From positions 5,020,402 through 5,084,401 of the forward strand of contig NZ_CP036264.1 in the NCBI RefSeq assembly GCF_008035925.1: a DNA stretch of 64,000 bases. The letters are read 5' to 3'. Source of the DNA: Stieleria maiorica (GTDB lineage: Bacteria > Planctomycetota > Planctomycetia > Pirellulales > Pirellulaceae). Positions 1-64,000 of this stretch are shown piece after piece (within the stretch, counting starts at the first letter, position 1; each line of letters opens with the position of its first letter). A program made the translations under genes and the position numbers. The notes beneath the pieces were generated by a model. It was not told where the DNA came from, made no database searches, and was given only the letters and a program-made list of their open reading frames with translations.

Positions 1-1014
1 TTGGAGCAACTGGTCAAGCGCTTCAGCCACTTGTTCGCGATGGCGCTGGAGCAACGATGATGGTTCGGTCTGGGCTTGCATCCAGCGGAAGATTCGATCG
101 CAGTCCATTGCCCTATTCGGATCGCAGGCCAGAGCGTCTGCCTTCATCTCTTCCGGCAGTCGCTGGTAAAGACGTGGATGCACGATCACCGACGCCCCAT
201 TGGCGACGGCGTCACCCAAGGTGGTTTTGAACCCGTAGCCGAGCCCTGAAAGCATCGCGACCGCTCGAGTCTTGCCAAGGAAGTCCGCCAAATCCTCGAT
301 CATGCCCGAATAACGTACCGCGGTCGATGGCGGCAGTCCCCAGGATGCGACATCACCGGTCACGACGAAGTCGAGCTCATCGAAACCGCTGGATGTCATT
401 TGTTCGGCAAACGCGATGAATTGACAAACCAAATCCCAGCTCTTTCGATTCTTCTGCGACGTCGGCATACAAGCGACGATCTTTCTGGATCGAACCGCGA
501 TCGCATGTTTAGACACCAAGTGTTCGGGACAATGATACGGCAGCCAGCGAACCTCGGCGTGCCCCGGTAACCGATTCCAGTAAACACGATTTTCCCAATC
601 GCTGATCGACCAGATCGCAGACGCATTTTTTTTCGCGATCAAATCGTTGCGGAACAGGCGTGTCATCCCATAGAGCATCCAAAGCGGTCCCCGCGATGGA
701 AACCAACCGAGATTGTCCAAATGCTGCAACGGTTCCAAATTATGTGATCGTACAGCGATGTAGGCGGCCGGAAAACGCTCACGCAGAGCTTTCAGGACGC
801 GCGGATACCGAGAATACTCGATCAAAATGTTTGCCGCGTCGATTTCCGAAACCGCGCCAAGGGCAGCATCCGGGTCATCCGCATCGATGACCACCTGATG
901 GTAGTCACAGCCGGACGACTCCAGGAAGCGGATACGTGAGATGGTGTCTTTGTAGCTGCCGTGGTACGTGTTGGCGAAAATCGCTCGGGGGCAGACGTGA
1001 ATCACGCGACTCAT
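1..1014 (-). CDS. GT-B (GT4-like) glycosyltransferase, C-terminus cut by window edge
   Basis: I translated this reading frame by hand from the ATG at 1014. It begins MSRVIHVCPRAIFANTYHGS and stays open to base 1, giving at least 338 residues with the C-terminus missing. The N-terminal half has alternating beta-alpha character, with VRSHNLEPLQHL near residue 90. The C-terminal half has the Rossmann-like acceptor/donor layout of GT-B enzymes (VTGDVASWGL, YSGMIEDLADFL, LSGLGYGFKTTLGDAVANG). The start overlaps the stop of the next upstream gene in an ATGA junction, so it is translationally coupled. It is the most promoter-distal polysaccharide gene visible. The presumed role is transfer of a sugar from a nucleotide donor to the growing glycan; substrate is unknown. 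Family-level call only. Confidence 0.72.
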   Translation of the reverse strand, partial: MSRVIHVCPRAIFANTYHGSYKDTISRIRFLESSGCDYHQVVIDADDPDAALGAVSEIDAANILIEYSRYPRVLKALRERFPAAYIAVRSHNLEPLQHLDNLGWFPSRGPLWMLYGMTRLFRNDLIAKKNASAIWSISDWENRVYWNRLPGHAEVRWLPYHCPEHLVSKHAIAVRSRKIVACMPTSQKNRKSWDLVCQFIAFAEQMTSSGFDELDFVVTGDVASWGLPPSTAVRYSGMIEDLADFLGKTRAVAMLSGLGYGFKTTLGDAVANGASVIVHPRLYQRLPEEMKADALACDPNRAMDCDRIFRWMQAQTEPSSLLQRHREQVAEALDQLLQ

Positions 1015-2063
1015 CGACCATTCCCCAACAATTGACGAGCATGCCGCGCGACGCGTCCCAGCTGACCATGACTTCGTGAATCGCCGGCGGGCATGACGCT
1101 GCTGAGCGTCGCCGCTATCCGTCGATACATGCCCGCCGTGTCCGCCACGTCAAGCGCGATCGCCTTTTTCAGATTATCCACCACGAAGGGCAGCATCATT
1201 TGGTATCGATCGGCGTTCAACGTCGGAAGGACACGTTTCAGGTCGCTCAGATTCTCAAAGATCACCATTCCCCGAAGATCGAACACCGATGTGATTGACG
1301 GATCACCCCAGTAGACCGGGACGGTGCCGCAATGGAAACAATCGATCAACTTCTCAGTAAAGTAGCCCGGCGATCGGATGTTTTCCATCGCAATACTAAA
1401 GCGATACGGGACCAGCCCGTCGGTTTTGCTACTCAGCGATTTTAGTCCATGCCCGAAACATTCGACGCCTTCGCCACCGAGCCACTCGGCGACCTGCCGT
1501 CTGAGCATGTAACCGTGCACGTCATCGTGTTGGATGCTGCCAAGAAAACTCAGGTCCTTCGTTTTGCCGTGACCCTCGGCGACCTTTGCCGGATCCCCGA
1601 CGGGAACCCAGTTGGTCCCGTAGGCGAGTTCCACAAATGGTTGTCCGAGGTCGAGCAGATCGGTGCGATGCGTCATCACACAACCGAACTCATTCCCCAA
1701 ATCAGGGAAGTGGCCAAAGAAGTTCTCGTTGGGCGTCTCAACGAGCACTGCCGCGCGACGTTGCTTGGGCACTCGAAGCAGGTGACTGCCCGGAATCGCG
1801 GACCGATCAAAAAACACACCGGCAACAAACGGAACATTCAAACGTTGCCGGGGATCATAATGAAACTTCCATCTTGCCCCGCCGTAAGCGACCTCGACGC
1901 GACGATAAAACGACCGTCCGTAGCAATCCACGTGTACGACCGGTGCCGAAGCTTCTAAGTCGCAATCGATCAGGTGCTCGCTGCCCACCTCGAAATGCGG
2001 AGTCCGAGTGATGCGAGAGGCGAGATTCTGCAACTTCCGCATCATCGACCGCAGGAATCCCAT
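1011..2063 (-). CDS. Glycosyltransferase family 10 (fucosyltransferase-like)
   Basis: A 350-residue protein. Around residues 222-255 it carries the hallmark of alpha-1,3/1,4-fucosyltransferases: SIAMENIRSPGYFTEKLID followed by FHCGTVPVYWG. This is the GDP-fucose-binding FENS/Y-TEK block of GT10. GT10 enzymes move L-fucose from GDP-fucose to GlcNAc or Glc. The N-terminal half, the acceptor side, is diverged from characterised enzymes. Gmd, which makes the GDP-fucose precursor, is encoded in the same locus at 18781-19782, which supports a deoxyhexose donor. The gene overlaps its upstream neighbour by 22 bp and its downstream neighbour by 4 bp. The exact donor and linkage cannot be read from sequence. 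Confidence 0.82.
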   Translation of the reverse strand: MGFLRSMMRKLQNLASRITRTPHFEVGSEHLIDCDLEASAPVVHVDCYGRSFYRRVEVAYGGARWKFHYDPRQRLNVPFVAGVFFDRSAIPGSHLLRVPKQRRAAVLVETPNENFFGHFPDLGNEFGCVMTHRTDLLDLGQPFVELAYGTNWVPVGDPAKVAEGHGKTKDLSFLGSIQHDDVHGYMLRRQVAEWLGGEGVECFGHGLKSLSSKTDGLVPYRFSIAMENIRSPGYFTEKLIDCFHCGTVPVYWGDPSITSVFDLRGMVIFENLSDLKRVLPTLNADRYQMMLPFVVDNLKKAIALDVADTAGMYRRIAATLSSVMPAGDSRSHGQLGRVARHARQLLGNGR

Positions 2064-3109
2064 TTAAGGCCGGATTTCTCGACCAGCAATCGAACTCGCT
2101 GCTGTGGCGGTTGAGACAGTTTCCTGTCCTGCAGTTGTTGGTTGCGATCGCCGTTCTGCTTTTTGGGCGATGGGGGATGCCACAGGTGGATCAAGGGTTC
2201 CGAGCCGAATTCGTCGATCGACGTTGTTCTCAATCTGGAGAGAAACTCCAGGTCTTCGCCCCCCCATCCTTCGAAGTCTTCGTCGTGCCCACCGAGCGAG
2301 AAATAGGTCTCTCGACGAACAGCCATCGGATTCGGCGTGTTCTGGACGACTCTCTCGATACTCAATTCGTTCGGCCGGATCCCTGCGTCGTGGAGCGTTT
2401 GCGGTTTTGCGCTGGAACCGACCGCCGACACCAACCGGTCGGTCGATGAGTCGTTCAAGTAAAAAATCAATCGCCCCGGACGTGCCGCTTCCGCCTGGCG
2501 ACAACGTTGCAGGCATGTCGTCAGGTAGCTCGGAGACACCAGCAAATCCGCATCGTGAATCACCAAGATCTCCCCGCGTGCTTTGCGTGCTGCGACGTTC
2601 AGCATCAGGCTTTTATTGAACGCCGGTTGAGGCGGGACAGAGCACTCAACGACCTCAGGAAATATCTGCTCGATCGCCGATTCACGGTGTTCGCCTTCTC
2701 GAACCAAAATGATTTCCACCCCCGCGCGAACCTCTTCGGCAGCCGCAAACAGCGATGCCAAACAGGGGACCAACAATCGCTGACGATCTTCTCCACCGAT
2801 TGCCACAAGCACCGAGACGGCGGGGCCGTGCTCGGGCTGGGGCGAACTCCACCGAAACGAGAGCGTCGGAAAACAGGCCCCCAGCAGATGTCGCCCCATC
2901 CAGGGGAACACCCTGGTGACGGTTAGTTCGGACGAATGCTCCCAGCAACATCGACACCCATCGACGCCCGATGGACCCAAGCGAACTTCCAACGACTCAT
3001 GACGATTATGGAGCATTCGCCAACGCCCTGGTCCACGCTTCAAGGCGAGGTAGCTGGACGGCAATTCGTGCAAGACACAGCCGATCTGTTCCTTGATTGA
3101 TCCGCTCAC
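2042..3109 (-). CDS. GT2-family glycosyltransferase with galactosyltransferase-type C-terminal motif
   Basis: A 355-residue GT-A type protein starting at GTG 3109. A roughly 100-residue N-terminal extension precedes the catalytic core, which opens with VSVLVAIGGEDRQRL. LVIHDADLL near residue 180 holds the DxD-like metal/nucleotide-sugar motif. GGHDEDFEGWGGEDLEFL near residues 270-288 is the acceptor/catalytic block shared by GT2 and GT27 enzymes (GT27_C-type). It overlaps the GT10 gene by 22 bp and sits 16 bp downstream of the FkbM gene, so it belongs to the operon. The function of the N-terminal extension is unknown. Donor and acceptor sugars are not predictable. Confidence 0.8.
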   Translation of the reverse strand: MSGSIKEQIGCVLHELPSSYLALKRGPGRWRMLHNRHESLEVRLGPSGVDGCRCCWEHSSELTVTRVFPWMGRHLLGACFPTLSFRWSSPQPEHGPAVSVLVAIGGEDRQRLLVPCLASLFAAAEEVRAGVEIILVREGEHRESAIEQIFPEVVECSVPPQPAFNKSLMLNVAARKARGEILVIHDADLLVSPSYLTTCLQRCRQAEAARPGRLIFYLNDSSTDRLVSAVGSSAKPQTLHDAGIRPNELSIERVVQNTPNPMAVRRETYFSLGGHDEDFEGWGGEDLEFLSRLRTTSIDEFGSEPLIHLWHPPSPKKQNGDRNQQLQDRKLSQPPQQRVRLLVEKSGLKWDSCGR

Positions 3110-3125
3110 GATGATTCAATACGCT

Positions 3126-3986
3126 CTATGATCGACCGGCAGAAGAATAGCCCGTAGCGGTGTGCTGTCTTTCGAACACCAAATTACAACCGATCCGTCG
3201 CAGCAATCCGTAACCCTTGGATTGCATGTACTGGGGAACGGTCGCATTCAGCCCGCCAGAGTTGTCTTCGATCAGTACAAAGCGAGGTTGCCAACGATCA
3301 ATATTGAAGCCCTGCAAACAATCCATTTCCGCCCCCTCGATGTCAATGCTGACAAAATCGATCGTCTCGATTGGATGCTTCGTCAAGACTGCATCGAGCG
3401 TCACGGCGGGAACCGAGACCTTCTGGATCTCGCCACCTTCGTTGCGGATTCGCTGCACGTGGGATGGATCTTCACGTGTGAATCCCAGCAGGCTGACTCC
3501 GGGCGCACCTTGTGGAATCATGAACTCGATTTCTTGCACCACGGGATCGGAGACGACCGCTGCGTGCACGACGGTCGCCTGGGGTCGTGTTTGACGGCAG
3601 CTTTCCGCCAAGGCAGGATTCGCTTCAATCACGATCCCGTCCCACCCGATGCATTCAAAGAAATATGAATTGCTGAACGTCCTGCCGTCGTGTCCGCCTA
3701 CTTCGACGTACCGACCTTCGGGTTTGAAGTCGAATTGTTCCCACAGCCATGCGTCCTCACCGTGCTGGCTGGTACAGACCGCCGTTGTTGATTCGGGCAG
3801 ACGCAGCGCTTTGTCGAGACAGAACCGTTTATTCGCCTGAATCAGGTCGGATTCAAGCTGTCTGAATCGGCCCACCAATTGATCGTGATGTTCACGCAGC
3901 AGATTGCAGCGCCGATAAGCACGATATCCCAGCCCGCATCCTGCGATTCCCGTAAGCATCGCCAGTGCGATCAGAAAATAGGTCAC
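3126..3986 (-). CDS. FkbM-family methyltransferase, membrane-anchored
   Basis: A 286-residue protein from GTG 3986. It opens with a hydrophobic segment (residues 2-22), so it is probably anchored in the cytoplasmic membrane. The SAM-binding motif I is RYVEVGGHDGRTFSN near residue 92, and the FkbM block FVSIDIEGAEMDCLQGF lies near residue 212. FkbM enzymes O-methylate hydroxyl groups of natural products and of cell-surface glycans. In this locus the likely substrate is a sugar hydroxyl, possibly a chain-terminating methyl cap. It is one of two FkbM genes in the cluster (the other is at 11288-12037). That one has no membrane segment, so the two may act at different steps. Confidence 0.85.
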   Translation of the reverse strand: MTYFLIALAMLTGIAGCGLGYRAYRRCNLLREHHDQLVGRFRQLESDLIQANKRFCLDKALRLPESTTAVCTSQHGEDAWLWEQFDFKPEGRYVEVGGHDGRTFSNSYFFECIGWDGIVIEANPALAESCRQTRPQATVVHAAVVSDPVVQEIEFMIPQGAPGVSLLGFTREDPSHVQRIRNEGGEIQKVSVPAVTLDAVLTKHPIETIDFVSIDIEGAEMDCLQGFNIDRWQPRFVLIEDNSGGLNATVPQYMQSKGYGLLRRIGCNLVFERQHTATGYSSAGRS

Positions 3987-3995
3987 TGATGTTTC

Positions 3996-4910
3996 CTAGG
4001 TCGAGTTTGAACGTAGCCGGCTGAACAGCTTGTAACACGGGATGAATCCCGGAATCGCCTGTCGCCAGTTGGCAATCAGTTTGGGCAGATTGCTGGGCAC
4101 ATAGACGCTTTGCATCAGCATGTGATAGCTGACCATCCAGTCGTTTCCAGCACCGTATTCCAACGCGTTGCGATGACAACCGGCCCAAGCAGCGCGACGG
4201 GTCGCGAACGATGCGGCCCGGATCGAACGCGACTCGGTGACCATCCGGTTCCAGTCTCGGACGATCTTCGCCGCTTGACGGTCACGTTGTTCTTCATGCA
4301 TTCGAATTGTCGCGATCACCCCTTCCAACTTTTCGACTTCGAATTCGAACCAGATTCGAATCCAATAATCAATATCCGGCGTGTAGGGCAAATCGGGATT
4401 CCAGTATCCGATCCGATCGATTACCGATGCTTTGAAAAACGCGCTGGCCTGCGGGATCCACATCCGCTTGGCCAACAAATCATCCAAGTTGCCGTGACGA
4501 ATCTGCGAAGATGCATAGACCACACGATCGTGCTGGTCCACTTTCTTGATGTCCCCGTAGACAAGACCGACGTCATCGTTGGCTTGAAGGGCTGAAACCG
4601 CCGTCGAAATCGCACCGGGAAGGTAGGCATCGTCGCTGCTTTGAATCGCCAATATGCTCCCACCGGCGCGTTTCAATCCCTTGTTTACCGCATCGGCTGG
4701 CCCGCGATCAGGTTCGGAGATCCAATGAATCTCGTTGCAATAGTCGAATTGGCTTAGCACCGTCAGCGTGTCGTCGGTCGATCCCCCATCGACGACCCAA
4801 ATCTCCAACGGACGATGGTCCTGCGTGAGGATCGATTCGATGCATTGACCGATGTAGGCCCCCTGGTTGAACGACGGGATCACAATGGTGACGAGTGGAG
4901 ATTGAGACAT
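3996..4910 (-). CDS. Glycosyltransferase family 2
   Basis: A 304-residue classical GT2. It starts TIVIPSFNQGAYIGQCIESI, with VVDGGSTDDTL near residue 40 and the nucleotide-sugar motif SSDDAYLPGAI near residue 93. W/P-rich acceptor-site residues follow in YWIRIWFEFEVE. The start is the ATG at 4910, and the gene lies 9 bp upstream of the FkbM gene. GT2 enzymes invert the anomeric configuration and usually act on the cytoplasmic face on a lipid-linked acceptor. No transmembrane segment is apparent. The sugar specificity cannot be predicted. Confidence 0.88.
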   Translation of the reverse strand: MSQSPLVTIVIPSFNQGAYIGQCIESILTQDHRPLEIWVVDGGSTDDTLTVLSQFDYCNEIHWISEPDRGPADAVNKGLKRAGGSILAIQSSDDAYLPGAISTAVSALQANDDVGLVYGDIKKVDQHDRVVYASSQIRHGNLDDLLAKRMWIPQASAFFKASVIDRIGYWNPDLPYTPDIDYWIRIWFEFEVEKLEGVIATIRMHEEQRDRQAAKIVRDWNRMVTESRSIRAASFATRRAAWAGCHRNALEYGAGNDWMVSYHMLMQSVYVPSNLPKLIANWRQAIPGFIPCYKLFSRLRSNST

Positions 4911-4931
4911 GGCGTGCCAGAACTCTGTTGG

Positions 4932-6008
4932 TTAAGCCAGCGTTTTCAAATCGGCCAGCCAAGCATCGACTAGCTGCATTTCATTTTCGGGAAAGATCTG
5001 CTCGTCCACCAAGGTCGCGTAACACCGCCGCAAATTGCCACCGACCGATTCGACTCCCGGATCCAGTTCGATTCGCGCCAGCGCTTCAGCGATTTGATGG
5101 TTCTGTTGATAGCCCGGAACTTCATCCTTGAAATCAGACATCAGGTTGTGCGGGTTGCGTTCCTGGACGACTTCGGACGGGTGGAACACAACCCCGGTCC
5201 CCAATTCCCACAAACACCGCTGGGCGACAAAACTTTTCCAGATATCACACATCCGAAACGGACAGTAGCTCGGCACGTAGAGCAAGGGGTACACCGCCGG
5301 CCACCACCACGTGGTCTGAGTATTGAAGGGGCACCACTGCCCGGGCGCCAGCATCACGCTCGGGGCGTCATCAAAATCGAAGTCGCGATCCAGCACCAAC
5401 CGCCAGATCGCATCGACATCCGGTGCCCCATTTGCCAGTCCCTGTTGGATCGGAGCCCAATGCTTCGCCGAGTCACCGCTCGATTTCGCGAGCGTGGACG
5501 GACAAACCGACGTCGCGACTGATGACTCGCGAATCTGGTCCAGCGGCAACCCACGCGGCCAGATCAGTTCGTTCGAAAAGTACTTGTAAACGTTGATCCA
5601 CGTCGCGGCGTTGGAAAGCCCGTCCTCACGCCGCCCCTCGGCGAAACGAAGCGCATCGATCCATTCCTCCCGTGCCGTCCAGTGATCCAAAGGGGCATTG
5701 TCGTCGTCGGTTTCGTAGATGCACGTCGCCCCCAATCGCATCGCGTGTAAGTACCCGATGTTCTTGCGACAGTAGTGCTTTGTAGGGAGTAGATCCGCCA
5801 ACGCGAAGCCAGAGGCGAGCTGGCCGTCGATCGACAAGAACGACAGCTGGTCGGATTCGAATCCGTCCACCGACGACAGGTCGAATGAGTCTGGCCCTTT
5901 GGTATCGCCGGCAATCACGAGCCCCGCTCCCGATCCGGCCATTGACTCGGCCAATCGAATCACGCTGTCGGTGGGACGCTGGATGGTGGTAATCACAGAT
6001 TGAAGCAT
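4932..6008 (-). CDS. STELLO-like (DUF288) glycosyltransferase
   Basis: About 358 residues from the ATG at 6008; an in-frame GTG at 6020 would add four residues. The N-terminus, QSVITTIQRPTDSVIRL, leads into TKHYCRKNIGYLHAMRLGA near residue 76 and IYETDDDNAPLD near residue 97. I recognise this arrangement as the STELLO/DUF288 family, whose characterised members in plant Golgi support cellulose-synthase assembly and have a GT-like fold. The ETDDDN acidic triplet is the candidate metal/nucleotide-sugar site. There is no signal peptide or transmembrane segment, unlike the plant proteins. Placement between GT2 and acetylation genes suggests glycan assembly. The family call rests on memory of these motifs; the biochemical role in bacteria is inference. 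Confidence 0.68.
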   Translation of the reverse strand: MLQSVITTIQRPTDSVIRLAESMAGSGAGLVIAGDTKGPDSFDLSSVDGFESDQLSFLSIDGQLASGFALADLLPTKHYCRKNIGYLHAMRLGATCIYETDDDNAPLDHWTAREEWIDALRFAEGRREDGLSNAATWINVYKYFSNELIWPRGLPLDQIRESSVATSVCPSTLAKSSGDSAKHWAPIQQGLANGAPDVDAIWRLVLDRDFDFDDAPSVMLAPGQWCPFNTQTTWWWPAVYPLLYVPSYCPFRMCDIWKSFVAQRCLWELGTGVVFHPSEVVQERNPHNLMSDFKDEVPGYQQNHQIAEALARIELDPGVESVGGNLRRCYATLVDEQIFPENEMQLVDAWLADLKTLA

Positions 6009-6038
6009 GCTAGATTGCACTCGTTCGTGTTTGGATTG

Positions 6039-7349
6039 TCATTCTTTCGACTCCGCGGGAGACGGACGTCGGATCAATTCGCTGACCGACTCGGTCAGCC
6101 GCTCGCGCCCGAATTGATTCAAATGCACCGCGTCCCGCCAATCGTCTGGACCAAATGACGGTCGCATCCCCTCGGTCCGGTATTCAAATCCAATGGTTTC
6201 GGCCATCTGCCCGAGACGGCGGCGAGTTTCCGAGCGAAACTCTGGCGGGTAAGCGGCCATCGCATCGGGATGCGATTCGCCTTCGAGCACGATCAGCCGC
6301 CCACCGGACTGCACGACCAACGCCGAGAATTTGGCAAACGCATCGAAATTTGAATCGACCAAAGGAGTCCGTCGAATATTGCGGCGGATATTTCGCAGTC
6401 CTTGCTCTTGATCAACCAGCTGCCCGCCGACCGTTGCTTCGTCCTCAGAAATCGTGTGCCCCTCGGCATCCCAATCCCACCAAAACCGAAACGCGACCAT
6501 TTGAAACAAACTGCGTTGTTGCCAGAGCGTCGACAGGCTGGCCAGGGCAAGGTCGGCCAACTGGGCACGCTGAACAAATTGATGTCGCAATGAAAGCGTC
6601 GATGCGATCCGCAGCAAACTCGTTCGATCCATCAACCATCGCAATCGCACCGTCGGCACGGTCGTCTCACGAAAGAAGTCGAATTCGCTGACCCAGCAGA
6701 TCACCACCGATGGCCGCTGCCTGACCAACGGATCGGCCACCGCCAGGTATTGCAAGGGGACCATCCCCGGCATGCAGACACCGACAACCTCATCAGCGGA
6801 CGTCTTCGCACGCAGCTGCGCTGCATCGATGCCGAGATTGATTTGACTGGATCCGACCAGGAAGATTCGCTGTCGATCGGCCACATTCGCGGGCAGCGGA
6901 GCCCGCAACGTCTGTTGTTTGAACGCGATGTTGCGTACGAAATCCAAATGGGGAGCACGCGACTTGACCGCCTCTTCAAGTACAAAACGGGCTCTTGAAA
7001 CATCCGCCAACCGATCGGTCACGCAGACGACTGCGACCACCGCGACCGCCACAGCGAACCACTGCCCGCGACGGCTGCCGATGTGGGAGATTCTCAGCGA
7101 TAGCCACCACGCCAGAACGGCACACGCGGCGATCACGCCACCTGCCCAAGCAGCCGGCCGACTGAACATCGTGGACCACTCCACAGGCGGTTGCAGAAAC
7201 AGCAGCGTCCGCCAATATCGGCCCGCAATCACAAATGCGATGGGGACGATGATCGGCAAAGCGAACAAGGCCCAACGGACCAATCGCGTTTCCAACTCCT
7301 TCACCGCCTGACGAGCGTTTGTGACCGATCGTTCGTCTGGAATGCTCAA
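6039..7349 (-). CDS. Membrane-anchored SGNH-like protein, partner of MBOAT O-acetyltransferase
   Basis: A 436-residue protein from a TTG at 7349 whose TTGA overlaps the stop of the MBOAT gene. Three hydrophobic segments (about residues 27-45, 65-83 and 95-113) precede a periplasmic part. IFLVGSSQINLGIDAAQL near residue 172 resembles SGNH block I with Ser as nucleophile. WRDAVHLNQFGRERL near residue 410 gives the DxxH catalytic pair of block V. In alginate-, cellulose- and peptidoglycan-type systems an MBOAT protein passes acetyl across the membrane and an SGNH protein places it on the glycan. The overlap with the MBOAT gene supports that pairing here. Overall similarity to AlgJ/AlgX is not obvious, so the subfamily is left open. 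Confidence 0.65.
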   Translation of the reverse strand: MSIPDERSVTNARQAVKELETRLVRWALFALPIIVPIAFVIAGRYWRTLLFLQPPVEWSTMFSRPAAWAGGVIAACAVLAWWLSLRISHIGSRRGQWFAVAVAVVAVVCVTDRLADVSRARFVLEEAVKSRAPHLDFVRNIAFKQQTLRAPLPANVADRQRIFLVGSSQINLGIDAAQLRAKTSADEVVGVCMPGMVPLQYLAVADPLVRQRPSVVICWVSEFDFFRETTVPTVRLRWLMDRTSLLRIASTLSLRHQFVQRAQLADLALASLSTLWQQRSLFQMVAFRFWWDWDAEGHTISEDEATVGGQLVDQEQGLRNIRRNIRRTPLVDSNFDAFAKFSALVVQSGGRLIVLEGESHPDAMAAYPPEFRSETRRRLGQMAETIGFEYRTEGMRPSFGPDDWRDAVHLNQFGRERLTESVSELIRRPSPAESKE

Positions 7350-8752
7350 AACTGAAAGTAGATAAATTCTTGTTTACCGAAGGAACCCAGGGTCAGGATC
7401 GCAACGACACACCCGGCACAGATTGCCAACCTCGGAACCGGCGAAAGGTTGGGGACAAAGTTCAGGCACTTGGTGTATTCCTTGGCAGCTTGAAGAACCA
7501 ACAGCGGTCCGGCCAGCAAAACCAACTTCCACGCCGCTTGGCAGTCTTCCAGCGATACCGGTCGATAATGAAACAGCCCCGCGAACAGCGTTTGAAGTTC
7601 TATCGTGGACTCCGCTCGAAAGATCAGCCAGCCGACGCATGTCAAATGAAACATCACCATCAAACGGATCGGATAGATTCGGTTTAACCAGGCGTCCGAG
7701 ACACGGACCGTGCGTGACAGTCGTTCGTAGAGGATCAAGAGCACGCCGTGATAAAATCCCCAAATGACAAAATTCCATGCCGCACCGTGCCAGAGTCCGC
7801 CCAGCAACATGGTGACCAACAGATTGCGATAGGTTCGTAGCGTTCCTGCGCGATTTCCGCCCAACGGGATGTACAGGTAGTCGCGTAAGAAAGACGACAA
7901 ACTGACGTGCCAGCGTTTCCAAAACTCGCTCGGATTAGTCGCAAAATAGGGCAACCGAAAATTAAGCGACAACGCGTATCCCATCATCCGTGCGACGCCG
8001 CGTGCAATGTCGGTGTAGCCCGAGAAATCACCATAGATCTGAAACGCAAACGCATAGACCCCGATCAAGACTTGCAGGCTGTGCGGCGATTCGCTGCCGA
8101 ATGAGTCTGCCACGATCGGCGCCAAGTTGTCGGCGATCACCGCCTTTTTGAACAATCCTTTGGTAACCATCCAAACGCCCGACCGAACTCCCTGCCACGA
8201 CGTTCGCGGCCCGGATTCGATTTGCGGTGAAAGGTGTTTTCCGCGTTCGATCGGTCCGGCGACCAATTGTGGGAAAAAAGCGACGTAGAGCGCAAAATCG
8301 GAGAAACGTTTTAGCGGTCGCATCTCTCCGCGATAAACATCCCAGGTGTAGCTCATCGTCTGGAAGGTATAGAAACTGATCCCGACCGGTAAAATGATGT
8401 TCCAGGTGCGTGTCGACAGTTCGATGCCTTGGCTTGCGGCAAGCGCGATCCAGGAATCGACGAAGAAGCCCGCATACTTGAAGAACCCAAGGATCGACAG
8501 GTTGGCGATCAGGCTGATCGACAGGAACCGACGTTTCCACGCGGTTGTTTCGCTTCGGTGGATTTTGTGGCTGCAGACGTAGTCGATAACGGTCGACGCG
8601 GCCATCAGCCCCACGAATCGCCAGTCCCAGCACGCGTAAAAGAAGTAGCTGGTGGCCAGCAAGAATAAATTTCGTGCGCGATGCGGCAGGACCAACTGCA
8701 CCAGGAAGACAACGACGAAAAACCCGAAGAAGTCGAAACTGTTGAAAAGCAT
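7346..8752 (-). CDS. MBOAT-family (AlgI/DltB-like) membrane O-acyltransferase
   Basis: A 468-residue polytopic membrane protein. It has the AlgI signatures: TSYFFYACWDWRFVGLM near residue 34, ILPVGISFYTFQTMSYTWDV near 115, FFPQLVAGPIERG near 152, NPSEFWKRWHVSLSSFLRDY near 272 and LLGGLWHGAAWNFVIWG near 320. The last motif contains the conserved MBOAT histidine. The family transfers an acetyl group, normally from a cytoplasmic donor, across the membrane for O-acetylation of exported polysaccharide. Start is ATG 8752. The stop overlaps the start of the SGNH-like gene, fixing a two-gene acetylation module inside the glycan operon. Confidence 0.92.
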   Translation of the reverse strand: MLFNSFDFFGFFVVVFLVQLVLPHRARNLFLLATSYFFYACWDWRFVGLMAASTVIDYVCSHKIHRSETTAWKRRFLSISLIANLSILGFFKYAGFFVDSWIALAASQGIELSTRTWNIILPVGISFYTFQTMSYTWDVYRGEMRPLKRFSDFALYVAFFPQLVAGPIERGKHLSPQIESGPRTSWQGVRSGVWMVTKGLFKKAVIADNLAPIVADSFGSESPHSLQVLIGVYAFAFQIYGDFSGYTDIARGVARMMGYALSLNFRLPYFATNPSEFWKRWHVSLSSFLRDYLYIPLGGNRAGTLRTYRNLLVTMLLGGLWHGAAWNFVIWGFYHGVLLILYERLSRTVRVSDAWLNRIYPIRLMVMFHLTCVGWLIFRAESTIELQTLFAGLFHYRPVSLEDCQAAWKLVLLAGPLLVLQAAKEYTKCLNFVPNLSPVPRLAICAGCVVAILTLGSFGKQEFIYFQF

Positions 8753-8760
8753 CGATCAAT

Positions 8761-10020
8761 TCAGGCGGGTGTTGCATGCTGTTGGATCGCATGTTGGTAT
8801 AACGTCAAACAACTCCGCGTATGCCGACACAGCGAAAACAGGTCAACCGAACGTTCGCGCCCGGCATCGGATTTCAACATGTACTGCCGTCCGTCGGACA
8901 ACAGTTCATCGACCGCCCGAGCCATCGCTGATCGATCGCGATCGGAAATCAAGATCCCCCCGATGTCATCACCGATCACGTCGGCCAGCCCGCCGACATC
9001 AAATGCGACCACCGGTGTCCCACAGGCCATCGCTTCGGCGGCGACCAATCCGAACGTTTCACCACGTGACGGCATCAACAGGACCTTTGCAGATCGGTAA
9101 TAGTCTGCGAGACGCTGTTTGGAATCGGTGAACGGCAAAATCACGCACGGATGGTTGATCTTCCCGGCGACCGATTCGGCGGCCCGGCCGACCAACATGA
9201 CTTTGACGTTGGCCGACTTGATCAGGTTCAAAACTGCGATCCCGTCTCGGACACCTTTAAAGGGATTGTCCAGATGCTGAGCAACCATCAGGACGGTTTG
9301 ATCCGTCGCTGTGATCCCGAATTCGCGCCGCAGATCCTGGCACGCATCGGGGTCCGCATCTGGGGTAAACGTGTCCACGTCGACAGGATTGGGAACGACA
9401 TCGACGGGAAGGTGTTTTAAGATCGGACTCTGGCGGACTTGGGCCTTCAACCAGTTGGACGGGACGATCAAGCGGGCGGGCAGCGAGCGAAACAGGCGGC
9501 GTTTGCGCCAAAAGTTCAGACGTGTCGTGTCGTGCGAAACGGCGGGATAGAGCGTCAGGTCCGGGCACTTGCCGCAGCCCGTCTTCCACCTGGGACAGTC
9601 CAGTGGATGGCCGCAGTGGCCCGTCATCAGCCAGAGGTCGTGCAAGGAAATCAGGGTCGGGAACTTTCGGCACAACCGCCGCAGCACCGATAGTTCGGCA
9701 AAGCTTTCCACGCCGTGCAGCGAGTGCAAATGGAGCACGTCGGGGGAAAAGGCGAACGAATCTTCGATGGCGCGAAAACCGGGCGAATAGAGGTTTTGAA
9801 GCCCCGTGTTCCGCTCCAGCCAGCGTGCCGTCCGCAACACACCTTTCGGACCACGGCGGAACGGAATCTCTGTCGTCGCGGCATCATCGGTCAGCTTTCG
9901 GCCGACCAACAACTGCACGCGGTGGCCTTGACGCTGAAGTTCGTGGTGATGCTCGCGCACCACGACTTCTGCCCCGCCGCCGACGTCACTGCCGGTGACC
10001 TGGATGACGTTCAATGACAC
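8761..10020 (-). CDS. GT4-family glycosyltransferase
   Basis: About 419 residues. I place the start at GTG 10020 rather than further upstream, because the family N-terminus VIQVTGSDVGGGAEVVVREH begins there; a longer frame would run 200 bp into the neighbouring gene. The chosen start overlaps the upstream stop by 10 bp. A cysteine-rich segment near residues 140-160 (LMTGHCGHPLDCPRWKTGCG) is typical of one GT4 subgroup and may bind zinc. The retaining E-x7-E donor-site motif is in PSRGETFGLVAAEAMACG near residue 320. It is a cytoplasmic enzyme, probably adding hexose or mannose to the lipid-linked glycan; specificity unknown. Confidence 0.86.
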   Translation of the reverse strand: MSLNVIQVTGSDVGGGAEVVVREHHHELQRQGHRVQLLVGRKLTDDAATTEIPFRRGPKGVLRTARWLERNTGLQNLYSPGFRAIEDSFAFSPDVLHLHSLHGVESFAELSVLRRLCRKFPTLISLHDLWLMTGHCGHPLDCPRWKTGCGKCPDLTLYPAVSHDTTRLNFWRKRRLFRSLPARLIVPSNWLKAQVRQSPILKHLPVDVVPNPVDVDTFTPDADPDACQDLRREFGITATDQTVLMVAQHLDNPFKGVRDGIAVLNLIKSANVKVMLVGRAAESVAGKINHPCVILPFTDSKQRLADYYRSAKVLLMPSRGETFGLVAAEAMACGTPVVAFDVGGLADVIGDDIGGILISDRDRSAMARAVDELLSDGRQYMLKSDAGRERSVDLFSLCRHTRSCLTLYQHAIQQHATPA

Positions 10021-11291
10021 TGACTCGGCGACGCTGTGCCGACCGTCTCCGGATCGAGTATCGATCTGGCGTTCAATCGGGCCACGTCGTTGCGAAAGTA
10101 TCTGTTTGCACACGTTTGGGCACGCTCGCAACCGCGTCGATAAAACGCAGCGTCGGCCGAAATCCGCTGAATCAAATCCGCCAACACGGATGGATTTGCC
10201 GATCCACAATAGAACCCCAACGATGATTCCCCGGACGACGAGGGTTCGTTCAACTGCTGGAACCTTGCCAATGACGCGTGGGGTGGCGCCAGGACCAACA
10301 CGGGCTGGCCTGAAGAAAGATAAGTGCTCAATTTGGTCGGAAACGAATACTCGGCGACCAGTCGACTAGAGTCGGCAAATGGTTGTGGCAGGAAACACAC
10401 GTCGCAATCCGCAAGCTGACCGATGACATCGTCCTGCGTCGGCAAGAAACCTTGATACTGCACGTTCCGTCGGACTTCCGCGGCCAGCGAGAACCGTTTC
10501 CCGAACAGACGCAACTGCAGTCGTCGTCCACCGGAGTTCCACTCCACTTGGTCCAAGGCCTGCTGCAACAGTTCCAATTCCTGCGGCGCCGTCACGCTTC
10601 CGGCGAAACCGATGACGAACAGATCTTGCCCGCCGTCGGACGGTTTGCGTGACACCGGACCAACGGCGTGAACGGGACTGCGGAACAATCGGATCGGCAG
10701 AGCTGGGTGCAACCGCAAAAGCAAGTCCTGTAGTTTTTCCGCCACCGTCAAACCGGACGCGGCATTGGAAACGACCTTGGAAAAGGCGCGGATCAGGCGT
10801 TTCTTGCGCGAACCGACATGCCCGAAAGCAGCCGAGACATGTTCCGGGTGGTCCCAGACAAGGATTTGTAACCTCTCCGCTTGCGCTCGGCACAATGATT
10901 CACCGATCAACATCAACAGAGGTGATTCAAGGACCAACAGCACGGCGTCGAAGCCATCGCGTACGGTCATCGCGGCGATCTGGCGCGCGAGTCGCTGTGC
11001 ATGACGAACGGTCATCAGTTTGAATGCGAGCGTCGCGGTCCAGTGAGAGATCGCTCCCCCGAGGACACCGCGCGGGTACTCATAACGTCGGTCAAGTATC
11101 GTGTAGTCGGCGACACAACCCCGATCCTCGGCCCGCCATTCGTCCTGCGTTTTCAACAGTGCAAAGACGTGGACGTGGTGATCATCGAAGGTTTTGACCA
11201 AATCACGCAAGTAGTTCTGCCCGACACCATTCTCGCCGGGCGGCGAGGCGGTGATGATCGCAATTCGTTTGGGCTGTGCCGGCGCGTTCAC
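10011..11291 (-). CDS. GT-B fold glycosyltransferase
   Basis: A 426-residue protein from GTG 11291; its GTGA overlaps the stop of the FkbM gene upstream. The N-terminus IAIITASPPGENGVGQNYLRD is a GT-B nucleotide-binding start. The C-terminal half has FVIGFAGSVTAPQELELL and SFPTKLSTYLSSGQPVLVLA, the donor-binding region of GT4-like enzymes. The last 60 residues are Cys-containing and less conserved. It is cytoplasmic, with no membrane segment. The sugar donor cannot be predicted. Synteny and overlaps tie it to the polysaccharide operon. Confidence 0.8.
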   Translation of the reverse strand: MNAPAQPKRIAIITASPPGENGVGQNYLRDLVKTFDDHHVHVFALLKTQDEWRAEDRGCVADYTILDRRYEYPRGVLGGAISHWTATLAFKLMTVRHAQRLARQIAAMTVRDGFDAVLLVLESPLLMLIGESLCRAQAERLQILVWDHPEHVSAAFGHVGSRKKRLIRAFSKVVSNAASGLTVAEKLQDLLLRLHPALPIRLFRSPVHAVGPVSRKPSDGGQDLFVIGFAGSVTAPQELELLQQALDQVEWNSGGRRLQLRLFGKRFSLAAEVRRNVQYQGFLPTQDDVIGQLADCDVCFLPQPFADSSRLVAEYSFPTKLSTYLSSGQPVLVLAPPHASLARFQQLNEPSSSGESSLGFYCGSANPSVLADLIQRISADAAFYRRGCERAQTCANRYFRNDVARLNARSILDPETVGTASPSQCH

Positions 11292-12037
11292 GATGGCCCG
11301 GGCGAATCGTTTTCAAACAGCGCATCGAATTGCAGAATGCGGCCGTCCTGAGGGCTGCGCATCTGGTCAATCACGCCGCGGAAAACGAATCCGATGGATT
11401 GCAGTTGCTGTTGCACCCGTTCGAACGTGGATTGCGACTCGTACAGCGGATAAGACGTCAACTCGATGACGACGGCCCGGGCCCGCGTGAAGGTGTCAAG
11501 CCCGCCCCGAATGACCGGCTCTTCAAACCCTTGCACATCGACCTTGATCACCAGTGGATCCGCCCATTGCTGCGTTTCGGCGATATCGTCAAGGCGTTTG
11601 ACATCGACCTGTTCGGGACGCGACCGGGTCGTTTTGGGAAACTCAGTCTTGTGCAACGTATTCATCGGCAAGAGCGATGAGCTGGGAGTAAACTCGTTGC
11701 GATGAATCGTCGTCTGGCGGTTGGATTCGCCCAATGCACAGTGAAACGCGGTGCCAGGCCCGTGCGATTCAAGGAAATGGGCGACCTGCTGGTGACAATC
11801 CGCAAGAGGTTCAAAACTGTAGATCGCAACGCCCGGAAACAGTTGACGAAAGAGAGCCGCACTTTGGCCCTCATTTGCACCGATATCCAGAATCGTCTGC
11901 GGCTGATATCGATGCAACAACGCCCATTGCCGAAGCACTTCCTCGCGTTTTTCTTTTTCGCGGACCGCTGTAACGTTGCGTTTCAAACGGATCTCGACAC
12001 CGACCGAATCGAAAAGCTTTTTGATCAGACGTTTCAT
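11288..12037 (-). CDS. FkbM-family methyltransferase
   Basis: A 249-residue soluble methyltransferase. Motif I is QTILDIGANEGQSAALFRQL near residue 44, followed by IYSFEPLADCHQQV, and VIKVDVQGFEEPVIRGG near residue 160 is the FkbM block. Unlike the other FkbM gene in the locus it has no N-terminal membrane helix. The ATG at 12037 overlaps the upstream stop by 4 bp, and its own stop overlaps the next start. The likely job is O-methylation of a sugar on the nascent glycan using S-adenosylmethionine. Confidence 0.87.
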   Translation of the reverse strand: MKRLIKKLFDSVGVEIRLKRNVTAVREKEKREEVLRQWALLHRYQPQTILDIGANEGQSAALFRQLFPGVAIYSFEPLADCHQQVAHFLESHGPGTAFHCALGESNRQTTIHRNEFTPSSSLLPMNTLHKTEFPKTTRSRPEQVDVKRLDDIAETQQWADPLVIKVDVQGFEEPVIRGGLDTFTRARAVVIELTSYPLYESQSTFERVQQQLQSIGFVFRGVIDQMRSPQDGRILQFDALFENDSPGPS

Positions 12038-13059
12038 GGCGTCGACGATTCCAGACGTCGGAAAACGACAAGTTGATGGTCTTGTAGCGTGTTGGCAAAA
12101 ACAACGCCTTGTTTATGAGCCATATGCCCCATTCCGGGCAACGATTGGATCAATCGCGACAGATAATACTTTCCGTTCTGTGTCGCCCAGGCATGCACAA
12201 CCTCCAGGCTGTGTTTAAGCCGCGCGGTGGATCCTGCGATCTGGTGAGCGTGACTGAAATGCGATTCCACTTTCATGCCGTGCTGTTGGCCCCACGAGCG
12301 AAAGAAGGCCGGGTTTGCAAAACAGACGTGTTGGACGGAATGCAGGTACCAATGCTGCCCCCGCATCATCCGCCACGACCAATGCCGTGCATTGCAGGTC
12401 GAAACCATTAGACGCCCGGCGGGTTTCACCAAGTCAGCCAACACCCGCAGTGTCTCGGCGGGATCGGGCAGGTGTTCGAACACGTCAAAAAGCGTGACGA
12501 CGTCAAACCCGTCGGGTTCTGAATCCAGGACAACATCTTCAGCCGAGTCGGCGATCCACCGAATCTTTGATTTGCGCAGTTCTTCTTGCCCCAATGGCGA
12601 TGGTTCGACGGCATACTTTCGCCATGTGTCTGGCAGGCACTTCAGAAACCCACCATCGAAAGCACCGACGTCCAGGACGGAAACCGGTTGGGAGCCCGGA
12701 TGCTGAGACAACAGGTGCTTTTTGGCGGTCATCCAGGATCCCATCGACGACGAATCGTATCGCCAAATAGTCGCCGGCAAATTGCGATACAGACGACGGA
12801 GATCGTCGCGCGACGGTTGAGGGCAGCGAAACAGCAATCCGCATCGGTCGCACTGTGCCAATTTGCTATCCCGCGACGCTTCGGCAATTTCACGGATCAC
12901 TTCGGGCGTATCCGGAGACCCAAGTTCGGCAAGCTCGCAACAGTTTCCCAGGTCGGTCCAGTCCGACGTTCTGCAATAGGGGCAGACTGTCTGCCGAATC
13001 GCTGGGTCGCCGGGATCGGCAGTCACCGATTGATTCTTATCGGTACACAAGAGTTTCAC
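12034..13059 (-). CDS. Class I SAM-dependent methyltransferase with N-terminal zinc-ribbon-like region
   Basis: About 341 residues from GTG 13059, chosen because it forms a GTGA overlap with the Wzt stop and drops a spurious upstream extension. Cysteine pairs CPYCRTSDW near residue 25 and CDRCGLLFRCPQP near residue 75 suggest a zinc-binding N-terminal region. They precede a Methyltransf_11/23 core: VLDVGAFDGGFLKCLPD near residue 137, then VVTLFDVFEHLPDPAETL. Proteins of this build are common in glycan loci, where they methylate sugars. It is cytoplasmic. The position straight after the exporter ATPase may mean it caps chains before export, as known for some Wzm/Wzt systems, but that is inference. 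Confidence 0.82.
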   Translation of the reverse strand: MKLLCTDKNQSVTADPGDPAIRQTVCPYCRTSDWTDLGNCCELAELGSPDTPEVIREIAEASRDSKLAQCDRCGLLFRCPQPSRDDLRRLYRNLPATIWRYDSSSMGSWMTAKKHLLSQHPGSQPVSVLDVGAFDGGFLKCLPDTWRKYAVEPSPLGQEELRKSKIRWIADSAEDVVLDSEPDGFDVVTLFDVFEHLPDPAETLRVLADLVKPAGRLMVSTCNARHWSWRMMRGQHWYLHSVQHVCFANPAFFRSWGQQHGMKVESHFSHAHQIAGSTARLKHSLEVVHAWATQNGKYYLSRLIQSLPGMGHMAHKQGVVFANTLQDHQLVVFRRLESSTP

Positions 13060-14336
13060 GACACAACCGTCTTGAGGTCTTCCAGTCGATAGTAGCCCCA
13101 GGCGGCACTCCACTGGCCGGTCAATCGATCCTGGTCCATGGAGCCCGCGGAGATCTCGAAGGGGATCACGTCGGCAAGGGAATCGTGCAGTTCCCGTCCT
13201 GCCGAACGCAAACTGCTCATCGAAATCCCACAATGGTAGCTGCCCGGAGCAAGCGGAAAACGCGCGCAAAGCTCATAGGTGCGGCACCGACCGTGTTCAG
13301 GCGCGGTCAGCGGTTCGGAGAAACAACTTCCGATTGCAGTTTTATCCTGAGAATAGACCGTCATCCCGATCACAAACTCGTCGCAAGCACTGTTCGCCTG
13401 GACCTTGACCGAGATTCGAAACGTGCCGTCGTCGGGAAGCGTGCGTTGGCCGTCGCCACCGTGGAGTTTCAAATCGACAAAACGAAGTTTCTGGTCCAAC
13501 CCGGAAAGTGTCCGTTTCGCATCGGCGATCGACTCCGAACTCGTGTCCACGATCATGTTTTCAGCGACGTACCGTGTCACGCCTTCGGCGGTGGGGCCGT
13601 CGTAAACCATCCGTCCCGCCGACAAGACGATCGCGCGGGTCGTCAAGGTCCTGATCGACGCGAGGTTGTGGCTAACGAACAACACGGTTTTTCCCGATTC
13701 GGCCACACTCTTCATTTTGCCGATACAGCGATTTTGAAACTCGATATCTCCGACTGCTAAAACCTCATCGACAATCAGAATTTCCGGATCCAAATGTGCC
13801 GCCACGGCGAATCCCAGACGAACGGTCATGCCGCTACTGTACCGCTTGACCGGCGTATCCAAGAATTTCCCGACCCCTGCGAACTCCACGATTGGATCTA
13901 GTTGACGCTCAATCTCTCGCCGGGTCATTCCCAAAATCGTGCCGTTTAAGAAGACGTTTTCGCGGCCGGTGAGTTCTGGATGAAAACCGGTGCCAACTTC
14001 CAGCAAACTGGCGACACGCCCGACCAGCTCGACGCGGCCCTCGGTCGGCAGTGTGATCCGGCTGAGCAATTTCAGCAGGGTGCTTTTTCCAGCCCCGTTC
14101 TTGCCGATGATTCCGACGACTTCCCCTTCATTGACCGTGAACCCGATGTCACGCAGGGCCCAAAAATGACCGTCTTCGACACGCTCCGGGTCCACGTGTT
14201 GCGACTCTGCGTGAATCTCCGTCCGGCCGACCATCCGGCGGGCAACGCGATTGGCCAAATCGCGGATGCTACCGGCGTGGGTCAGCCCAAGGTGATAGCG
14301 TTTGGCCAGATTTTCAATCTTGATGCAGTGCGTCAC
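13056..14336 (-). CDS. wzt: Polysaccharide ABC exporter ATP-binding protein with Wzt C-terminal domain
   Basis: About 426 residues from GTG 14336; the family start (IKIENLAKRYHLG) lies here, 29 bp after the permease stop. Walker A is GIIGKNGAGKSTLLKLL near residue 78. The signature YSSGMTVRLGFAVAAHLDPE is near 165, Walker B/D-loop ILIVDEVLAVGD near 188, and the switch histidine is in VLFVSHNLASI. Residues about 265-420 form a beta-rich extension (FVDLKLHGGDG, FVIGMTVYSQDKTAIGS) matching the Wzt carbohydrate-binding domain, which recognises the finished or capped glycan before export. It works with the permease encoded immediately upstream. Confidence 0.92.
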   Translation of the reverse strand: MTHCIKIENLAKRYHLGLTHAGSIRDLANRVARRMVGRTEIHAESQHVDPERVEDGHFWALRDIGFTVNEGEVVGIIGKNGAGKSTLLKLLSRITLPTEGRVELVGRVASLLEVGTGFHPELTGRENVFLNGTILGMTRREIERQLDPIVEFAGVGKFLDTPVKRYSSGMTVRLGFAVAAHLDPEILIVDEVLAVGDIEFQNRCIGKMKSVAESGKTVLFVSHNLASIRTLTTRAIVLSAGRMVYDGPTAEGVTRYVAENMIVDTSSESIADAKRTLSGLDQKLRFVDLKLHGGDGQRTLPDDGTFRISVKVQANSACDEFVIGMTVYSQDKTAIGSCFSEPLTAPEHGRCRTYELCARFPLAPGSYHCGISMSSLRSAGRELHDSLADVIPFEISAGSMDQDRLTGQWSAAWGYYRLEDLKTVVS

Positions 14337-14365
14337 GAAACGACTCGACGATTCGACAATGGCGT

Positions 14366-15196
14366 CTAAATGATGTCCGCAAACGTCGTTTCGACCTTGC
14401 GAAAGTAGGCGATTCCGGTGACAAACACGCCCGCCATGGCCACCAACGACACCGCCACCATCGTCCAATTCGGTGGCGTCGAACCGAGCAGTGCCCAACG
14501 AAACCCTTCGATCACTCCAACCATCGGGTTGATCGCATAGATGGCTCGATATTGCTCCGGCACCGCACTGATCGGATACACGATCGGACACAGATACATC
14601 CAGATCTGAATCAAGAACGGAACAGCCATCGAGACGTCGCGATACTTCACATTCAACGCCGTCAACCAGATTCCGAATGCCAATGCCGTCAACACGGTGA
14701 CCATCACGAACAGTGGCATCAAGAGGATCTGCCACCCCGGGGGGTAGCTGTAACAGAACATCAGTGCGAACAGGACCAAGAACTGGATCGCGAGCTCGAC
14801 CAGCCCAACACCGATCTTTGCCAACGGCAGCACAAGCCGAGGAAAGTAGACCTTGGTCAGCAACGCGCTACCGCCGACGATGCTGGTCGTCACGCCGGTC
14901 AGTGCGTTGGAAAAGTACAGCCAAGGCATCAAACCGGCAAAGGCAAAGATCGGGTAGGGGACATCCGTCTGCACCTTCACAAACACACTGAAGACAAGCG
15001 TGAAGATCGCTGCGGTCGCCAATGGTCGCAGGACCGCCCAACCGTAGCCGATAACGCTTTGACGAAAACGCGTTGAAATGTCGCGTAGCGCCAACAAGTA
15101 CAACAGATCGCGATAGCGCCAGACCTCTCCCAAGTTAAGCGAGATCCAGCCCGAGGGAGGTTCGATAATGGTGACCTGTTTCGGTGCCGCTGCCAT
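14366..15196 (-). CDS. wzm: Polysaccharide ABC exporter permease
   Basis: A 276-residue ABC-2-type integral membrane protein with about six hydrophobic segments. It begins with the cytoplasmic stretch SLNLGEVWRYRDLLYLLALRD, then RDISTRFRQSVIGYGWAVLRPL, which is characteristic of Wzm/TagG/KpsM permeases. WMYLCPIVYPISAVPEQYR lies near residue 200. The protein forms the channel for a lipid-linked polysaccharide together with the Wzt ATPase encoded 29 bp downstream. The start is ATG 15196; an 81 bp gap separates it from wecB upstream. Confidence 0.93.
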   Translation of the reverse strand: MAAAPKQVTIIEPPSGWISLNLGEVWRYRDLLYLLALRDISTRFRQSVIGYGWAVLRPLATAAIFTLVFSVFVKVQTDVPYPIFAFAGLMPWLYFSNALTGVTTSIVGGSALLTKVYFPRLVLPLAKIGVGLVELAIQFLVLFALMFCYSYPPGWQILLMPLFVMVTVLTALAFGIWLTALNVKYRDVSMAVPFLIQIWMYLCPIVYPISAVPEQYRAIYAINPMVGVIEGFRWALLGSTPPNWTMVAVSLVAMAGVFVTGIAYFRKVETTFADII

Positions 15197-15277
15197 AACC
15201 GTTTTTGCAGTGAAAAGAATTGAGGAGGGGACTAGCGGATGCCAAACCGTTGCGCATCGCGCCCATCCGTTCCCACC

Positions 15278-16363
15278 TTACGAACCTGATTGAACAAGCT
15301 TCGCAGCGATCCGCTCGGCGGCTTTGCCGTCCCAGAGTTTTGGGCAATTCCGCTTCGGGGGATTGGTTTGGACCTCGTTCCACGCCGCGAGCAGGGTGTC
15401 TTTGCCCGGCTGAACCAGTCGGTTCGTCCCCTCGCTGATCGTGATCGGACGCTCGGTGTTGGGCCGCACCGTCAAGCAGGTCACGCCAAGGTAAGTCGTT
15501 TCCTCTTGGACGCCGCCGGAGTCGGTCATGACGACCTTGGCCGATCGCATCAACCCCATAAAGTCAAAGTAGCCCAACGGATCGACCATTCGAATTCCAT
15601 CGGCCAACTCGATGCCTTCACTTTGCAATCGCGATCGGGTTCTCGGGTGCACGGGAAAGACGACCGGAAGGGTCGTGGCAACTTCGTTGAGCGCCGCGAT
15701 CAACTGGCCCAACATCTGGGGATCATCAACGTTGCTCGGTCGGTGCAATGTCGCCAAGACGAACCCGCCGGCCGTCAGAGAGAGCGTCGACAAAATCTCA
15801 CTCTGTTCGATCTTGGGCAGGGCACGGATCAGCGAATCGATCATCACATTGCCGACACAGTGGATTCGATCCGCCGAGACTCCCTCGGCGATCAAATTCG
15901 CGTCGCCGTCGGGCGAGGGTGTCAGTAGCAGATCCGAGATCGCGTCGGTCACCTTGCGGTTGATCTCTTCCGGCATCGTGTTGTCGCGCGACCGCAACCC
16001 CGCTTCGACGTGAGCGATCGGTACGCCAATTTTTGACGCCACCAGCGAACAAGCCACGGTCGAATTGACATCGCCGACGACGACCAACCAGTCCGGCTGA
16101 TGCTTGAGGATTACCGGTTCAAATTCCAACATGATCCGCGCCGTTTGGACGGCGTGCGAACCACCCGAGACACCCAAATGTTCGTCGGGTTTGGGCAATT
16201 CGAGCTCGCGGAAGAACACGTCCGACATCTTTTCATCGAAGTGTTGGCCGGTGTGAACGAGCGTCTGTTGGACGTCGCTGCCGTATGCATCCAGGGCACG
16301 CATGATCGGCGCGATCTTCATGAAGTTGGGTCGGGCACCGACCACGGAGAGGATCTTTTTCAT
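15278..16363 (-). CDS. wecB: UDP-N-acetylglucosamine 2-epimerase (non-hydrolysing)
   Basis: A 361-residue protein of normal length. It carries VGARPNFMKIAPIMRAL at residues 8-24, HTGQHFDEKMSD near 38, GDVNSTVACSLVA near 96, HVEAGLRSRDNTMPEEINR near 118 and MTDSGGVQEETTYLG near 270. These are the substrate and catalytic blocks of WecB. The enzyme interconverts UDP-GlcNAc and UDP-ManNAc, feeding ManNAc or ManNAcA into surface glycans. No UDP-ManNAc dehydrogenase is visible in the window, so ManNAc itself, or a dehydrogenase elsewhere, must be assumed. ATG start at 16363. Confidence 0.94.
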   Translation of the reverse strand: MKKILSVVGARPNFMKIAPIMRALDAYGSDVQQTLVHTGQHFDEKMSDVFFRELELPKPDEHLGVSGGSHAVQTARIMLEFEPVILKHQPDWLVVVGDVNSTVACSLVASKIGVPIAHVEAGLRSRDNTMPEEINRKVTDAISDLLLTPSPDGDANLIAEGVSADRIHCVGNVMIDSLIRALPKIEQSEILSTLSLTAGGFVLATLHRPSNVDDPQMLGQLIAALNEVATTLPVVFPVHPRTRSRLQSEGIELADGIRMVDPLGYFDFMGLMRSAKVVMTDSGGVQEETTYLGVTCLTVRPNTERPITISEGTNRLVQPGKDTLLAAWNEVQTNPPKRNCPKLWDGKAAERIAAKLVQSGS

Positions 16364-16396
16364 CTACTTTGTGCTTGCTTCCAGGGGAATCGCATT

Positions 16397-18775
16397 TCAA
16401 TTCAGGTATTGATCCGCTCTCGCTTTTCGATCGGCGATGTCGGGGATCACGTCCCGGACCGGAAAATCGGGAAAGCGCCGGGCCCGGCCGAGGACGCGGG
16501 TGACCATGCCCGGGTCCAGCGTCGCGGCACGTTTCCACGCCTTTGTCGCGGTAACATAATCACCATGGTTGGCCGCCAACGCCCCGAATCGAAGTTGCAG
16601 CTCGGGCGTGTTGCGGAACAATTCGGCAGACTGCTCAATGGCGGTTTTGGTGCGTGGCGGCGTCTGGTGAACGAACTCCAGGAAAACCTGGTCGATCCGC
16701 GGGGGCATCGCCAACGGTCGCTGCCGCAGTGATTCCTCTGACGACCGCAAGGCACTCGCATAGGGCGACTCCGGGCGACGAAACGATGGCAACAGTGGCA
16801 GCGCGGGAACCGAACGTCCGGCATCGGTCACGTTATTGGAAAGCGTCGGTTCCGACGCCCGCCAACTGAGTCTTCGCCGTCCGCGTGACGTCAGTGCGTA
16901 CGCCGCCGTTTGATGATCCTCCGGCAGCCGCGTCACATTCATGGCATCAAGCTCCAACAGTCGACCACGTTCAAATTCGAGTCGGGTGCGCAGGTCCAGC
17001 AGGTCCGGGTGCGGATGTCGTTCGGCCAAGGTGCGGCATTCGGCCGCCATTGAATCGAGCCAGGGTTGGTCCGTGCGGTGTGCCCGCAACTCGATTTCCG
17101 CAGTTCGCAACGTGTAGTCGACCGCACTGTCGCGTCGAAGTCGAGCAATGGCGACGGCCGCAACGATCAGTAGCCCGACCGCACAACCGGTTTGGACCAC
17201 CCGCTGTCGCACCGGAGTCGGCGAGCGCCACCAGGGGCCCGATGTTACCAACTGTAGTTTGGGTTTGGCGCCCTTTCCGGCCTCGTCGCTCTGTTTGGCC
17301 GCCACAATCACCAGTGATGACCGCGCGAGGACCACCGGCAAAATTGTCGCGACCGCGATCAGATTGGCGGGCAAAACCAGACCGAAGTCGAACGTCTGAC
17401 TGACGGCGATCACGATGCTGAGAAAACAACCGCAAACCCACAGGCCCTGGTCGATCGGATCGGACGATCGATGCAGACGTTTCAGGCCGCTGACGATCAG
17501 CAATGTGGCAAGGGCCGCCAAAACCAGTCCTGCCAGCCCGAGTTCGGCCAACATCTCCAGCCAGAGATTGTCGGCGTGTAAACAATGCCGCCAGGGACTG
17601 GTCTCCTGCCAAGGCAAGTACGCGTAGCCGTAGGACGCCAGTCCGCTGCCACCGGGGAAATGTTCCCATGCGGCGCGAAACCCGTCGGGCCAATGGGCCA
17701 ACCGCGTGTCGCCGGACAACCGATTGCCGTCGGCTGAAACCGTTGCTCCGATTTGCCCGATCGTGTCCTCGCGCAACGTCTGCGGTCCGATGGATCCGGT
17801 CCGCAAGAGCACGACAGCGATCAGCGCGACCACCGCGATCACTGTGACAGGAACGCCCAGTCGTACCATCTGCTGACGCGCAAAAAACGTCGTTGCCGCC
17901 GCCGCGACCAACATCGCCAGCAACCCACCGCGAGACCCACAGCCCAGCACGCCGATCAGGCAGACGCACAACGACACGAGCGAGCCCAGCAACAACGGAT
18001 CGCGCAGCCAGAGACCATTCAGACTGGCACGCCCGCCGCCTGATTCCGGCATCGACGCAGCGCCTCGCTGGTGCATCAAGGCGGTTGTGCGGTAGACGAG
18101 CAATCCCAGTGCCGCGGCGACGCCGACGTTGATTGCCAAGGCCGCGTTGTTGCGATTCAAAAACGTGCCGAACGGTGCCCCCTCGCCGCCGCTGCGAAAG
18201 CTCCACAAATGAAAGTCGGGAAAAAGTTTTCGCCCCAACCCGATCACCGCCACCGAGCACGCACCGATTGCAATCGCCGACAACAGGAATGCCATGCGGC
18301 CGCGATGCTGGAAAACCAGGACCGAGAAGAATGAGATCAGGACGGCAATCGACAAGCACGCGATCGCATGGCGCGAATCGAACGGTGCCAACGAAATCGG
18401 GATCGATTGCGAAGGATCGATGTCGATGATTTCGCCGGCCCAGGTCACGTACGCCGAATAGCTCGCCGGGCTCAACCATGCGATCACACCGGCCGGCAAC
18501 GGCACAGTTTGCAAACCGGCGTAGATCGAACATGCCAACAACAATCCGGTCGCCGCAAAGGCTCGCCCCGGCAACCGAATCTCGCCCGGACATCCGATCG
18601 AAACCAATCGGGCAATCAGGGCGATGGAGCAAGCTGATGCGATTGCGAGCGCGGAAGTGTACTTGGTCCATGGCAGAATGCCGCCGAAATCGCTGGCGAC
18701 AATTCCGGGAGTGATCGCCAGCGCAATTGCGGCGATCCAGTAAAACAATTCTGAAAGACGTTGCCGCGAATACAA
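16397..18775 (-). CDS. O-antigen ligase/polymerase-like membrane protein with large C-terminal domain
   Basis: A 792-residue protein from TTG 18775, 5 bp after the gmd stop. About ten to twelve hydrophobic segments fill residues 10-470. The large periplasmic loop typical of the Wzy/WaaL/RfaL group contains HWPDGFRAAWEHFPGGSGL and WRHCLHADNLWLEMLAELG near residues 375-415. The remaining 300 residues are soluble, with helical repeat character (LRFGALAANHGDYVTATKAW near 730), probably TPR-like. Ligase/polymerase proteins join polysaccharide to lipid or polymerise repeat units in the periplasm. Having one beside a Wzm/Wzt exporter is unusual for a polymerase, so ligase or exopolysaccharide handling is more likely. 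Tail function unknown. Confidence 0.8.
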   Translation of the reverse strand: MYSRQRLSELFYWIAAIALAITPGIVASDFGGILPWTKYTSALAIASACSIALIARLVSIGCPGEIRLPGRAFAATGLLLACSIYAGLQTVPLPAGVIAWLSPASYSAYVTWAGEIIDIDPSQSIPISLAPFDSRHAIACLSIAVLISFFSVLVFQHRGRMAFLLSAIAIGACSVAVIGLGRKLFPDFHLWSFRSGGEGAPFGTFLNRNNAALAINVGVAAALGLLVYRTTALMHQRGAASMPESGGGRASLNGLWLRDPLLLGSLVSLCVCLIGVLGCGSRGGLLAMLVAAAATTFFARQQMVRLGVPVTVIAVVALIAVVLLRTGSIGPQTLREDTIGQIGATVSADGNRLSGDTRLAHWPDGFRAAWEHFPGGSGLASYGYAYLPWQETSPWRHCLHADNLWLEMLAELGLAGLVLAALATLLIVSGLKRLHRSSDPIDQGLWVCGCFLSIVIAVSQTFDFGLVLPANLIAVATILPVVLARSSLVIVAAKQSDEAGKGAKPKLQLVTSGPWWRSPTPVRQRVVQTGCAVGLLIVAAVAIARLRRDSAVDYTLRTAEIELRAHRTDQPWLDSMAAECRTLAERHPHPDLLDLRTRLEFERGRLLELDAMNVTRLPEDHQTAAYALTSRGRRRLSWRASEPTLSNNVTDAGRSVPALPLLPSFRRPESPYASALRSSEESLRQRPLAMPPRIDQVFLEFVHQTPPRTKTAIEQSAELFRNTPELQLRFGALAANHGDYVTATKAWKRAATLDPGMVTRVLGRARRFPDFPVRDVIPDIADRKARADQYLN

Positions 18776-18780
18776 TCGGA

Positions 18781-19782
18781 TCAGGATTCAGAACGTTGCG
18801 GCGCCGTTGCCAGCGCATCGAGATCGGCACGGACCATGATTTCGGCAAGCTTGGGCAGCTGGGTTTCCGCCGTCCACTGAAGTGTCCGAGATGCCTTGGC
18901 TGGGTCGCCGACAAGATGCGTCCCTTCACTCGGACGCATGTAACGCGGGTCTTGTGTCACGTGATCTTGCCAATTCAAACCGACCGCATCGAAGGCGGCG
19001 GCCAGAAAGTCCTTCACACTGTACGCGGTTCCGGTCGCGACGACAAAGTCATCCGCAACGGGTTGCTGCAACATCCGCCACATGGCATCGACATATTCGG
19101 GGGCGTATCCCCAGTCACGACGACCATCCAAGGAACCGAGCGAAACTGTTTTTTGCAACCCCATCGAAATTGCGGCCGCCGCCCGTGTGATTTTGCGCGT
19201 GACAAATGATTCACCACGACGGGGCGATTCGTGGTTGTAACAGATCGCGTTGCAGGCGAACATTCCGAACGATTCGCGGTACAGCGTGACCATCTGCGTC
19301 GCAAACGCCTTGGCAATTCCGTACGGCGTAACCGGGCGCATGGGCGTTGCTTCGTTTTGGGGGGCCTGCGCAGGCCGGCCGAAGATCTCGCTGCTGCTGA
19401 TGTGCAGGAACCGGGGTTGCTTTTCCAAGTCACGCAGGATCTCCAACAAGCGGAGGGTTCCCATGGCGGTGAATTCACACGTCGTCTCGGGGATCTCAAA
19501 GCTCGCGCCGACGTGGCTTTGACCGGCCAAATGATACAGTTCGTCGGGAGCCGCCTTGAGCAGGATCCGGCGAATCGTCGTCACATCGCTCAAATCGGCA
19601 TAGTGTAAAAACAGCCGCTTGTTGTAGATCCTCTCTTGATGAAACAGTTGATCCAACCGACCGCGGGCGGTGATGCTGCTGCGTCGCACGATCCCGTGGA
19701 CGGTGTAGCCTTTCTCGATCAGCAACTCGGTCAGATAAGATCCGTCTTGGCCGGTGATTCCGGTGATGAGCGCCGTTGACAT
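18781..19782 (-). CDS. gmd: GDP-mannose 4,6-dehydratase
   Basis: About 333 residues from the ATG at 19782. A longer frame adds 13 residues, but MSTALITGITGQDGSYLTEL is the family N-terminus. The NADP-binding TGITGQDGSYL is followed by YHLAGQSHVGASFE, SSSEIFG near residue 125 and TPYGIAKAFATQMV near 148 (YxxxK). NHESPRRGESFVTRKIT is diagnostic for GMD. It converts GDP-mannose to GDP-4-keto-6-deoxymannose, the precursor of GDP-L-fucose, GDP-rhamnose or GDP-perosamine. No fucose synthase (fcl/wcaG) gene is in view. The GT10 gene downstream argues for fucose. Confidence 0.95.
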   Translation of the reverse strand: MSTALITGITGQDGSYLTELLIEKGYTVHGIVRRSSITARGRLDQLFHQERIYNKRLFLHYADLSDVTTIRRILLKAAPDELYHLAGQSHVGASFEIPETTCEFTAMGTLRLLEILRDLEKQPRFLHISSSEIFGRPAQAPQNEATPMRPVTPYGIAKAFATQMVTLYRESFGMFACNAICYNHESPRRGESFVTRKITRAAAAISMGLQKTVSLGSLDGRRDWGYAPEYVDAMWRMLQQPVADDFVVATGTAYSVKDFLAAAFDAVGLNWQDHVTQDPRYMRPSEGTHLVGDPAKASRTLQWTAETQLPKLAEIMVRADLDALATAPQRSES

Positions 19783-19836
19783 GAAGGGTTCGCTGATTTC
19801 AGTGGGTCCGCAATCGAGCAATCAAAGGGCCAGCAA

Positions 19837-21186
19837 TCAAAGTGACAGCGCGATCCCGGAATCCGAGGCGCTGTAATTCTGTGAGAGCGCAGCTCCGTGC
19901 AGGTCATGATCGCCCAGGTCGATGGCATGATCCGACAGGATGCTGGACAGGATCTGTGCGAACCGTTTGACGATCACGGGTCGATCAAAGTCGCGGATGG
20001 CGGCGTGCCGAGCCCGGCGCTGGCGGTTGACAAAATCGCTGCTGGACGCACGACGCGATTCGGCCTCCGCTTCGGCCACGGCGTCGGCGATGGCACTGGC
20101 CGACCCCGGCCGGACACACCAACCGAGATCGCGTTCCCGGATGGTTTGACACAGATCCGTTTGCGGATCGGCGATCGCAAGTACACCGCGGCCGGCGGCC
20201 ATGATGCCGTACAACTTGCTCGGGCACAAGCAACCGGTCACTTTCTCGTGCATGGAGACGACATGCAGATCGGCCGCAGACAGACTTTCCGCCAGTTGGG
20301 TTCGCGGCTGATAATAAACGAATTCGACGCGTCCGCTCGGCAGATTCAAACGAGCCGAGTGTTCGAGCAACTTGTCGCGTGACGCGCCGTTGCCGACCAA
20401 CACCAGTTTTGCTCGCTCGGGCCAATTCGGTTGGGCGGCGGCGGTGATCAACATTTCCAAGCGTTGCGTCAGCCCCATGTTGCCCGAATGCATCACCACG
20501 AATGCATCGGAGAGACCGTGACGGATGCGAAATTCGTTCTCGCGGTGATCGATCGGTGCGATTTCTTGACAATCCGACCAATTGGGAACGATTTCGATGC
20601 GGTCGCGGTGGATGCCCCAGGGAGCATTGGTCAATCGTTTTCGCATGCATCGACCCAGCACGATGATCCGTGATGCGTCTTTGTAGGTCGCTCGCAATTT
20701 TCGCCTCAGCAACGGTGCGATCCCCGGCACCCGCACCTTTCCGACCGCTTCGGCGACGTCGGGGTAGATGTCTTGCAGGTAAACGCAATGCTCGGCTCCG
20801 ACCCGTTTGGCAAACTCCGCTCCCGCGATCGGCATCAGGAATGGATCGGTCTCGCTGACCACCACATCGGCCCCCCACTCGACGCGGCGGAGAAAGCGGC
20901 GTGCGGACCAATAGAACGAGAGCAGATTGAGGATCCGTCCGAACGGGTTCTTCTTGGCAAACTGGTAGTGTGTCAGTCGATGGATCGTGACGCCGTCGCG
21001 TGATTCAGCGCCGGCCTGCAAGTAGGAACTGTCCGCTTCGGGGCTATTGGGTTGGCCGCAAACCACATGCACATCGAAACGCTCGGCCAGCCCCCGGCAC
21101 AGATCGGTCAGCAACTGACCGGTCGCCTCGATATCCGGCCAATAAGACCGATTCAAGAAAACGATGCGGCGACGTGGCTTTGGCAC
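19837..21186 (-). CDS. WcaI-like GT4 glycosyltransferase
   Basis: A 449-residue GT-B protein from GTG 21186. It starts RIVFLNRSYWPDIEATGQLL, the N-terminal pattern of WcaI/WbuB-like glycosyltransferases, which have an N-terminal segment acting on the lipid-linked acceptor. VVMHSGNMGLTQRLEMLI near residue 230 and CPSKLYGIMAAGRGVLAIA near residue 340 are donor-site regions. The conserved glutamate positions are partly replaced (KLYGIMAAG instead of E-x7-E), as is common in this subgroup. It may act early, as the second gene of the operon in transcription order. Donor unknown. Confidence 0.82.
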   Translation of the reverse strand: MPKPRRRIVFLNRSYWPDIEATGQLLTDLCRGLAERFDVHVVCGQPNSPEADSSYLQAGAESRDGVTIHRLTHYQFAKKNPFGRILNLLSFYWSARRFLRRVEWGADVVVSETDPFLMPIAGAEFAKRVGAEHCVYLQDIYPDVAEAVGKVRVPGIAPLLRRKLRATYKDASRIIVLGRCMRKRLTNAPWGIHRDRIEIVPNWSDCQEIAPIDHRENEFRIRHGLSDAFVVMHSGNMGLTQRLEMLITAAAQPNWPERAKLVLVGNGASRDKLLEHSARLNLPSGRVEFVYYQPRTQLAESLSAADLHVVSMHEKVTGCLCPSKLYGIMAAGRGVLAIADPQTDLCQTIRERDLGWCVRPGSASAIADAVAEAEAESRRASSSDFVNRQRRARHAAIRDFDRPVIVKRFAQILSSILSDHAIDLGDHDLHGAALSQNYSASDSGIALSL

Positions 21187-21235
21187 GGGAATTCGATATG
21201 GTGGCGGATCTGATTCTGAAGGGCGGTGGAAAAAA

Positions 21236-22228
21236 TCAGGGCAGCACGATTTCTTTCGACCACGGTTTATTAGTTTGGTACCAGCGAACGGATTCGTCCA
21301 ATCCTTGTTCCAACGAAACCTGAGGTTTCCACCCCAGCAGGTCGCCGGCTTTGGTGATATCGGCGCTTGTGGTCATCATATCCGCCTGATGGAAGGGGAG
21401 GTATTCGATCACCGCCTTTTTGCCGAGTCGATCTTCGAGCATCCCGATCAAAGTATTAAGCGAAACCGGCGTCCCACCCCCGCCCAAATTGATGATTTCG
21501 TATCCCAACGGCTTGGCCGCCAGGATGGTCCCCCTGGCAATGTCATCGACGTAGGTGAAGTCACGTGACTGTTCACCGTCACCGAATAGTTGGATCGGCA
21601 CGCCAGCGTCGATCCAGCGAATGAAACGGAAAATCGACATGTCCGGCCGCCCGGCCGGCCCATAGACGGTGAAGTAGCGGCAGATCGAGACATCGATTTG
21701 ATACAGGTGATGATGGCTGTACGCCATCACTTCGGCACCCTTCTTGCTCGCCGCGTAGGGGGAAATCGGCGTGTTGACCGGCAACGACTCGTTGAACGGC
21801 ATCGGTTGGCCGGCATACAGCGAGGAGGTCGATGCGAGCACGTACTTCTTGACCCCCGTCCGCCGCATCTGGTGCAACAGATTCAGACTGCCCAGCGAGT
21901 TGGTGGTCAAGTAGATGTGTGGGTTCTCCATGCTGTACCGCACGCCGGCCCGAGCGGCCAGGTTGAAGACCGCGTCGAATTGATCAGCGTCAAATAACTT
22001 GGCCAGCGCGTCTTGATCTTCGATGTCGACTCGATGGAAGGTGAATCGATCCGATTGCAGCTTTTCCAGGCGATGCTCTTTAAGAGACGTGTCGTAGTAG
22101 TCGTTGACGTTGTCCACACCAACGACTTTGTGCCCGGCGTCGAGTAGCAAGCCGGCGACGCGGTTGGCAATGAACCCGGCACAGCCGGTGACGAAATAAG
22201 TTGCGGGAGATTCAGCGGGGGCATTCAT
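21236..22228 (-). CDS. NAD-dependent epimerase/dehydratase, UDP-glucuronate 4-epimerase-like
   Basis: A 330-residue extended SDR. The Rossmann motif is TGCAGFIANRVAGLL near residue 14 (third glycine replaced by Ala). NLAARAGVRYSMENPHIY near 91, STSSLYAGQPMPFNE near 130 and PYAASKKGAEVMAYSHHHLY near 152 give the Ser-Tyr-Lys catalytic set. FTVYGPAGRPDMSIFRF near 185 closely resembles UDP-glucuronate 4-epimerases, which make UDP-galacturonate. It is the first gene of the 22 kb minus-strand run, next to a 558 bp gap that must hold the promoter. A related UDP-sugar epimerase activity cannot be excluded. Confidence 0.85.
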   Translation of the reverse strand: MNAPAESPATYFVTGCAGFIANRVAGLLLDAGHKVVGVDNVNDYYDTSLKEHRLEKLQSDRFTFHRVDIEDQDALAKLFDADQFDAVFNLAARAGVRYSMENPHIYLTTNSLGSLNLLHQMRRTGVKKYVLASTSSLYAGQPMPFNESLPVNTPISPYAASKKGAEVMAYSHHHLYQIDVSICRYFTVYGPAGRPDMSIFRFIRWIDAGVPIQLFGDGEQSRDFTYVDDIARGTILAAKPLGYEIINLGGGGTPVSLNTLIGMLEDRLGKKAVIEYLPFHQADMMTTSADITKAGDLLGWKPQVSLEQGLDESVRWYQTNKPWSKEIVLP

Positions 22229-22786
22229 TTTGACGGTTCGGTCCGGAAAGGTCGTTCAAACGGAGAGAACAGAAACAGCAGGCGCTGCACGGTGAAGCGG
22301 TGCATGGTGAAACAGCCCGTGCAGGATAGCGACCAGGATGGAATCGCGGGGCGTTCGGGCTCCAAACGCGCGGACTTCGTCCACGTGGGTGACACGTCGT
22401 GCTTTGACGTGCCACCGCCGGTGGGATCGGAGGCCGGGCAATGCCTGATCGGCGGCGGCAGTTCTTGCGCCGACGACCTGGCACGCAGGGCTTGATTTGT
22501 CATCGCCAACTTTCGCCCCGCACCACCAACCTTGTCGGACGTTCCGGGGAGCATACCTGGGTAAGGGTGACGGTTGCAGTGACGCTAGCTGTTGGGGGCT
22601 TGTTTCGGATTGCGAGAGCGATTTTGCGCTTCCGTCGGCAATCGGCGCATCAAAGCCGCGCCGGCAAAGGTATATTGTCTGCGTTGCCCGGGTGTGCGGA
22701 AAACCCGCCACCGGAAACCGTCCTGGGCAGCCCTCGATCGCCCCGCTGCAGCCAGCCCCGATTTTCCAAACTGCGAGAAACTAGAA
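22229..22786. other. Divergent intergenic region, no gene seen
   Basis: This 558 bp gap separates the first gene of the polysaccharide operon (minus) from the BI-1 gene (plus), so promoters for both must lie here. Open frames crossing it on both strands have no recognisable protein features and overlap each other. A short imperfect dyad is visible around 22285-22325 (GCACGG and CCCGTGC arms with a GGTGAA-containing repeat between). AT-rich TATATT at about 22671 is a possible -10 for the plus strand, without a convincing -35. I mark no promoter with confidence. Confidence 0.5.
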
Positions 22787-23512
22787 ATGAGCAATGTGAA
22801 TCCATATTCCGTGACCGACGTCGCCGTGCCGGCGGCATTCGCTGACGAATCGGCTCGTGCGGGATTCATTCGACGGACCTACACCCACCTGTTCGGCGCC
22901 ATTCTGGCGTTGATCGGAATCGAGGCGGTGATCTTTACCGTCGTGCCTCAGGCCAGAATGATGCAGCTGGTCCAAGGCGTGTCGCCGTGGACGTGGCTGA
23001 TCGCATTGGGGATCTTTATGGTCGTCGGCTGGTTGGCGCGTTCGTGGGCCAGCAACGGAGCCTCACCGGCCATGCAATACGCGGGGCTGGGTTTGTACGT
23101 GTTGGCCGAGGCAGCTCTGTTGTTCCCGCTATTGTATGTCGCGATTGCCTTCGTCGATCCACGCACGCCGCTGATGGCCGCGGCGGTCACGTTGGTCGTT
23201 TTCGGCGGGCTGACCGCGTTTGTGTTCATCACCGGTGCCGATTTCAGCGGCTGGGGCAAATTCCTTGCCCTGGCCGGATTCGCCGGGATGGGCGCGATCT
23301 TTGCCGGTGCCTTGATGGGATTTTCGTTGGGATTGTGGTTTAGCGTCGCGATGGTCGCACTTGCCTCGGGCTATATCCTCTATGACACTTCCAATGTGCT
23401 GCACCATTACCGCACCGACCAGCATGTCGCTGCGTCGCTGGCGCTGTTTGCCTCCGTGGTGCTGTTGTTCTGGTACGTGCTGAGAATCTTGATGGCGTTC
23501 GCCGAAGAGTGA
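22787..23512 (+). CDS. BI-1/YccA-family (Bax inhibitor 1-like) membrane protein
   Basis: About 241 residues from ATG 22787, preferred over a longer frame because the upstream part is low-complexity and Arg-rich. Seven hydrophobic segments follow FIRRTYTHLFGAILALIGIE, and the C-terminal IL(Y)DTSN segment (GYILYDTSNVLHHYRTDQH) is the BI-1 signature carrying the di-aspartate pH/calcium sensor region. Family members are membrane calcium-leak or stress proteins; E. coli YccA modulates the FtsH protease. The N-terminus MSNVNPYSVTDVAV has an NPYSVT motif shared with the small protein at 41055. It is coupled to the LON-domain gene 4 bp downstream. Confidence 0.88.
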   Translation: MSNVNPYSVTDVAVPAAFADESARAGFIRRTYTHLFGAILALIGIEAVIFTVVPQARMMQLVQGVSPWTWLIALGIFMVVGWLARSWASNGASPAMQYAGLGLYVLAEAALLFPLLYVAIAFVDPRTPLMAAAVTLVVFGGLTAFVFITGADFSGWGKFLALAGFAGMGAIFAGALMGFSLGLWFSVAMVALASGYILYDTSNVLHHYRTDQHVAASLALFASVVLLFWYVLRILMAFAEE

Positions 23513-23516
23513 AACG

Positions 23517-24245
23517 ATGGGTGACTTGGAAGACCTGACTCGTCTACCAGACGACTTCGACGGCCACGTGCGTTTGTTTCCGTTGCCGTCGCTGGTCCTG
23601 TTCCCGCATGCGATGCAACCGCTGCACATCTTTGAACCTCGGTACTGCGAAATGCTTGCCGAGGCGCTCGAGAGTGACGAATTGATCGCGATGGCGACAC
23701 TTTCCGACGGACCTCCGAATCCACAGGACGATCCGCCCATCGACCGGACGATTTGCATCGGCAAGATCGTTTCCCATGTCCAGCGCGACGACGACCGACA
23801 CAACATTCTGTTGGTCGGCATCAAGCGCGCCCAGGTGACCACCGAGGTGGACGCGGGGCGTTGTTTCCGCATCGCCAAGATCAACGTGCTGGATGATCTG
23901 TATCCGCCAACGGGGATGCACGGTCGCAGCCAGCTACGCGCCGACCTGTTGGCCGCATTCGGCGAAGTCATCCCGGCCAGCCAAAGTGTCCAGCAGGGTT
24001 TGAGCGAGTTGTTGGCCGGTTCGATGGGGTTGGGCCCGATCACCGACATCATCTCACACACGCTGCCGCTACCGGTGCCGATGAAACTGCGTTTGCTGGC
24101 CCAACAGGATGTCGATCGCCGCGCCGGGTTACTGATCGATTTTTTGGCCAGCGGTGCGGTCCAGTTGCCGTCTGCGGAACAGCAGAGCGGCGGCTCCGGG
24201 GCGCACGCGCCGTTGCCCTTCCCGCCTCCGTTCAGCTCCAATTAA
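23517..24245 (+). CDS. LON substrate-binding-domain protein
   Basis: A 242-residue protein matching the Lon N-terminal domain alone: RLFPLPSLVLFPHAMQPLHI near residue 20, FEPRYCEMLAEAL near 41, and GKIVSHVQRDDDRHNILLVG near 82. No AAA or Ser-Lys protease domain follows, so it is not a Lon protease. Stand-alone LON-domain proteins are widespread, and their function is poorly defined (substrate or partner binding is inferred from Lon). The C-terminus ends in a Gly/Pro-rich tail. It starts 4 bp after the BI-1 stop, so the pair is probably co-translated. Confidence 0.88.
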   Translation: MGDLEDLTRLPDDFDGHVRLFPLPSLVLFPHAMQPLHIFEPRYCEMLAEALESDELIAMATLSDGPPNPQDDPPIDRTICIGKIVSHVQRDDDRHNILLVGIKRAQVTTEVDAGRCFRIAKINVLDDLYPPTGMHGRSQLRADLLAAFGEVIPASQSVQQGLSELLAGSMGLGPITDIISHTLPLPVPMKLRLLAQQDVDRRAGLLIDFLASGAVQLPSAEQQSGGSGAHAPLPFPPPFSSN

Positions 24246-24348
24246 GCACCCACACCAGCAAACCACCGCCGTGGATTGATCGACTCCGGTGATCGTCGGC
24301 CTATGCTAGACTGGCGGTTTGAAGTCTGTCTTATCCCCCGAGAGCGTG

Positions 24349-24687
24349 ATGACACCGATCCCCGAACAACCGGCCCCTGATTACTCCGCCGTCCGCGCTG
24401 AACTGGAGGCCAAGCTTGAAAAGCTGGTCACGCGGGTCAAAGGCATCGACACCGACCTCAGCGAAGCAGTCAACGAGGACTGGGAGGAGCGGGCGACTGA
24501 GCAAGAGGAAGACGAAGTGTTGGCGGAAATGGGCAACGTGACGATGCGCGAGATCAATCAGATCAAAGAGGCATTGCACGCGATCGAGCACGGCACTTAC
24601 GGCATCTGCACCCGCTGCGGTGCTCACATCGATCCGGGCCGGCTGGAAATCCTGCCCTTTGCGACCACCTGCATCAAGTGCGCCTGA
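24349..24687 (+). CDS. DksA/TraR-family zinc-finger protein
   Basis: About 112 residues from ATG 24349; a TTG at 24319 would add ten. The N-terminal half is a charged coiled coil (ELEAKLEKLVTRVKGID, then acidic DWEERATEQEEDEVLAEMG), followed by MREINQIKEALHAIEHGTYG. The C-terminal finger is CTRCGAHIDPGRLEILPFAT then CIKC: four cysteines in the C4 pattern. DksA-type proteins insert the coiled-coil tip into the RNA polymerase secondary channel. Here the tip lacks an obvious DxxDxA, so it may be a general C4-type member rather than a DksA orthologue. Confidence 0.87.
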   Translation: MTPIPEQPAPDYSAVRAELEAKLEKLVTRVKGIDTDLSEAVNEDWEERATEQEEDEVLAEMGNVTMREINQIKEALHAIEHGTYGICTRCGAHIDPGRLEILPFATTCIKCA

Positions 24688-24728
24688 TCCAAAAAGACTC
24701 TTGAGCGATCCCCCAAAGCCTTGCCGGG

Positions 24729-24992
24729 GTGCTCTGGGACCCCCAAGATCGCGTCCGTAGCGCACTTTCCATTTTAAACGCGACGTTTTCATTGAACGTT
24801 GCGGGGACATTTGGGGGCGCGATTCGGAACAACAACGGAGGCAGCATCACCCTGGTGACCTCGTTGTTTGACGGCAATCACAGTCTGGGGTCTGACAACG
24901 GCACTGCGATCAATAGTTTCGGCGGCACGTTGACGATTGACGAGCTGACGACGTTCATCAATCACGATGGAATCGCCGTGTTCCCGGCTTGA
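24729..24992 (+). pseudogene. Orphan fragment of a right-handed beta-helix surface protein
   Basis: The 87-codon open frame reads LNATFSLNVAGTFGGAIRNN, then GSITLVTSLFDGNHSLG and INSFGGTLTID. This is the N-G-A-I-x-N / S-x-F-x-x-N rhythm of polymorphic-outer-membrane-protein or choice-of-anchor Q beta-helix repeats. Such proteins are normally hundreds of residues long with a signal peptide. This piece has neither, and its first codons are unrelated Arg-rich sequence. It looks like a remnant left when a larger surface-protein gene was deleted or recombined. It lies next to the giant dockerin protein on the opposite strand. An expressed small protein cannot be excluded. Confidence 0.55.
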
Positions 24993-25061
24993 GGCGAGAG
25001 TCGACTCCCAAGGGAATTGTCCGACGGCGGGATGAATTCGACCGCCACCGGAAACGCCAAA

Positions 25062-25091
25062 GGGCAGCGGCACGTTTCCGTGTCGCTGCCC
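25062..25091 (-). terminator. Hairpin downstream of the giant surface-protein gene
   Basis: Arms GGGCAGCGGCACG and CGTGTCGCTGCCC pair over 13 positions with one G-U type mismatch and a TTTC loop. The hairpin lies 36 bp past the stop at 25127 on the minus strand, followed there by a weak T-rich stretch. It probably ends or stabilises the 5.1 kb transcript. Confidence 0.55.
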
Positions 25092-25126
25092 AAATTGACT
25101 TGATGACGGTGGGGAGAAAAACCGGC

Positions 25127-28100
25127 CTATGCCAGGTTGCTTTGATCGTCAGCCAGCAGTGCGAGCAGGTCGTCGTCGTCATCATCGGCATCGCCCAGGG
25201 ATGCCGATTTCGCTTGGCCGGCCACCTTGCCGGACGACGAATCGTCGCTGGAATCGACGCTCACCAGTTTGCTTTGCACGCTCAGATCGGCAAGTGCCTC
25301 GTCGTGCACGTCACCGTCGGCGGCCGGGGCGGCCGAGGCAAGTTGGTCACTGACGACCGATTCACCTTCACCGCCTTGGATGGCGGCCAGGACCGCCAAG
25401 TGGTTGATCACCCGCAAGGCGTCCAACGCGGTCGTCTTCATGTCACCATTAACGTCGGTGTACATGCCGGCAGGGGCACCTTCGCCTTCACCTTCTCGGG
25501 CCAGCGTGTTGATGACGGTTAGGGCATCCGAAGGAGTCACGAACCCGTCGTTGTTGACATCCTCGGGCAAGGCCTGGTTTTGCAACGCACTGGCGGCACG
25601 GATAGTGATGGGCAGCGAGTGGTAGCGGATTTGCGACACTTCCACCGGCTCATCGCGGTCGAACAGCAAGGTGTCTTGGAAGGGCGATGAATCGGCCGGG
25701 CTTCCGATCACCCGAGTCACAGTGTCCTGCGAAACGACTCCGGCGGTGAAGAAGACCGTTGCCATCAGGTTGGGCTCGGCGACGCCGCCGCCCTCGGCCA
25801 CGGTTTGCCGCAGCAACGTTCCGAATTCATCGATGATCCCGCGACGAGCCGCGGTTCCGACGCCCGCACTGGCGTCAAAGTCTCCGTCAAATTCGACGCT
25901 GAAGTCGTATCGACCGCCGCCGGCGACGGAGACCGGATTGATCAGCCCGGTGTCGTACAGCATGTCCAGGTAGGCGGCGAAGACAAACGTGTTGCCTTGG
26001 AATTGAGTCCTCAAGTCTTCCACGCTGACTTGGACTCCGAAGGTTTGGCCCGAAGCGACCGAGGTGATCGCGTTGCCGAACTGATCGACCAGACCGAACG
26101 AGATGTCGACGATGTCGTCGGCGGCGGCGTTTCCGATCGCCATCGTGACTTCGGCGATACTTCGCACACCGTCACCGGAGACGATCACGTAGGTGAAACT
26201 GTCGAACCCGTTGGCGTTGACATCGGCGAAGTAGTCGATCGTATCATCACTGAGATCGCTGGGGGTCCCGTTGTTGTTGATCTGGATGGTTCCACGCGAG
26301 GGCGCGGTCACGATCCCGAATTCCTGGATCGTGCCGGTGGGACCAAAGATGTCATTGTCCAGGACATCCAGGGTGTTGGGGAGCACACCGGCTTGGATAC
26401 GATTTCCGGCCGAGTCAAAGCCATCGACGAAGGCGTCGTCGATCGCACTGGCAAAGTTATTGCTAGCCGGGAAGATCGTCAGTTCCGTTCGGCCGAGTCG
26501 TTGTTGGGCGGGCGTCAACGCGACGTCTTCGCCGACCAAGATCGTTTCGGCGACCGGTGCGTCGGCGGGGTCGGCGGCGAACAGTGCGACGCCCGGGGAG
26601 ACGCCGGTCATCGTCAGCGTGAACAGTTCAGCCGGATCGGAGTGCTGGATCAGGTTCCCGTCACCGGGGATCGGCTGGACGGCACCGACATCGTTGATCA
26701 ATCCAGGCGTGGTGGCATCACCGAGCTTGAAGCCGCCGCCTTGGAAATTCTCGCCAAAGGTGATGTCAAATCCGAATGAATCGGTGTCAATGGTGTCCAA
26801 CGTGGAAACCAATTCGTCGGTGTACAGCAGATCCAAGAACGCTGACGCGACGCCTTCGGGACTGAAGTTCGGGTTGTTCAGTTCTTCGACGAACACGCGA
26901 ACGTAGAACGGCTGACCGACCTGAACGCTGGAAATCGGTTTGTTGTTGACGACGTCGAAGATTCCGATGGTGAAATCGACCAAGTCGTCGGCGAGTGCAC
27001 CGGGTTGCGAGTTCACCGTAACCTGTGCCGTGCTGATCGATCCGTTGGCGTCTTCGATGCTGTAGGTGAACTGCTCGGTTCCGGCAAAACCGGGCTGAGG
27101 CGTGTAGCGAATGGTTTGGCCGCCGCCCTCGAGCGAGACCTGGCCACCCTGGTCAGCGGCAGACACGCTGGTGATCCTGATTCCGCCGAAGATACTCGGG
27201 ACGTCGTTGTCCAAGACGTTGAGCGCCCGATTGGCGGAACCCTGTGGGATGTCGAACGTGTCATCCACCGCGATCGGCACGTTGGATTGGAAGTTAACGT
27301 TCACGGCCACGCTGGCGGTGTATTGCGTGTTGGTTTGATCAACGACCACGTACTGGAACACGTCGCGCCCGGTGAACCCGTTCGGCGGCGTGTAGGAGAT
27401 CGCACGACCGTTTTCGATGATCGAAAGGGTTCCTCGCGTACCGGTCCGGTTGACCGAGATGATTCGCAGCTGGGTGATGCTGGTTTCGAAATCGTTGGCC
27501 AAAACGTCCAATCGATTCGAGAGCGAGTTTCGCGAAACGGTGAAGGTGTCATCGTTGGCGACGGCTGCTTGCTGCAGGATGTCGAATTGATAATCTTCCA
27601 CTTCACCCGAATCGGCTTCCCCGCCCACGCCCAATCCCGCGGTCAGGCTGTAACGGAAGCGGGCGAAGGTCGATCCGACCACGGCATTGGAGGGAACGTT
27701 GACGGCCAGCGTCGAAGTGCCGGCACCGAGTTGGACGTCTTTGAAGACCTGCTCCGAGGCGTCAAACACGCCATTGGCGTTGAAGTCGATCCAGCCTTGC
27801 AAAAAGGCCGGGCTACCGGTGCTGTTGCGGGTCGCCACCGACAGATTCGCCGTGCCGCCCGGCCCCAATGGCGTCAACAATTCGACACCGTCTTCATCGT
27901 CGATGTTGTTCAGGTCATCGCCCAATGCGTTGGCGGTGGGGATCCCATTGTTGTCACGATCGATGGACGCACCGAGTCCCAACCCGGTGGTGATACCGTG
28001 GCTGGGACCACCGGCAGCAATGGTCGTTCGATACGTATCGGGGGCGTCACCGTAATCGCGCGAGGGCAGATTTCCGAAGTTGTAATTGTCCGTCAATGCG

Positions 28101-30244
28101 ACCCCGTTGTAATTGACGACGTGCTCGCCGCCGGCGGGGAAGGTTTGGACGAAACCGGGTTCAATCACTTCCCGAATCGTGTAAGTGCCTGGGCCGGGGA
28201 AGTTGATCGAATAACGGCCATTGACGTCGGTGTAGGCGGACGGCTCACCGATATCCGGACGGTCATCACCGTCAAGGTCCAAGTAGATGTAGACCCCTTC
28301 GATGCCCCGCTCGGTAGGATCAAAGACTCCATTGCCGTTGGTGTCGGCAAACTTGGTTCCGGTGATGTCTGGAATGACTTGGGTGAATCCGAAATCGATC
28401 CCGCTGGCCCCGCCGGCTGCCGGTCGCTGCGTCGGCAGGCTGGCGGCGAATTGGGGCGGAGTCATCGCGACGATGCTGTAGGTTCTGCCCGAGGCAACAT
28501 TCAACGTGTACGTGCCGTTGGCAGCGGTAACCGCCACAGGCTCGGTCGGATCGAGCACGCCGTTTTGGATCGTGTCGGCAAAGACCGTGACGCCGGGCAA
28601 TCCGGGATCGTTGGCTCCGCGGCCATCACGGTTGATGTCGTTAAACACACGTCCGGTGATGTTGGATCCGGCCGTTCCGGTGACGAGCGAATGGGCTAAA
28701 CTGTTCGGTGCATCTTGATAGCCAAAGTACGGTGTAGTGGACGAAAATCGGTCAAGCGCGAAGCCGATCTCCGTATCGTCCAGAGTCCCATAAATCTGGT
28801 CAAATCCGACGCCCAATCTCAGCTCGTCACGCCGTGCCTCTGCCCCGTCCATCACCGCCGCAATGGCGTTGGAACCGTCTTGGTGCCACAGGCCAAAAGA
28901 GTGTCCAGCCTCGTGCGAGGCTACTACACCAAAGTATCGTGCTGCTGCATCAAGGACACTGCTCGTATTTGCGATCGCGAAAGCATTGACTTGAGCAACG
29001 ATCGCGTCCGGTTCGACGATCGCAAACTCGTTCATATCGAAGTTGCCGATATCCAGCGATGGCGAAACGCCATTTGGAGCAACACCACTGTCCGCTTCAA
29101 TTCCGCCGATCAACACACGCGTTACCAACGGATCATCCCACGCAGGCTCGGCGTACAGTCCCCGATCTCGTGCGTCACGACTATTTAGAATCCTGACACC
29201 GTATTCTCCAGGATTCCCCGATGCGTTGTAATCTCCGTTTTCCCCTTCCGTTATGACTGATGCGTAGTTTTGACGGACCTGATCGACAAGCTTATCAACC
29301 AACTCGTTGTAAGAAGCCTCGTCGCCGAGCTGAATCCCCAAGAGCGGCATGTTCTCCCGCAGACTGGAGAACCGGATGATCCCTAAGCCGAAATTAGCAC
29401 TGCTTGGAAATTGGGTTGCAGAATACAACCCTCCCTCGAAATCCAGATAAATGGTTTGCTGAGCCCCGATCGGAAGGCTCTCCGCAACCGGACGATATGC
29501 GCGCAACCCGACCGTATAGTTGACGGACGTCGACGAAGGAGCGACCGTCAGGTAGTACGTGCCGGTGTGCGGTACAACTTGCGCTGCAACCGCATTGCCC
29601 TGTGTCATCAGCGGTGACACGTCCGGGTAAATTCCTGGTGTGGCAGCCGTGTTCGTGTCAGTTGCGAACCAAATAGAACCGACACGGGAATTTGGATGCG
29701 CAACGACACCTGTAGCAGGAGCACCGTATTGGACCGTCAGGTTTGCCCCTGCTCCGATCACTGCCACATCCAGAATGTCGCCCTCACGAAGATTTAGTGC
29801 ATAAGTATCAATGTCCGCAAAAACATTTCCCTGACTACTGGTAGACACCGGCATACTGCCATTGATGTCGATGGTATCTTCTTGGCCAGCCCCTGTGCCC
29901 AAGGGAATTGGTTGTGCGGTGAAGCGAGAATCATTCAGGCCCGTTTGGCTCGCCGACTCAGCCTCGTTGACGATGAACGCTGGCACGGTTCCGATGTTCC
30001 GCGGATTGGTCGGCAGGAACAGATCGGTGTCCACCAATGCGTTGTCGCTGCCGGCACTCGGGACCGCGGCGAGCAATTGTCGGCTTTCCAGGCCCTCCAT
30101 CAACAAGCGACGACGCTGTTGACGCTGGCCCCGACGGCTTCGTCTCGCCTTTTTCTGTTTCCGCGAGGAATCGACGTTCATGTCGCTCGTCTCGTTGTTA
30201 GAAGCGTGGGGATTAAGGAATTCCGATTCAGTTCGTTGGATCAT
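25127..30244 (-). CDS. Giant secreted modular protein: LEPR signal, metzincin-like protease, SdrB, GEVED, cadherin/Ig-like, cohesin-like and dockerin modules
   Basis: A 1705-residue protein (alternative start ATG 30181, 1684 residues). A basic N-terminus (KKARRSRRGQRQQRRR) runs into LLMEGLESRQLLAA, the planctomycete LEPR-type export signal. Residues near 445 contain ASHEAGHSFGLWHQDG, a metzincin HExxHxxGxxH zinc site, with AVMDG 15 residues on as a plausible Met-turn. Then come two SdrD_B-like modules (about 528-605 and 626-715), a GEVED domain (about 731-885), two VxDD-type Ig/cadherin-like repeats (895-1080), a cohesin-like module (1086-1260), another VxDD repeat (1268-1370), a second cohesin-like module (1378-1540), a type I dockerin (EDVNNDGFVTPSDALTVIN and TDVNGDMKTTALDALRVINH) and an acidic tail. 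It is probably a cell-surface or released protease/adhesin. Residue positions are estimates. Confidence 0.9.
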   Translation of the reverse strand: MIQRTESEFLNPHASNNETSDMNVDSSRKQKKARRSRRGQRQQRRRLLMEGLESRQLLAAVPSAGSDNALVDTDLFLPTNPRNIGTVPAFIVNEAESASQTGLNDSRFTAQPIPLGTGAGQEDTIDINGSMPVSTSSQGNVFADIDTYALNLREGDILDVAVIGAGANLTVQYGAPATGVVAHPNSRVGSIWFATDTNTAATPGIYPDVSPLMTQGNAVAAQVVPHTGTYYLTVAPSSTSVNYTVGLRAYRPVAESLPIGAQQTIYLDFEGGLYSATQFPSSANFGLGIIRFSSLRENMPLLGIQLGDEASYNELVDKLVDQVRQNYASVITEGENGDYNASGNPGEYGVRILNSRDARDRGLYAEPAWDDPLVTRVLIGGIEADSGVAPNGVSPSLDIGNFDMNEFAIVEPDAIVAQVNAFAIANTSSVLDAAARYFGVVASHEAGHSFGLWHQDGSNAIAAVMDGAEARRDELRLGVGFDQIYGTLDDTEIGFALDRFSSTTPYFGYQDAPNSLAHSLVTGTAGSNITGRVFNDINRDGRGANDPGLPGVTVFADTIQNGVLDPTEPVAVTAANGTYTLNVASGRTYSIVAMTPPQFAASLPTQRPAAGGASGIDFGFTQVIPDITGTKFADTNGNGVFDPTERGIEGVYIYLDLDGDDRPDIGEPSAYTDVNGRYSINFPGPGTYTIREVIEPGFVQTFPAGGEHVVNYNGVALTDNYNFGNLPSRDYGDAPDTYRTTIAAGGPSHGITTGLGLGASIDRDNNGIPTANALGDDLNNIDDEDGVELLTPLGPGGTANLSVATRNSTGSPAFLQGWIDFNANGVFDASEQVFKDVQLGAGTSTLAVNVPSNAVVGSTFARFRYSLTAGLGVGGEADSGEVEDYQFDILQQAAVANDDTFTVSRNSLSNRLDVLANDFETSITQLRIISVNRTGTRGTLSIIENGRAISYTPPNGFTGRDVFQYVVVDQTNTQYTASVAVNVNFQSNVPIAVDDTFDIPQGSANRALNVLDNDVPSIFGGIRITSVSAADQGGQVSLEGGGQTIRYTPQPGFAGTEQFTYSIEDANGSISTAQVTVNSQPGALADDLVDFTIGIFDVVNNKPISSVQVGQPFYVRVFVEELNNPNFSPEGVASAFLDLLYTDELVSTLDTIDTDSFGFDITFGENFQGGGFKLGDATTPGLINDVGAVQPIPGDGNLIQHSDPAELFTLTMTGVSPGVALFAADPADAPVAETILVGEDVALTPAQQRLGRTELTIFPASNNFASAIDDAFVDGFDSAGNRIQAGVLPNTLDVLDNDIFGPTGTIQEFGIVTAPSRGTIQINNNGTPSDLSDDTIDYFADVNANGFDSFTYVIVSGDGVRSIAEVTMAIGNAAADDIVDISFGLVDQFGNAITSVASGQTFGVQVSVEDLRTQFQGNTFVFAAYLDMLYDTGLINPVSVAGGGRYDFSVEFDGDFDASAGVGTAARRGIIDEFGTLLRQTVAEGGGVAEPNLMATVFFTAGVVSQDTVTRVIGSPADSSPFQDTLLFDRDEPVEVSQIRYHSLPITIRAASALQNQALPEDVNNDGFVTPSDALTVINTLAREGEGEGAPAGMYTDVNGDMKTTALDALRVINHLAVLAAIQGGEGESVVSDQLASAAPAADGDVHDEALADLSVQSKLVSVDSSDDSSSGKVAGQAKSASLGDADDDDDDLLALLADDQSNLA

Positions 30245-30756
30245 CGAGGGTCTCTACCAAACGTGCCGGCCATGGGGCCTTGACGAAAAGCGGCGGTGTC
30301 GCGGGGCGGTCGTACGTGTTGCGGGCTCCGCAGAGTGTAATTCTGAGTCGCCCACCTATCCATTGATTTCCATTTTCTCATCGGCCACGGCCCGTCAATT
30401 TCGCAATGGTTGCCGCTGGTCCGAGGAAACGCTCGTTCGTTTGCTTCGGACGAACTCCAACCCAGTCACAGTGAATGAAGGAGGGCTCGCCCAATCAGAA
30501 AGATGGGAAAATTGCGAAGTATGAGTCGATTGGATAAGGAATGGCTGCGATTCTAGTTGGGCCAATAACAGTGTCAACGAATCGTGGCCTTTCTGACGCG
30601 GCTTGTTGGGCAAGAGTTCCGGTCAAATCGATTAATCTCCCCCAAATCCGACCCGCCCCCCGATTCGGCGAAGGGACACCCACCGCCCAAAAGGCCTATT
30701 TGGGGCCATGAAACGGCCGAAAAGGCGTGCCCTCCCCCCGTTCGCTCGTTCATCCC
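30245..30756. other. Intergenic region upstream of the giant gene
   Basis: No convincing gene in about 510 bp. The segment nearest the giant gene must contain its minus-strand promoter; a TTGACG hexamer is visible on that strand near 30396 but lacks a good -10 partner. Around 30687-30707 a small hairpin with CCCAAA and TTTGGG arms is present. The short open frames here are Arg/Pro-rich and change character between strands, so I treat them as non-coding. Confidence 0.5.
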
Positions 30757-31125
30757 CTCGTTCCAAGGCTCCGCCTTGGAACGCACTGCCACTGTGGTTC
30801 CTGCCACACACATCGCGTGCAACGCGAGGCGGAGCCTTGGCTGCGCAAAACCGTTCGATTCGTTGGCGTTTTCAATTTCGCAAAATCCGCTCGAGATCAG
30901 CCATTTGGCGCCAGCCGACGGGCTTCCTTAGACGCTGGGCCCGAGATTCTGAGGCCTCCGTACATGCCGGAGCCCGCACGCCTGCGCGAATCGGCTGATG
31001 TCACTCGTGTTTCATCAACCGATGGCATCGTGAGTCTTTCATCCGTCCCTGAATGATTTCGCCTGAATTCTGAACCATCACAGAATCCAGATGTTGCACG
31101 GCCCGGGGCAGAGCCAGGGAACGAG
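30757..31125 (-). repeat. Hairpin-rich intergenic repeat, family R1, long copy 1
   Basis: On the minus strand this copy runs parallel to the copy at 50535-50925. Shared in order are: a CTCGTTCCCTGGCTC start, an ATCTGG-ATTCTGTG-TTCAGAATT stretch, CGAAATCATTC, GAAACACGAG-GACATCAGCCGATTCGCGCA, GGCGCCA-GGCTGATC, GGCGTTTTC, CAAAACCG, and the terminal perfect hairpin with arms GTTCCAAGGC/GCCTTGGAAC around GGA (30760-30782). Identity looks like roughly three quarters by eye. It ends with a smaller hairpin TGTGG/CCACA at 30793-30808. No open frame is conserved between copies, so it behaves as a non-coding dispersed element. Confidence 0.8.
30896..30999. repeat. ATCAGCC/GGCTGAT-terminated inverted element inside R1 copy 1
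   Basis: This 104 bp block begins ATCAGCCATTTGGCGCC and ends GCGCGAATCGGCTGAT. Its ends are inverted repeats. Related blocks lie at 31873-32032 and 50689-50760. The ends are conserved while the interior varies, which is how miniature inverted-repeat elements look. Confidence 0.6.
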
Positions 31126-31188
31126 GCAATCGTCCTACCGCCGACGACGGCCCGGAAGGGCTATCGAACTGAACTTTCCCGCTTTGGA

Positions 31189-31731
31189 TCAGGCGGTGTG
31201 TGCGACTGCAGTGGCGGGGGCCGAACGCTTAACGCCAGAGAGTTCGTAGGCGCCGAACATCACGGCAACAAAACACAGGTCACCGGCGACCGTGTACCCA
31301 TAAAACGGGATCGCGTTGGTGAAGCAGGCGATCAGGCCCTCGGTCGTGGCCGGATACCATGGGCCCAACCAAACGCCGAAGTTGCTGACGACAAAGAAGA
31401 TCGTCGACGCGACCAGCGCGCCGGCGGGAAGGCGTCGCCAATGGACGCTCATGGCAGCTTGACTGCGAACCAGCCGGCCCAACGGAACGGCCAGCGTAAC
31501 GCCCAGGTACGTCGCTGCCATCACCATCGGGTTGTAGAAGCCCATGCCAGGCGTTCCCAACAAGTGCGACACGGCATCGCTGATCAACAGGGCCGCCGCC
31601 GGAACCAGATACGCCTTGCGGCCGGCAAAGTAACAACCGGCGAACAGTCCCAGTGCGCCCAGGCAGGCGAAGTTGGGAGGGTGCGGCATAAAACGGGTCG
31701 CGGCGATGGCCAGGGTCAGCAAGTAGATCAT
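31189..31731 (-). CDS. DUF6580-family integral membrane protein
   Basis: A 180-residue, five- to six-helix membrane protein. It carries RFMPHPPNFACLGALGLFAG near residue 12, ALLISDAVSHLLG near 47, FFVVSNFGVWLGPWYPATTE near 111 and CFTNAIPFYGYTVAGDLCFV near 135. These match the DUF6580 pattern as I know it. The family is uncharacterised; membrane topology resembles small transporter S-components, but no transporter partners are adjacent. The start is ATG 31731. R1 copy 1 ends 63 bp past its stop. No riboswitch-like structure is evident upstream. Confidence 0.8.
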   Translation of the reverse strand: MIYLLTLAIAATRFMPHPPNFACLGALGLFAGCYFAGRKAYLVPAAALLISDAVSHLLGTPGMGFYNPMVMAATYLGVTLAVPLGRLVRSQAAMSVHWRRLPAGALVASTIFFVVSNFGVWLGPWYPATTEGLIACFTNAIPFYGYTVAGDLCFVAVMFGAYELSGVKRSAPATAVAHTA

Positions 31732-31872
31732 TTTGCACCGATCGATGGGAGAGGCAAATCTCCCACCGTTTTAACGACTTGACGGTCCTTTCGAAAGTCC
31801 CATGGGAGCAGGCGTGCCTCGTCCGCCGCGAATTTCTGTGTCGATGCGTTCGGCACTCGGCCTGTTGATTGA

Positions 31873-32032
31873 ATCAGCCGTTTGCCGCGAGCCCAATGGC
31901 ACCTACTTCGATCACAAACTGAGCCGTAGGCGCTAGCCTCGGGCCTTATAAGTCTCGAAGCAATCCGAGGCCCGCGGCTAGCGCCGTCGGCTCATAGAGT
32001 AGGTGACATTGCGCTCGCGCGTGACGGCTGAT
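31873..32032. repeat. ATCAGCC/GGCTGAT inverted element enclosing an R2 hairpin
   Basis: It begins ATCAGCCGTTTGCCGCGAGC and ends GCTCGCGCGTGACGGCTGAT, the same termini as the R1-associated elements at 30896 and 50689. A complete R2 repeat (31909-31995) sits in the middle. Outer arms CACCTACT and AGTAGGTG flank the R2 core. The arrangement is nested: one element inside another. The gap 31732-32092 holds no gene. Confidence 0.6.
31909..31995 (+). repeat. Intergenic repeat family R2, copy 1
   Basis: CGATCACAAACTGAGCC, then GTAGGCGCTAGCCTCGGGCC, ending CCGAGGCCCGCGGCTAGCGCC and GTCGGCTCAT. The two halves pair as a long imperfect hairpin. The reverse complement of 33360-33448 is nearly the same sequence, including about 40 identical bases at one end. 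The two copies are inverted and bracket the gene at 32093-32974. Confidence 0.82.
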
Positions 32033-32045
32033 CCCACGTGGGATC
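32030..32045. other. Perfect 16 bp palindrome
   Basis: GATCCCACGTGGGATC reads the same on both strands. It lies 48 bp downstream of the stop of the minus-strand gene ending at 32093 and abuts the end of the nested repeat. It could be a protein-binding dyad, a transcript-end hairpin, or part of the repeat boundary. Confidence 0.5.
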
Positions 32046-32092
32046 GGATCAAATCAACAGGCCGCCGCGCGTCGCGTCAATCCTCGTCGCAG

Positions 32093-32974
32093 CTATTGCA
32101 AAATGGCGGTCGCAACGCCGACCGCAGTCACCTGTGATGCGACGGCTTTGCGCTGGTACGGCGGTCGCTGCTTGAGCGCCGGGGCACATGATCCGGCTCG
32201 GTAATACCCGAGGCTGTATTGGCACTCCGACGGCGGGCTGATCGCGGTCAGGTAGGGCAATGAAACCGCTTGAGCCAAGAACCGTCCGCCGCTGACCAGG
32301 GGCTGGAAACAGGAAAACCGCTGGTGGCCATGACGTTCCAACATCCGGTCCTCGAAGTACAGCGGATGGGAAAAGGTGTTGGCGGCGGCCCAGTGCCGAG
32401 CGGTCCAATGCCACGGCAGTCCGCGATCAAGGCCGGATTCGGGAAGCTGCACCAGCGGCGATGCTTCTCCTTGCCGAAAGCCGAGCGGAAGTTCCCCGTT
32501 ACCGATTTCCGAAGTCCCGGTTGTCAGCGCCTCAATCGGCGGCAGCACCAGTTTGCCGTCGGCCAATTCCGTCTGGCGATCGGCGAACAGGGACCGCCGG
32601 TTCACCTGATCTGCCGTCACTTCGGGGATCACGGTGCGGTCGGTAGAGACGTCTTCAGGAAGCGCGTCGACGGGATCGTTCAACACGTCGACTTGTGCGG
32701 GAGCGGCGGTCGTGGTGTCGGCGGCCTCGGCCGTCGGCGGTGTCTGCCCGTCACCTTGAACCAAAGCCGCGATCGTCAGCGGCGTGTTGTTGACGTAAGA
32801 GGGCAGCTCGCTCGATTCGGGGTCTGCGGCAACAACCGACGGTGCCGACGTGACCGTTGCGATCGCAAGACAAACGGCCGCCTTGGCTGCAACGGCCCGG
32901 CGTCGTTTGGCGGTCAGCGCACACTTTGCCGATCGCGGCGTTTGCTGTGACTTATTCGTTCGATTCCAAAACAT
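32093..32974 (-). CDS. Secreted planctomycete-specific protein, unknown function
   Basis: About 293 residues from ATG 32974, which has a purine-rich GCGAGAAA upstream; a TTG at 33007 would add 11 residues. The basic start and the hydrophobic stretch AKAAVCLAIATVTSAPSVVA, ending near residue 50, make a signal peptide. A Thr/Ala/Asp-rich linker follows. A compact C-terminal region (about 190-270) has HWAAANTFSHPLYFEDRMLE, FLAQAVSLPYLTAI and PPSECQYSLGYYRAGSC. I have the impression that this PLYFED/YxLGxYRxGxC block recurs in planctomycetes, but no function is known. The gene is bracketed by inverted R2 repeats. Confidence 0.75.
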   Translation of the reverse strand: MFWNRTNKSQQTPRSAKCALTAKRRRAVAAKAAVCLAIATVTSAPSVVAADPESSELPSYVNNTPLTIAALVQGDGQTPPTAEAADTTTAAPAQVDVLNDPVDALPEDVSTDRTVIPEVTADQVNRRSLFADRQTELADGKLVLPPIEALTTGTSEIGNGELPLGFRQGEASPLVQLPESGLDRGLPWHWTARHWAAANTFSHPLYFEDRMLERHGHQRFSCFQPLVSGGRFLAQAVSLPYLTAISPPSECQYSLGYYRAGSCAPALKQRPPYQRKAVASQVTAVGVATAILQ

Positions 32975-33222
32975 CGTGTTTCTCGCATGCTCCGTTTTGA
33001 CGGACAACCAGATTCAATCCCATTATCTGGTTCGACCGATCGGATTCGAAACGAGACTAAACACGCCAGAACACCGACAACAGGAGCAAACGGCAACACA
33101 GGTTCGACCGCGACGATGGGAACGACAGGGGCAATCGCTGCAATCGTCAGGGTTTGCCACGATCCGATGCGGTTGGACGGATTCCGGGATATGGGGTGTG
33201 GCGACTTGGGGGGCGACACCGC

Positions 33223-33342
33223 CTCACTCCCGGGCTCCGTTTCGGGAACGGAAATTTCTAGAGGCTCCGCCGCGGGGCTGGATGTCCGTGTGTGGCAGGA
33301 GCCACACCTGCAGTGCGTTCCAAGGCGGAGCCTTGGAACGAG
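33223..33342 (+). repeat. Intergenic repeat family R1, short copy 2
   Basis: Short form of R1: a degraded first hairpin (33223-33251), GAGGCTCCGCC, then the perfect hairpin GTGTGGC-AGGA-GCCACAC (33290-33307) and the perfect hairpin with arms GTTCCAAGGC/GCCTTGGAAC around GGA (33317-33339). It lacks the roughly 250 bp central part found in the long copies. It sits in the 480 bp gap between the secreted-protein gene and msrB, which contains no gene. Confidence 0.8.
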
Positions 33343-33359
33343 GAGATGGCATCTACTTA

Positions 33360-33448
33360 ATGAGCCGACGGCGCTAGCCGCGGGCCTCGGATAGCAATTC
33401 GAGCCCCGTAAGGCCCGAGGCTAGCGCCTACGGCTCAGTTTGTGATCG
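33360..33448 (-). repeat. Intergenic repeat family R2, copy 2
   Basis: Near-identical inverted copy of 31909-31995. Its terminus lies only 6 bp past the msrB stop (33455), so the long imperfect hairpin (GAGCCG-CGGCGCTAGCC paired with GGCTAGCGCC-CGGCTC) would form at the very end of the msrB transcript. It could serve as that gene's terminator or 3' stabiliser. Confidence 0.82.
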
Positions 33449-33454
33449 AAAGGC

Positions 33455-34093
33455 TTATTCTTTCGCGGCGGACGCTTTCGTTTTGGAATTCGATTTCGGC
33501 TTTTCCGACTGCTCTTCGAATCGCAACGCGGCGCTGTTCAGACAATAGCGTTTGCCCGTCTTGTCTTTGGGTCCGTCGCCGAACACATGTCCCAAGTGGG
33601 CTTTGCAGCGGCTGCAGTGAACCTCCTGGCGCGGATAAATCAATTTGAAATCAAGCTTCATGCCGATGCGGTCGGCGCTGATCGGGTCATAAAAACTCGG
33701 CCACCCGGTTCCCGACTTGAATTTCGTTTCGCTTGAGAACAGGGATTGGCCGCAGACGATGCACCGATACAGACCTTCCTTCTTGTTGTCCCAATACTTG
33801 TTCCGAAACGCCGGCTCGGTCTCTTCGTTCTGCGTCACTTTGAACTGGATCGCCGACAGCGATTTCTGCAATTCGGAGACGGATTTCGGCGTGTACGGCG
33901 GGTCCTCGATTTCATCCTCGGAATCTTCGTGCGTCCCATCGGGCAGCGCGTCGCCGGTCGCCTCTTGGGCAGCCGGATCATCGCCGGCTGGATTCTGGCC
34001 TGCGGCTGGTCGCAGCCCCGCCACTGTCAATACAGCTGCGATGACCGCGACGAAGGTCCACTTGCCGTAGACTTCATTGATTGATTGGTTCAT
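33455..34093 (-). CDS. msrB: Peptide-methionine (R)-S-oxide reductase MsrB, exported
   Basis: A 212-residue protein. A signal peptide (hydrophobic VAVIAAVLTVAGLRPAAG, residues 14-31) and an acidic linker precede the MsrB domain, about residues 70-195. Motifs are YRCIVCGQSLFSSETKFKSG, GTGWPSFYDPI, CSRCKAHLGHVFGDGP and GKRYCLNSAALRF. The two CxxC pairs bind structural zinc, and the Cys of RYCLNS is the catalytic nucleophile. It reduces methionine-R-sulfoxide in proteins, here probably in the periplasm. No MsrA domain is fused or adjacent. The C-terminal tail is Lys/Ser-rich. Start ATG 34093. Confidence 0.93.
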   Translation of the reverse strand: MNQSINEVYGKWTFVAVIAAVLTVAGLRPAAGQNPAGDDPAAQEATGDALPDGTHEDSEDEIEDPPYTPKSVSELQKSLSAIQFKVTQNEETEPAFRNKYWDNKKEGLYRCIVCGQSLFSSETKFKSGTGWPSFYDPISADRIGMKLDFKLIYPRQEVHCSRCKAHLGHVFGDGPKDKTGKRYCLNSAALRFEEQSEKPKSNSKTKASAAKE

Positions 34094-34155
34094 GGTGACT
34101 CCAACGATTCAGTCAAATAGTTCGCTATCATCAATCCGGCCTTCGCCGTCCCACT

Positions 34156-35106
34156 ATGGTTGATTCTATGCCGGTCGTCCAGTTAAACGCCGTTTCCCTG
34201 CATTACGACCGCGATAAGGTCTTGGACGAAATCAGTTTTTCCGTCTCCGAGGGCGAATACGTCGTGATTTTAGGGGCCAGTGGGTGCGGAAAAACTTCCT
34301 TACTGAGAATGATCGCCGGGCTGGTTTCCCCGTCGTCGGGTACGATTTTTTTGGCCGGCCGTGACGCGACCCGAATCGCCCCGAGACACCGCGACGTCGC
34401 CTTGGTGCCCCAGCACGACGGGCTGTACCCGCACCTTTCGATCGGGCGGTCGATCGGCATGGCGATCCGCGACCGCGTCACCCGCAGTGAGCAGCGATTA
34501 CGGATTCTTGATGCGGCACAGAAGGTGGGCTTGGAAGCGTACCTGGACCGGCTCCCCGAACAGCTGAGCGGCGGCCAACTGCGTCGCGCCGCGGTCGCCA
34601 AGGCAATCGCGCGACGGGCCGCGGTGAGGTTATTGGACGAACCCTTGTCGGCGATCGATGCGAACTTGCGGTTCCAAATCGAAAAGGACCTGGTGAGCTT
34701 GCACCATCAATCCTCCGGCGTCACGTTGCACGTAACGCATGACGGCGCCGAAGCGATGCGACTGGCAACGCGTGTGGCCGTCGTCGAAAACGGCAAGATC
34801 GCCCAGGTCGACACGCCGGATCGATTGCGTGCCAACCCCGCGACCCCCGGTGTGGCCGCCGCGCTCGGCCGATCCGAATTGATCACCGTGCCGGTGCGAC
34901 GTGTTGACGACGCGTGGATCGGTGGGGATGGCCAACGCGTTTCAGGACCGGAGGCGCCGGTCGGTGCATCGGCAACGTTGGCGTACTTTGAAGAACACTT
35001 GGTGGACCAATCCGGCGATGCCGCCAGTGCCAGCTCCACACGTTGGCTCGATCGCCAGCGCAACGCGACCGTCGATCATGATCGCTTGCTCTGGTTCCTC
35101 CCGTAG
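34156..35106 (+). CDS. ABC transporter ATP-binding protein (MalK/PotA-like), orphan
   Basis: A 316-residue ABC ATPase; an alternative ATG is at 34168. Walker A is ILGASGCGKTSLLRMIAG, Q-loop VALVPQHDGLYPHLSI, signature LSGGQLRRAAVAKAIARRA, Walker B AVRLLDEPLSAID and switch LHVTHDGAEAMRLATR. The order is complete, so it should hydrolyse ATP. After residue about 225 a short C-terminal domain (VPVRRVDDAWIGGDGQRVSG) resembles the TOBE/OB region of MalK-type importers. No permease or binding-protein gene is adjacent on either side, which is unusual for this subfamily. Its partners must be encoded elsewhere, or it has another role. Confidence 0.88.
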   Translation: MVDSMPVVQLNAVSLHYDRDKVLDEISFSVSEGEYVVILGASGCGKTSLLRMIAGLVSPSSGTIFLAGRDATRIAPRHRDVALVPQHDGLYPHLSIGRSIGMAIRDRVTRSEQRLRILDAAQKVGLEAYLDRLPEQLSGGQLRRAAVAKAIARRAAVRLLDEPLSAIDANLRFQIEKDLVSLHHQSSGVTLHVTHDGAEAMRLATRVAVVENGKIAQVDTPDRLRANPATPGVAAALGRSELITVPVRRVDDAWIGGDGQRVSGPEAPVGASATLAYFEEHLVDQSGDAASASSTRWLDRQRNATVDHDRLLWFLP

Positions 35107-35245
35107 CGGAACTCGCCAAGAGTTTCGCACGGTGCGCGAGTCATCCCGTCGTCCTAATCGTTGGTTAAACGGTAGTGGACGACTCAAGGAGTCCTGGCAG
35201 TTCGCAATCCCCGATGGACTCGTCGCCTCGTCCACTACGTGAAAG

Positions 35246-36685
35246 CTATGCGTTTGCGGCGACGGGCAGATCGGCGACTTGGTAGGCGCGCGAGCGGAAC
35301 AGGAAATCGATGATGTTTCCTTCGTGCGGTTGCAACCAGTTCAAACGATTCGTCGGAATCGGGCCGAAGTTGACGCGATCGATGTCCACACACGCCCCGG
35401 CCGCGGCGACCAGCTCGGGGTCGCGGGTCAGCACGGTGCCGACAAGGGTCGGGCCGATGCGTCGCAGCATCTCGGCTTGCGGGCACTCCACCACGCTGAC
35501 AAACGGGAACATGTATTCTTTCATCGCCACACCGCGGTCGGGCGAATCGGCATGGACGACCATCGGCCGCAAGTAGGCACAGTGCTCGCGCTCGATCAAT
35601 TTGTCCCCGTACTCGGCGGTCATGTCCGTCACACCGCTTTCGGACAAGTCTTGCTGGACCATCGCATGGGTTCCGGTCGCCATCGCGGGAACGGTGAAGG
35701 CCGCCAGTTGGGCGTTGTCATCGATCGGCGGCAGCACGTCGACCGGTCCGATCCGCTTGGCGATCGCTGCGGCAATCTCGCGGGTGTGCCGGCTGGCCCA
35801 AATACCGCTGCAATTGATGCACGACCGCCCCGAGTTGCTGAGCACGCTTTCGACCATCACGTCCAGATACAGTTCCCAATCGTCGACCACGTCATCGCCG
35901 ATCAGGATCTTGGACCAACCCGGTCCGTGGGCCTGCACGCGAGGATTGCCGGCATGTTGGGCGACCGTTTCGGCGCTGCCAAAAATCATGCTCCGCGGCG
36001 TCTTGGTCATGATCGCACCACCGGCATCGTGGCCGCCCGGATACAATCCGAACGCCTCGGCCGGAACGCCGGCTTGGATAAATGCCGACACCATTCGGTA
36101 GGGCGTCCAAGGCTCCTGGGACCCCGGTTTCAGTGCGAGCCCGATTTGCAGCGGGATCGCGGGCAACCAAAGCGTGTGAACGCCCGGTGAATTGTTCGGC
36201 AGGATCGCTCCCAGGACGGGCGTTTGGGCCTGGTAACTGACGATCACGCCGCGGCCTTCTTCACCGAACCCCTTGCTCAGGATGTTCAGGTCCAAACCGC
36301 GGGTCAGGCAATCCAGGATCTCGTCGATGTGACTGAGGACGAAGCTGTTCTTTTTCAAATTCGATCGACACATGTGCTCGGGCAACCCGGTGCTGGCCGA
36401 TTGCTGGTGCACAAACTGATCGACCGATTGCATCGAGTCGCCGACGGGCAACTCTGCGGTCTCGAACAACTCAGCCGCCTTCTTTGACATCGCGATCAAT
36501 TCGTCGGTGGAATGTTTCAGCAGCGCCGCGCGAGCCTTGTGGGCCTGCTTCATGTCGCGGGCAACGATGCCGCCGCCGACGCTGCCGAACTTCGCAATCG
36601 GCTCGCCGGTATCAAAGTGCACGACGTCTTTAATTTCCATCGACTCGTAGGGCTTGCCCCAGCGAAGCGGCTGTAATGTGATCAT
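35246..36685 (-). CDS. Aldehyde dehydrogenase-fold acyl/aryl reductase
   Basis: About 479 residues from ATG 36685; the extra 28 codons upstream are poorly structured. Typical ALDH features: PVLGAILPNNSPGVHTLWLP near residue 160, KPGSQEPWTPYRM near 190, FGSAETVAQHAGNPRVQAHG near 240 and the nucleophile in NSGRSCINCSGIWAS near Cys 288. Instead of the Glu-containing ELGGKS of hydrolytic ALDHs there is HGPGWSKILIGDD, as in CoA-acylating or LuxC-type reductases. The next gene upstream encodes an AMP-forming ligase-like protein. The pair may therefore reduce an activated carboxylate to an aldehyde with NAD(P)H. Substrate unknown. Confidence 0.8.
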   Translation of the reverse strand: MITLQPLRWGKPYESMEIKDVVHFDTGEPIAKFGSVGGGIVARDMKQAHKARAALLKHSTDELIAMSKKAAELFETAELPVGDSMQSVDQFVHQQSASTGLPEHMCRSNLKKNSFVLSHIDEILDCLTRGLDLNILSKGFGEEGRGVIVSYQAQTPVLGAILPNNSPGVHTLWLPAIPLQIGLALKPGSQEPWTPYRMVSAFIQAGVPAEAFGLYPGGHDAGGAIMTKTPRSMIFGSAETVAQHAGNPRVQAHGPGWSKILIGDDVVDDWELYLDVMVESVLSNSGRSCINCSGIWASRHTREIAAAIAKRIGPVDVLPPIDDNAQLAAFTVPAMATGTHAMVQQDLSESGVTDMTAEYGDKLIEREHCAYLRPMVVHADSPDRGVAMKEYMFPFVSVVECPQAEMLRRIGPTLVGTVLTRDPELVAAAGACVDIDRVNFGPIPTNRLNWLQPHEGNIIDFLFRSRAYQVADLPVAANA

Positions 36686-36844
36686 GTCTGTTGAAGTGGA
36701 GGATAGGTGGTGGGCGGGTGAGGATCGAAGGGGACAATAACGGCGGAACGACTCGCCGGTCAGGTTCACGCGTGACGACAGGCAGGAAGCCTATCCCTTG
36801 GGGAACCTGACAGGCGGGGAGCCTCTTCCACAAATGTCGTCGGG

Positions 36845-37978
36845 TTAGTAAACGCCGACCGTCGTGGCGCTGGCCAATTCGTGGAACGGACGGACGCCAC
36901 TGACGCCGTCCCAAGGGTACATGTCGAACGGCGCTTCACGTTCGCCTTCGTCGCGTTCCATAAAACCGGGAACGAAGAATTCGTCGGTCAGCGTGTACAG
37001 TTTGACGCGCCCCGTTTCCCCGAATCCGACGACTTGGTTGTAGTCATCAAAGCTGACCACCTCGGTGACCGCCCGCGGTTGTGGAGCGTAGTAGCTGATC
37101 TTGTATCCGTCAGCCGCCTTGATCGGCTTGCTGCAGGCCAGACCCATCAGGGTGTTGCCGTAGGTCGGGGTCATATAGACGCCACCTTCTTCGACCGGCC
37201 CGCCGAGCAATTCTTCGACGCAGAATCGAGTCCACTGGGGGGTGAACTCCGTGCCGCCGGAGAAGATCCCTTTGATGCCGACTTCTTGCAGGCTGGTCCC
37301 GCGATCTTCCAAGGCCTCGCCGAGCGATTCGAGCAATTTCGGGGTGGCGAACATGCATTTGATGTCGTGACCGGCCGTCAGCACCGTGACCGCTTGGTCG
37401 ATGCAATGCTTCTTGTACTCCTCCAGATGCTCCATCCAGCCTTTCTTGATCAGCTTAACGACCCAACGCGGATCCAAGTCGATGCAGAAGCAAATACCGC
37501 CACGATGCTGTGCCAGGTGCTCGACCGCCAAACGCAGCCGCCGCGGCCCGCTGGGACCGAGCATCAACCAATTCGAACCGCGCGGGAAATGTTCATCAGG
37601 CAACGTGTCGCTGAATAGTTCGTAATCCTTCCAGTGGTCTTCGATCACCATTCGGCTTTTGGGGATCCCGGTCGTGCCGCCGGTTTCGAACACGTAAACC
37701 GGTTTGCCGGCATGGCCCTTGGGAACCCAACGCTGGATCGGACCACCGCGCAGCCACTCGTCCTCGAAGTGCGGAAATTTCTTCAGGTCGTCAAACGACT
37801 TGACGTCTTTCAGCGGGTCAAACCCCAGCTCCGATTTCTTTTCCAGCCAGAACGGGCTTCCCGTGTCCTCACTGAAGTGCCAATGCACGATCTTGAGAGT
37901 GTGTTCATTCAATCGATCTCTGGCATCCGAAGCACTCTTTGCAACATCTTCGGGAATCGAGCTCTGGGCTGCACTCAT
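36845..37978 (-). CDS. AMP-dependent ligase (phenylacetate-CoA ligase / LuxE-like)
   Basis: A 377-residue protein of the short adenylate-forming group. The P-loop-like FETGGTTGIPKSRMVIEDH is near residue 98, FSGGTEFTPQWTRF near 238, VYMTPTYGNTLMGLACS near 263 and GRVKLYTLTDEFFVPGFMER near 325. It is shorter than phenylacetate-CoA ligases (about 430) and close to LuxE acyl-protein synthetases (about 370). Such enzymes activate a carboxylate as acyl-AMP and pass it to CoA or a cysteine. With the ALDH-type gene 159 bp downstream on the same strand it could form a two-component carboxylate reductase. Start ATG 37978. Confidence 0.8.
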   Translation of the reverse strand: MSAAQSSIPEDVAKSASDARDRLNEHTLKIVHWHFSEDTGSPFWLEKKSELGFDPLKDVKSFDDLKKFPHFEDEWLRGGPIQRWVPKGHAGKPVYVFETGGTTGIPKSRMVIEDHWKDYELFSDTLPDEHFPRGSNWLMLGPSGPRRLRLAVEHLAQHRGGICFCIDLDPRWVVKLIKKGWMEHLEEYKKHCIDQAVTVLTAGHDIKCMFATPKLLESLGEALEDRGTSLQEVGIKGIFSGGTEFTPQWTRFCVEELLGGPVEEGGVYMTPTYGNTLMGLACSKPIKAADGYKISYYAPQPRAVTEVVSFDDYNQVVGFGETGRVKLYTLTDEFFVPGFMERDEGEREAPFDMYPWDGVSGVRPFHELASATTVGVY

Positions 37979-38144
37979 TCTTTTTTTAATCTCGCGGGGC
38001 GGTGATGGAACAGGCGGGAAGTGTGACCTGGGGTGACGACTCCAGACAACTCATTTCCGTCAATCGTGAAGGACCCTATTGTTGCCTTCTGGAAAGTGCG
38101 ACGAAAGATCCCCGGCCCGCTGGAAACTGCATTTATCGAGAACG

Positions 38145-38177
38145 AAAAAAGCCGCACGTGGCACACGCGCGGCTTTT
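38145..38177 (-). terminator. Intrinsic terminator of the secreted-protein gene at 38215
   Basis: GCCGC and GCGGC arms with a further partly paired ACGTG/CACGCG section; on the minus strand the hairpin is followed by TTTTTT. It lies 38 bp beyond the stop of the gene at 38215-39351. The AAAA/TTTT flanks on both sides make it potentially bidirectional. Confidence 0.75.
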
Positions 38178-38214
38178 GGACCATTTGTTAGAGTCGGATT
38201 TTCTGATCTAGTGG

Positions 38215-39351
38215 CTAGGGATTCGCCGCTTGGACTTGGGCCGGCTCCGCAGGACTGACGACCGGGGGAGGCACAACGGCGTCGCTATCATCGCTCGCTC
38301 CGATCGCGATCGCGGCACCGATACCGCCGAGAACGGCGAGTCGCCCCAGGCGTCCGCCGCCGCCGATGCCACCACCGGCACCGCCGCCGCCGCCACCACC
38401 GCCGAACGATCCGCCCATCGCCGTCGGGTCATAGCCGCCCTCCAGAGGGACTACCAATCCGCGGTCTTCCTCTTCTTCGGATACCAATCGATCTTCAATC
38501 ACCGTGATCGGCCCGGGCGCGACCTGCATGATGAAGGTGTCCGAGCCTGATTCGGTCTGCGTGACCAGCGTCGTTGCGTCTCCGCTTTCTCCGAGTGCAG
38601 TTTGAGTCATCAACGGATTGACCAATTCGATCCCCATCAGGCCGAAACCGTCTTTGCCCGACCCCAGGATCGAGTAGCTTCCCGGTTCCAGGTCCGCGAC
38701 GTGGAAGTTTCCAGATTCGTCGGTCAGCGTTCGAGCGACTTCGACACCGTCGCGAAAAATCACCACGTTGGCTGCTCGGGCACCCAGGTTTTCAGTGAAC
38801 CCGGCACGGGTCAACCGTCCACGCAATCCACCCTCGTACTGGCTGAGCCGGACCGATTCCCCAGTGAACGCCCGGCCGCTGGCCATCGGGTTGCTGCTGG
38901 GATCAAATTCCACCTTCGTCGCTTGACCGCTCGGCATGTAGCGGAGGATCGCATTGCGGACGACACTGAATTCGACCGCACCGGCGGCAATTTCGAAATG
39001 GTCACCGATCGGCACATTCGAACTGACCACGTGCATGGCACAGCAGGCAAACACGCCCTCACCGCGGATCATCAGTGTGTAAACACCGGGTTTCACGTCG
39101 GCCAGCGTGAACCGTCCGGTCTTGTCCGATTCGGTCGACGCACCGGCGGTTTTGCCGAATTGATCGATCAGCAACACCTTCGCTCCACGAGCAGCCGAGA
39201 TACCTTCGCTGCGGGGAACGATGACACGTCCCTGGACCGACCCGCTCTCCGAAACGCGGACCCACTGTTGTTCGGCGACATCCGCCGCGGAGACAAAGCC
39301 CGAACTTCCTAGCAATGCTAGGGTGGCCATGAAGCAGATCAAACGATGCAT
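38215..39351 (-). CDS. Secreted protein with carboxypeptidase-regulatory-like domains and Gly-rich tail, paralogue A
   Basis: A 378-residue protein with signal peptide LICFMATLALLGSSGFVSAA. Residues 37-100 (VQGRVIVPRS to YTLMIRGEGVFACCAMHV) and about 180-245 (LRGRLTRAGF to SYSILGSGKDGFGL) are CarboxypepD_reg/Cna-B-like beta sandwiches. The tail contains GGSFGGGGGGGGAGGGIGG followed by a hydrophobic helix RLAVLGGIGAAIAIGAS and VVPPPVVSPAEP. Shared blocks with the protein at 39772-40965 (QQWV, AILRYMPS, GKDGFGLMGIELV, the Gly-rich helix) show that they are paralogues. The Gly-rich helix plus charged end may be a surface anchor. Function unknown. Confidence 0.85.
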   Translation of the reverse strand: MHRLICFMATLALLGSSGFVSAADVAEQQWVRVSESGSVQGRVIVPRSEGISAARGAKVLLIDQFGKTAGASTESDKTGRFTLADVKPGVYTLMIRGEGVFACCAMHVVSSNVPIGDHFEIAAGAVEFSVVRNAILRYMPSGQATKVEFDPSSNPMASGRAFTGESVRLSQYEGGLRGRLTRAGFTENLGARAANVVIFRDGVEVARTLTDESGNFHVADLEPGSYSILGSGKDGFGLMGIELVNPLMTQTALGESGDATTLVTQTESGSDTFIMQVAPGPITVIEDRLVSEEEEDRGLVVPLEGGYDPTAMGGSFGGGGGGGGAGGGIGGGGRLGRLAVLGGIGAAIAIGASDDSDAVVPPPVVSPAEPAQVQAANP

Positions 39352-39451
39352 TTCCAGATTCCAATCAAGATGGTGCGTTGTTGCAGAGGGAAAACCGACC
39401 TTTGCAACAGACTATAGGAGCAGCAAATAGGGAATTCAACGCTCTTAACGG

Positions 39452-39466
39452 CAAATTGACAATTTG
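39452..39466. promoter_or_regulatory. Candidate operator dyad upstream of the gene at 38215-39351
   Basis: CAAATTGACAATTTG is a perfect 7 bp inverted repeat around one central A, about 100 bp upstream of the start codon at 39351, in an otherwise GC-rich gap. AT-rich symmetric sites of this size are typical of dimeric regulator binding. No regulator gene is adjacent. The assignment is by shape only. Confidence 0.35.
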
Positions 39467-39598
39467 GGACACCTGGGCCCTTCTGGTGGAGTGGGTGAGT
39501 GAGTACCACCCTAACTAGATTGACGACAGGGAAGGGTTTCGAATCGACCAAACCGCCCCCCCTGGGGGACACGCGATCCCGGCGCGGATACTCGTCAA

Positions 39599-39728
39599 CT
39601 CGTTCCCCGGCTCTGCCTGGGAACGGGGTTCTAACGGGGGTCTCTAGAGGCTCCGCCTTGAGATGCATATCCGTGAGTGTGGCGGGAGCCACACGAGCAG
39701 TGCGTTCCAAGGCGGAGCCTTGGAACGA
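39599..39728 (+). repeat. Intergenic repeat family R1, short copy 3
   Basis: The short form is complete: CGTTCCCCGGCTCTGCC with pairing GGGAACG, GAGGCTCCGCC, perfect hairpin GTGTGGC-GGGA-GCCACAC (39677-39694), perfect hairpin GTTCCAAGGC/GCCTTGGAAC around GGA (39704-39726). A further partial repeat of the last hairpin's first arm follows at 39752-39770 and runs into the stop region of the gene at 39772. The remainder of the 39352-39771 gap has no gene. Confidence 0.82.
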
Positions 39729-39771
39729 GGTGGGAACGAGGCGGAAATTGCAGTGCGTTCCAAGGCGGAAA

Positions 39772-40965
39772 CTAGGGCGTGATCGGGCTGGTCACCGGCG
39801 GAGTGGAAAATGCGTCGTCGTCGTCCGAGGAACTGGCTGCGAACGCGGCGCCGGCCGCTGCGAAGCCCAACACGGGGACCAAACTGCCGCGGCCGCCGAC
39901 GCCTCCCCCGGCTCCGCCGCCGCCTGCTCCGCCGCCGCCGACGGGCGCGCCTTCCATCGACGCCGCTTCAACGGGCAGCCCCGGCTCGCCGGGCGGAACG
40001 AGTTCGGCTTGTTGCGGTTCGTCTTCAATCAGCTCCTCAATCGCAGGTGACTCCAATCCACTCGGGGCAAGCTGCAGCTCAAACTGCGGTTGGAACATCG
40101 GTTCCTGGACGGCAACCAACCGTCGGCCGTCGCCGGCGGGTTCGCTGCTGGCGAGAACATCTTCGACCAGTTGGAATCCGAGCACACCGATTCCGTCGGG
40201 GCCGATGGCGATGACCGAGTAAAACCCGGGGGGCAACGAGTCGATCGAGAAGCTCCCGTCGACCTCGGTGATCGCCTGTCCGATCAGCTCGCGATTTTGA
40301 TAGAGCAAAACGTTCGTGCCGGCGGCGCCGTTCAGCTGAGCATCGGCCGCACCGGCGCGATAAATGCGTCCCGCCATTCCGCTGGCCGTTTGGGCGACCC
40401 GATAGGTGTGATCGGCACGAAGCTCGGTCATCATTTTCGCCCCGTGGGAACCGTCAAATTCGGCCACAAACGGAATCGTCGACGGCATGTACCGGATGAC
40501 CGAGTTTCTGACTTTGTTCACACGCAGACTGGCGGCGGCGATCTCCATTTGATGATGCCGCGCCTCGATCTTCTGATCGCCGGCTGCGACCACATGAACC
40601 GCGTAGCAGGCGACGAGATTCGGGCCGCGGGTCACCAAGGTGTAGACTCCATCCGGCACACCGACAAAGGAATACTTAAAATTCGATTCCGCCGACGGCT
40701 GCGCCCGGTAAATCGCCCCCTCTTGTGAGACCAAGGCGATACGAATGCTGCCCGCCGGGAGGCTGTCTGCTTCGACGTCCGGCGCTACAATCACCGCATC
40801 GAGTCGACCTTCGGCGTCCGCGGCGACCCACTGTTGGACCACCAAATGCTGGCCGTCACCCTCGGCGGATGCTACCGCATCGGTTAATACCAGCGTTGCC
40901 AAAACCAAAATGGCCGGCGTCAAATTGCTTCGCACGGACGACAGGGATAGAGAAAAAGTACGCAT
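39772..40965 (-). CDS. Secreted protein with carboxypeptidase-regulatory-like domains and Gly-rich tail, paralogue B
   Basis: A 397-residue paralogue of the downstream gene product. The signal peptide is around residues 15-34 (ILVLATLVLTDAVASA). LVVQQWVAADAEGRL, YTLVTRGPNLVACYAVHVVA, VRNSVIRYMPST, AGRIYRAGAADAQL and YSVIAIGPDGIGVLGFQLV follow in the same order as in paralogue A. The tail has GGGGAGGGGAGGGVGGRG, then a hydrophobic helix VPVLGFAAAGAAFAA and an Asp cluster DDDD. Between the second sandwich and the tail lies a Glu/Pro-rich linker absent from paralogue A. The two lie head to tail, separated by an R1 repeat, so they probably arose by tandem duplication. Function unknown. Confidence 0.85.
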   Translation of the reverse strand: MRTFSLSLSSVRSNLTPAILVLATLVLTDAVASAEGDGQHLVVQQWVAADAEGRLDAVIVAPDVEADSLPAGSIRIALVSQEGAIYRAQPSAESNFKYSFVGVPDGVYTLVTRGPNLVACYAVHVVAAGDQKIEARHHQMEIAAASLRVNKVRNSVIRYMPSTIPFVAEFDGSHGAKMMTELRADHTYRVAQTASGMAGRIYRAGAADAQLNGAAGTNVLLYQNRELIGQAITEVDGSFSIDSLPPGFYSVIAIGPDGIGVLGFQLVEDVLASSEPAGDGRRLVAVQEPMFQPQFELQLAPSGLESPAIEELIEDEPQQAELVPPGEPGLPVEAASMEGAPVGGGGAGGGGAGGGVGGRGSLVPVLGFAAAGAAFAASSSDDDDAFSTPPVTSPITP

Positions 40966-41054
40966 CGGGGAACTCTGACAGACGTCGAAACCGGGTGTAG
41001 AACAAGCGGACCAGTCATACTAGCTTGAGGGATTTCCTCGGGCAAGCAAACAGC

Positions 41055-41417
41055 GTGAGCATTAACCCATATTCCGTCACCGCCGAAGCGCCTTTGCAGA
41101 AAGGCTACTTTGGAGAGCACTCCCACCGAAAGGAGGGGGCGTTTCTCTATCGCGTGGTCGAGATCCGGCACCCGATCGAGGCGGAGTTGGTTTATTCCGG
41201 TTGGTGGTTCCGCCAGACGATCGATATCGCCGGCCGGCGGGTCTGGCGGCGAATCAGCTGGATCGGATTGAAAAAGCTGGCCGAGTTCAAGCTGCCCGAG
41301 TCGATCGACCCTTACCGTCGCCCGGGCCGCATCGAAATCGACTTCTCGCGGGGATTGCGGATCCGTCGCTTTCGGATCTGGATCGGGGATCAGCTGGTAT
41401 ACGACGAGGTGACGTAG
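41055..41417 (+). CDS. Small hypothetical protein with NPYSVT N-terminus
   Basis: About 120 residues from GTG 41055, preferred to a TTG at 41025 because the start MSINPYSVTAEAPL then matches the N-terminal style of the BI-1 protein (MSNVNPYSVTDVAV). The middle reads GAFLYRVVEIRHPIEAELVY and SGWWFRQTIDIAGRRVWRRI, an aromatic- and arginine-rich beta-strand pattern. The end is IRRFRIWIGDQLVYDEV. There is no signal peptide and no clear transmembrane helix. It is transcribed divergently from paralogue B. The family is not recognised. Confidence 0.62.
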   Translation: MSINPYSVTAEAPLQKGYFGEHSHRKEGAFLYRVVEIRHPIEAELVYSGWWFRQTIDIAGRRVWRRISWIGLKKLAEFKLPESIDPYRRPGRIEIDFSRGLRIRRFRIWIGDQLVYDEVT

Positions 41418-41429
41418 GCCTGCCCGGGG

Positions 41430-41479
41430 AACGACGAAAAGCTCGAGGCACCTTGTGAGTGCGACTCGAGCTAGTCGTT
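41430..41479. terminator. Hairpin between convergent genes
   Basis: AGCTCGAG (41440-41447) pairs with CTCGAGCT (41465-41472), extended by AACGAC (41430-41435) with GTCGTT (41474-41479) across a small asymmetric bulge. It lies 13 bp after the stop of the small plus-strand gene and about 105 bp after the stop of the minus-strand TolC-like gene. There is no T-run, so it may stabilise 3' ends rather than act as a classical terminator. Confidence 0.5.
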
Positions 41480-41584
41480 GGCATGGCCGCCCATTACTCC
41501 CGAAGCGTCTCGGGAACGGCCACACGATTCCTCCGCCCTACGGATGGATTGATGTCTGGAGCGATGTCCAGTGCGTGGTCGCGA

Positions 41585-44023
41585 TCAGCGTGCCACTTGA
41601 GGTGGGGCGGGAGTTGGAGCTTTGGGGACCGCGGTTCGGCGGACCGGAACGGGTGCCCCGGAGGCGGTGGCGACCGATTCGGCCGCGGCTGCTGGAGTGA
41701 CACGTTCGGTTTGGTAGCTGATCGGTGCGATCGAACCGGACGGCTGACCGGGGACCAGAATACTGCTGTCCTGGGACGGCACAGCCGGAGCCGCCGACTC
41801 GGGCGTCGTCACCGACGGATCGGGAACCGGAATCACCGGCGGATTGATCGGCTGGGGGTTGAGCATCTCGCTGGGAGATCCGTACTGTTCCAGCGGCATG
41901 TCTTCGACCGGGGCCACTTCGTTGTAGGACTTTTCGAACATCCCCATCGATCCGGCGTGTTCGGGCGAGACGATCTGGCCGGCGTTGGCATCGCTAAAGC
42001 CCATCACCTCGACCGCTGCGTTGGCGTCACCGACCGGTCCGCGTCGGACGACACCCGGTCGCGTCACACCATACTGCAACTTGTATCCAGCCGATCGTTC
42101 ACGTGCCCGCTCCAACGCGTCACAATAGGCCTTGCTGTTCCAGGGACCTTCCCGCAGTGCGATGTTGCTGTTGGCCAGCAGTGTGCCACGAAGGTAGTCG
42201 ACGTAGTTGATCGATTTGTTGTATTCGACCAGAGCACGGTAGTACGAAATCTGGGCTTCGGCGCGACGCTGTTGACTTTGCAGCACGACGTTCACCGGGC
42301 TGAGCCCCTTTTGGTATTCCAACATCCGCGCGTCGACTTCTTGCTCGGCGGCTTGCCACTCGTTGGCCGCATCTTGCAGTTGCGAGAAGTGGCTGGCGGA
42401 TTTGCCGATCGCGTCGCTGAGCTGGCTGACGGCCAAACGCTCGGACTCTTGCAGGAACTCTTGTCGCTGGCGGAGCGTCAGTTGTGCGTTTCGAATCCGC
42501 GCCAGTTCACGTCGGATGCCGACCGGCATGGAAAACTCCAAACGCACCACGCCCTCTTGGAAGTCTCCACTGGTCAAACTGGCCAGTGCACTGCTGCCTG
42601 CCGCGGGGAACGGATCGCGGTCACGCCCCGGAGGTCCCAAAGTGTCCCCCAAGCCGACGTAACGATACAACAGCGACAGGTTGACATCGGGCAGGACTTG
42701 ATTCTTGGCCAAGGCCAGTTCCAGTTCGGCTTGTTTGATGGTGTACTTTTGGCTGCGGAGCTCGGGGCTCAGGTACAACATCTGTGCGACCGAGTCGGAC
42801 CATTGGAAATCCACACGAGCCTGTGTCGGTTCGTCGATCGGTCGGATCAGTCGCCCGTCGGTCGCGGTCAAGCCGAGCAGCTCCCGCAAGGCACGTTCGC
42901 GACCATAGACGCCGAAGCGGTCGTCACCGGGCAAGTTCGACCCGTTCAGCGCGGCGGTCAGACGGCGTTGCAGGTTCCAGTACTGGCCCACCGACTGCGA
43001 CAATTCCTGAATCGTCCCGGTGCCGGCGTCCATGTTCAGTTTGGTGAATTCGGCGGTCGCTTGAGCACTGTCGCGTGCGATCGTGGCGGTCGCGACGGCT
43101 CGATAGGTCAGGTACAGATCCCAGTAAGCGACTTCGACGTCACGGACCAGGTTGCGGATTTGTTGTTCAAACGTCGCGATCGAAATGTCCTCGTTCATGC
43201 TCGCCAGCATCACGGGGATTCGGTTGATGTAGGTGCCGCGGTTGCGAAGCAGCGGGTGTTGGACTTGGGCTTCGACGATGGCGGTGTAGTCGCTGGCGTA
43301 CAGTCGCGAAATGCTGCTCAGTTCGGTGTTGTTTCGCGAGTAGAGGATCTGCTGTCGAAGCGTCGCGACGCCACCGGTCGCAAACCGTTTGCTGATCGCG
43401 GATTGTTGCGACGAGTTTTGGGCGACGGTGAATTGACGGTTGATGGTGTTGCCGCTGCCGACGTTTTGGGGCCGGTCGGTGGTGGACGAATCGATGAATC
43501 CGCTGACGACCGCGTCGAATTCGGCCAACGCGTCCTCGACGCCACCGATCTGGTTGGCACGGACGGCTCCTCGCGGCAGCAACCGGTTGCCGTTGCTGTC
43601 GGTCGTGATCGGGATCGATTGGGTGGTCGTCTGCTGCAGCGCGACGTCGTAGACACTGCCGAACTGCCCCGGCGAACCGCTGACGAATTGCGCGGCGATG
43701 TTCTGGCGCGTTTCTGCCGTCCCGCCGGTGGTCATCAGGAACCGCGCGTTCTGCAGCGCCATCGTGACGCATTCTTCCAGCGTCATGTTCCAGAATTCGT
43801 AGTTATGATTGCCTACCGTCAGCGGCGGCAGCGACTCGGTCGCTGCCGGCATACTGGCGACTTCCACGTCGGGATACTCGATCGACGTGGCAGTGTTAAG
43901 GTAGTGCTGTAAATCCGGCGACTCATTCACAAAGAACGGTTGTGTCGGCGTACATCCAGTCGCCAATACAATCGCCAAAACGAGTTGCAGGTGCGCAGCG
44001 ATTCGAAACAACGAGCGATTCAT
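41585..44023 (-). CDS. TolC/OprM-family outer-membrane lipoprotein with Pro-rich C-terminal extension
   Basis: An 812-residue protein. A lipoprotein signal (LVLAIVLATGC, lipobox LATG-C near residue 24) is followed by MTLEECVTMALQNARFLMTT near residue 80. Then come two long coiled-coil OEP repeats with the family pattern (TFEQQIRNLVRDVEVAYWDL near 285, IKQAELELALAKNQVLPDVN near 430, LVEYNKSINYVDYLRGTLLA near 610). It should form a trimeric outer-membrane channel for efflux or type I secretion. It is much longer than TolC (about 470): it has a central insertion and a C-terminal tail of about 150 residues rich in Pro, Val and Ser (PINPPVIPVPDPSV). No pump genes are adjacent. Confidence 0.9.
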   Translation of the reverse strand: MNRSLFRIAAHLQLVLAIVLATGCTPTQPFFVNESPDLQHYLNTATSIEYPDVEVASMPAATESLPPLTVGNHNYEFWNMTLEECVTMALQNARFLMTTGGTAETRQNIAAQFVSGSPGQFGSVYDVALQQTTTQSIPITTDSNGNRLLPRGAVRANQIGGVEDALAEFDAVVSGFIDSSTTDRPQNVGSGNTINRQFTVAQNSSQQSAISKRFATGGVATLRQQILYSRNNTELSSISRLYASDYTAIVEAQVQHPLLRNRGTYINRIPVMLASMNEDISIATFEQQIRNLVRDVEVAYWDLYLTYRAVATATIARDSAQATAEFTKLNMDAGTGTIQELSQSVGQYWNLQRRLTAALNGSNLPGDDRFGVYGRERALRELLGLTATDGRLIRPIDEPTQARVDFQWSDSVAQMLYLSPELRSQKYTIKQAELELALAKNQVLPDVNLSLLYRYVGLGDTLGPPGRDRDPFPAAGSSALASLTSGDFQEGVVRLEFSMPVGIRRELARIRNAQLTLRQRQEFLQESERLAVSQLSDAIGKSASHFSQLQDAANEWQAAEQEVDARMLEYQKGLSPVNVVLQSQQRRAEAQISYYRALVEYNKSINYVDYLRGTLLANSNIALREGPWNSKAYCDALERARERSAGYKLQYGVTRPGVVRRGPVGDANAAVEVMGFSDANAGQIVSPEHAGSMGMFEKSYNEVAPVEDMPLEQYGSPSEMLNPQPINPPVIPVPDPSVTTPESAAPAVPSQDSSILVPGQPSGSIAPISYQTERVTPAAAAESVATASGAPVPVRRTAVPKAPTPAPPQVAR

Positions 44024-44239
44024 GCCCTGAGCTTCCCTAGGCCGCGACCTCGGTCACCCTTCGATCGTGAAGGAGGATCACATCGAATGATGAAGTCAAT
44101 CGCGAGCAGTCCAAACGGAAGCCCCCCACCAAGGTCACTCAGGCTCACTACGTCATAAACCGTGAGAAACCTTGTCCAAGAGTGGGTATCGGTGGCAGAG
44201 TTGGTAAACTTTGACGGTTCTGCCAATAATTCTGGAGTT

Positions 44240-45028
44240 CTATCGAGTTCGCCAGCTGGGCGTAAAAATCGGCCGCTTGGCGGCGTCGACCAGCGGCTGC
44301 GGTGGCGTTTCCGATGGCCGTGAAACCGAAGTTTCGTCGCGTTTCACGCCGCCGGCTTTCACACCACTGACCAGTTCAGCGATCGTCGTTCCGGTCGCAA
44401 ACGGGGCGGACTGGGAAACGTGGACTTCCCAGGCGGACAACCCGCCGGCATCCGAGGAAGACTGCACGTCGCCGCCCGCTTCGATCTCAGGCAGTTCCAA
44501 TTGAGGCCCGTCCAACTCTGGCACCTCCAACTCCGGCTCAGCGGCCGGCTCGGGCAGCGGATCGCTCCCGGTGTCGTGACGGGACGGCAGCGGCTCCGTT
44601 TCCAGCATCTCCACCTCCGCCGCGACTCCCGCCGACCGATCACTTGGGCGACGCGGTCCGACGTTCAGCGCGTGGTACGGCTTGGGATAAAAGTAATGCT
44701 GTTCCAGCCGCAGATGTTTCTTGGGCGGCTCGTATCCGCCGGAGTGGACGGCACGATGCCACGCCATCGCTTCCTGGCTGGTCGGGGCGATCAAGTACGC
44801 CAGCTTGCCGCCCAGGTAGGTCGGGCGGTTATAGACGCGTCGATAGCTAGGATGCAATCGATTGCCCAGCGGGCCGATCAAGTCGATGCGCGGTCGAACC
44901 GTCTGGTTCTCGCGGTCGGGATGATGCGCGGCGGCAAAGCTGGTCATCACGACCGTCAAGGCGGCAAACGCAGCGGCGCGGCGCGACTTGGCCAATGCCG
45001 AAACGCAGTTCAAATCAAGCTGAATCAT
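44240..45028 (-). CDS. Secreted Pro/Glu-rich protein, unknown function
   Basis: A 262-residue protein. The signal peptide comprises AAAFAALTVVMTSFAAA, with cleavage near residue 34. The folded part, about residues 40-125, has RPRIDLIGPLGNRLHPSYRR, YLGGKLAYLIAPTSQEAMAW and LRLEQHYFYPKPYHALNVG. It is followed by a low-complexity acidic region (PEPAAEPELEVPELDGPQLE) and a short C-terminal stretch. I recognise no family; the first part looks like a planctomycete-specific domain. It is divergent from the GAF/SpoIIE-like gene, with 293 bp between the starts holding no other gene. The 216 bp gap toward the TolC-like gene is also empty. Confidence 0.72.
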   Translation of the reverse strand: MIQLDLNCVSALAKSRRAAAFAALTVVMTSFAAAHHPDRENQTVRPRIDLIGPLGNRLHPSYRRVYNRPTYLGGKLAYLIAPTSQEAMAWHRAVHSGGYEPPKKHLRLEQHYFYPKPYHALNVGPRRPSDRSAGVAAEVEMLETEPLPSRHDTGSDPLPEPAAEPELEVPELDGPQLELPEIEAGGDVQSSSDAGGLSAWEVHVSQSAPFATGTTIAELVSGVKAGGVKRDETSVSRPSETPPQPLVDAAKRPIFTPSWRTR

Positions 45029-45321
45029 TGGGACATCCTTTTCCCGGGAACAATCGCACTAACCCTGCCTTTATGTTCGACCGGGACAGTCGCTCTGTGC
45101 TGGATTTCGCTTTGAGCACCAGTTGCGACGTTGCTAACGATCATTCCGGCAAAGGGCGGCTGGCTGGCAAACTCCGGAAACTTTGCTGGCAAATCCGTTC
45201 AGCGCGATTGCGATCGATGACGATTCGATCCCCTACGGCAAGGATCGCCAGACAGCGTTCGACTCGGGATTCCGATCGATTTCATCCGTCATTCGCTTTC
45301 CATTTGCCAGAGCAGATTCTC

Positions 45322-46827
45322 GTGAGCACACCTGTACCGTCCTACCTTCGACTTCATCTGGGCGAAGACGCTCAAACCACCGCCCGCCCCGGCCAGTCTT
45401 CGAGCGACCAATTTTGGAGTGCCTTCTCCGCGGCGACGGGATGGCGGATCGACGACCGCCACAAGGCCGAAGGCGTGCAGGTCTTGCCGGCGGTGCAAAT
45501 GGATGTGATGGCCAACGATCCGGCCGAAGCCCAGCCTCCGGTGGTCAAAGAATCCGCAACCGAGCTGGCCAGCGTGGCGCGGGCGATGGCCAGCGAGATC
45601 GAGGAGTTGCAATCGCTGGTCCGCCGCCAAGAAATCGAACTGGCAAGCCTCGCGACCGTCCAGTTTTCCCCGACCCGCAGCGAGGCGGCCTCCGATGCGA
45701 TCCACCAAACGTTGCAACGGGCGATCCAGGCGACCGGATTCGATGCCGCCGCGGTCTACATGCTGGACGAGGAGACGCAATATTTGAAGACGCGCGTGGT
45801 GGTCGGATTGCCGGCGGATCGATTGAAGAGCGAACCGCGGATGTTGCGCGGCAGTCGCGCCGATCTGGAAGCGATGGTCCAGGACGCGGTGTTGATGGAT
45901 GACCTGCAGGGCCATCTGGCAGAGACATGGAATGCGCCGGAGCCGTTCGGTGCGGCCGTTTGCACGGCGATCTACAAGGGCGATTTGCCGATCGGCACGC
46001 TGTGGTTGTTTTCCGACGCCCCGAAGGAATTGGATGAGTCGTATTCGGCGATCGCGCAAATGGCGTCGTCACAGCTCACGCTGGAACTTTCTTCGGCCGC
46101 CCAGGTCCGCCGCGAACAACGCAATCGCAGTTCGGTCGAAGCGGTCACCGACATCGCCTCGTGGCAATACTCGTCCCTGCCGGTCGGCAAACTGTTGGCG
46201 CCGGGATGGTTGGTCGACGGGATGATCGAATCACCGCATGACTGGTCGACCGGTTGGCACATGTGGGATGTCCTGCCCGATGGCTCGTTGATCCTGGCGA
46301 TGGCCGAGGCCATGGACTCGCATGCCGGTGGAGCGATGATCGCCGCGACCGCTCGGGCGGCCCTGACGGCGCACAGTGGTTATCAACACACACCCCACCA
46401 GATGCTTCAGCGGATCAACGACACCTTGTGGGAAACCAACACCGCCGACCAGTTGGTCTCGCTGCTCTACGCCCGTTTGAATCCGGAAACCGGTCACGGG
46501 GAACTGGCATCGACCGGCGACATCGCAGGGTTGATTGCCGGCAAGTACGGCTATCGCCCCCTGACACAGTCGGGCGGAAAACCGCTCGGCACGGCGCTGA
46601 ACATCGAGTGCTTCGAGTCGGAATTCCGATTGGCCGAGGGGGAAACGCTGGTCGCCTATGGGGCAGGTTTGGCATCGGACGGCATCAGCCAGGAATTGGT
46701 GGGATGCTGCATGCGATCGGCCCTCCAGAGTGACCAAAACGCCTTGGCAGTGCTGCGTCGTGAAATGGCAGGTTTTCCCAATCGTCACGAGCGTGGGCTT
46801 TTGTCGCTTTCACGGCGAAGCAGCTGA
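45322..46827 (+). CDS. GAF plus degenerate SpoIIE/PP2C-like protein (probable pseudophosphatase)
   Basis: About 501 residues from GTG 45322; the longer frame starts inside the divergent neighbour. After a coiled coil (ELASVARAMASEIEELQSLV) a GAF domain spans about 100-255 (LQRAIQATGFDAAAVYMLDE, GAAVCTAIYKGDLPIGTLWL). A SpoIIE/RsbU-like domain covers about 280-490. The usual metal-binding landmarks are altered: GGDxYD is GWHMWD near 311, GDVxGHG is AEAMDSHAG near 327, AGHxPP is TGDIAG near 398, and YTDGxxEA is YGAGLASD near 446. It therefore probably lacks phosphatase activity and may bind ligands or partner proteins. An intact PP2C lies two genes downstream. Confidence 0.78.
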   Translation: MSTPVPSYLRLHLGEDAQTTARPGQSSSDQFWSAFSAATGWRIDDRHKAEGVQVLPAVQMDVMANDPAEAQPPVVKESATELASVARAMASEIEELQSLVRRQEIELASLATVQFSPTRSEAASDAIHQTLQRAIQATGFDAAAVYMLDEETQYLKTRVVVGLPADRLKSEPRMLRGSRADLEAMVQDAVLMDDLQGHLAETWNAPEPFGAAVCTAIYKGDLPIGTLWLFSDAPKELDESYSAIAQMASSQLTLELSSAAQVRREQRNRSSVEAVTDIASWQYSSLPVGKLLAPGWLVDGMIESPHDWSTGWHMWDVLPDGSLILAMAEAMDSHAGGAMIAATARAALTAHSGYQHTPHQMLQRINDTLWETNTADQLVSLLYARLNPETGHGELASTGDIAGLIAGKYGYRPLTQSGGKPLGTALNIECFESEFRLAEGETLVAYGAGLASDGISQELVGCCMRSALQSDQNALAVLRREMAGFPNRHERGLLSLSRRSS

Positions 46828-47006
46828 TTTTTTTACCGCAGCGGTCCACAAATGCGGGGATAAAATCGGTATGCTGTGAAAGTAGCACCCGCTGGCGAGG
46901 GTACCCTCTGATGACCGCGGCGCGAGCGCCAGAGGGTTGACGCGTCCGAAGCGACACTGTGACCCCCATCGGGTCCGTCCCAGACCCTACGAGATCCCTG
47001 TTTCCG

Positions 47007-47612
47007 ATGACAACCAATCCCACGCTGCGCGACCTTGTTTCTCCGATCGAACAGCGCTGGAGCCCTTACCGGTTCGCCCCCCGCCCGGTCGAGCAAGAAA
47101 AGCTCGCCCAGTGTTTCGAAGCCGCCGCCTGGGCGGCGAGCAGTTTTAATGAGCAACCCTGGCGTTGGATCGTCGCCCACCGCGAGCAGAGCGATGAGTT
47201 TCAAAAGATGCTCGGCTGCTTGATGGAGGCGAATCAAGCCTGGGCGGCCAATGCCGGCGTCCTCGTCCTGACCGCCTACCGACGCACGTTTTCACGCAAC
47301 GAGAACCCGAATCGTGTCGCGCTGCACGATCTGGGTCAGGCCGCCGCCCATTTAGCCCTCCAAGCCGCCGCGATCGGATTGCAGGTCCATCAGATGGCGG
47401 GGGTGAATCTCAGTCAAGTCCGCACCGAATACCAGGTCCCGGATGAATTTGAACCGGCGACCGCGATCGCGATCGGCTATCCCGAAACCTCCGAGCCGAG
47501 CGATGAAAACGCCCGGGAGTTGGCCAAACGCGAGGCATCGGCGCGACAACGTCAACCACTTTCCGAACAGGTGTTCAGCGAGTCATGGGGACGCTCGATC
47601 GGTTGGAAATGA
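47007..47612 (+). CDS. Nitroreductase-family flavoprotein
   Basis: About 201 residues from ATG 47007 (an upstream GTG would add 16). RWSPYRFAPRPVEQEKLAQC, AAWAASSFNEQPWRWIVAHR near residue 45, HDLGQAAAHLALQAAAIGLQ near 115 and AIAIGYPET near 155 match the nitroreductase fold: the FMN phosphate/ribityl-binding Arg and Ser region, then the GLxxHxM helix (here GLQVHQMAG). The family reduces quinones, nitro or ene substrates with NAD(P)H. The gap upstream contains the palindrome GAGGGTACCCTC (46897-46908) and a CCCTCTG/CAGAGGG stem. Substrate unknown. Confidence 0.87.
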   Translation: MTTNPTLRDLVSPIEQRWSPYRFAPRPVEQEKLAQCFEAAAWAASSFNEQPWRWIVAHREQSDEFQKMLGCLMEANQAWAANAGVLVLTAYRRTFSRNENPNRVALHDLGQAAAHLALQAAAIGLQVHQMAGVNLSQVRTEYQVPDEFEPATAIAIGYPETSEPSDENARELAKREASARQRQPLSEQVFSESWGRSIGWK

Positions 47613-47713
47613 TTCAACGACGATCAAATCCAAATACAATAACAATTCGCGGCCGCTCAGCGGCCACAGCCAATCAACTCTGCATTAAATCATCTCAGCT
47701 GGATAAACCATCG

Positions 47714-49042
47714 GTGTCGGAATCTTGGAACCCTGGAGTCGTCTGCGCCTCACGCACCGACGTCGGCATGCGCCGAACCAACAACCAGGATTCGTACTCC
47801 GTGATCCCGGCCCAGTCGCGCGAGCGGTTCGACAATCGCGGACACTTGTTCATCGTTGCCGATGGCATGGGGGCACACGCCGCCGGAGAATTGGCCAGCA
47901 GCATGGCTGCCGAGCTGATCGCGATGAACTACTTTCGCGGCGCCATCCCCGACGCGAAGAATTCACTGCACGTCGCGGTCGCCGAAGCCAACGCGGAAAT
48001 CTACCAGCGTGGACAGCAGAATCCCGAGTTCCACAACATGGGGACGACCGCCAGCACGTTGGCATTGCTGCCGATCGGCGGAATCATTGCCCATGTCGGC
48101 GATTCTCGCGTCTACCGACTGCGGCGTGGCGTGTTTGAACAGATGACCTTCGACCACTCACTGGTCTGGGAAGTCCAAGCCAGTGGGCAGGTGCATCCCG
48201 ACAGCGCGCTCGGCCAGGCGCTTCCGAAAAACGTCATCACCCGATCGCTGGGTCCGAATTCGGAGGTGCAAATCGACATCGAAGGCCCCTTCGAATTGGA
48301 ATTGGGCGACAAGTTCCTATTGTGCAGCGACGGGTTGTCCGGGCAGGTCGATGACGTCGAAATGGCGACCTTGTTGGATTGTTTGCCGGAACAATTGGCG
48401 GTCGAGGTGTTGGTCGATCTGGCCAATCTTCGCGGCGGCCCGGACAACACCACGATCGTCGTGACCACCGTCACCGAAGGCCCGTTGATCGATGACAAAA
48501 AAGCTCCTGCCAAACCCGTCTCCGAAGACGCATCCGCTTATCGTGGCATGGTCGTCTCGCTAGTGGTCGCCGTCCTTCTGGCGATCCTGTCGGTCGTGTT
48601 CCTATTCCTGCGACTCAATGACGGGGTGATGATCATCACGCTCTTGGGCGCGTTGATCTCCGGCGTCGTCGCCGCCACCTTTTATTCCAACTTGAAGAAA
48701 CAGACGCGGCGGCGCACCCTGTCCGGCTGTGGCGAACGCGGCGGGATTCCCAAAGCCTACGGCGGCAACGCCCCGTATCGCCGCTACATGGCCAAACCGG
48801 ATCAAACGCTTTTTGACCGGCTGGGAAAAACGGTGGCCGAATTGCGCGAGGCTGCGAAACTGAAGAACTGGATGATGGATTGGCAACAGATCGACCAGTT
48901 TCAACAAGACGGTTTGGCAGCGATGGGGCGTGGCGACGGAAAGACCGCGATTCATCTGCAAGCCAAAGCGATCGTCGAAACGATGAATCAATTGCGCGAA
49001 CAACACAACCGCTCGGCCGACGAAACTGCCATCGATCACTGA
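47714..49042 (+). CDS. PP2C-family protein serine/threonine phosphatase with membrane helices
   Basis: About 442 residues from GTG 47714; the longest frame begins within the nitroreductase gene. Intact PP2C motifs: GMRRTNNQDSYSV near residue 20, FIVADGMGAHAAGELAS near 46, MGTTASTLALLPIG near 110, IAHVGDSRVYRLRRG near 122, FLLCSDGLSGQVDD near 200 and LRGGPDNTTIVVTTV near 240. The Asp residues for the two metals are present. After residue 275 come two hydrophobic helices (VVSLVVAVLLAILSVVFLFL and IITLLGALISGVVAA) and a cytoplasmic tail. The enzyme probably reverses Ser/Thr kinase action at the membrane; planctomycetes carry many such kinases. A histidine kinase gene starts 4 bp downstream. Confidence 0.9.
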   Translation: MSESWNPGVVCASRTDVGMRRTNNQDSYSVIPAQSRERFDNRGHLFIVADGMGAHAAGELASSMAAELIAMNYFRGAIPDAKNSLHVAVAEANAEIYQRGQQNPEFHNMGTTASTLALLPIGGIIAHVGDSRVYRLRRGVFEQMTFDHSLVWEVQASGQVHPDSALGQALPKNVITRSLGPNSEVQIDIEGPFELELGDKFLLCSDGLSGQVDDVEMATLLDCLPEQLAVEVLVDLANLRGGPDNTTIVVTTVTEGPLIDDKKAPAKPVSEDASAYRGMVVSLVVAVLLAILSVVFLFLRLNDGVMIITLLGALISGVVAATFYSNLKKQTRRRTLSGCGERGGIPKAYGGNAPYRRYMAKPDQTLFDRLGKTVAELREAAKLKNWMMDWQQIDQFQQDGLAAMGRGDGKTAIHLQAKAIVETMNQLREQHNRSADETAIDH

Positions 49043-49046
49043 TGCC

Positions 49047-50489
49047 GTGAATCAGCCCCCTGTCCGTCTCGCCATCCCGCTGCTTCCCTCCGCCCGACTC
49101 GGTTCTTCGGCCTGGCTGCTGCATCTACGCTCATTTGCCGTTGCCGGGCAATTGGTGACCATCTTGTTGGCCGGGTGGGGAATCGGTGTCCAACTGCCCT
49201 ACGCACCGCTGCTGGGGTTGGTCGCGCTGACCGCCGTCACCAATCTGATCTACGGCGTGTGGCTGCGGCGCTACAACACCCCGCAACAGCAGACGCATCG
49301 CATCGTCGGGCGCCGGGCCGAAGAATCCCCGGTCTCGGAATCAATGCCGCCCAATCCCGCGCGCCTGGATTCCGATCAAGAGCTGGCGGCGCTGGAACAT
49401 GATGGGTCGCCGCAGGTTCAGAAGGTCGCGCTGGGGTTGATGTTGCTGGACCTGGCCACTCTGACCGCGATGCTTTACTACAGCGGCGGTGCGGCGAATC
49501 CGTTCAGTTTTTTTTACTTCGTCAATCTCGCCGTCGGCGGAGTGATGATCTGGCCCAAGGCCGCTTGGTCGTTGACCGTCGTCGCCACGCTCGGCTACGC
49601 GCTGATTCTGCGTTACAGCGTTCCCGTGAAAGAACTCAGCAGCGAAACCGTCTCGGGAGGATTTGATCTTCGCACCGGCGGACTGATGTTGGCCTTCGGC
49701 ACCTGCGCGTCGGTCGTCACCTACTTCGTCACCCGAACCAGCGGTCTGTTGCGGGCGCGCGAACGCCAGCTGCGCGAATACCAACTGGCCAAAGCCGCCG
49801 ATCGCAAACTGGAATCGCTGACCACTTTGGCCGCCGGCGCGGCACATGAACTGGCCACCCCGCTTTCGACCATCGATGTCGTCGCCCGCGAATTGTCACG
49901 CCACCTGGAAGGCGTCGATAAACCAGTCACGGTCGACCAAGATTTGAAACTGATCGACCATCAACTGGATCTGTGCCGACACATTCTGCAACGCATGCGC
50001 GGCGCCGCCGGCGACTCGATGGCACAAGAATGGTTTCGCACGACCGTCGGCGAACTGATCGACGCCACACTGGAAGGCGTACGCGACCCGCACCGGGTGG
50101 ACGTCGTCGATGGAACCGAAGCGGTCGAAAACAAGACGCTATGGATGCCCGAAGAAGCAGTCGCCCAGGCGATCCGCAATCTGATCCACAACGGCCTTGA
50201 TGCCAGCGGGGCCGAGGGCCGTGTGCGGGTCGAATCGAGACTCGACCGACGGAATGTCGAATTCATCGTGACCGACCAAGGCCAAGGGATGACCGATGAA
50301 GTCCTCGGCCGCGTCGGCGACCCGTTCTTCACCACCAAAGAACCCGGTCGCGGCATCGGCCTGGGGCTCTACTTGACCCGCAACGTCGTCTCTCAACTCG
50401 GCGGATCACTCAGTTTTCGCTCCGCCCCCGGCCAAGGCACTTCGGCGGTGGTCACCTTGCCGATCGCCAAACCGGAAAACGTGCCGTAG
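49047..50489 (+). CDS. RegB/PrrB/ActS-like redox-sensing histidine kinase
   Basis: A 480-residue sensor kinase from GTG 49047, 4 bp after the PP2C stop. About six hydrophobic segments lie in residues 25-240, including SGGAANPFSFFYFVNL near residue 147. This contains the GGxxNPF quinone-site heptapeptide of the RegB family. The H-box is GAAHELATPLSTIDVVAREL near 265, and a cysteine follows at LDLCRHILQRM near 309, where RegB has its redox-active Cys. ATP-binding boxes: AIRNLIHNGLDASG, VTDQGQGMTDE, GRGIGLGLYL. RegB proteins sense quinone redox state and phosphorylate RegA. No response regulator is adjacent. It is insulated from a large soluble insert after residue 85 (about 45 residues). Confidence 0.88.
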   Translation: MNQPPVRLAIPLLPSARLGSSAWLLHLRSFAVAGQLVTILLAGWGIGVQLPYAPLLGLVALTAVTNLIYGVWLRRYNTPQQQTHRIVGRRAEESPVSESMPPNPARLDSDQELAALEHDGSPQVQKVALGLMLLDLATLTAMLYYSGGAANPFSFFYFVNLAVGGVMIWPKAAWSLTVVATLGYALILRYSVPVKELSSETVSGGFDLRTGGLMLAFGTCASVVTYFVTRTSGLLRARERQLREYQLAKAADRKLESLTTLAAGAAHELATPLSTIDVVARELSRHLEGVDKPVTVDQDLKLIDHQLDLCRHILQRMRGAAGDSMAQEWFRTTVGELIDATLEGVRDPHRVDVVDGTEAVENKTLWMPEEAVAQAIRNLIHNGLDASGAEGRVRVESRLDRRNVEFIVTDQGQGMTDEVLGRVGDPFFTTKEPGRGIGLGLYLTRNVVSQLGGSLSFRSAPGQGTSAVVTLPIAKPENVP

Positions 50490-50534
50490 GGATGGTGCTA
50501 TCTAGCCTTTAGGCGTCTGCCCCTTCACCCGTCG

Positions 50535-50925
50535 CTCGTTCCCTGGCTCCGCCTGGGAACGGGAGTTCTTGGAGGCTCCGCCTGGGCTGCGCGAGATCTG
50601 GAATCTGTGGTGATTCAGAATTTGAACGAAATCATTCCGCATGGATGGTCGACTCGCAGCAGACATCGGGCGACGAAACACGAGCGACATCAGCCGATTC
50701 GCGCAAGCGTTCGGGCCCCGGCGTCTAGGAGGGCCCGTAGGCTGGCGCCAAACGGCTGATCCCAAGAGGGTAACGCGGAATCGAAAACGCCAAAATCCTA
50801 CGGACGAAAACGCGAACAATTCGGACGGTTTTGTGCAGCCCCGGCTCCGCCTCTCCAGGGGCACAACGCCGCGTGTGGCGGGAGCCACACCGAAAGTGCG
50901 TTCCAAGGCGGAGCCTTGGAACGAG
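50535..50925 (+). repeat. Hairpin-rich intergenic repeat, family R1, long copy 4
   Basis: Inverted relative to 30757-31125 and the longest copy. It starts with the hairpin CGTTCCCTGGCTCCGCCTGG/GAACG and contains the ATCAGCC/GGCTGAT element (50689-50760). It ends with GTGTGGC-GGGA-GCCACAC (50873-50890) and the GTTCCAAGGC/GCCTTGGAAC hairpin (50900-50922). It fills most of the 528 bp gap between the kinase gene and hemL; the rest holds no gene. Confidence 0.82.
50689..50760. repeat. ATCAGCC/GGCTGAT-terminated inverted element inside R1 copy 4
   Basis: A 72 bp block starting ATCAGCCGATTCGCGCAAGC and ending GGCTGGCGCCAAACGGCTGAT (last 21 positions, key ends shown). It is the reverse-oriented relative of 30896-30999, with a shorter, altered centre. 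Confidence 0.58.
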
Positions 50926-51017
50926 GAAGGAACTGCTGCGAGACGAAAGCCTTGGCGGCTTCCGCTACGGGGTTAGGGACAAAGCCTCGCGCCGCGGGCT
51001 GGTAAATCAACAGGACC

Positions 51018-52319
51018 TTACAGCGCCGCCATCACCTTGTCCGCCGCATCGATGGTTTCGTCGATCAAGGCTTCGGTGTGCAGATTACTGAAGAACAACG
51101 CTTCGAATTGGCTGCATGGCATGTAGATGCCCTTCTCGATCAGCCCCCAGAAGTAACGTCCGAAGGCTTCCCGATCGCTGCGATCCGCTTCGGGCCAATT
51201 GGTCACCGGGCGGGCGTTAAAGAACAACGTCAACATGCTGCCGACGTGTTGGACTTGGTGGGGCAGACCGTGCTTGGCCGCGGCGGTGTGCAATCCGTCG
51301 GCCAATCGGTCCCCCATGCGATCGAGTTGTTCGTAGGGCGGATCCTCGGCCAACTGCTCAAGTGTCGCGCTGCCGGCCGCCACCGCGACCGGGTTCCCGC
51401 TAAGCGTTCCGGCCTGAAAGACTTTGCCGGCTGGCAAGACGTTGTCCATGATGTCCGCCCGACCGCCATAGGCGCCCAACGGCATCCCACCACCGACGAC
51501 TTTGCCCAGCGTGGTCATGTCGGGCACGACACCGAACCGCTCTTGGGCGCCGCCGAAGGCCAACCGGAATCCGGTCATCACTTCGTCGAAGATCAAAATC
51601 GAATGATCTGAAAGCGTTTCCTGGCGAAGCGTTTCCAAAAACTCCATCGTCGGGGGGACACACCCCATGTTGCCGACGACCGGTTCCAAAATCACCGCTG
51701 CGATCTGGCCGGGGTGTGCGGCAAACGCCTTTTTCACGCCCTCACAATCGTTGTACTCCAGCACGATCGTGTCCTGGCCGGCTCCGGGGGTGACACCGGG
51801 AGAATCGGGAACGCCCAGCGTGGCCGCGGCACTGCCCGCCGCGACCAACAGGCTGTCGACATGGCCGTGGTAGTTACCCGAAAACTTGATGACCTTGTGT
51901 CGCCCCGTCGCTCCGCGTGCCACGCGAATCGCACTCATCGTCGCTTCGGTTCCGCTGTTGACCAGCCGGACTTTTTCCACGCTCGGGACCGCGTCGATGA
52001 TCTGCTGGGCCAGTCGTGATTCGGCCTCGGTCGGCGCCCCGTAACTGGTCCCCTTGGCGACCGCCTTTTGAATCGCGTCGATCACGGCCGGCGGACGGTG
52101 CCCCAAAATCATCGGTCCCCAGGATCCGATGTAGTCGATGTATCGCCGACCATCGATGTCAAACAGATAGGGGCCTTCGGCATGGTCGATGAACAACGGC
52201 GTGCCTCCGACGGCGCCGAACGCGCGCGCGGGGCTGTTCACGCCACCGGGCATGAGTTTGCGGGCTTGTTCAAACGCGGCGACGCTTTTTTCGCCGGCAA
52301 ATCGACGGGGCTCGGTCAT
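51018..52319 (-). CDS. hemL: Glutamate-1-semialdehyde 2,1-aminomutase
   Basis: About 433 residues from ATG 52319; a further 26 codons upstream are dropped because family members start close to here. Motifs: RKLMPGGVNSPARAFGAVGG, IDYIGSWGPMILGHRPP, RLVNSGTEATMSAIRVARGA, KFSGNYHGHVDSLL, IFDEVMTGFRLAFGG, and the PLP lysine in TTLGKVVGGGMPLGAYGG near residue 272. It converts glutamate-1-semialdehyde to 5-aminolevulinate in the C5 tetrapyrrole route. This supplies heme, relevant to the di-heme protein encoded nearby though not in the same operon. Divergent from the MtfA-like gene. Confidence 0.96.
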   Translation of the reverse strand: MTEPRRFAGEKSVAAFEQARKLMPGGVNSPARAFGAVGGTPLFIDHAEGPYLFDIDGRRYIDYIGSWGPMILGHRPPAVIDAIQKAVAKGTSYGAPTEAESRLAQQIIDAVPSVEKVRLVNSGTEATMSAIRVARGATGRHKVIKFSGNYHGHVDSLLVAAGSAAATLGVPDSPGVTPGAGQDTIVLEYNDCEGVKKAFAAHPGQIAAVILEPVVGNMGCVPPTMEFLETLRQETLSDHSILIFDEVMTGFRLAFGGAQERFGVVPDMTTLGKVVGGGMPLGAYGGRADIMDNVLPAGKVFQAGTLSGNPVAVAAGSATLEQLAEDPPYEQLDRMGDRLADGLHTAAAKHGLPHQVQHVGSMLTLFFNARPVTNWPEADRSDREAFGRYFWGLIEKGIYMPCSQFEALFFSNLHTEALIDETIDAADKVMAAL

Positions 52320-52485
52320 AGCTGAAGATGGTCCTGTTTTGGGGAAGGGAAGCGACGCCATTGTCAGCCAATCCGAGACCGGGCGAAACCCGGCCAAACT
52401 TCGGAGCGAAAAACGTTCCCCTTGCCGCTACGGTGAACCGGCGGGCGTTACGATGAAAGCGACCGACCGCACGAATGAAATGGGC

Positions 52486-52604
52486 AAGAAGATTTTGGAG
52501 GTAGGAAAATGAGCGATTAAGTCTCCCCCCGCGCTCTCCAAAATCTTCTTACCTCCAAAATCTTCTTACCTCCAAAATCTTCTTACCTCCAAAATCTTCT
52601 TACC
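52486..52604. repeat. Four-copy 17 bp tandem repeat plus an inverted copy
   Basis: TCCAAAATCTTCTTACC occurs four times without a mismatch at 52537-52604. Upstream at 52486-52504 lies AAGAAGATTTTGGAGGTA, the exact complement of a frame spanning two neighbouring repeat units, followed by a decayed second inverted unit. The segment can fold into a long hairpin with alternative pairings. It occupies the 307 bp gap between the divergent starts of hemL (52319) and the MtfA-like gene (52627), so it would be in the leader of the latter. No gene is seen in that gap. Confidence 0.85.
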
Positions 52605-52626
52605 CTCTCCCGGCCGCAGCAACTCG

Positions 52627-53625
52627 ATGCTCGAAACCGCACAATCCGATCGCGCGAACCAGCGGCTGGCCGTCGTCATCTCGGCGCTGATCGGCGGCGC
52701 GGCACTGCTACTGTCCTTGAAATCACCGTTTTGGTTGATCGGGTTGCCGCTGGCACCGCTGGCGTACTGGTGGTGGCGACGGAAGACGCTGCGTCGGCTG
52801 CAAGTGATGGCCGAACCCTTTCCCGCGGAGCTGGAAACCGCGCTCGACCGGTACGTCGATTACTACCGTGCCCTGGACGATGCCGGGCGGGAACGGTTTC
52901 GCAATCTGGTGAAAGTTTTTCTTGACGAAACCCCGATCACCGGCATCCGCACCGACGTCGATGACACGACGCGCGCCCTGGTCGCCGCCAGCGCGATCAT
53001 TCCAGTTTTCGGATTCGACGACTGGGAATACTCAGGACTGGGTGAAGTGCTGATCTATCCGAGCGCGTTCGGCGACGACTACAGCACCTCGGGCGAGCAC
53101 GACGACGTCGACCGGCGGACGTTGGGCATGATCGGTGTGGGCCATTTGAGTGGCGTGATGATCCTGTCCAAACCCGATCTGTGGGCGGGGTTTAAAAACC
53201 CCGACGACAAACGCAACGTCGGCATCCACGAATTTGCCCACCTGGTCGACAAGGCTGACGGCAGCGTCGACGGTCTGCCGCCGGGTGCGAGTCTGGCGAC
53301 GATCGGCCCCTGGATTCAGTGGATCGGCGAAGAGCTGAAGAATAAACCCGAGGGCCGCCACCACATCGATCAATACGCCTACACGAATGAAGCGGAGTAC
53401 TTCGCGGTCCTCTCGGAGTACTTCTTCGAAGCCCCCGAGGTGCTGCAGTCCAAGGCGCCGAAGATCTACGACATGATGCAACAGATGTATCGCCAGAACA
53501 CACGCAGCTTTCTGGCCGGTGTCACGCGGCGTCGCAAGCGGGTGAGGCGGAATGCCAAGTGCCCTTGTGGCAGTGGGAAAAAGTACAAACACTGCTGCCG
53601 GCGGAAACGAATGTCACGACCTTAG
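52627..53625 (+). CDS. MtfA-like (M90) zinc peptidase with membrane segment and SEC-C tail
   Basis: A 332-residue protein. A hydrophobic hairpin (residues 14-48) precedes the peptidase core: RYVDYYRALDDAGRERFRNL near 78, GIHEFAHLVDKADGSVDGLP near 200 with the HExxH zinc site, and NEAEYFAVLSEYFFEAP near 255 with the third zinc ligand Glu. E. coli MtfA is a cytosolic M90 peptidase that binds the Mlc repressor. This version adds a membrane anchor and a C-terminal SEC-C motif, RNAKCPCGSGKKYKHCC near 310-326, the zinc-binding element otherwise found on SecA and other proteins. Start ATG 52627, 22 bp after the tandem repeats. Confidence 0.88.
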   Translation: MLETAQSDRANQRLAVVISALIGGAALLLSLKSPFWLIGLPLAPLAYWWWRRKTLRRLQVMAEPFPAELETALDRYVDYYRALDDAGRERFRNLVKVFLDETPITGIRTDVDDTTRALVAASAIIPVFGFDDWEYSGLGEVLIYPSAFGDDYSTSGEHDDVDRRTLGMIGVGHLSGVMILSKPDLWAGFKNPDDKRNVGIHEFAHLVDKADGSVDGLPPGASLATIGPWIQWIGEELKNKPEGRHHIDQYAYTNEAEYFAVLSEYFFEAPEVLQSKAPKIYDMMQQMYRQNTRSFLAGVTRRRKRVRRNAKCPCGSGKKYKHCCRRKRMSRP

Positions 53626-53652
53626 TTCCCTCTTTTTACTGACCAGCACGCA

Positions 53653-54702
53653 ATGTTTTTTGCCAGCGACAATTGGGCCGGCGCGGCAGACGAAATCGCC
53701 GCCTCACTGCAACGCCACTCCGAAGGCTTCTCTCCCGCCTACGGGGCCAGTGAACTGGATCGACAACTCGAACAGCGTTTCAATGACCTGTTCGAACGTG
53801 AAGTCGCGGTCTTTTTCGTCGGCACCGGAACGGCCGCGAATTCGTTGGCCCTTTCGGCGGTCAATCGCCCCGGCGGCTTTGTCCTTTGCCATCGTGAAGC
53901 CCATTTGATCGAAGACGAGTGCGGGGCACCGGAATTCTTTACCTCCGGCGCAAGGCTGGCCCCGATCGACGGCCCCTTGGGCAAAATCGACCCCGCCGCG
54001 CTGCGTCGTGGGCTGGAACGTTTTGATCCCGAATTCGTCCACCACGGCCAGCCGATGGCCGTCAGCATGACACAAGCGACCGAAGTCGGAACGGTCTATA
54101 GCAACGAGGAAGTCCGGGCGATCGCCGAACACACCCACGCCTTCGGATTGCCGCTGCACATGGACGGGGCACGCTTCGCCAACGCCATGGTCCGGTTGGG
54201 GTCAACGCCCGCCGAAATGACCTGGAAAAGCGGCGTCGACGTGCTGTCGTTCGGGGCGACCAAGAACGGTTGTTGGTGTGCCGAAGCGCTCGTCTTCTTT
54301 GATCCCGCCCGCGCCAAACAACTGCCGTTCATTCGGAAACGCGCCGCCCAGCTGTTTTCCAAAACACGCTTCATCGCGGCACAATTCCACGCCTACCTGG
54401 ACGACGACCTTTGGATTCGGCTGGCGAGGCACGCCAATGCGATGGCGGATCGCTTGGCCGATGGACTGGCAAACTCGCAACACGTTTCGATCGCCTGGCC
54501 GTGCCAGTCCAACGAATTGTTCGTCACGATGCCCAAAGCCGCGGCCGAGCGGCTGAAAGACCAGGGGGCTCGATTTTATCCTTGGCCGGTCCCCGAGGAA
54601 TTCGAATCCAAGCTGGAACCCGGCCAGGGGTTGTATCGACTGGTGACCTCGTTTGCCACGACCACCGACCATGTCGACCAGTTCGTCGCGTTGGTCGGGT
54701 AA
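53653..54702 (+). CDS. Low-specificity threonine aldolase family, PLP-dependent
   Basis: A 349-residue fold-type I PLP enzyme. It has FASDNWAGAADEIAASL at the start, VFFVGTGTAANSLALSA near residue 55, PLHMDGARFANAMVRLG near 170 and the Schiff-base lysine in SFGATKNGCWCAEALVFF near 203. The family cleaves L-threonine or L-allo-threonine to glycine and acetaldehyde, or related beta-hydroxy amino acids. The start is ATG 53653, 27 bp after the peptidase stop, so co-transcription is likely. Exact substrate selectivity is uncertain. Confidence 0.9.
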   Translation: MFFASDNWAGAADEIAASLQRHSEGFSPAYGASELDRQLEQRFNDLFEREVAVFFVGTGTAANSLALSAVNRPGGFVLCHREAHLIEDECGAPEFFTSGARLAPIDGPLGKIDPAALRRGLERFDPEFVHHGQPMAVSMTQATEVGTVYSNEEVRAIAEHTHAFGLPLHMDGARFANAMVRLGSTPAEMTWKSGVDVLSFGATKNGCWCAEALVFFDPARAKQLPFIRKRAAQLFSKTRFIAAQFHAYLDDDLWIRLARHANAMADRLADGLANSQHVSIAWPCQSNELFVTMPKAAAERLKDQGARFYPWPVPEEFESKLEPGQGLYRLVTSFATTTDHVDQFVALVG

Positions 54703-54704
54703 TC

Positions 54705-54911
54705 GGCGGCGTCAGGCGGCAAAACAACGAGCAAAATGCCAGCGGGAAGCGTCAGCGAGCGGCCCGTCGATCCCTATTTGAGCGCGCGGACCGGCGGAAT
54801 GATGGGCGGCAAAACGATGGCGGCAAAACGATAAGGAGGCAGAATGATACGGGGCAGAATGATGGGGAGCCAGAACGGCGCTGCCCAACTCCCAACTCCC
54901 AACTCCCAACT
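54705..54911. repeat. Degenerate and perfect short tandem repeats
   Basis: From about 54805 two exact copies of GGCGGCAAAACGAT are followed by related units GGCAGAATGAT (twice) and GGAGCCAGAACGG, a decaying array with roughly 14-16 bp period; earlier traces begin near 54718. At 54884-54911 four exact 7 bp units CCCAACT follow, the last entering the complement of the stop codon of the di-heme gene (54910-54912). The array is otherwise outside coding sequence. Confidence 0.75.
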
Positions 54912-56721
54912 AACTCGTCGGCTGAGGCGCATTCGGCGGCGCGACCAACGTGTTGAGGAACTCGATCACCGCTTGCCGGTCTTCCAGCGGCATCGTCAAG
55001 AATCGATCCCGCGTCCCTTGGGATTCCCCATCGTGCATGGTGATCGCTTCGAGCAGGGTTTCGGCGCGACCGTCGTGCATGTAGGGGGCCGTATCACGCA
55101 CGCCCCACAACGGTGGCGTCCTCCATTCCTGGGTGAAGTATGTCGGCTCCAGGTGCAACCGGGTGTAATCGGTGCGGGTCTGACGAATGTTTTGAGTCGT
55201 CGTCGTTGTGTTCTCGGTCGTAAAGGTGTCGCGTCCCGAAGCGGTCCGTTCTCGATTGTCGCGATTCACTCTGTTTTCGACCAACTGAGTGTCGCTCTTG
55301 GTCGTTTGCCACGACTTCGATTGACTCTCTGCGTTGACGAAACGCAGGGTCATCGGCGGCACGGGAGCGGCTTCGAAGCGATATTCATAGCGTGAAACCA
55401 CGACGCTCGGCCGGACCGGAATCGCGGACCTGGACGCCGCCGTATTGACGCTTGAGGACTGTCCGCCAATGGTGCTCGTCGACCCAGGCTCCATCGAATA
55501 CTTTCCACCGTAATAAGCGGTTCCCATGACGGTGTCATCGACCATGGTGCGGGACACCGTCGTTTCGGAATCGACGGCAAAATCCATCCGCGTGACCGGC
55601 GTTGCACGGACGATGTACGGGTCAGCCGGATTGAGGTCATAGGAGTTCGGCCCCATGTCGTGAAGCAGCAAGTCGCTGTAGATGCCCGCCGCGGGACCGA
55701 GAGTCGGGCGATGACAGACGGCACAGCCGATCGAGGCAAAAACTTGTTCGCCGCGTGCGGCCATCAAGCGTCGATCGGAGTCCTGGGGGATCTCTCGCTT
55801 CGGTGCCGGCAAGGCGGCAACGAAGGCGGCGATCGCTTTGATCTGGCCATCCGAGATGTCGTAGGTCGGGTTGCGATACGCCGGCGCCATCGGATCGGCG
55901 GGTTGGTTGATCCGGCGCGTTTCCAGTCCGACTTCGGCCGCACAGGCCTGGTCGCAAAAATCCAACAGTGTTTCCACGTTCCCGCGCCAACCGAACCGGC
56001 CGACGCCGCCGCTGGCCAACGTCGAAAGCCGGCCGCTGATTTCCGGGTGCTTTGTCTGTTCTCGTTCGACCGCCCGCAGCTGCTTGACCGTGACTTGATC
56101 AATCAGCCCGGCACCGAACAGCGGCGTCGTGTTTCGCTGGAACATGCGGGCGCGGATCGTCGTTTGGTAGTTGCCGTCGGTCGACGAGTACAAGATCGGC
56201 GTCGCGTTGGCCAGTCGGACTTCGGCGGCATTGACCGAGCCGCCGTTGTCACTGAACAGGGCGGGGACTTTTTGCATCAACGCGTCACGCGAGGCGGCGA
56301 ACGCAGACGTGCCGCCGTGATGCGCCAGGGACAGCGAATTGACGATGCCGGCTTGGGGATCGATGAAGCCCGGGTGGAAACCACGGATCGCCTGGCGAAT
56401 GACATCGGGATTGATCGGTCCGCCGGAGACGCGCATCGATTCGATGCTGATCGATTTGGCGTTGAATTCGGCCTCCCCGGCGCCCCCGATGCCGCCTTGT
56501 CGGTGACAGACCGCACAGGATTGGCCGTTGAACAGCGGGCCCAATCCGTCATTGCCCATCAGGGCCGGGTTCTGCGGCGACCAGCTCTTTTCAAACAGTT
56601 GTTTTCCCGCCGCGATCGACTCCGGCGACACCGCCCATGCCGATTGTCCGACCAGCGATAAACAGCCGGCGACAAGGATCAAACCACCGAAACATCTCAC
56701 ACCCATTCGTTGTTGCAACAT
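54910..56721 (-). CDS. Di-heme oxidoreductase (DHOR, putative peroxidase) with large insertion
   Basis: A 603-residue exported cytochrome. The signal peptide ends around residue 30 (QSAWA). Two CxxCH sites are visible: NGQSCAVCHRQGG (Cys 69-His 73) and IGCAVCHRPTLGP (Cys 333-His 337). The C-terminal PPLWGVRDTAPYMHDGRAET is the DHOR/di-heme peroxidase end with a likely axial Met. Between the second heme site and this end lie about 130 unusual residues rich in Thr, Ser and Arg (TTENTTTTTQNIRQTRTDYT) that I do not expect in the family. Family members are periplasmic electron-transfer or peroxidase-like enzymes. Transcribed just downstream of a DUF1598 gene (63 bp gap). Confidence 0.88.
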   Translation of the reverse strand: MLQQRMGVRCFGGLILVAGCLSLVGQSAWAVSPESIAAGKQLFEKSWSPQNPALMGNDGLGPLFNGQSCAVCHRQGGIGGAGEAEFNAKSISIESMRVSGGPINPDVIRQAIRGFHPGFIDPQAGIVNSLSLAHHGGTSAFAASRDALMQKVPALFSDNGGSVNAAEVRLANATPILYSSTDGNYQTTIRARMFQRNTTPLFGAGLIDQVTVKQLRAVEREQTKHPEISGRLSTLASGGVGRFGWRGNVETLLDFCDQACAAEVGLETRRINQPADPMAPAYRNPTYDISDGQIKAIAAFVAALPAPKREIPQDSDRRLMAARGEQVFASIGCAVCHRPTLGPAAGIYSDLLLHDMGPNSYDLNPADPYIVRATPVTRMDFAVDSETTVSRTMVDDTVMGTAYYGGKYSMEPGSTSTIGGQSSSVNTAASRSAIPVRPSVVVSRYEYRFEAAPVPPMTLRFVNAESQSKSWQTTKSDTQLVENRVNRDNRERTASGRDTFTTENTTTTTQNIRQTRTDYTRLHLEPTYFTQEWRTPPLWGVRDTAPYMHDGRAETLLEAITMHDGESQGTRDRFLTMPLEDRQAVIEFLNTLVAPPNAPQPTS

Positions 56722-56784
56722 CGTTGCCCCCGCCAGAAAAGAAAAATGGATCAGTCGCCACGATACGTTTCGCGCCCTGCCGCC

Positions 56785-58524
56785 CTACCGGCCGTCCCAC
56801 CACCAATGATTCACCGCGACCGGTCGTTGTCGGACCAGGGACGCGTGCCCATCAAGTGTCGGGTAGGTTGCGATGGCCGACTTCACCGTCGCGTCGGTCG
56901 CCACCGATACACCACCGCTGGCCAACAACACGTGGTGTCGCTTGTTTCCTTTGCGAACCGTGTGCATCGTCGCGATCGATTCGACCTGTTTAGGTGCCGG
57001 CAGATTCCAATCCCGCGCTTCGTCTTCGGACGCCAACGCCGAAGCCAGATCGCGGTGCACGCCCTCGGCCCCGAACCGGTCGATCAAGTGCGAAACCGCT
57101 GCGACTCGATAAAGCGATTCCAGCGCTCCATAGACCGGGTACTGGTCACGGATGCGAGCCCAGTTTCGGTTGAATCCGGCGACGAACTGTGCGCTGCGCG
57201 GATCGACCGTGACATCGCCGCGTCCACCGTCGGCCAATGCCCGTTGGTTTTCACCGCTCAGCCGAACGGCATTGCCGGCGATTTCGAAAACACGTTTTTC
57301 GCTGTCGCAGCGAACCGCTTGTCGTTGGGCCGTGAACCACAACCGTAACAGCAACCCGTTGGGCGGCCCTTGGTCGATCATGTCATCGACCACGTCCAGG
57401 TAGTTGGCGACACCTTCGGGCATCGGTTGCTGGCCCAAAGCCAGTTGTTTCATGTGGCGATCGGCTTCGACCATCAACAACGCGACCGAGGTGTCACCGG
57501 CGGCACCGAACACTTCGACGCGTTGCATCCCAAGTGCGCTCTGCAGCTGGTCAGCCGATTTGCCGATCGGGATTTGGCCCGAACGAATCTGACCGGCGAC
57601 CTCCATCGCCGCTTGCATTCCCGCCGGCGTCGGATCGATCGTGCATCCGAACGGTGTACCGGCTTGGCTGGCGGCCAGACAACGAGCCAGGAAATCGCTT
57701 CGCAAGGTCGCACGTCCCGACTGGCGGTCTACATACCAGCCGCGATCCAAATCGATCCCGCTGGTCGGAGCCGCCAAAATGATGTCGTCATCGGTCAGGA
57801 ACAAATACTGAACGCGAGAGAGGCCGGCCAGATTCAACAGACTGTCGCCCAGCGGTACACCGGTCATCCGTCGCGCCGTGATCTCGTCTCGCAATCGTCG
57901 CAGCGAAACGAAACGCATTTCGGAGGGGGCACGCCAGTCTCGGGTCTGGGATTCCAGATCGGCGGCCAACAGCGCGTCCAGATTGGCGATCGCCCCCTTG
58001 GCAAGTGATTGGTCATCACTGGGCAAGTGAGCGATTTCAACCGTCCCAGCGGCATCCACGTAAACGCCTTGGGGATACGGTGCCATCGTGCTATTGCCTC
58101 CGAGCGCTTCCCACGTGTCGGGAACGACGGTGGTCTCGATCAGATTCATCAGCGAATCAAAATCGGCAAAGCTGCCGCCACCCTGAGGTGCCCCGCGGCG
58201 AACGGCACCCATCGAATTGTTGAGGACGCTTTGGCGATCAGCCGGTGTTTCGATCTGTCGCACCGTGGCGGCAGCGGCCGACGATTCGCCCGAAAGCGAT
58301 TGAGCGCTCGCCACCTGGGCCAGCCAGCGGTCACGGGTGCCGGGTATGGTTTCGGCAGGCAGCGATTTGGCGACCGAAAACTCCCCGGCCTTGATCGCTT
58401 GATCCGCCCGGGTTGGGTCGGCCGGTGGGGCTGCCATGCAACAATGATCTGCGGTCGACGTGAACACGGCAATCGTGATTGCAACGACGCAAGCCAAGCT
58501 CGCAATGCGATGGGGTCGACTCAT
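56785..58524 (-). CDS. Exported DUF1598-family protein, copy 1
   Basis: About 579 residues from ATG 58524 (CAGGAAA upstream); 79 codons further upstream are rejected because the signal peptide SLACVVAITIAVFTSTADHC starts here. The conserved part, about residues 215-520, includes FVSLRRLRDEITARRMTGVP, LNLAGLSRVQYLFLTDDDII, MQRVEVFGAAGDTSVALLMV and EADRHMKQLALGQQPMPEGV. These align in order with the protein at 59667-61067. Both end in a Trp cluster (NHWWWDGR here). DUF1598 is a planctomycete family without known function. Compared with its paralogue it has a 100-residue N-terminal region resembling TPR-like helices. Upstream sequence 58525-58764 holds no gene. Confidence 0.82.
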   Translation of the reverse strand: MSRPHRIASLACVVAITIAVFTSTADHCCMAAPPADPTRADQAIKAGEFSVAKSLPAETIPGTRDRWLAQVASAQSLSGESSAAAATVRQIETPADRQSVLNNSMGAVRRGAPQGGGSFADFDSLMNLIETTVVPDTWEALGGNSTMAPYPQGVYVDAAGTVEIAHLPSDDQSLAKGAIANLDALLAADLESQTRDWRAPSEMRFVSLRRLRDEITARRMTGVPLGDSLLNLAGLSRVQYLFLTDDDIILAAPTSGIDLDRGWYVDRQSGRATLRSDFLARCLAASQAGTPFGCTIDPTPAGMQAAMEVAGQIRSGQIPIGKSADQLQSALGMQRVEVFGAAGDTSVALLMVEADRHMKQLALGQQPMPEGVANYLDVVDDMIDQGPPNGLLLRLWFTAQRQAVRCDSEKRVFEIAGNAVRLSGENQRALADGGRGDVTVDPRSAQFVAGFNRNWARIRDQYPVYGALESLYRVAAVSHLIDRFGAEGVHRDLASALASEDEARDWNLPAPKQVESIATMHTVRKGNKRHHVLLASGGVSVATDATVKSAIATYPTLDGHASLVRQRPVAVNHWWWDGR

Positions 58525-58764
58525 CACGTATTTCCTGACGGGGTTCGTGTGGTGGCTCCGGAGCCCTAAAGGCGCGCGGCATTGGGCGGATGTTAACAAC
58601 GCAGTTTCCGGTTTGCGGCTGCCGGGAGGTTCCTTCACCACCAGCCCGTTATGAAAAAAGCATGCCAATGACGAATTTTTCTCATTCGGCCACAAACGGT
58701 TCATCCCGCAGCTGACAAGCGTAGCAAAATGCTGCAGCGCGAGTGTATTGATTTGCAACATGTC

Positions 58765-59559
58765 TCAATCTGCATCAGGGCCATTGGCCTCCGCGACCGT
58801 CTGCCAAACACCGTCCAAGAGTCGTTGCTGGGGACGGAAACGTTCTTTGTAATTCAGGTGACGGTTTTCGGCGACGAACAGGCCCAAATACACGTACGTT
58901 CGTTCGGTTTCGATGGCCCACTGGATCTGCTTGAGCACCGCCAGGGTGCCGATGCAATAGCGTCCGAAGACGGGGTCGAAGTGGGTGTAGACGGCGTTGA
59001 GCGAATCGCGGCCCAAATCGACGATCGAGATTCCGATCAGTTTCCCACCCAGGCGGAACGTTAATTCCGCCGTTTCGACGCAGGTCGCGACCAGAAACTC
59101 GTGGTAATCGGCCAAATCCGCAGGCCCGCGTTGCGAAAGTTGCCGCGCCGCTCGGTGCCCATTGAACAACCGCAATCGCTCCGCATCGATCTGCACCCTG
59201 CCCCACGCGACCTCCAACTCCCGATCGGACCGATTGAGGATCCGTTTCATCGAACGGGTCAAGCGAAATTGTCGGACGTCCACGCGGGTGGCAATGCACT
59301 CGTTGCAATCAGGACACTGAGTCCGGTACAGCATGGTTCCGGCGCGACGGTAACCGAGTCGCAACAGCCGATCCAGGTCGTCCGGCGAAACCCGGCGTTT
59401 GGGATACTCCAACGGCATCCGCGCTACTTTTCCGTCCAGATACGGACACTCCTGCAGCGAGTCGTAGACGACCACCAACCCCTTCTTGGCGAAGTCATGT
59501 TCGCTGGCGTCGATCCGATTGAGAGGATCGGACGATTTCGAGGGTGACTCGTATTTCAT
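58765..59559 (-). CDS. bpt: Aspartate/glutamate leucyltransferase or arginyltransferase (Bpt/ATE family)
   Basis: About 264 residues from ATG 59559; the longer frame runs into a terminator hairpin. N-terminal ECPYLDGKVARMPLEYP and TQCPDCNECIATRVDVRQF give the family cysteines. FRLTRSMKRILNRSDRELEV follows. The ATE C-terminal domain has LIGISIVDLGRDSLNAVYTH, FDPVFGRYCIGTLAVLKQIQ and YVYLGLFVAENRHLNYKERF. The enzyme moves Leu (Bpt) or Arg (ATE) from its aminoacyl-tRNA to proteins with acidic N-termini, marking them for ClpS/ClpAP degradation. The bacterial form is usually Bpt, hence the symbol. It lies between two DUF1598 genes. No leader is left for a ribosome site. Confidence 0.9.
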   Translation of the reverse strand: MKYESPSKSSDPLNRIDASEHDFAKKGLVVVYDSLQECPYLDGKVARMPLEYPKRRVSPDDLDRLLRLGYRRAGTMLYRTQCPDCNECIATRVDVRQFRLTRSMKRILNRSDRELEVAWGRVQIDAERLRLFNGHRAARQLSQRGPADLADYHEFLVATCVETAELTFRLGGKLIGISIVDLGRDSLNAVYTHFDPVFGRYCIGTLAVLKQIQWAIETERTYVYLGLFVAENRHLNYKERFRPQQRLLDGVWQTVAEANGPDAD

Positions 59560-59603
59560 AAAAAAACACTGGCCGCGAGAACGTATTTCCCGACGGCCAG
59601 TGT
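59560..59603 (-). terminator. Intrinsic terminator abutting the bpt start codon
   Basis: Read on the minus strand: ACACTGGCCG (59603-59594), an 18-base loop, CGGCCAGTGT (59575-59566), then a run of T that reaches 59560, directly before the ATG at 59559. The 10 bp stem is perfect. It lies 63 bp past the stop of the upstream DUF1598 gene (59667), so it should end that transcript; it could also be conditional control of bpt. Confidence 0.85.
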
Positions 59604-59666
59604 AGCGTGATTTTGCGGTTGCGACACAAATCTGACGTGTCGACTTCAATCAGCGAAACGGATGGA

Positions 59667-61067
59667 TCAGTCCCACCACCATTGACCGTCCTTCAGATCG
59701 GACGGGCCGGCGGACTGTTTAACTTCGTTGTTTCGGCCTTCACGATCGACCACCAACGTCTCTTTGGCCAGCGCTTTGCGGGGCATCATTTGCACGCCAC
59801 CGCCCAGGGGAGTCATCAAGGTGTTGCCGCGCCACACCGCGTTGACGGCTGTTTCGACCTGTTCTGGTGCGGTGTAGGTTTGCACGGTCAGGGCCGATTC
59901 ATTCCCCAGGACCGGCATCGCCCATTCCGCTTGCCCGTAGAAATCTTGTTCCTGGATGTAGGCTGCCGCGATCGAAACGTCCATCAGCTGACGCAATTCG
60001 GCATAGACCCGCACCTGGTCGGCGATCGCCGGGAACTTGTCGGTGAACTCTTGGCAGAACGCTTGGCTGGCTTTGTTGACGCGACGGGTGATCGTGCGTT
60101 TTCCGCCGGACACCCGTTCGTTCTCACCCACCAGTTCGACGCCACGCTCGTTGATCTTCATCGCCAAGCCGTCTTCGCTGACCGCGATGCCGTCGTATCG
60201 AGGCTGGAAATACCAACGTTCCATGGCGTTGGCCGCGACCGCCGACGGGTTCGCTCGATCGACGTAGCTTTGGAATCGCATCGGCAACCGTTCCAGGCCG
60301 ATCCCGATCAGTTTCATGCGATAGTCCGCTTCCACCAGCACGCGGGCGAAGTGCGTGTCGGTCGGGATCCCGCGAATCGTGACGTCTTGCAGCCCCAAAT
60401 TGTTTTTCAAACCGACGGCCAACCGCGCCGCGTCACTCGGTTGAACCCGGCCGCGGACCGAAGCGAGGAATTGCTGCATCCGTTGCAGCCCCTCCTGGGT
60501 CGGATCGATCGACACGCTGATCACGCCGGTCGCGGGTTGCCCTGGGGCAAACGCACGCAAGGCGGTCGCGAGGTCTTCCAGCAGCACGGTGGGCTTACCG
60601 GATTCGATCCCCACGAAGCGTTCGGTGGGGTCGGCGACAAAACCTTCGGCCGGCCCGGCGACCACGATGTCCCGCGTTTCGGGGTAATAGAACACGTATT
60701 GGATCGAGGTCAGACCCGCCAGGGTTTTCAAATCGTCACCGATCGCCCCTCCGGCGGCGAGTTGTTCCTGGAGTGCCGCTTCCATGCGTTGCAGCGAGAC
60801 TTTTCGCAGTTTGCTACCACGCATCAGGTCGTTGTCACGCATCTGGCGGGCGGCCATCAGACGCTGCCGAGCGACACGCGGATCGAATTGGCGGACTTTC
60901 AAAACGCCTTGGGCATCGATATCAACGCCAGCGATCGGCTGGGCAAAGTTGATGTTGGTTCCGCCGCCGCCACCGCCGCCGTTATCCTGGCCGTAGACGC
61001 TGGATCCAGACGTGAAGAAGGCTGCGGCGAGCGCGGCAAGCAAATAGGTGCGGAAAAGACGTGTCAT
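59667..61067 (-). CDS. Exported DUF1598-family protein, copy 2
   Basis: About 466 residues from ATG 61067 (a start six codons upstream is also possible). The signal peptide is TYLLAALAAAFFTSGSSVYG, followed by a Gly-rich stretch (GGGGGGG). KVSLQRMEAALQEQLAAGGA, TLAGLTSIQYVFYYPETRDI, GLQDVTIRGIPTDTHFARVL and VEADYRMKLIGIGLERLPMR are the DUF1598 core, matched by the protein encoded at 56785-58524. It ends SDLKDGQWWWD. The function is unknown; the signal peptide predicts a periplasmic or surface location. Its transcript is ended by the hairpin at 59560-59603. Confidence 0.85.
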   Translation of the reverse strand: MTRLFRTYLLAALAAAFFTSGSSVYGQDNGGGGGGGTNINFAQPIAGVDIDAQGVLKVRQFDPRVARQRLMAARQMRDNDLMRGSKLRKVSLQRMEAALQEQLAAGGAIGDDLKTLAGLTSIQYVFYYPETRDIVVAGPAEGFVADPTERFVGIESGKPTVLLEDLATALRAFAPGQPATGVISVSIDPTQEGLQRMQQFLASVRGRVQPSDAARLAVGLKNNLGLQDVTIRGIPTDTHFARVLVEADYRMKLIGIGLERLPMRFQSYVDRANPSAVAANAMERWYFQPRYDGIAVSEDGLAMKINERGVELVGENERVSGGKRTITRRVNKASQAFCQEFTDKFPAIADQVRVYAELRQLMDVSIAAAYIQEQDFYGQAEWAMPVLGNESALTVQTYTAPEQVETAVNAVWRGNTLMTPLGGGVQMMPRKALAKETLVVDREGRNNEVKQSAGPSDLKDGQWWWD

Positions 61068-61497
61068 CGGTGAAACCAATTTCAAAACGCGGCCGGAGTG
61101 TGGAGGCGCTGGTTGTGGAGGCGCAGGGGAAAAGTCACTTGCTGTTGACAGTAATCAGTCGCGGCCGGATCGGCAAGAAACTACCGCGAGGGAATAGGAA
61201 TTGGTGCAAATCGGTCGCCCCCAATGGCCCCCTTGTGGGGCATCGCCGTCTACACAAGCCACACAACCCTCCCTGGCGGGAGTGCGAGGCGGCGACGTGA
61301 TGGGCAGCCGGGAACGATTTGCCGGTCCGGTTCGGCTGGGCACACAAGGGCGGTGCAAACGCCATACCGTATCGGTTTTATCCTAGCTCTCCAAACCTTC
61401 CGCCGACGTTGATTTTCCCCGCCCTTTCGGTTTTTTTGGTCTGCCGTAGAATCTGGCCTGACGGTCTGGAAACCACCTTCCCAATGAGTTTGTAAAC
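61068..61497. other. Intergenic region upstream of gnd, no gene seen
   Basis: About 430 bp between divergent genes. Several 60-80 codon frames cross it on both strands, but none has a recognisable start region or protein features, and they overlap each other. A short CCCCC-rich hairpin (GGCCCCCTTGTGGGGC type, near 61223-61240) and the GTTTTTTTGG run near 61430 are visible. The gnd promoter must lie here; I cannot place it. Confidence 0.5.
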
Positions 61498-62976
<1,479 letters not shown>

Positions 62977-62987
62977 CGGGGACAATC

Positions 62988-64000
62988 ATGTCCAATGATC
63001 CGATCGTCTGTCCGTTTTGCCCGCTGTGTTGTGACGACCTGCGAGTCGATCCCATCAGCGGAGAAACCGACGTGCCGTGCCATGTGGCCCAGGTCGCCTT
63101 CGCGTCCGCCATCCGCCCGCCGTCGGCCAGGTTGGAATCGCAGCCGATCGAGACGATCAATTGGGACGCCTTGCGTCAATCGCTTTCGCTCAAGACGCCC
63201 CCAGTCGTGGACTTCATCGGGGCCACGATCGCGGAAGCCAAAACGCTCGACGCGATGGTCAAACGCGGGCAGATCCGACTGCGGATCGATCGCGACGCAT
63301 CAGCCCGGTCACTCGACCAGACGATCGCGCGTGACGGACTGCTCGGCACCACGCTGGGTGATGCGGTGCGCCGCGCCGAATATGCCTGGGTGATCGGCAA
63401 TCCGGACCATGCGACGCCGCGATTGAAAGAGCGCTTGAACCAGTCAGGATTGGCGATCGAGTACACCCCCTCGCCCGGCATCGCGCTGCTTTCACGGTTG
63501 CACGAATTGCTGCGCCGGGAAACCTCCGACGCCGAGGGCGAACCCTGCGCGGCTGCATCGGAGGCCGACCGGCTGCACGAACATTTTCGACACAGCCGAT
63601 CCACCGTGGTCGTGGTCGGGGACGCACCGTTTGAGCCGGGCGAAGAAACGATCGCCAGCGAGTTGTTGTTGCGGTGGATCGCTGGTTGGAACGAGTCGGC
63701 ATTGCCGATCGGTAGCGGTGACGATCCGATCGTCTCCCGTGTCACGCTGCTGCGACTGACCGCGGACCAGAACCTGCACACCGTGATGCGCTGGCGCAAC
63801 AATCACGTCTCCGAGTCGGAACTTTCTCAACCGCCGCGTCCCGCAATTCGAATCGGCACGCGGCTGTCCGGAAGCCTCTCCGCGGTGAGCCTGCAAATCG
63901 GTGGCCCCGATCCGGGCGAGTCGATCGCCAAGGCCTACCTGCCCGCCGCCGTGCCCGGTGTGCATCACGCAGACACCACGATTCGCGGTGACGGCTCGGT
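62988..64000 (+). CDS. fhcB: Formylmethanofuran dehydrogenase subunit B (FwdB/FhcB-like), C-terminus cut by window edge
   Basis: Open from ATG 62988 to the window end (at least 337 residues); I translated it by hand. The N-terminus VCPFCPLCCDDLRV carries the clustered cysteines for a [4Fe-4S] centre, as in FwdB/FmdB and the methylotroph FhcB. DAVRRAEYAWVIGNPDHATP near residue 125 and VVVVGDAPFEPGEETIA near 205 belong to the molybdopterin-type fold, probably degenerate as in FhcB. In bacteria the Fhc complex hydrolyses formyl-H4MPT to formate in the tetrahydromethanopterin formaldehyde-oxidation route, known in planctomycetes. Other fhc genes should lie just right of the window. Confidence 0.85.
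   Translation, partial: MSNDPIVCPFCPLCCDDLRVDPISGETDVPCHVAQVAFASAIRPPSARLESQPIETINWDALRQSLSLKTPPVVDFIGATIAEAKTLDAMVKRGQIRLRIDRDASARSLDQTIARDGLLGTTLGDAVRRAEYAWVIGNPDHATPRLKERLNQSGLAIEYTPSPGIALLSRLHELLRRETSDAEGEPCAAASEADRLHEHFRHSRSTVVVVGDAPFEPGEETIASELLLRWIAGWNESALPIGSGDDPIVSRVTLLRLTADQNLHTVMRWRNNHVSESELSQPPRPAIRIGTRLSGSLSAVSLQIGGPDPGESIAKAYLPAAVPGVHHADTTIRGDGS

Follow-up and report, generated by a model that had tools for sequence, protein, structure and literature searches.

The chromosome of Stieleria maiorica carries four copies of an intergenic hairpin repeat, R1, in the window studied here (the whole stretch of DNA that was analysed, 64,000 nucleotides; NZ_CP036264.1, positions 5,020,402 to 5,084,401). 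What kind of element is R1, and which enzyme spread it? A first-pass annotation likened the repeat to REP/BIME or MITE elements that could be mobilised by a RAYT-like or other transposase encoded elsewhere. The data presented below indicate that R1 was probably spread by a small RAYT encoded elsewhere in the same chromosome.

Anatomy of the R1 units in the window

All four copies are present and each carries a perfect pair of arms GTTCCAAGGC/GCCTTGGAAC (at 30760/30773, 33317/33330, 39704/39717 and 50900/50913 in copies 1 to 4, respectively). As initially described, copies 2 to 4 have a perfect GTGTGGC/GCCACAC hairpin, which is degraded in copy 1. The unit, which had been taken to contain two hairpins, actually comprises four (H1 to H4; 116–131 bp among 40 units), H3 and H4 being the best preserved pair in the window. 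Such short units are compatible with the initial remark that they share no reading frame. Its ends are sharp (CTCG/CGAG) and consist of inverted repeats, CTCGTTCC/GGAACGAG, as in MITEs. The motif GT[AG]G is absent from the outer feet of the unit consensus, the foot being (C)CT before CGTTCC. A 10-mer of the R1 hairpin, with at most one mismatch, occurs 18 times in the window (shuffled mean 5.2; none of 100 shuffles reached 18), and no Rfam family matches the window at the gathering score.

Copy 1 (30757..31127, minus strand) is a long form in which another repeat, R2, interrupts the unit. It retains a perfect outer hairpin H4 (30759..30783) and, by direct reading of the sequence, a degraded H3 (30793..30808); the model match G000:5051158-5051260:- spans this H4/H3 half, and R2 occupies approximately 30839..31104 (boundaries set by eye), all on the minus strand. 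The three other copies lie on the plus strand. Copy 2 (33223..33342) is a short form with degraded H1 and H2, followed by H3 (GTGTGGCAGGAGCCACAC, 33290..33307) and H4 (CGTTCCAAGGCGGAGCCTTGGAACG, 33316..33340). Copy 3 (39599..39729), also short, has four recognisable hairpins, including H1 (39601..39625), H3 (39677..39694) and H4 (39703..39727), and is adjoined by a truncated H4-like fragment on the same strand (39749..39776). Copy 4 (50535..50926) is a long form consisting of H1 (50537..50561), the 5' half of H2, R2 inserted within H2 (50584..50842, ends approximate), H3 (50873..50890) and H4 (50899..50923). The first-pass annotation had noted that the 250 bp centres of the two long forms can be aligned in inverse orientation; this holds (in copies 1 and 4, stretches of 80 and 72 nt match at 79% and 83%, respectively), but the centre does not belong to R1. 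It is a separate dispersed repeat of about 250 bp, R2, with 48 matches genome-wide, and its insertion into R1 produces the "long form".

The R1 population of the chromosome and its insertion sites

The perfect hairpin occurs 89 times in the 9.89 Mb genome and a looser version 192 times, neither having any match in its control (a reversed pattern for the perfect hairpin), which contradicts the possibility, raised at the outset, that only the window copies exist. A genome-wide model search placed at least 150 units, whole or partial, on 104 sites, of which 81 hold a single unit and 23 hold clusters of 2–5 units, arranged head-to-tail and always on the same strand. The flanks of 40 units have little in common past one base on each side. 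Target duplications had also been suggested as something to look for. Both edges could be recognised at 45 of the 81 single sites (at the others no edge was recognisable or the locus had not been retrieved). A 3-bp match was found at two of these 45 (shuffled mean 4.5) and a match of 4–9 bp at none; R1 is thus inserted without target duplication at these sites, as in IS200/IS605-type mobility. Within this genome, an alignment of 32 of the 40 units (omitting further array members, one unit of ambiguous orientation, one unit with a duplicated segment and the window copy) gives mixed signs of covariation of the paired positions, the observed values being reached by 2/500 shuffles for the score, 9/500 for pairs changed on both sides and 57/500 for cells changed on both sides.

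The gene context was counted for 99 of the 104 sites (four in the window and one not fetched singly were left out): 97 lie between called genes, one overlaps a gene and one is undefined. R1 is therefore palindromic, intergenic and, with at least 150 units, present in high copy number, like REP/BIME sequences in the broad sense; it is a variant of the REP-type repeat without the GT[AG]G foot. Just 7 of the 97 placed sites are in divergent gaps, an arrangement seen in 37 of the 128 gaps of the background (p=2.5e-5), and the median distance to called gene 3' ends is 53 bp; distances to 5' ends are overstated because the gene finder takes the best-scoring start. The orientation of R1 agrees with that of tandem flanking genes in 40 of 59 cases (p=0.009). 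No replication-strand bias is evident (31+/26- in one half of the chromosome, 26+/21- in the other).

Comparison with a relative devoid of detected RAYT, G464, found no clean empty site. G464 carries a degraded R1 at the site corresponding to 30757 and, at 33223, a stretch of 45 bp that on visual inspection looks like a degraded H1 and might be a remnant, so that the two comparable window insertions look old. In the G464 stretches examined, the sites at 39599 and 50535 are not collinear, and no position could be assigned to the L307 site or to two sites with arrays (4.81 and 4.90 Mb).

A clade of RAYT genes flanked by R1-type hairpins

The search for a RAYT in the same genome, proposed in the first-pass annotation, identified an intact gene, L191 (G000:C1:1964418-1964951), 3.1 Mb from the window. 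The protein (178 aa) displays the motifs NHLH, WQ, YIHHNP and SS, with an HUH-Y spacing of 79. It scores 100.7 bits with the NCBIfam model NF047646 (REP_Tyr_transpos, cut-off 80; 95.1 bits for L187) and has a weak similarity to TnpA-REP 4er8 (phmmer, E=0.0021); Pfam Y1_Tnp (PF01797) gave no match to L191 at E up to 1. The gene is surrounded by four-hairpin units of about 127 bp that belong to a sister subfamily and not to R1 itself: L191 has whole units on its downstream side and a degraded unit on its upstream side (T/T class), and is not inside one unit.

Family-type hairpins lie on both sides of the gene in 22 of 22 loci examined in this RAYT clade, including loci of Planctomycetota, Cyanobacteria, Desulfobacterota and a Salinivibrio plasmid. 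This is the arrangement of a REPtron, in which repeats of one type border the RAYT (those of the sister subfamily in the case of L191). Stems of at least 10 bp are found on both sides in 20 of the 22, versus one of nine divergent Y1 controls, whose stems are unrelated in sequence; the control flanks begin at match ends and some of these matches are partial. In 14 of the 22 loci, L191 not included, the gene lies between an H1/H2 side and an H3/H4 side, the closest hairpin being of the T type upstream and of the A type downstream (p=1.4e-4 versus 25%). All ten complete RAYT loci from a family sample that was not chosen by hairpins have them on both sides and are included in the 22; of the 12 others, at least nine come from hairpin-chosen genomes. 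The set omits further occurrences of genes already counted (L202, L205, L239–L243, L252), L190 (from another genome, with hairpin positions identical to those of L189, possibly a binning error), L204 (cut by a contig end) and the second gene of G459 (51%, no locus fetched). The outer hairpins also covary across genomes: among 23 hand-picked hairpins with 3-nt loops (18 distinct; 20 from RAYT flanks, two from L112 and one from the window), 6 of 11 pairs changed on both sides, in 19 cells versus 4.6 after shuffling (0/500). In a tree of 17 of the 20 proteins (L195, L197 and L207 contain stops) and two outgroup rows, 2 of the 16 inner branches have good support and an outgroup row falls inside; no route of RAYT transfer is therefore claimed.

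Repeat and RAYT also occur together across genomes. Among 149 genomes of the family, the repeat is found in 9 of 11 with a RAYT and 8 of 138 others (p=1.5e-8), the clade being represented by one match per genome in 11 family genomes and two in G459. In the 14 genomes of the genus, the numbers of strict hairpins are 192, 132, 103, 16 and 0 with a RAYT, versus 33, 3 and seven zeros without (p=0.011); these p-values are optimistic because loci and genomes are related. G376 and G355 have a RAYT but not the strict hairpin pattern, the stems or loops of their units being different. Conversely, hairpins are found without a detected clade RAYT in G466 (33), G436 (15), G317 (5), G350 (4), G464 (3) and others (1–2 each). 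Most of the genomes that have hairpins but no detected RAYT are drafts of 150–420 contigs. In Planctomycetota at large, the strict hairpin was found in 2 of 294 sampled genomes (that of S. maiorica and one with a single sequence that is not of the repeat family), and the distribution of the repeat family within the phylum is therefore patchy. Three of 72,556 plasmid records match the RAYT at 1e-20: that of Salinivibrio (51%) has family-like hairpins and two from Bacteroidota (34–35%) have none. No match was found in phages at 1e-15.

Spread of R1, rival explanations and related systems

Taken together, these data make it likely that R1 is a non-autonomous MITE/BIME-like repeat processed as single-stranded hairpins by the RAYT of its own genome. 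As anticipated by the first-pass annotation, a RAYT does lie elsewhere in the genome, among sister units, and the following model of mobilisation can be proposed. The unit of about 120 bp would derive from a RAYT-encoding element by fusion of its left end (outer H1, inner H2) with its right end (inner H3, outer H4). In the manner of TnpA-REP and the IS200/IS605 enzymes, the RAYT would bind the R1 hairpins on single-stranded DNA and cleave at the conserved outer feet CTCG...CGAG, and the freed unit would be joined at new places without target duplication. Head-to-tail arrays would then arise by slippage or recombination, and surviving copies would be found mainly downstream of genes, where they would do least harm.

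This context could also mean that the host keeps R1 for a structural role in RNA or DNA, such as that of an mRNA 3'-end stabiliser, a transcription terminator or a protein-binding site, its spread by a RAYT being past history. The proximity to 3' ends, the scarcity between divergent genes and the agreement in orientation with flanking genes fit such a role, as does the folding of one unit as DNA (z -7.5 against shuffles) and of another as RNA (z -6.7). The same context would be expected, however, of a mobile repeat that keeps away from promoters, and the patchy distribution, which tracks the RAYT and leaves 9 of 14 genomes of the genus with three hairpins or fewer, as well as the tandem arrays, makes this explanation unlikely. 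It is slightly less likely still that R1 copies are dead relics whose number now grows solely through gene conversion and through segmental or tandem duplication. The clusters at 23 of the 104 sites and the apparent age of two window insertions relative to G464 agree with this; against it, most sites hold single units, the flanks of the 40 units share little, and hairpins number over a hundred in three genus members with a RAYT versus three in the RAYT-less G464.

The involvement of another transposase is highly improbable. The MITE-like ends CTCGTTCC/GGAACGAG could be the terminal inverted repeats of a DDE enzyme, and the genome contains four other Y1 genes (L016–L019). Most DDE elements leave a target duplication, unlike R1 at the 45 sites. 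The Y1 genes, found with PF01797 and considered as the first candidate mobilisers, were dropped because their flanks yielded no R1: a scan for stems of at least 9 bp with loops of 3–8 found none at L016–L019, and the flanks of L016 and L017, which were read, show other repeats (for L018 and L019 the result is that of the scan), whereas R1-type hairpins accompany every clade RAYT examined.

The RAYT-driven spread of R1 recalls several known systems. IS200/IS605 elements and their short derivatives combine a Y1 HUH enzyme, hairpin ends and the lack of target duplication. R1 and its RAYT share these traits, and the gene lies between left and right ends in the 14 loci mentioned above, but the 11 family genomes have one match to the clade RAYT each (two in G459) and each end has two hairpins. 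REPINs/BIMEs of Escherichia coli and Pseudomonas resemble R1 by their inverted hairpin pairs, RAYT-dependent copy number and probable single-strand processing, and differ by their GT[AG]G foot and by two hairpins per unit instead of four (PMC8049555, PMC8266576). In TIRtrons, a tyrosine transposase gene (TIRYT) lies between double palindromes, some of which are copied into repeat families, as here; many TIRYT-type genes and repeats are mentioned in R. baltica (PMC3733652). According to a 2018 paper, 20 of 26 TIRYTs fall in subclass 2.1, with HTH tails (PMC6006769), unlike the RAYT of 178 aa described here.

By its motifs, L191 appears close to RAYT subclass 2.6 (group 5 of Bertels), described as having NH[LIV]H, WQ, YIH[QN]NP and SS, a median of 179 aa and an HUH-Y spacing of 82 (PMC6006769). 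The NHxH, WQ, YIHxNP and SS motifs, length (178 versus 179 aa) and spacing (79 versus 82) are alike, although YIHHNP falls outside YIH[QN]NP; both are also flanked by atypical hairpins that lack GT[AG]G and recur elsewhere in the genome. Subclass 2.6 is reported mostly from Bacteroidetes, with weaker structures by manual inspection (PMC6006769), whereas the hairpins here are strong, four per unit, arranged in tandem arrays and found in Planctomycetota, Cyanobacteria and Desulfobacterota.

A sequence-string literature search returned, among the matches listed, no paper whose title concerns the R1 repeat. More tentatively, the R1 unit may be the smallest version of an element that still moves and spreads horizontally, with the RAYT between H2 and H3, and that crosses phyla, reaches the Salinivibrio plasmid with its hairpin ends and seeds large non-autonomous populations, the stems and apex of all four hairpins drifting together as RAYT specificity changes. 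Such a mobile clade would contradict the view of RAYTs as domesticated genes that do not copy themselves, as put forward in PMC8049555. A conspicuous hairpin repeat of several phyla is in any case tied to one transposase clade. S. maiorica, G465 and SM50, which have the RAYT, and G464 and G463, which do not, offer matched pairs in which enzyme loss and repeat decay can be followed, and the four-hairpin ends with covarying stems provide a new type of substrate for structure recognition by TnpA-REP without a GT[AG]G guide.

The R1 unit and its copies

The intergenic repeat R1 is best read as a non-autonomous repeat of a REP-associated tyrosine transposase (RAYT) near subclass 2.6. Its four copies in the window, starting at 30757, 33223, 39599 and 50535, are present as described in the first-pass annotation; the hairpins of the two-hairpin unit proposed there stand, but alignment of genome-wide copies reveals a larger unit with four: H1, CTCGTTCCC(A/G)GGCTCCGCCTGGGAACG; H2, whose short and variable stem carries the apex AGGCTCCGCCT; H3, GTGTGGC(N)GGAGCCACAC; and H4, GTGCGTTCCAAGGCGGAGCCTTGGAACGAG. 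On the top strand, the apex is pyrimidine-rich in H1 and H2 (T-type) and purine-rich in H3 and H4 (A-type), so that the whole unit forms an inverted repeat, bounded by CTCG/CGAG. Among 40 units, including array members, the base immediately outside is C on the left in 28 and G on the right in 38, and the flanks farther out show only a weak skew.

The genome (9.89 Mb in a single contig, the window lying at 5.02–5.08 Mb) contains 89 perfect R1 hairpins and 192 matches to a looser pattern of the outer hairpin (0 in the reversed control of each). The genome-wide covariance-model search suggested in the first-pass annotation, using a model made from 32 units, gave at least 150 matches at E<=0.01, including partial units. 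These correspond to 104 sites, i.e. 81 single ones and 23 clusters of 2–5 units, every cluster being on a single strand with units spaced by 126–300 bp. Target duplications, which were also to be looked for, were absent from the 45 single sites with both edges recognisable: a 3-bp match across the edges occurs at 2 of the 45 (shuffled mean 4.5) and a 4–9 bp match at none. This agrees with the reading of R1 as a RAYT repeat.

The long form and neighbouring repeats

The extra central 250 bp reported for two copies (1 and 4) does exist but is a second repeat, R2, that interrupts R1. Used alone as a query, the central 251 bp of copy 4 gave 48 genomic hits. Among 12 R2 copies read, R1 sequence lies on both sides in six (L217–L220, L222, L228) and on one side in three (L221, L226, L227), with no clear R1 in the other three. 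The insert ends are similar to GGGCTGCGCAAAA.../...TTTTGCGCAGCCC, the inserts of L217, L219 and L220 have GGCTCCGCCT at either side, and the left junction falls inside H2 in copy 4, L218 and L220 and inside H1 in L219. Taken as a whole, these independent hits, the flanking R1 sequences and the junctions within hairpins indicate that the long form is R1 interrupted by R2.

A third dispersed repeat with GGCGCTAGCC, R3, is found at 31907–32009 and 33346–33450 as inverted copies about 90% alike; both this genome and G464, a close relative of the same genus, contain many more matches to it. Its first copy lies within R2-like sequence; the resulting composite of ~275 bp (31809–32084) is missing from the collinear region of G464.

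RAYT genes between R1-type hairpins

Scanning of hairpin loci revealed two small Y1-like genes, one in L059 with R1-type hairpins immediately on either side and one in L134 next to such hairpins. The L059 protein has matches in 30 of 40 genomes, including that of S. maiorica, where an intact homologue (60% identity) is encoded at 1964418–1964951. This gene, missed by a PF01797 search, scores 100.7 bits against NCBIfam NF047646 REP_Tyr_transpos (cut-off 80), and its motifs, length and spacing are near those listed for subclass 2.6 in the available part of PMC6006769. It sits amid ~127 bp repeats that form a sister four-hairpin unit of R1.

Family-type hairpins occur on both sides of all 22 non-redundant loci of this RAYT clade, most of the 40 genomes having been picked for the hairpin, which biases towards this result; the 10 complete RAYT loci of a family sample not so picked are all among the 22. 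Stems of at least 10 bp were found on both sides in 20 of the 22 versus 1 of 9 divergent Y1 controls (an unrelated hairpin), and a narrower GGC-apex scan detected none at the nine control loci. The initial 20 kb of the window contains no 10 bp stem with a 3–5 nt loop. Classified by the closest hairpin on either side of the gene, upstream one first, 14 loci are T/A (including those of Oscillatoria PCC 10802, Microcoleus vaginatus, Desulfonema magnum and a Salinivibrio kushneri plasmid), four T/T (including S. maiorica), two A/T and two A/A. The T/A order suggests that the short R1 unit corresponds to the two termini of an element carrying the gene.

The sister units around the intact RAYT and the hairpins at the 22 clade loci favour the earlier proposal of a REP/BIME-like repeat with a RAYT encoded elsewhere. 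R1 resembles REP/BIME as a RAYT repeat system but lacks the GT[AG]G foot and has four hairpins per unit; such differences in unit set it apart from the REPs and TIR families in the portions of the papers compared.

In D. magnum (L207), the RAYT gene is broken into two overlapping pieces, still between H1/H2 and H3/H4. The RAYT encoded by the S. kushneri plasmid NZ_CP114587.1 shares 51% identity with its planctomycete counterpart and has CTCGTTCCCACGC-type hairpins at its flanks. One RAYT locus with identical hairpin positions is shared by MAGs KatS3mg111 and KatS3mg105, assigned by name to different planctomycete orders, reflecting either recent transfer or a binning error. Three further Y1 transposase genes of S. 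maiorica adjoin different repeats (GCCCGAAGGGCT types beside L016 and L017, tandemly repeated sequence beside L018), making this genome host to several RAYT/IS200-type systems.

Distribution, genomic context and mobility

Among the matches listed from a named scan of 120 stretches, the hairpin occurs in Planctomycetota, Cyanobacteria and Desulfobacterota, and in single MAG contigs labelled Neomarinimicrobiota and Euryarchaeota that may be misbinned. Across 149 genomes of the family, 17 carry the hairpin (five with a single occurrence), 11 the RAYT clade and nine both (p=1.5e-8). Within the genus (14 genomes), hairpin counts are 192, 132, 103, 16 and 0 with RAYT versus 33, 3 and seven zeros without (p=0.011). 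The two RAYT-bearing genomes devoid of the strict hairpin pattern (G376, G355) carry units whose stems differ or whose loops are 4 nt long. G467 is apparently Rhodopirellula sp. SM50, as its RAYT has the coordinates of the one in G444, to which L076 belongs.

R1 copies within the genome are much alike and their covariation is mixed: the score was reached by 2/500 shuffles, the number of both-side-changed pairs by 9/500 and that of cells altered on both sides by 57/500. Across genomes, a hand-picked set of 23 hairpins (18 of them distinct, 20 taken from RAYT flanks) shows 98.5% stem pairing, with both-side changes in 6 of 11 pairs and 19 cells altered on both sides versus 4.6 after shuffling (0/500 shuffles). 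In the upstream unit of L206, the apex itself is swapped (AAGC...GCTT) in all four hairpins.

According to a simple codon-usage gene finder, 59 of 99 R1 sites lie in tandem gaps, 31 in convergent and seven in divergent ones, one overlapping a gene and one being undefined; the counts for background gaps at these loci are 77, 14 and 37, respectively (p=2.5e-5 for the divergent deficit). Called 3' ends lie at a median of 53 bp from R1 sites and called 5' ends at 169 bp, the second figure being too high because the gene finder tends to trim starts. This context matches REP placement as reported in the accessible part of PMC3733652.

R1 is probably spread by the RAYT. At two window sites comparable with G464 (86–90% identity there), in which the RAYT was not detected, one holds a degraded R1 and the other a 45 bp stretch, perhaps a degraded H1. 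Therefore, both insertions look older than the split from G464, with decay in a lineage without RAYT, two sites being few. This agrees with the higher REPIN numbers of RAYT-bearing E. coli, as far as the portion of PMC8049555 consulted extends. The R1 copy 1 site of G464 also carries a CTACCTCCAAAATCTTCCTACCTC stretch similar to the 17 bp tandem repeats CTCCAAAATCTTCTTAC found in the window at 52482–52605, which have an inverted partner upstream.
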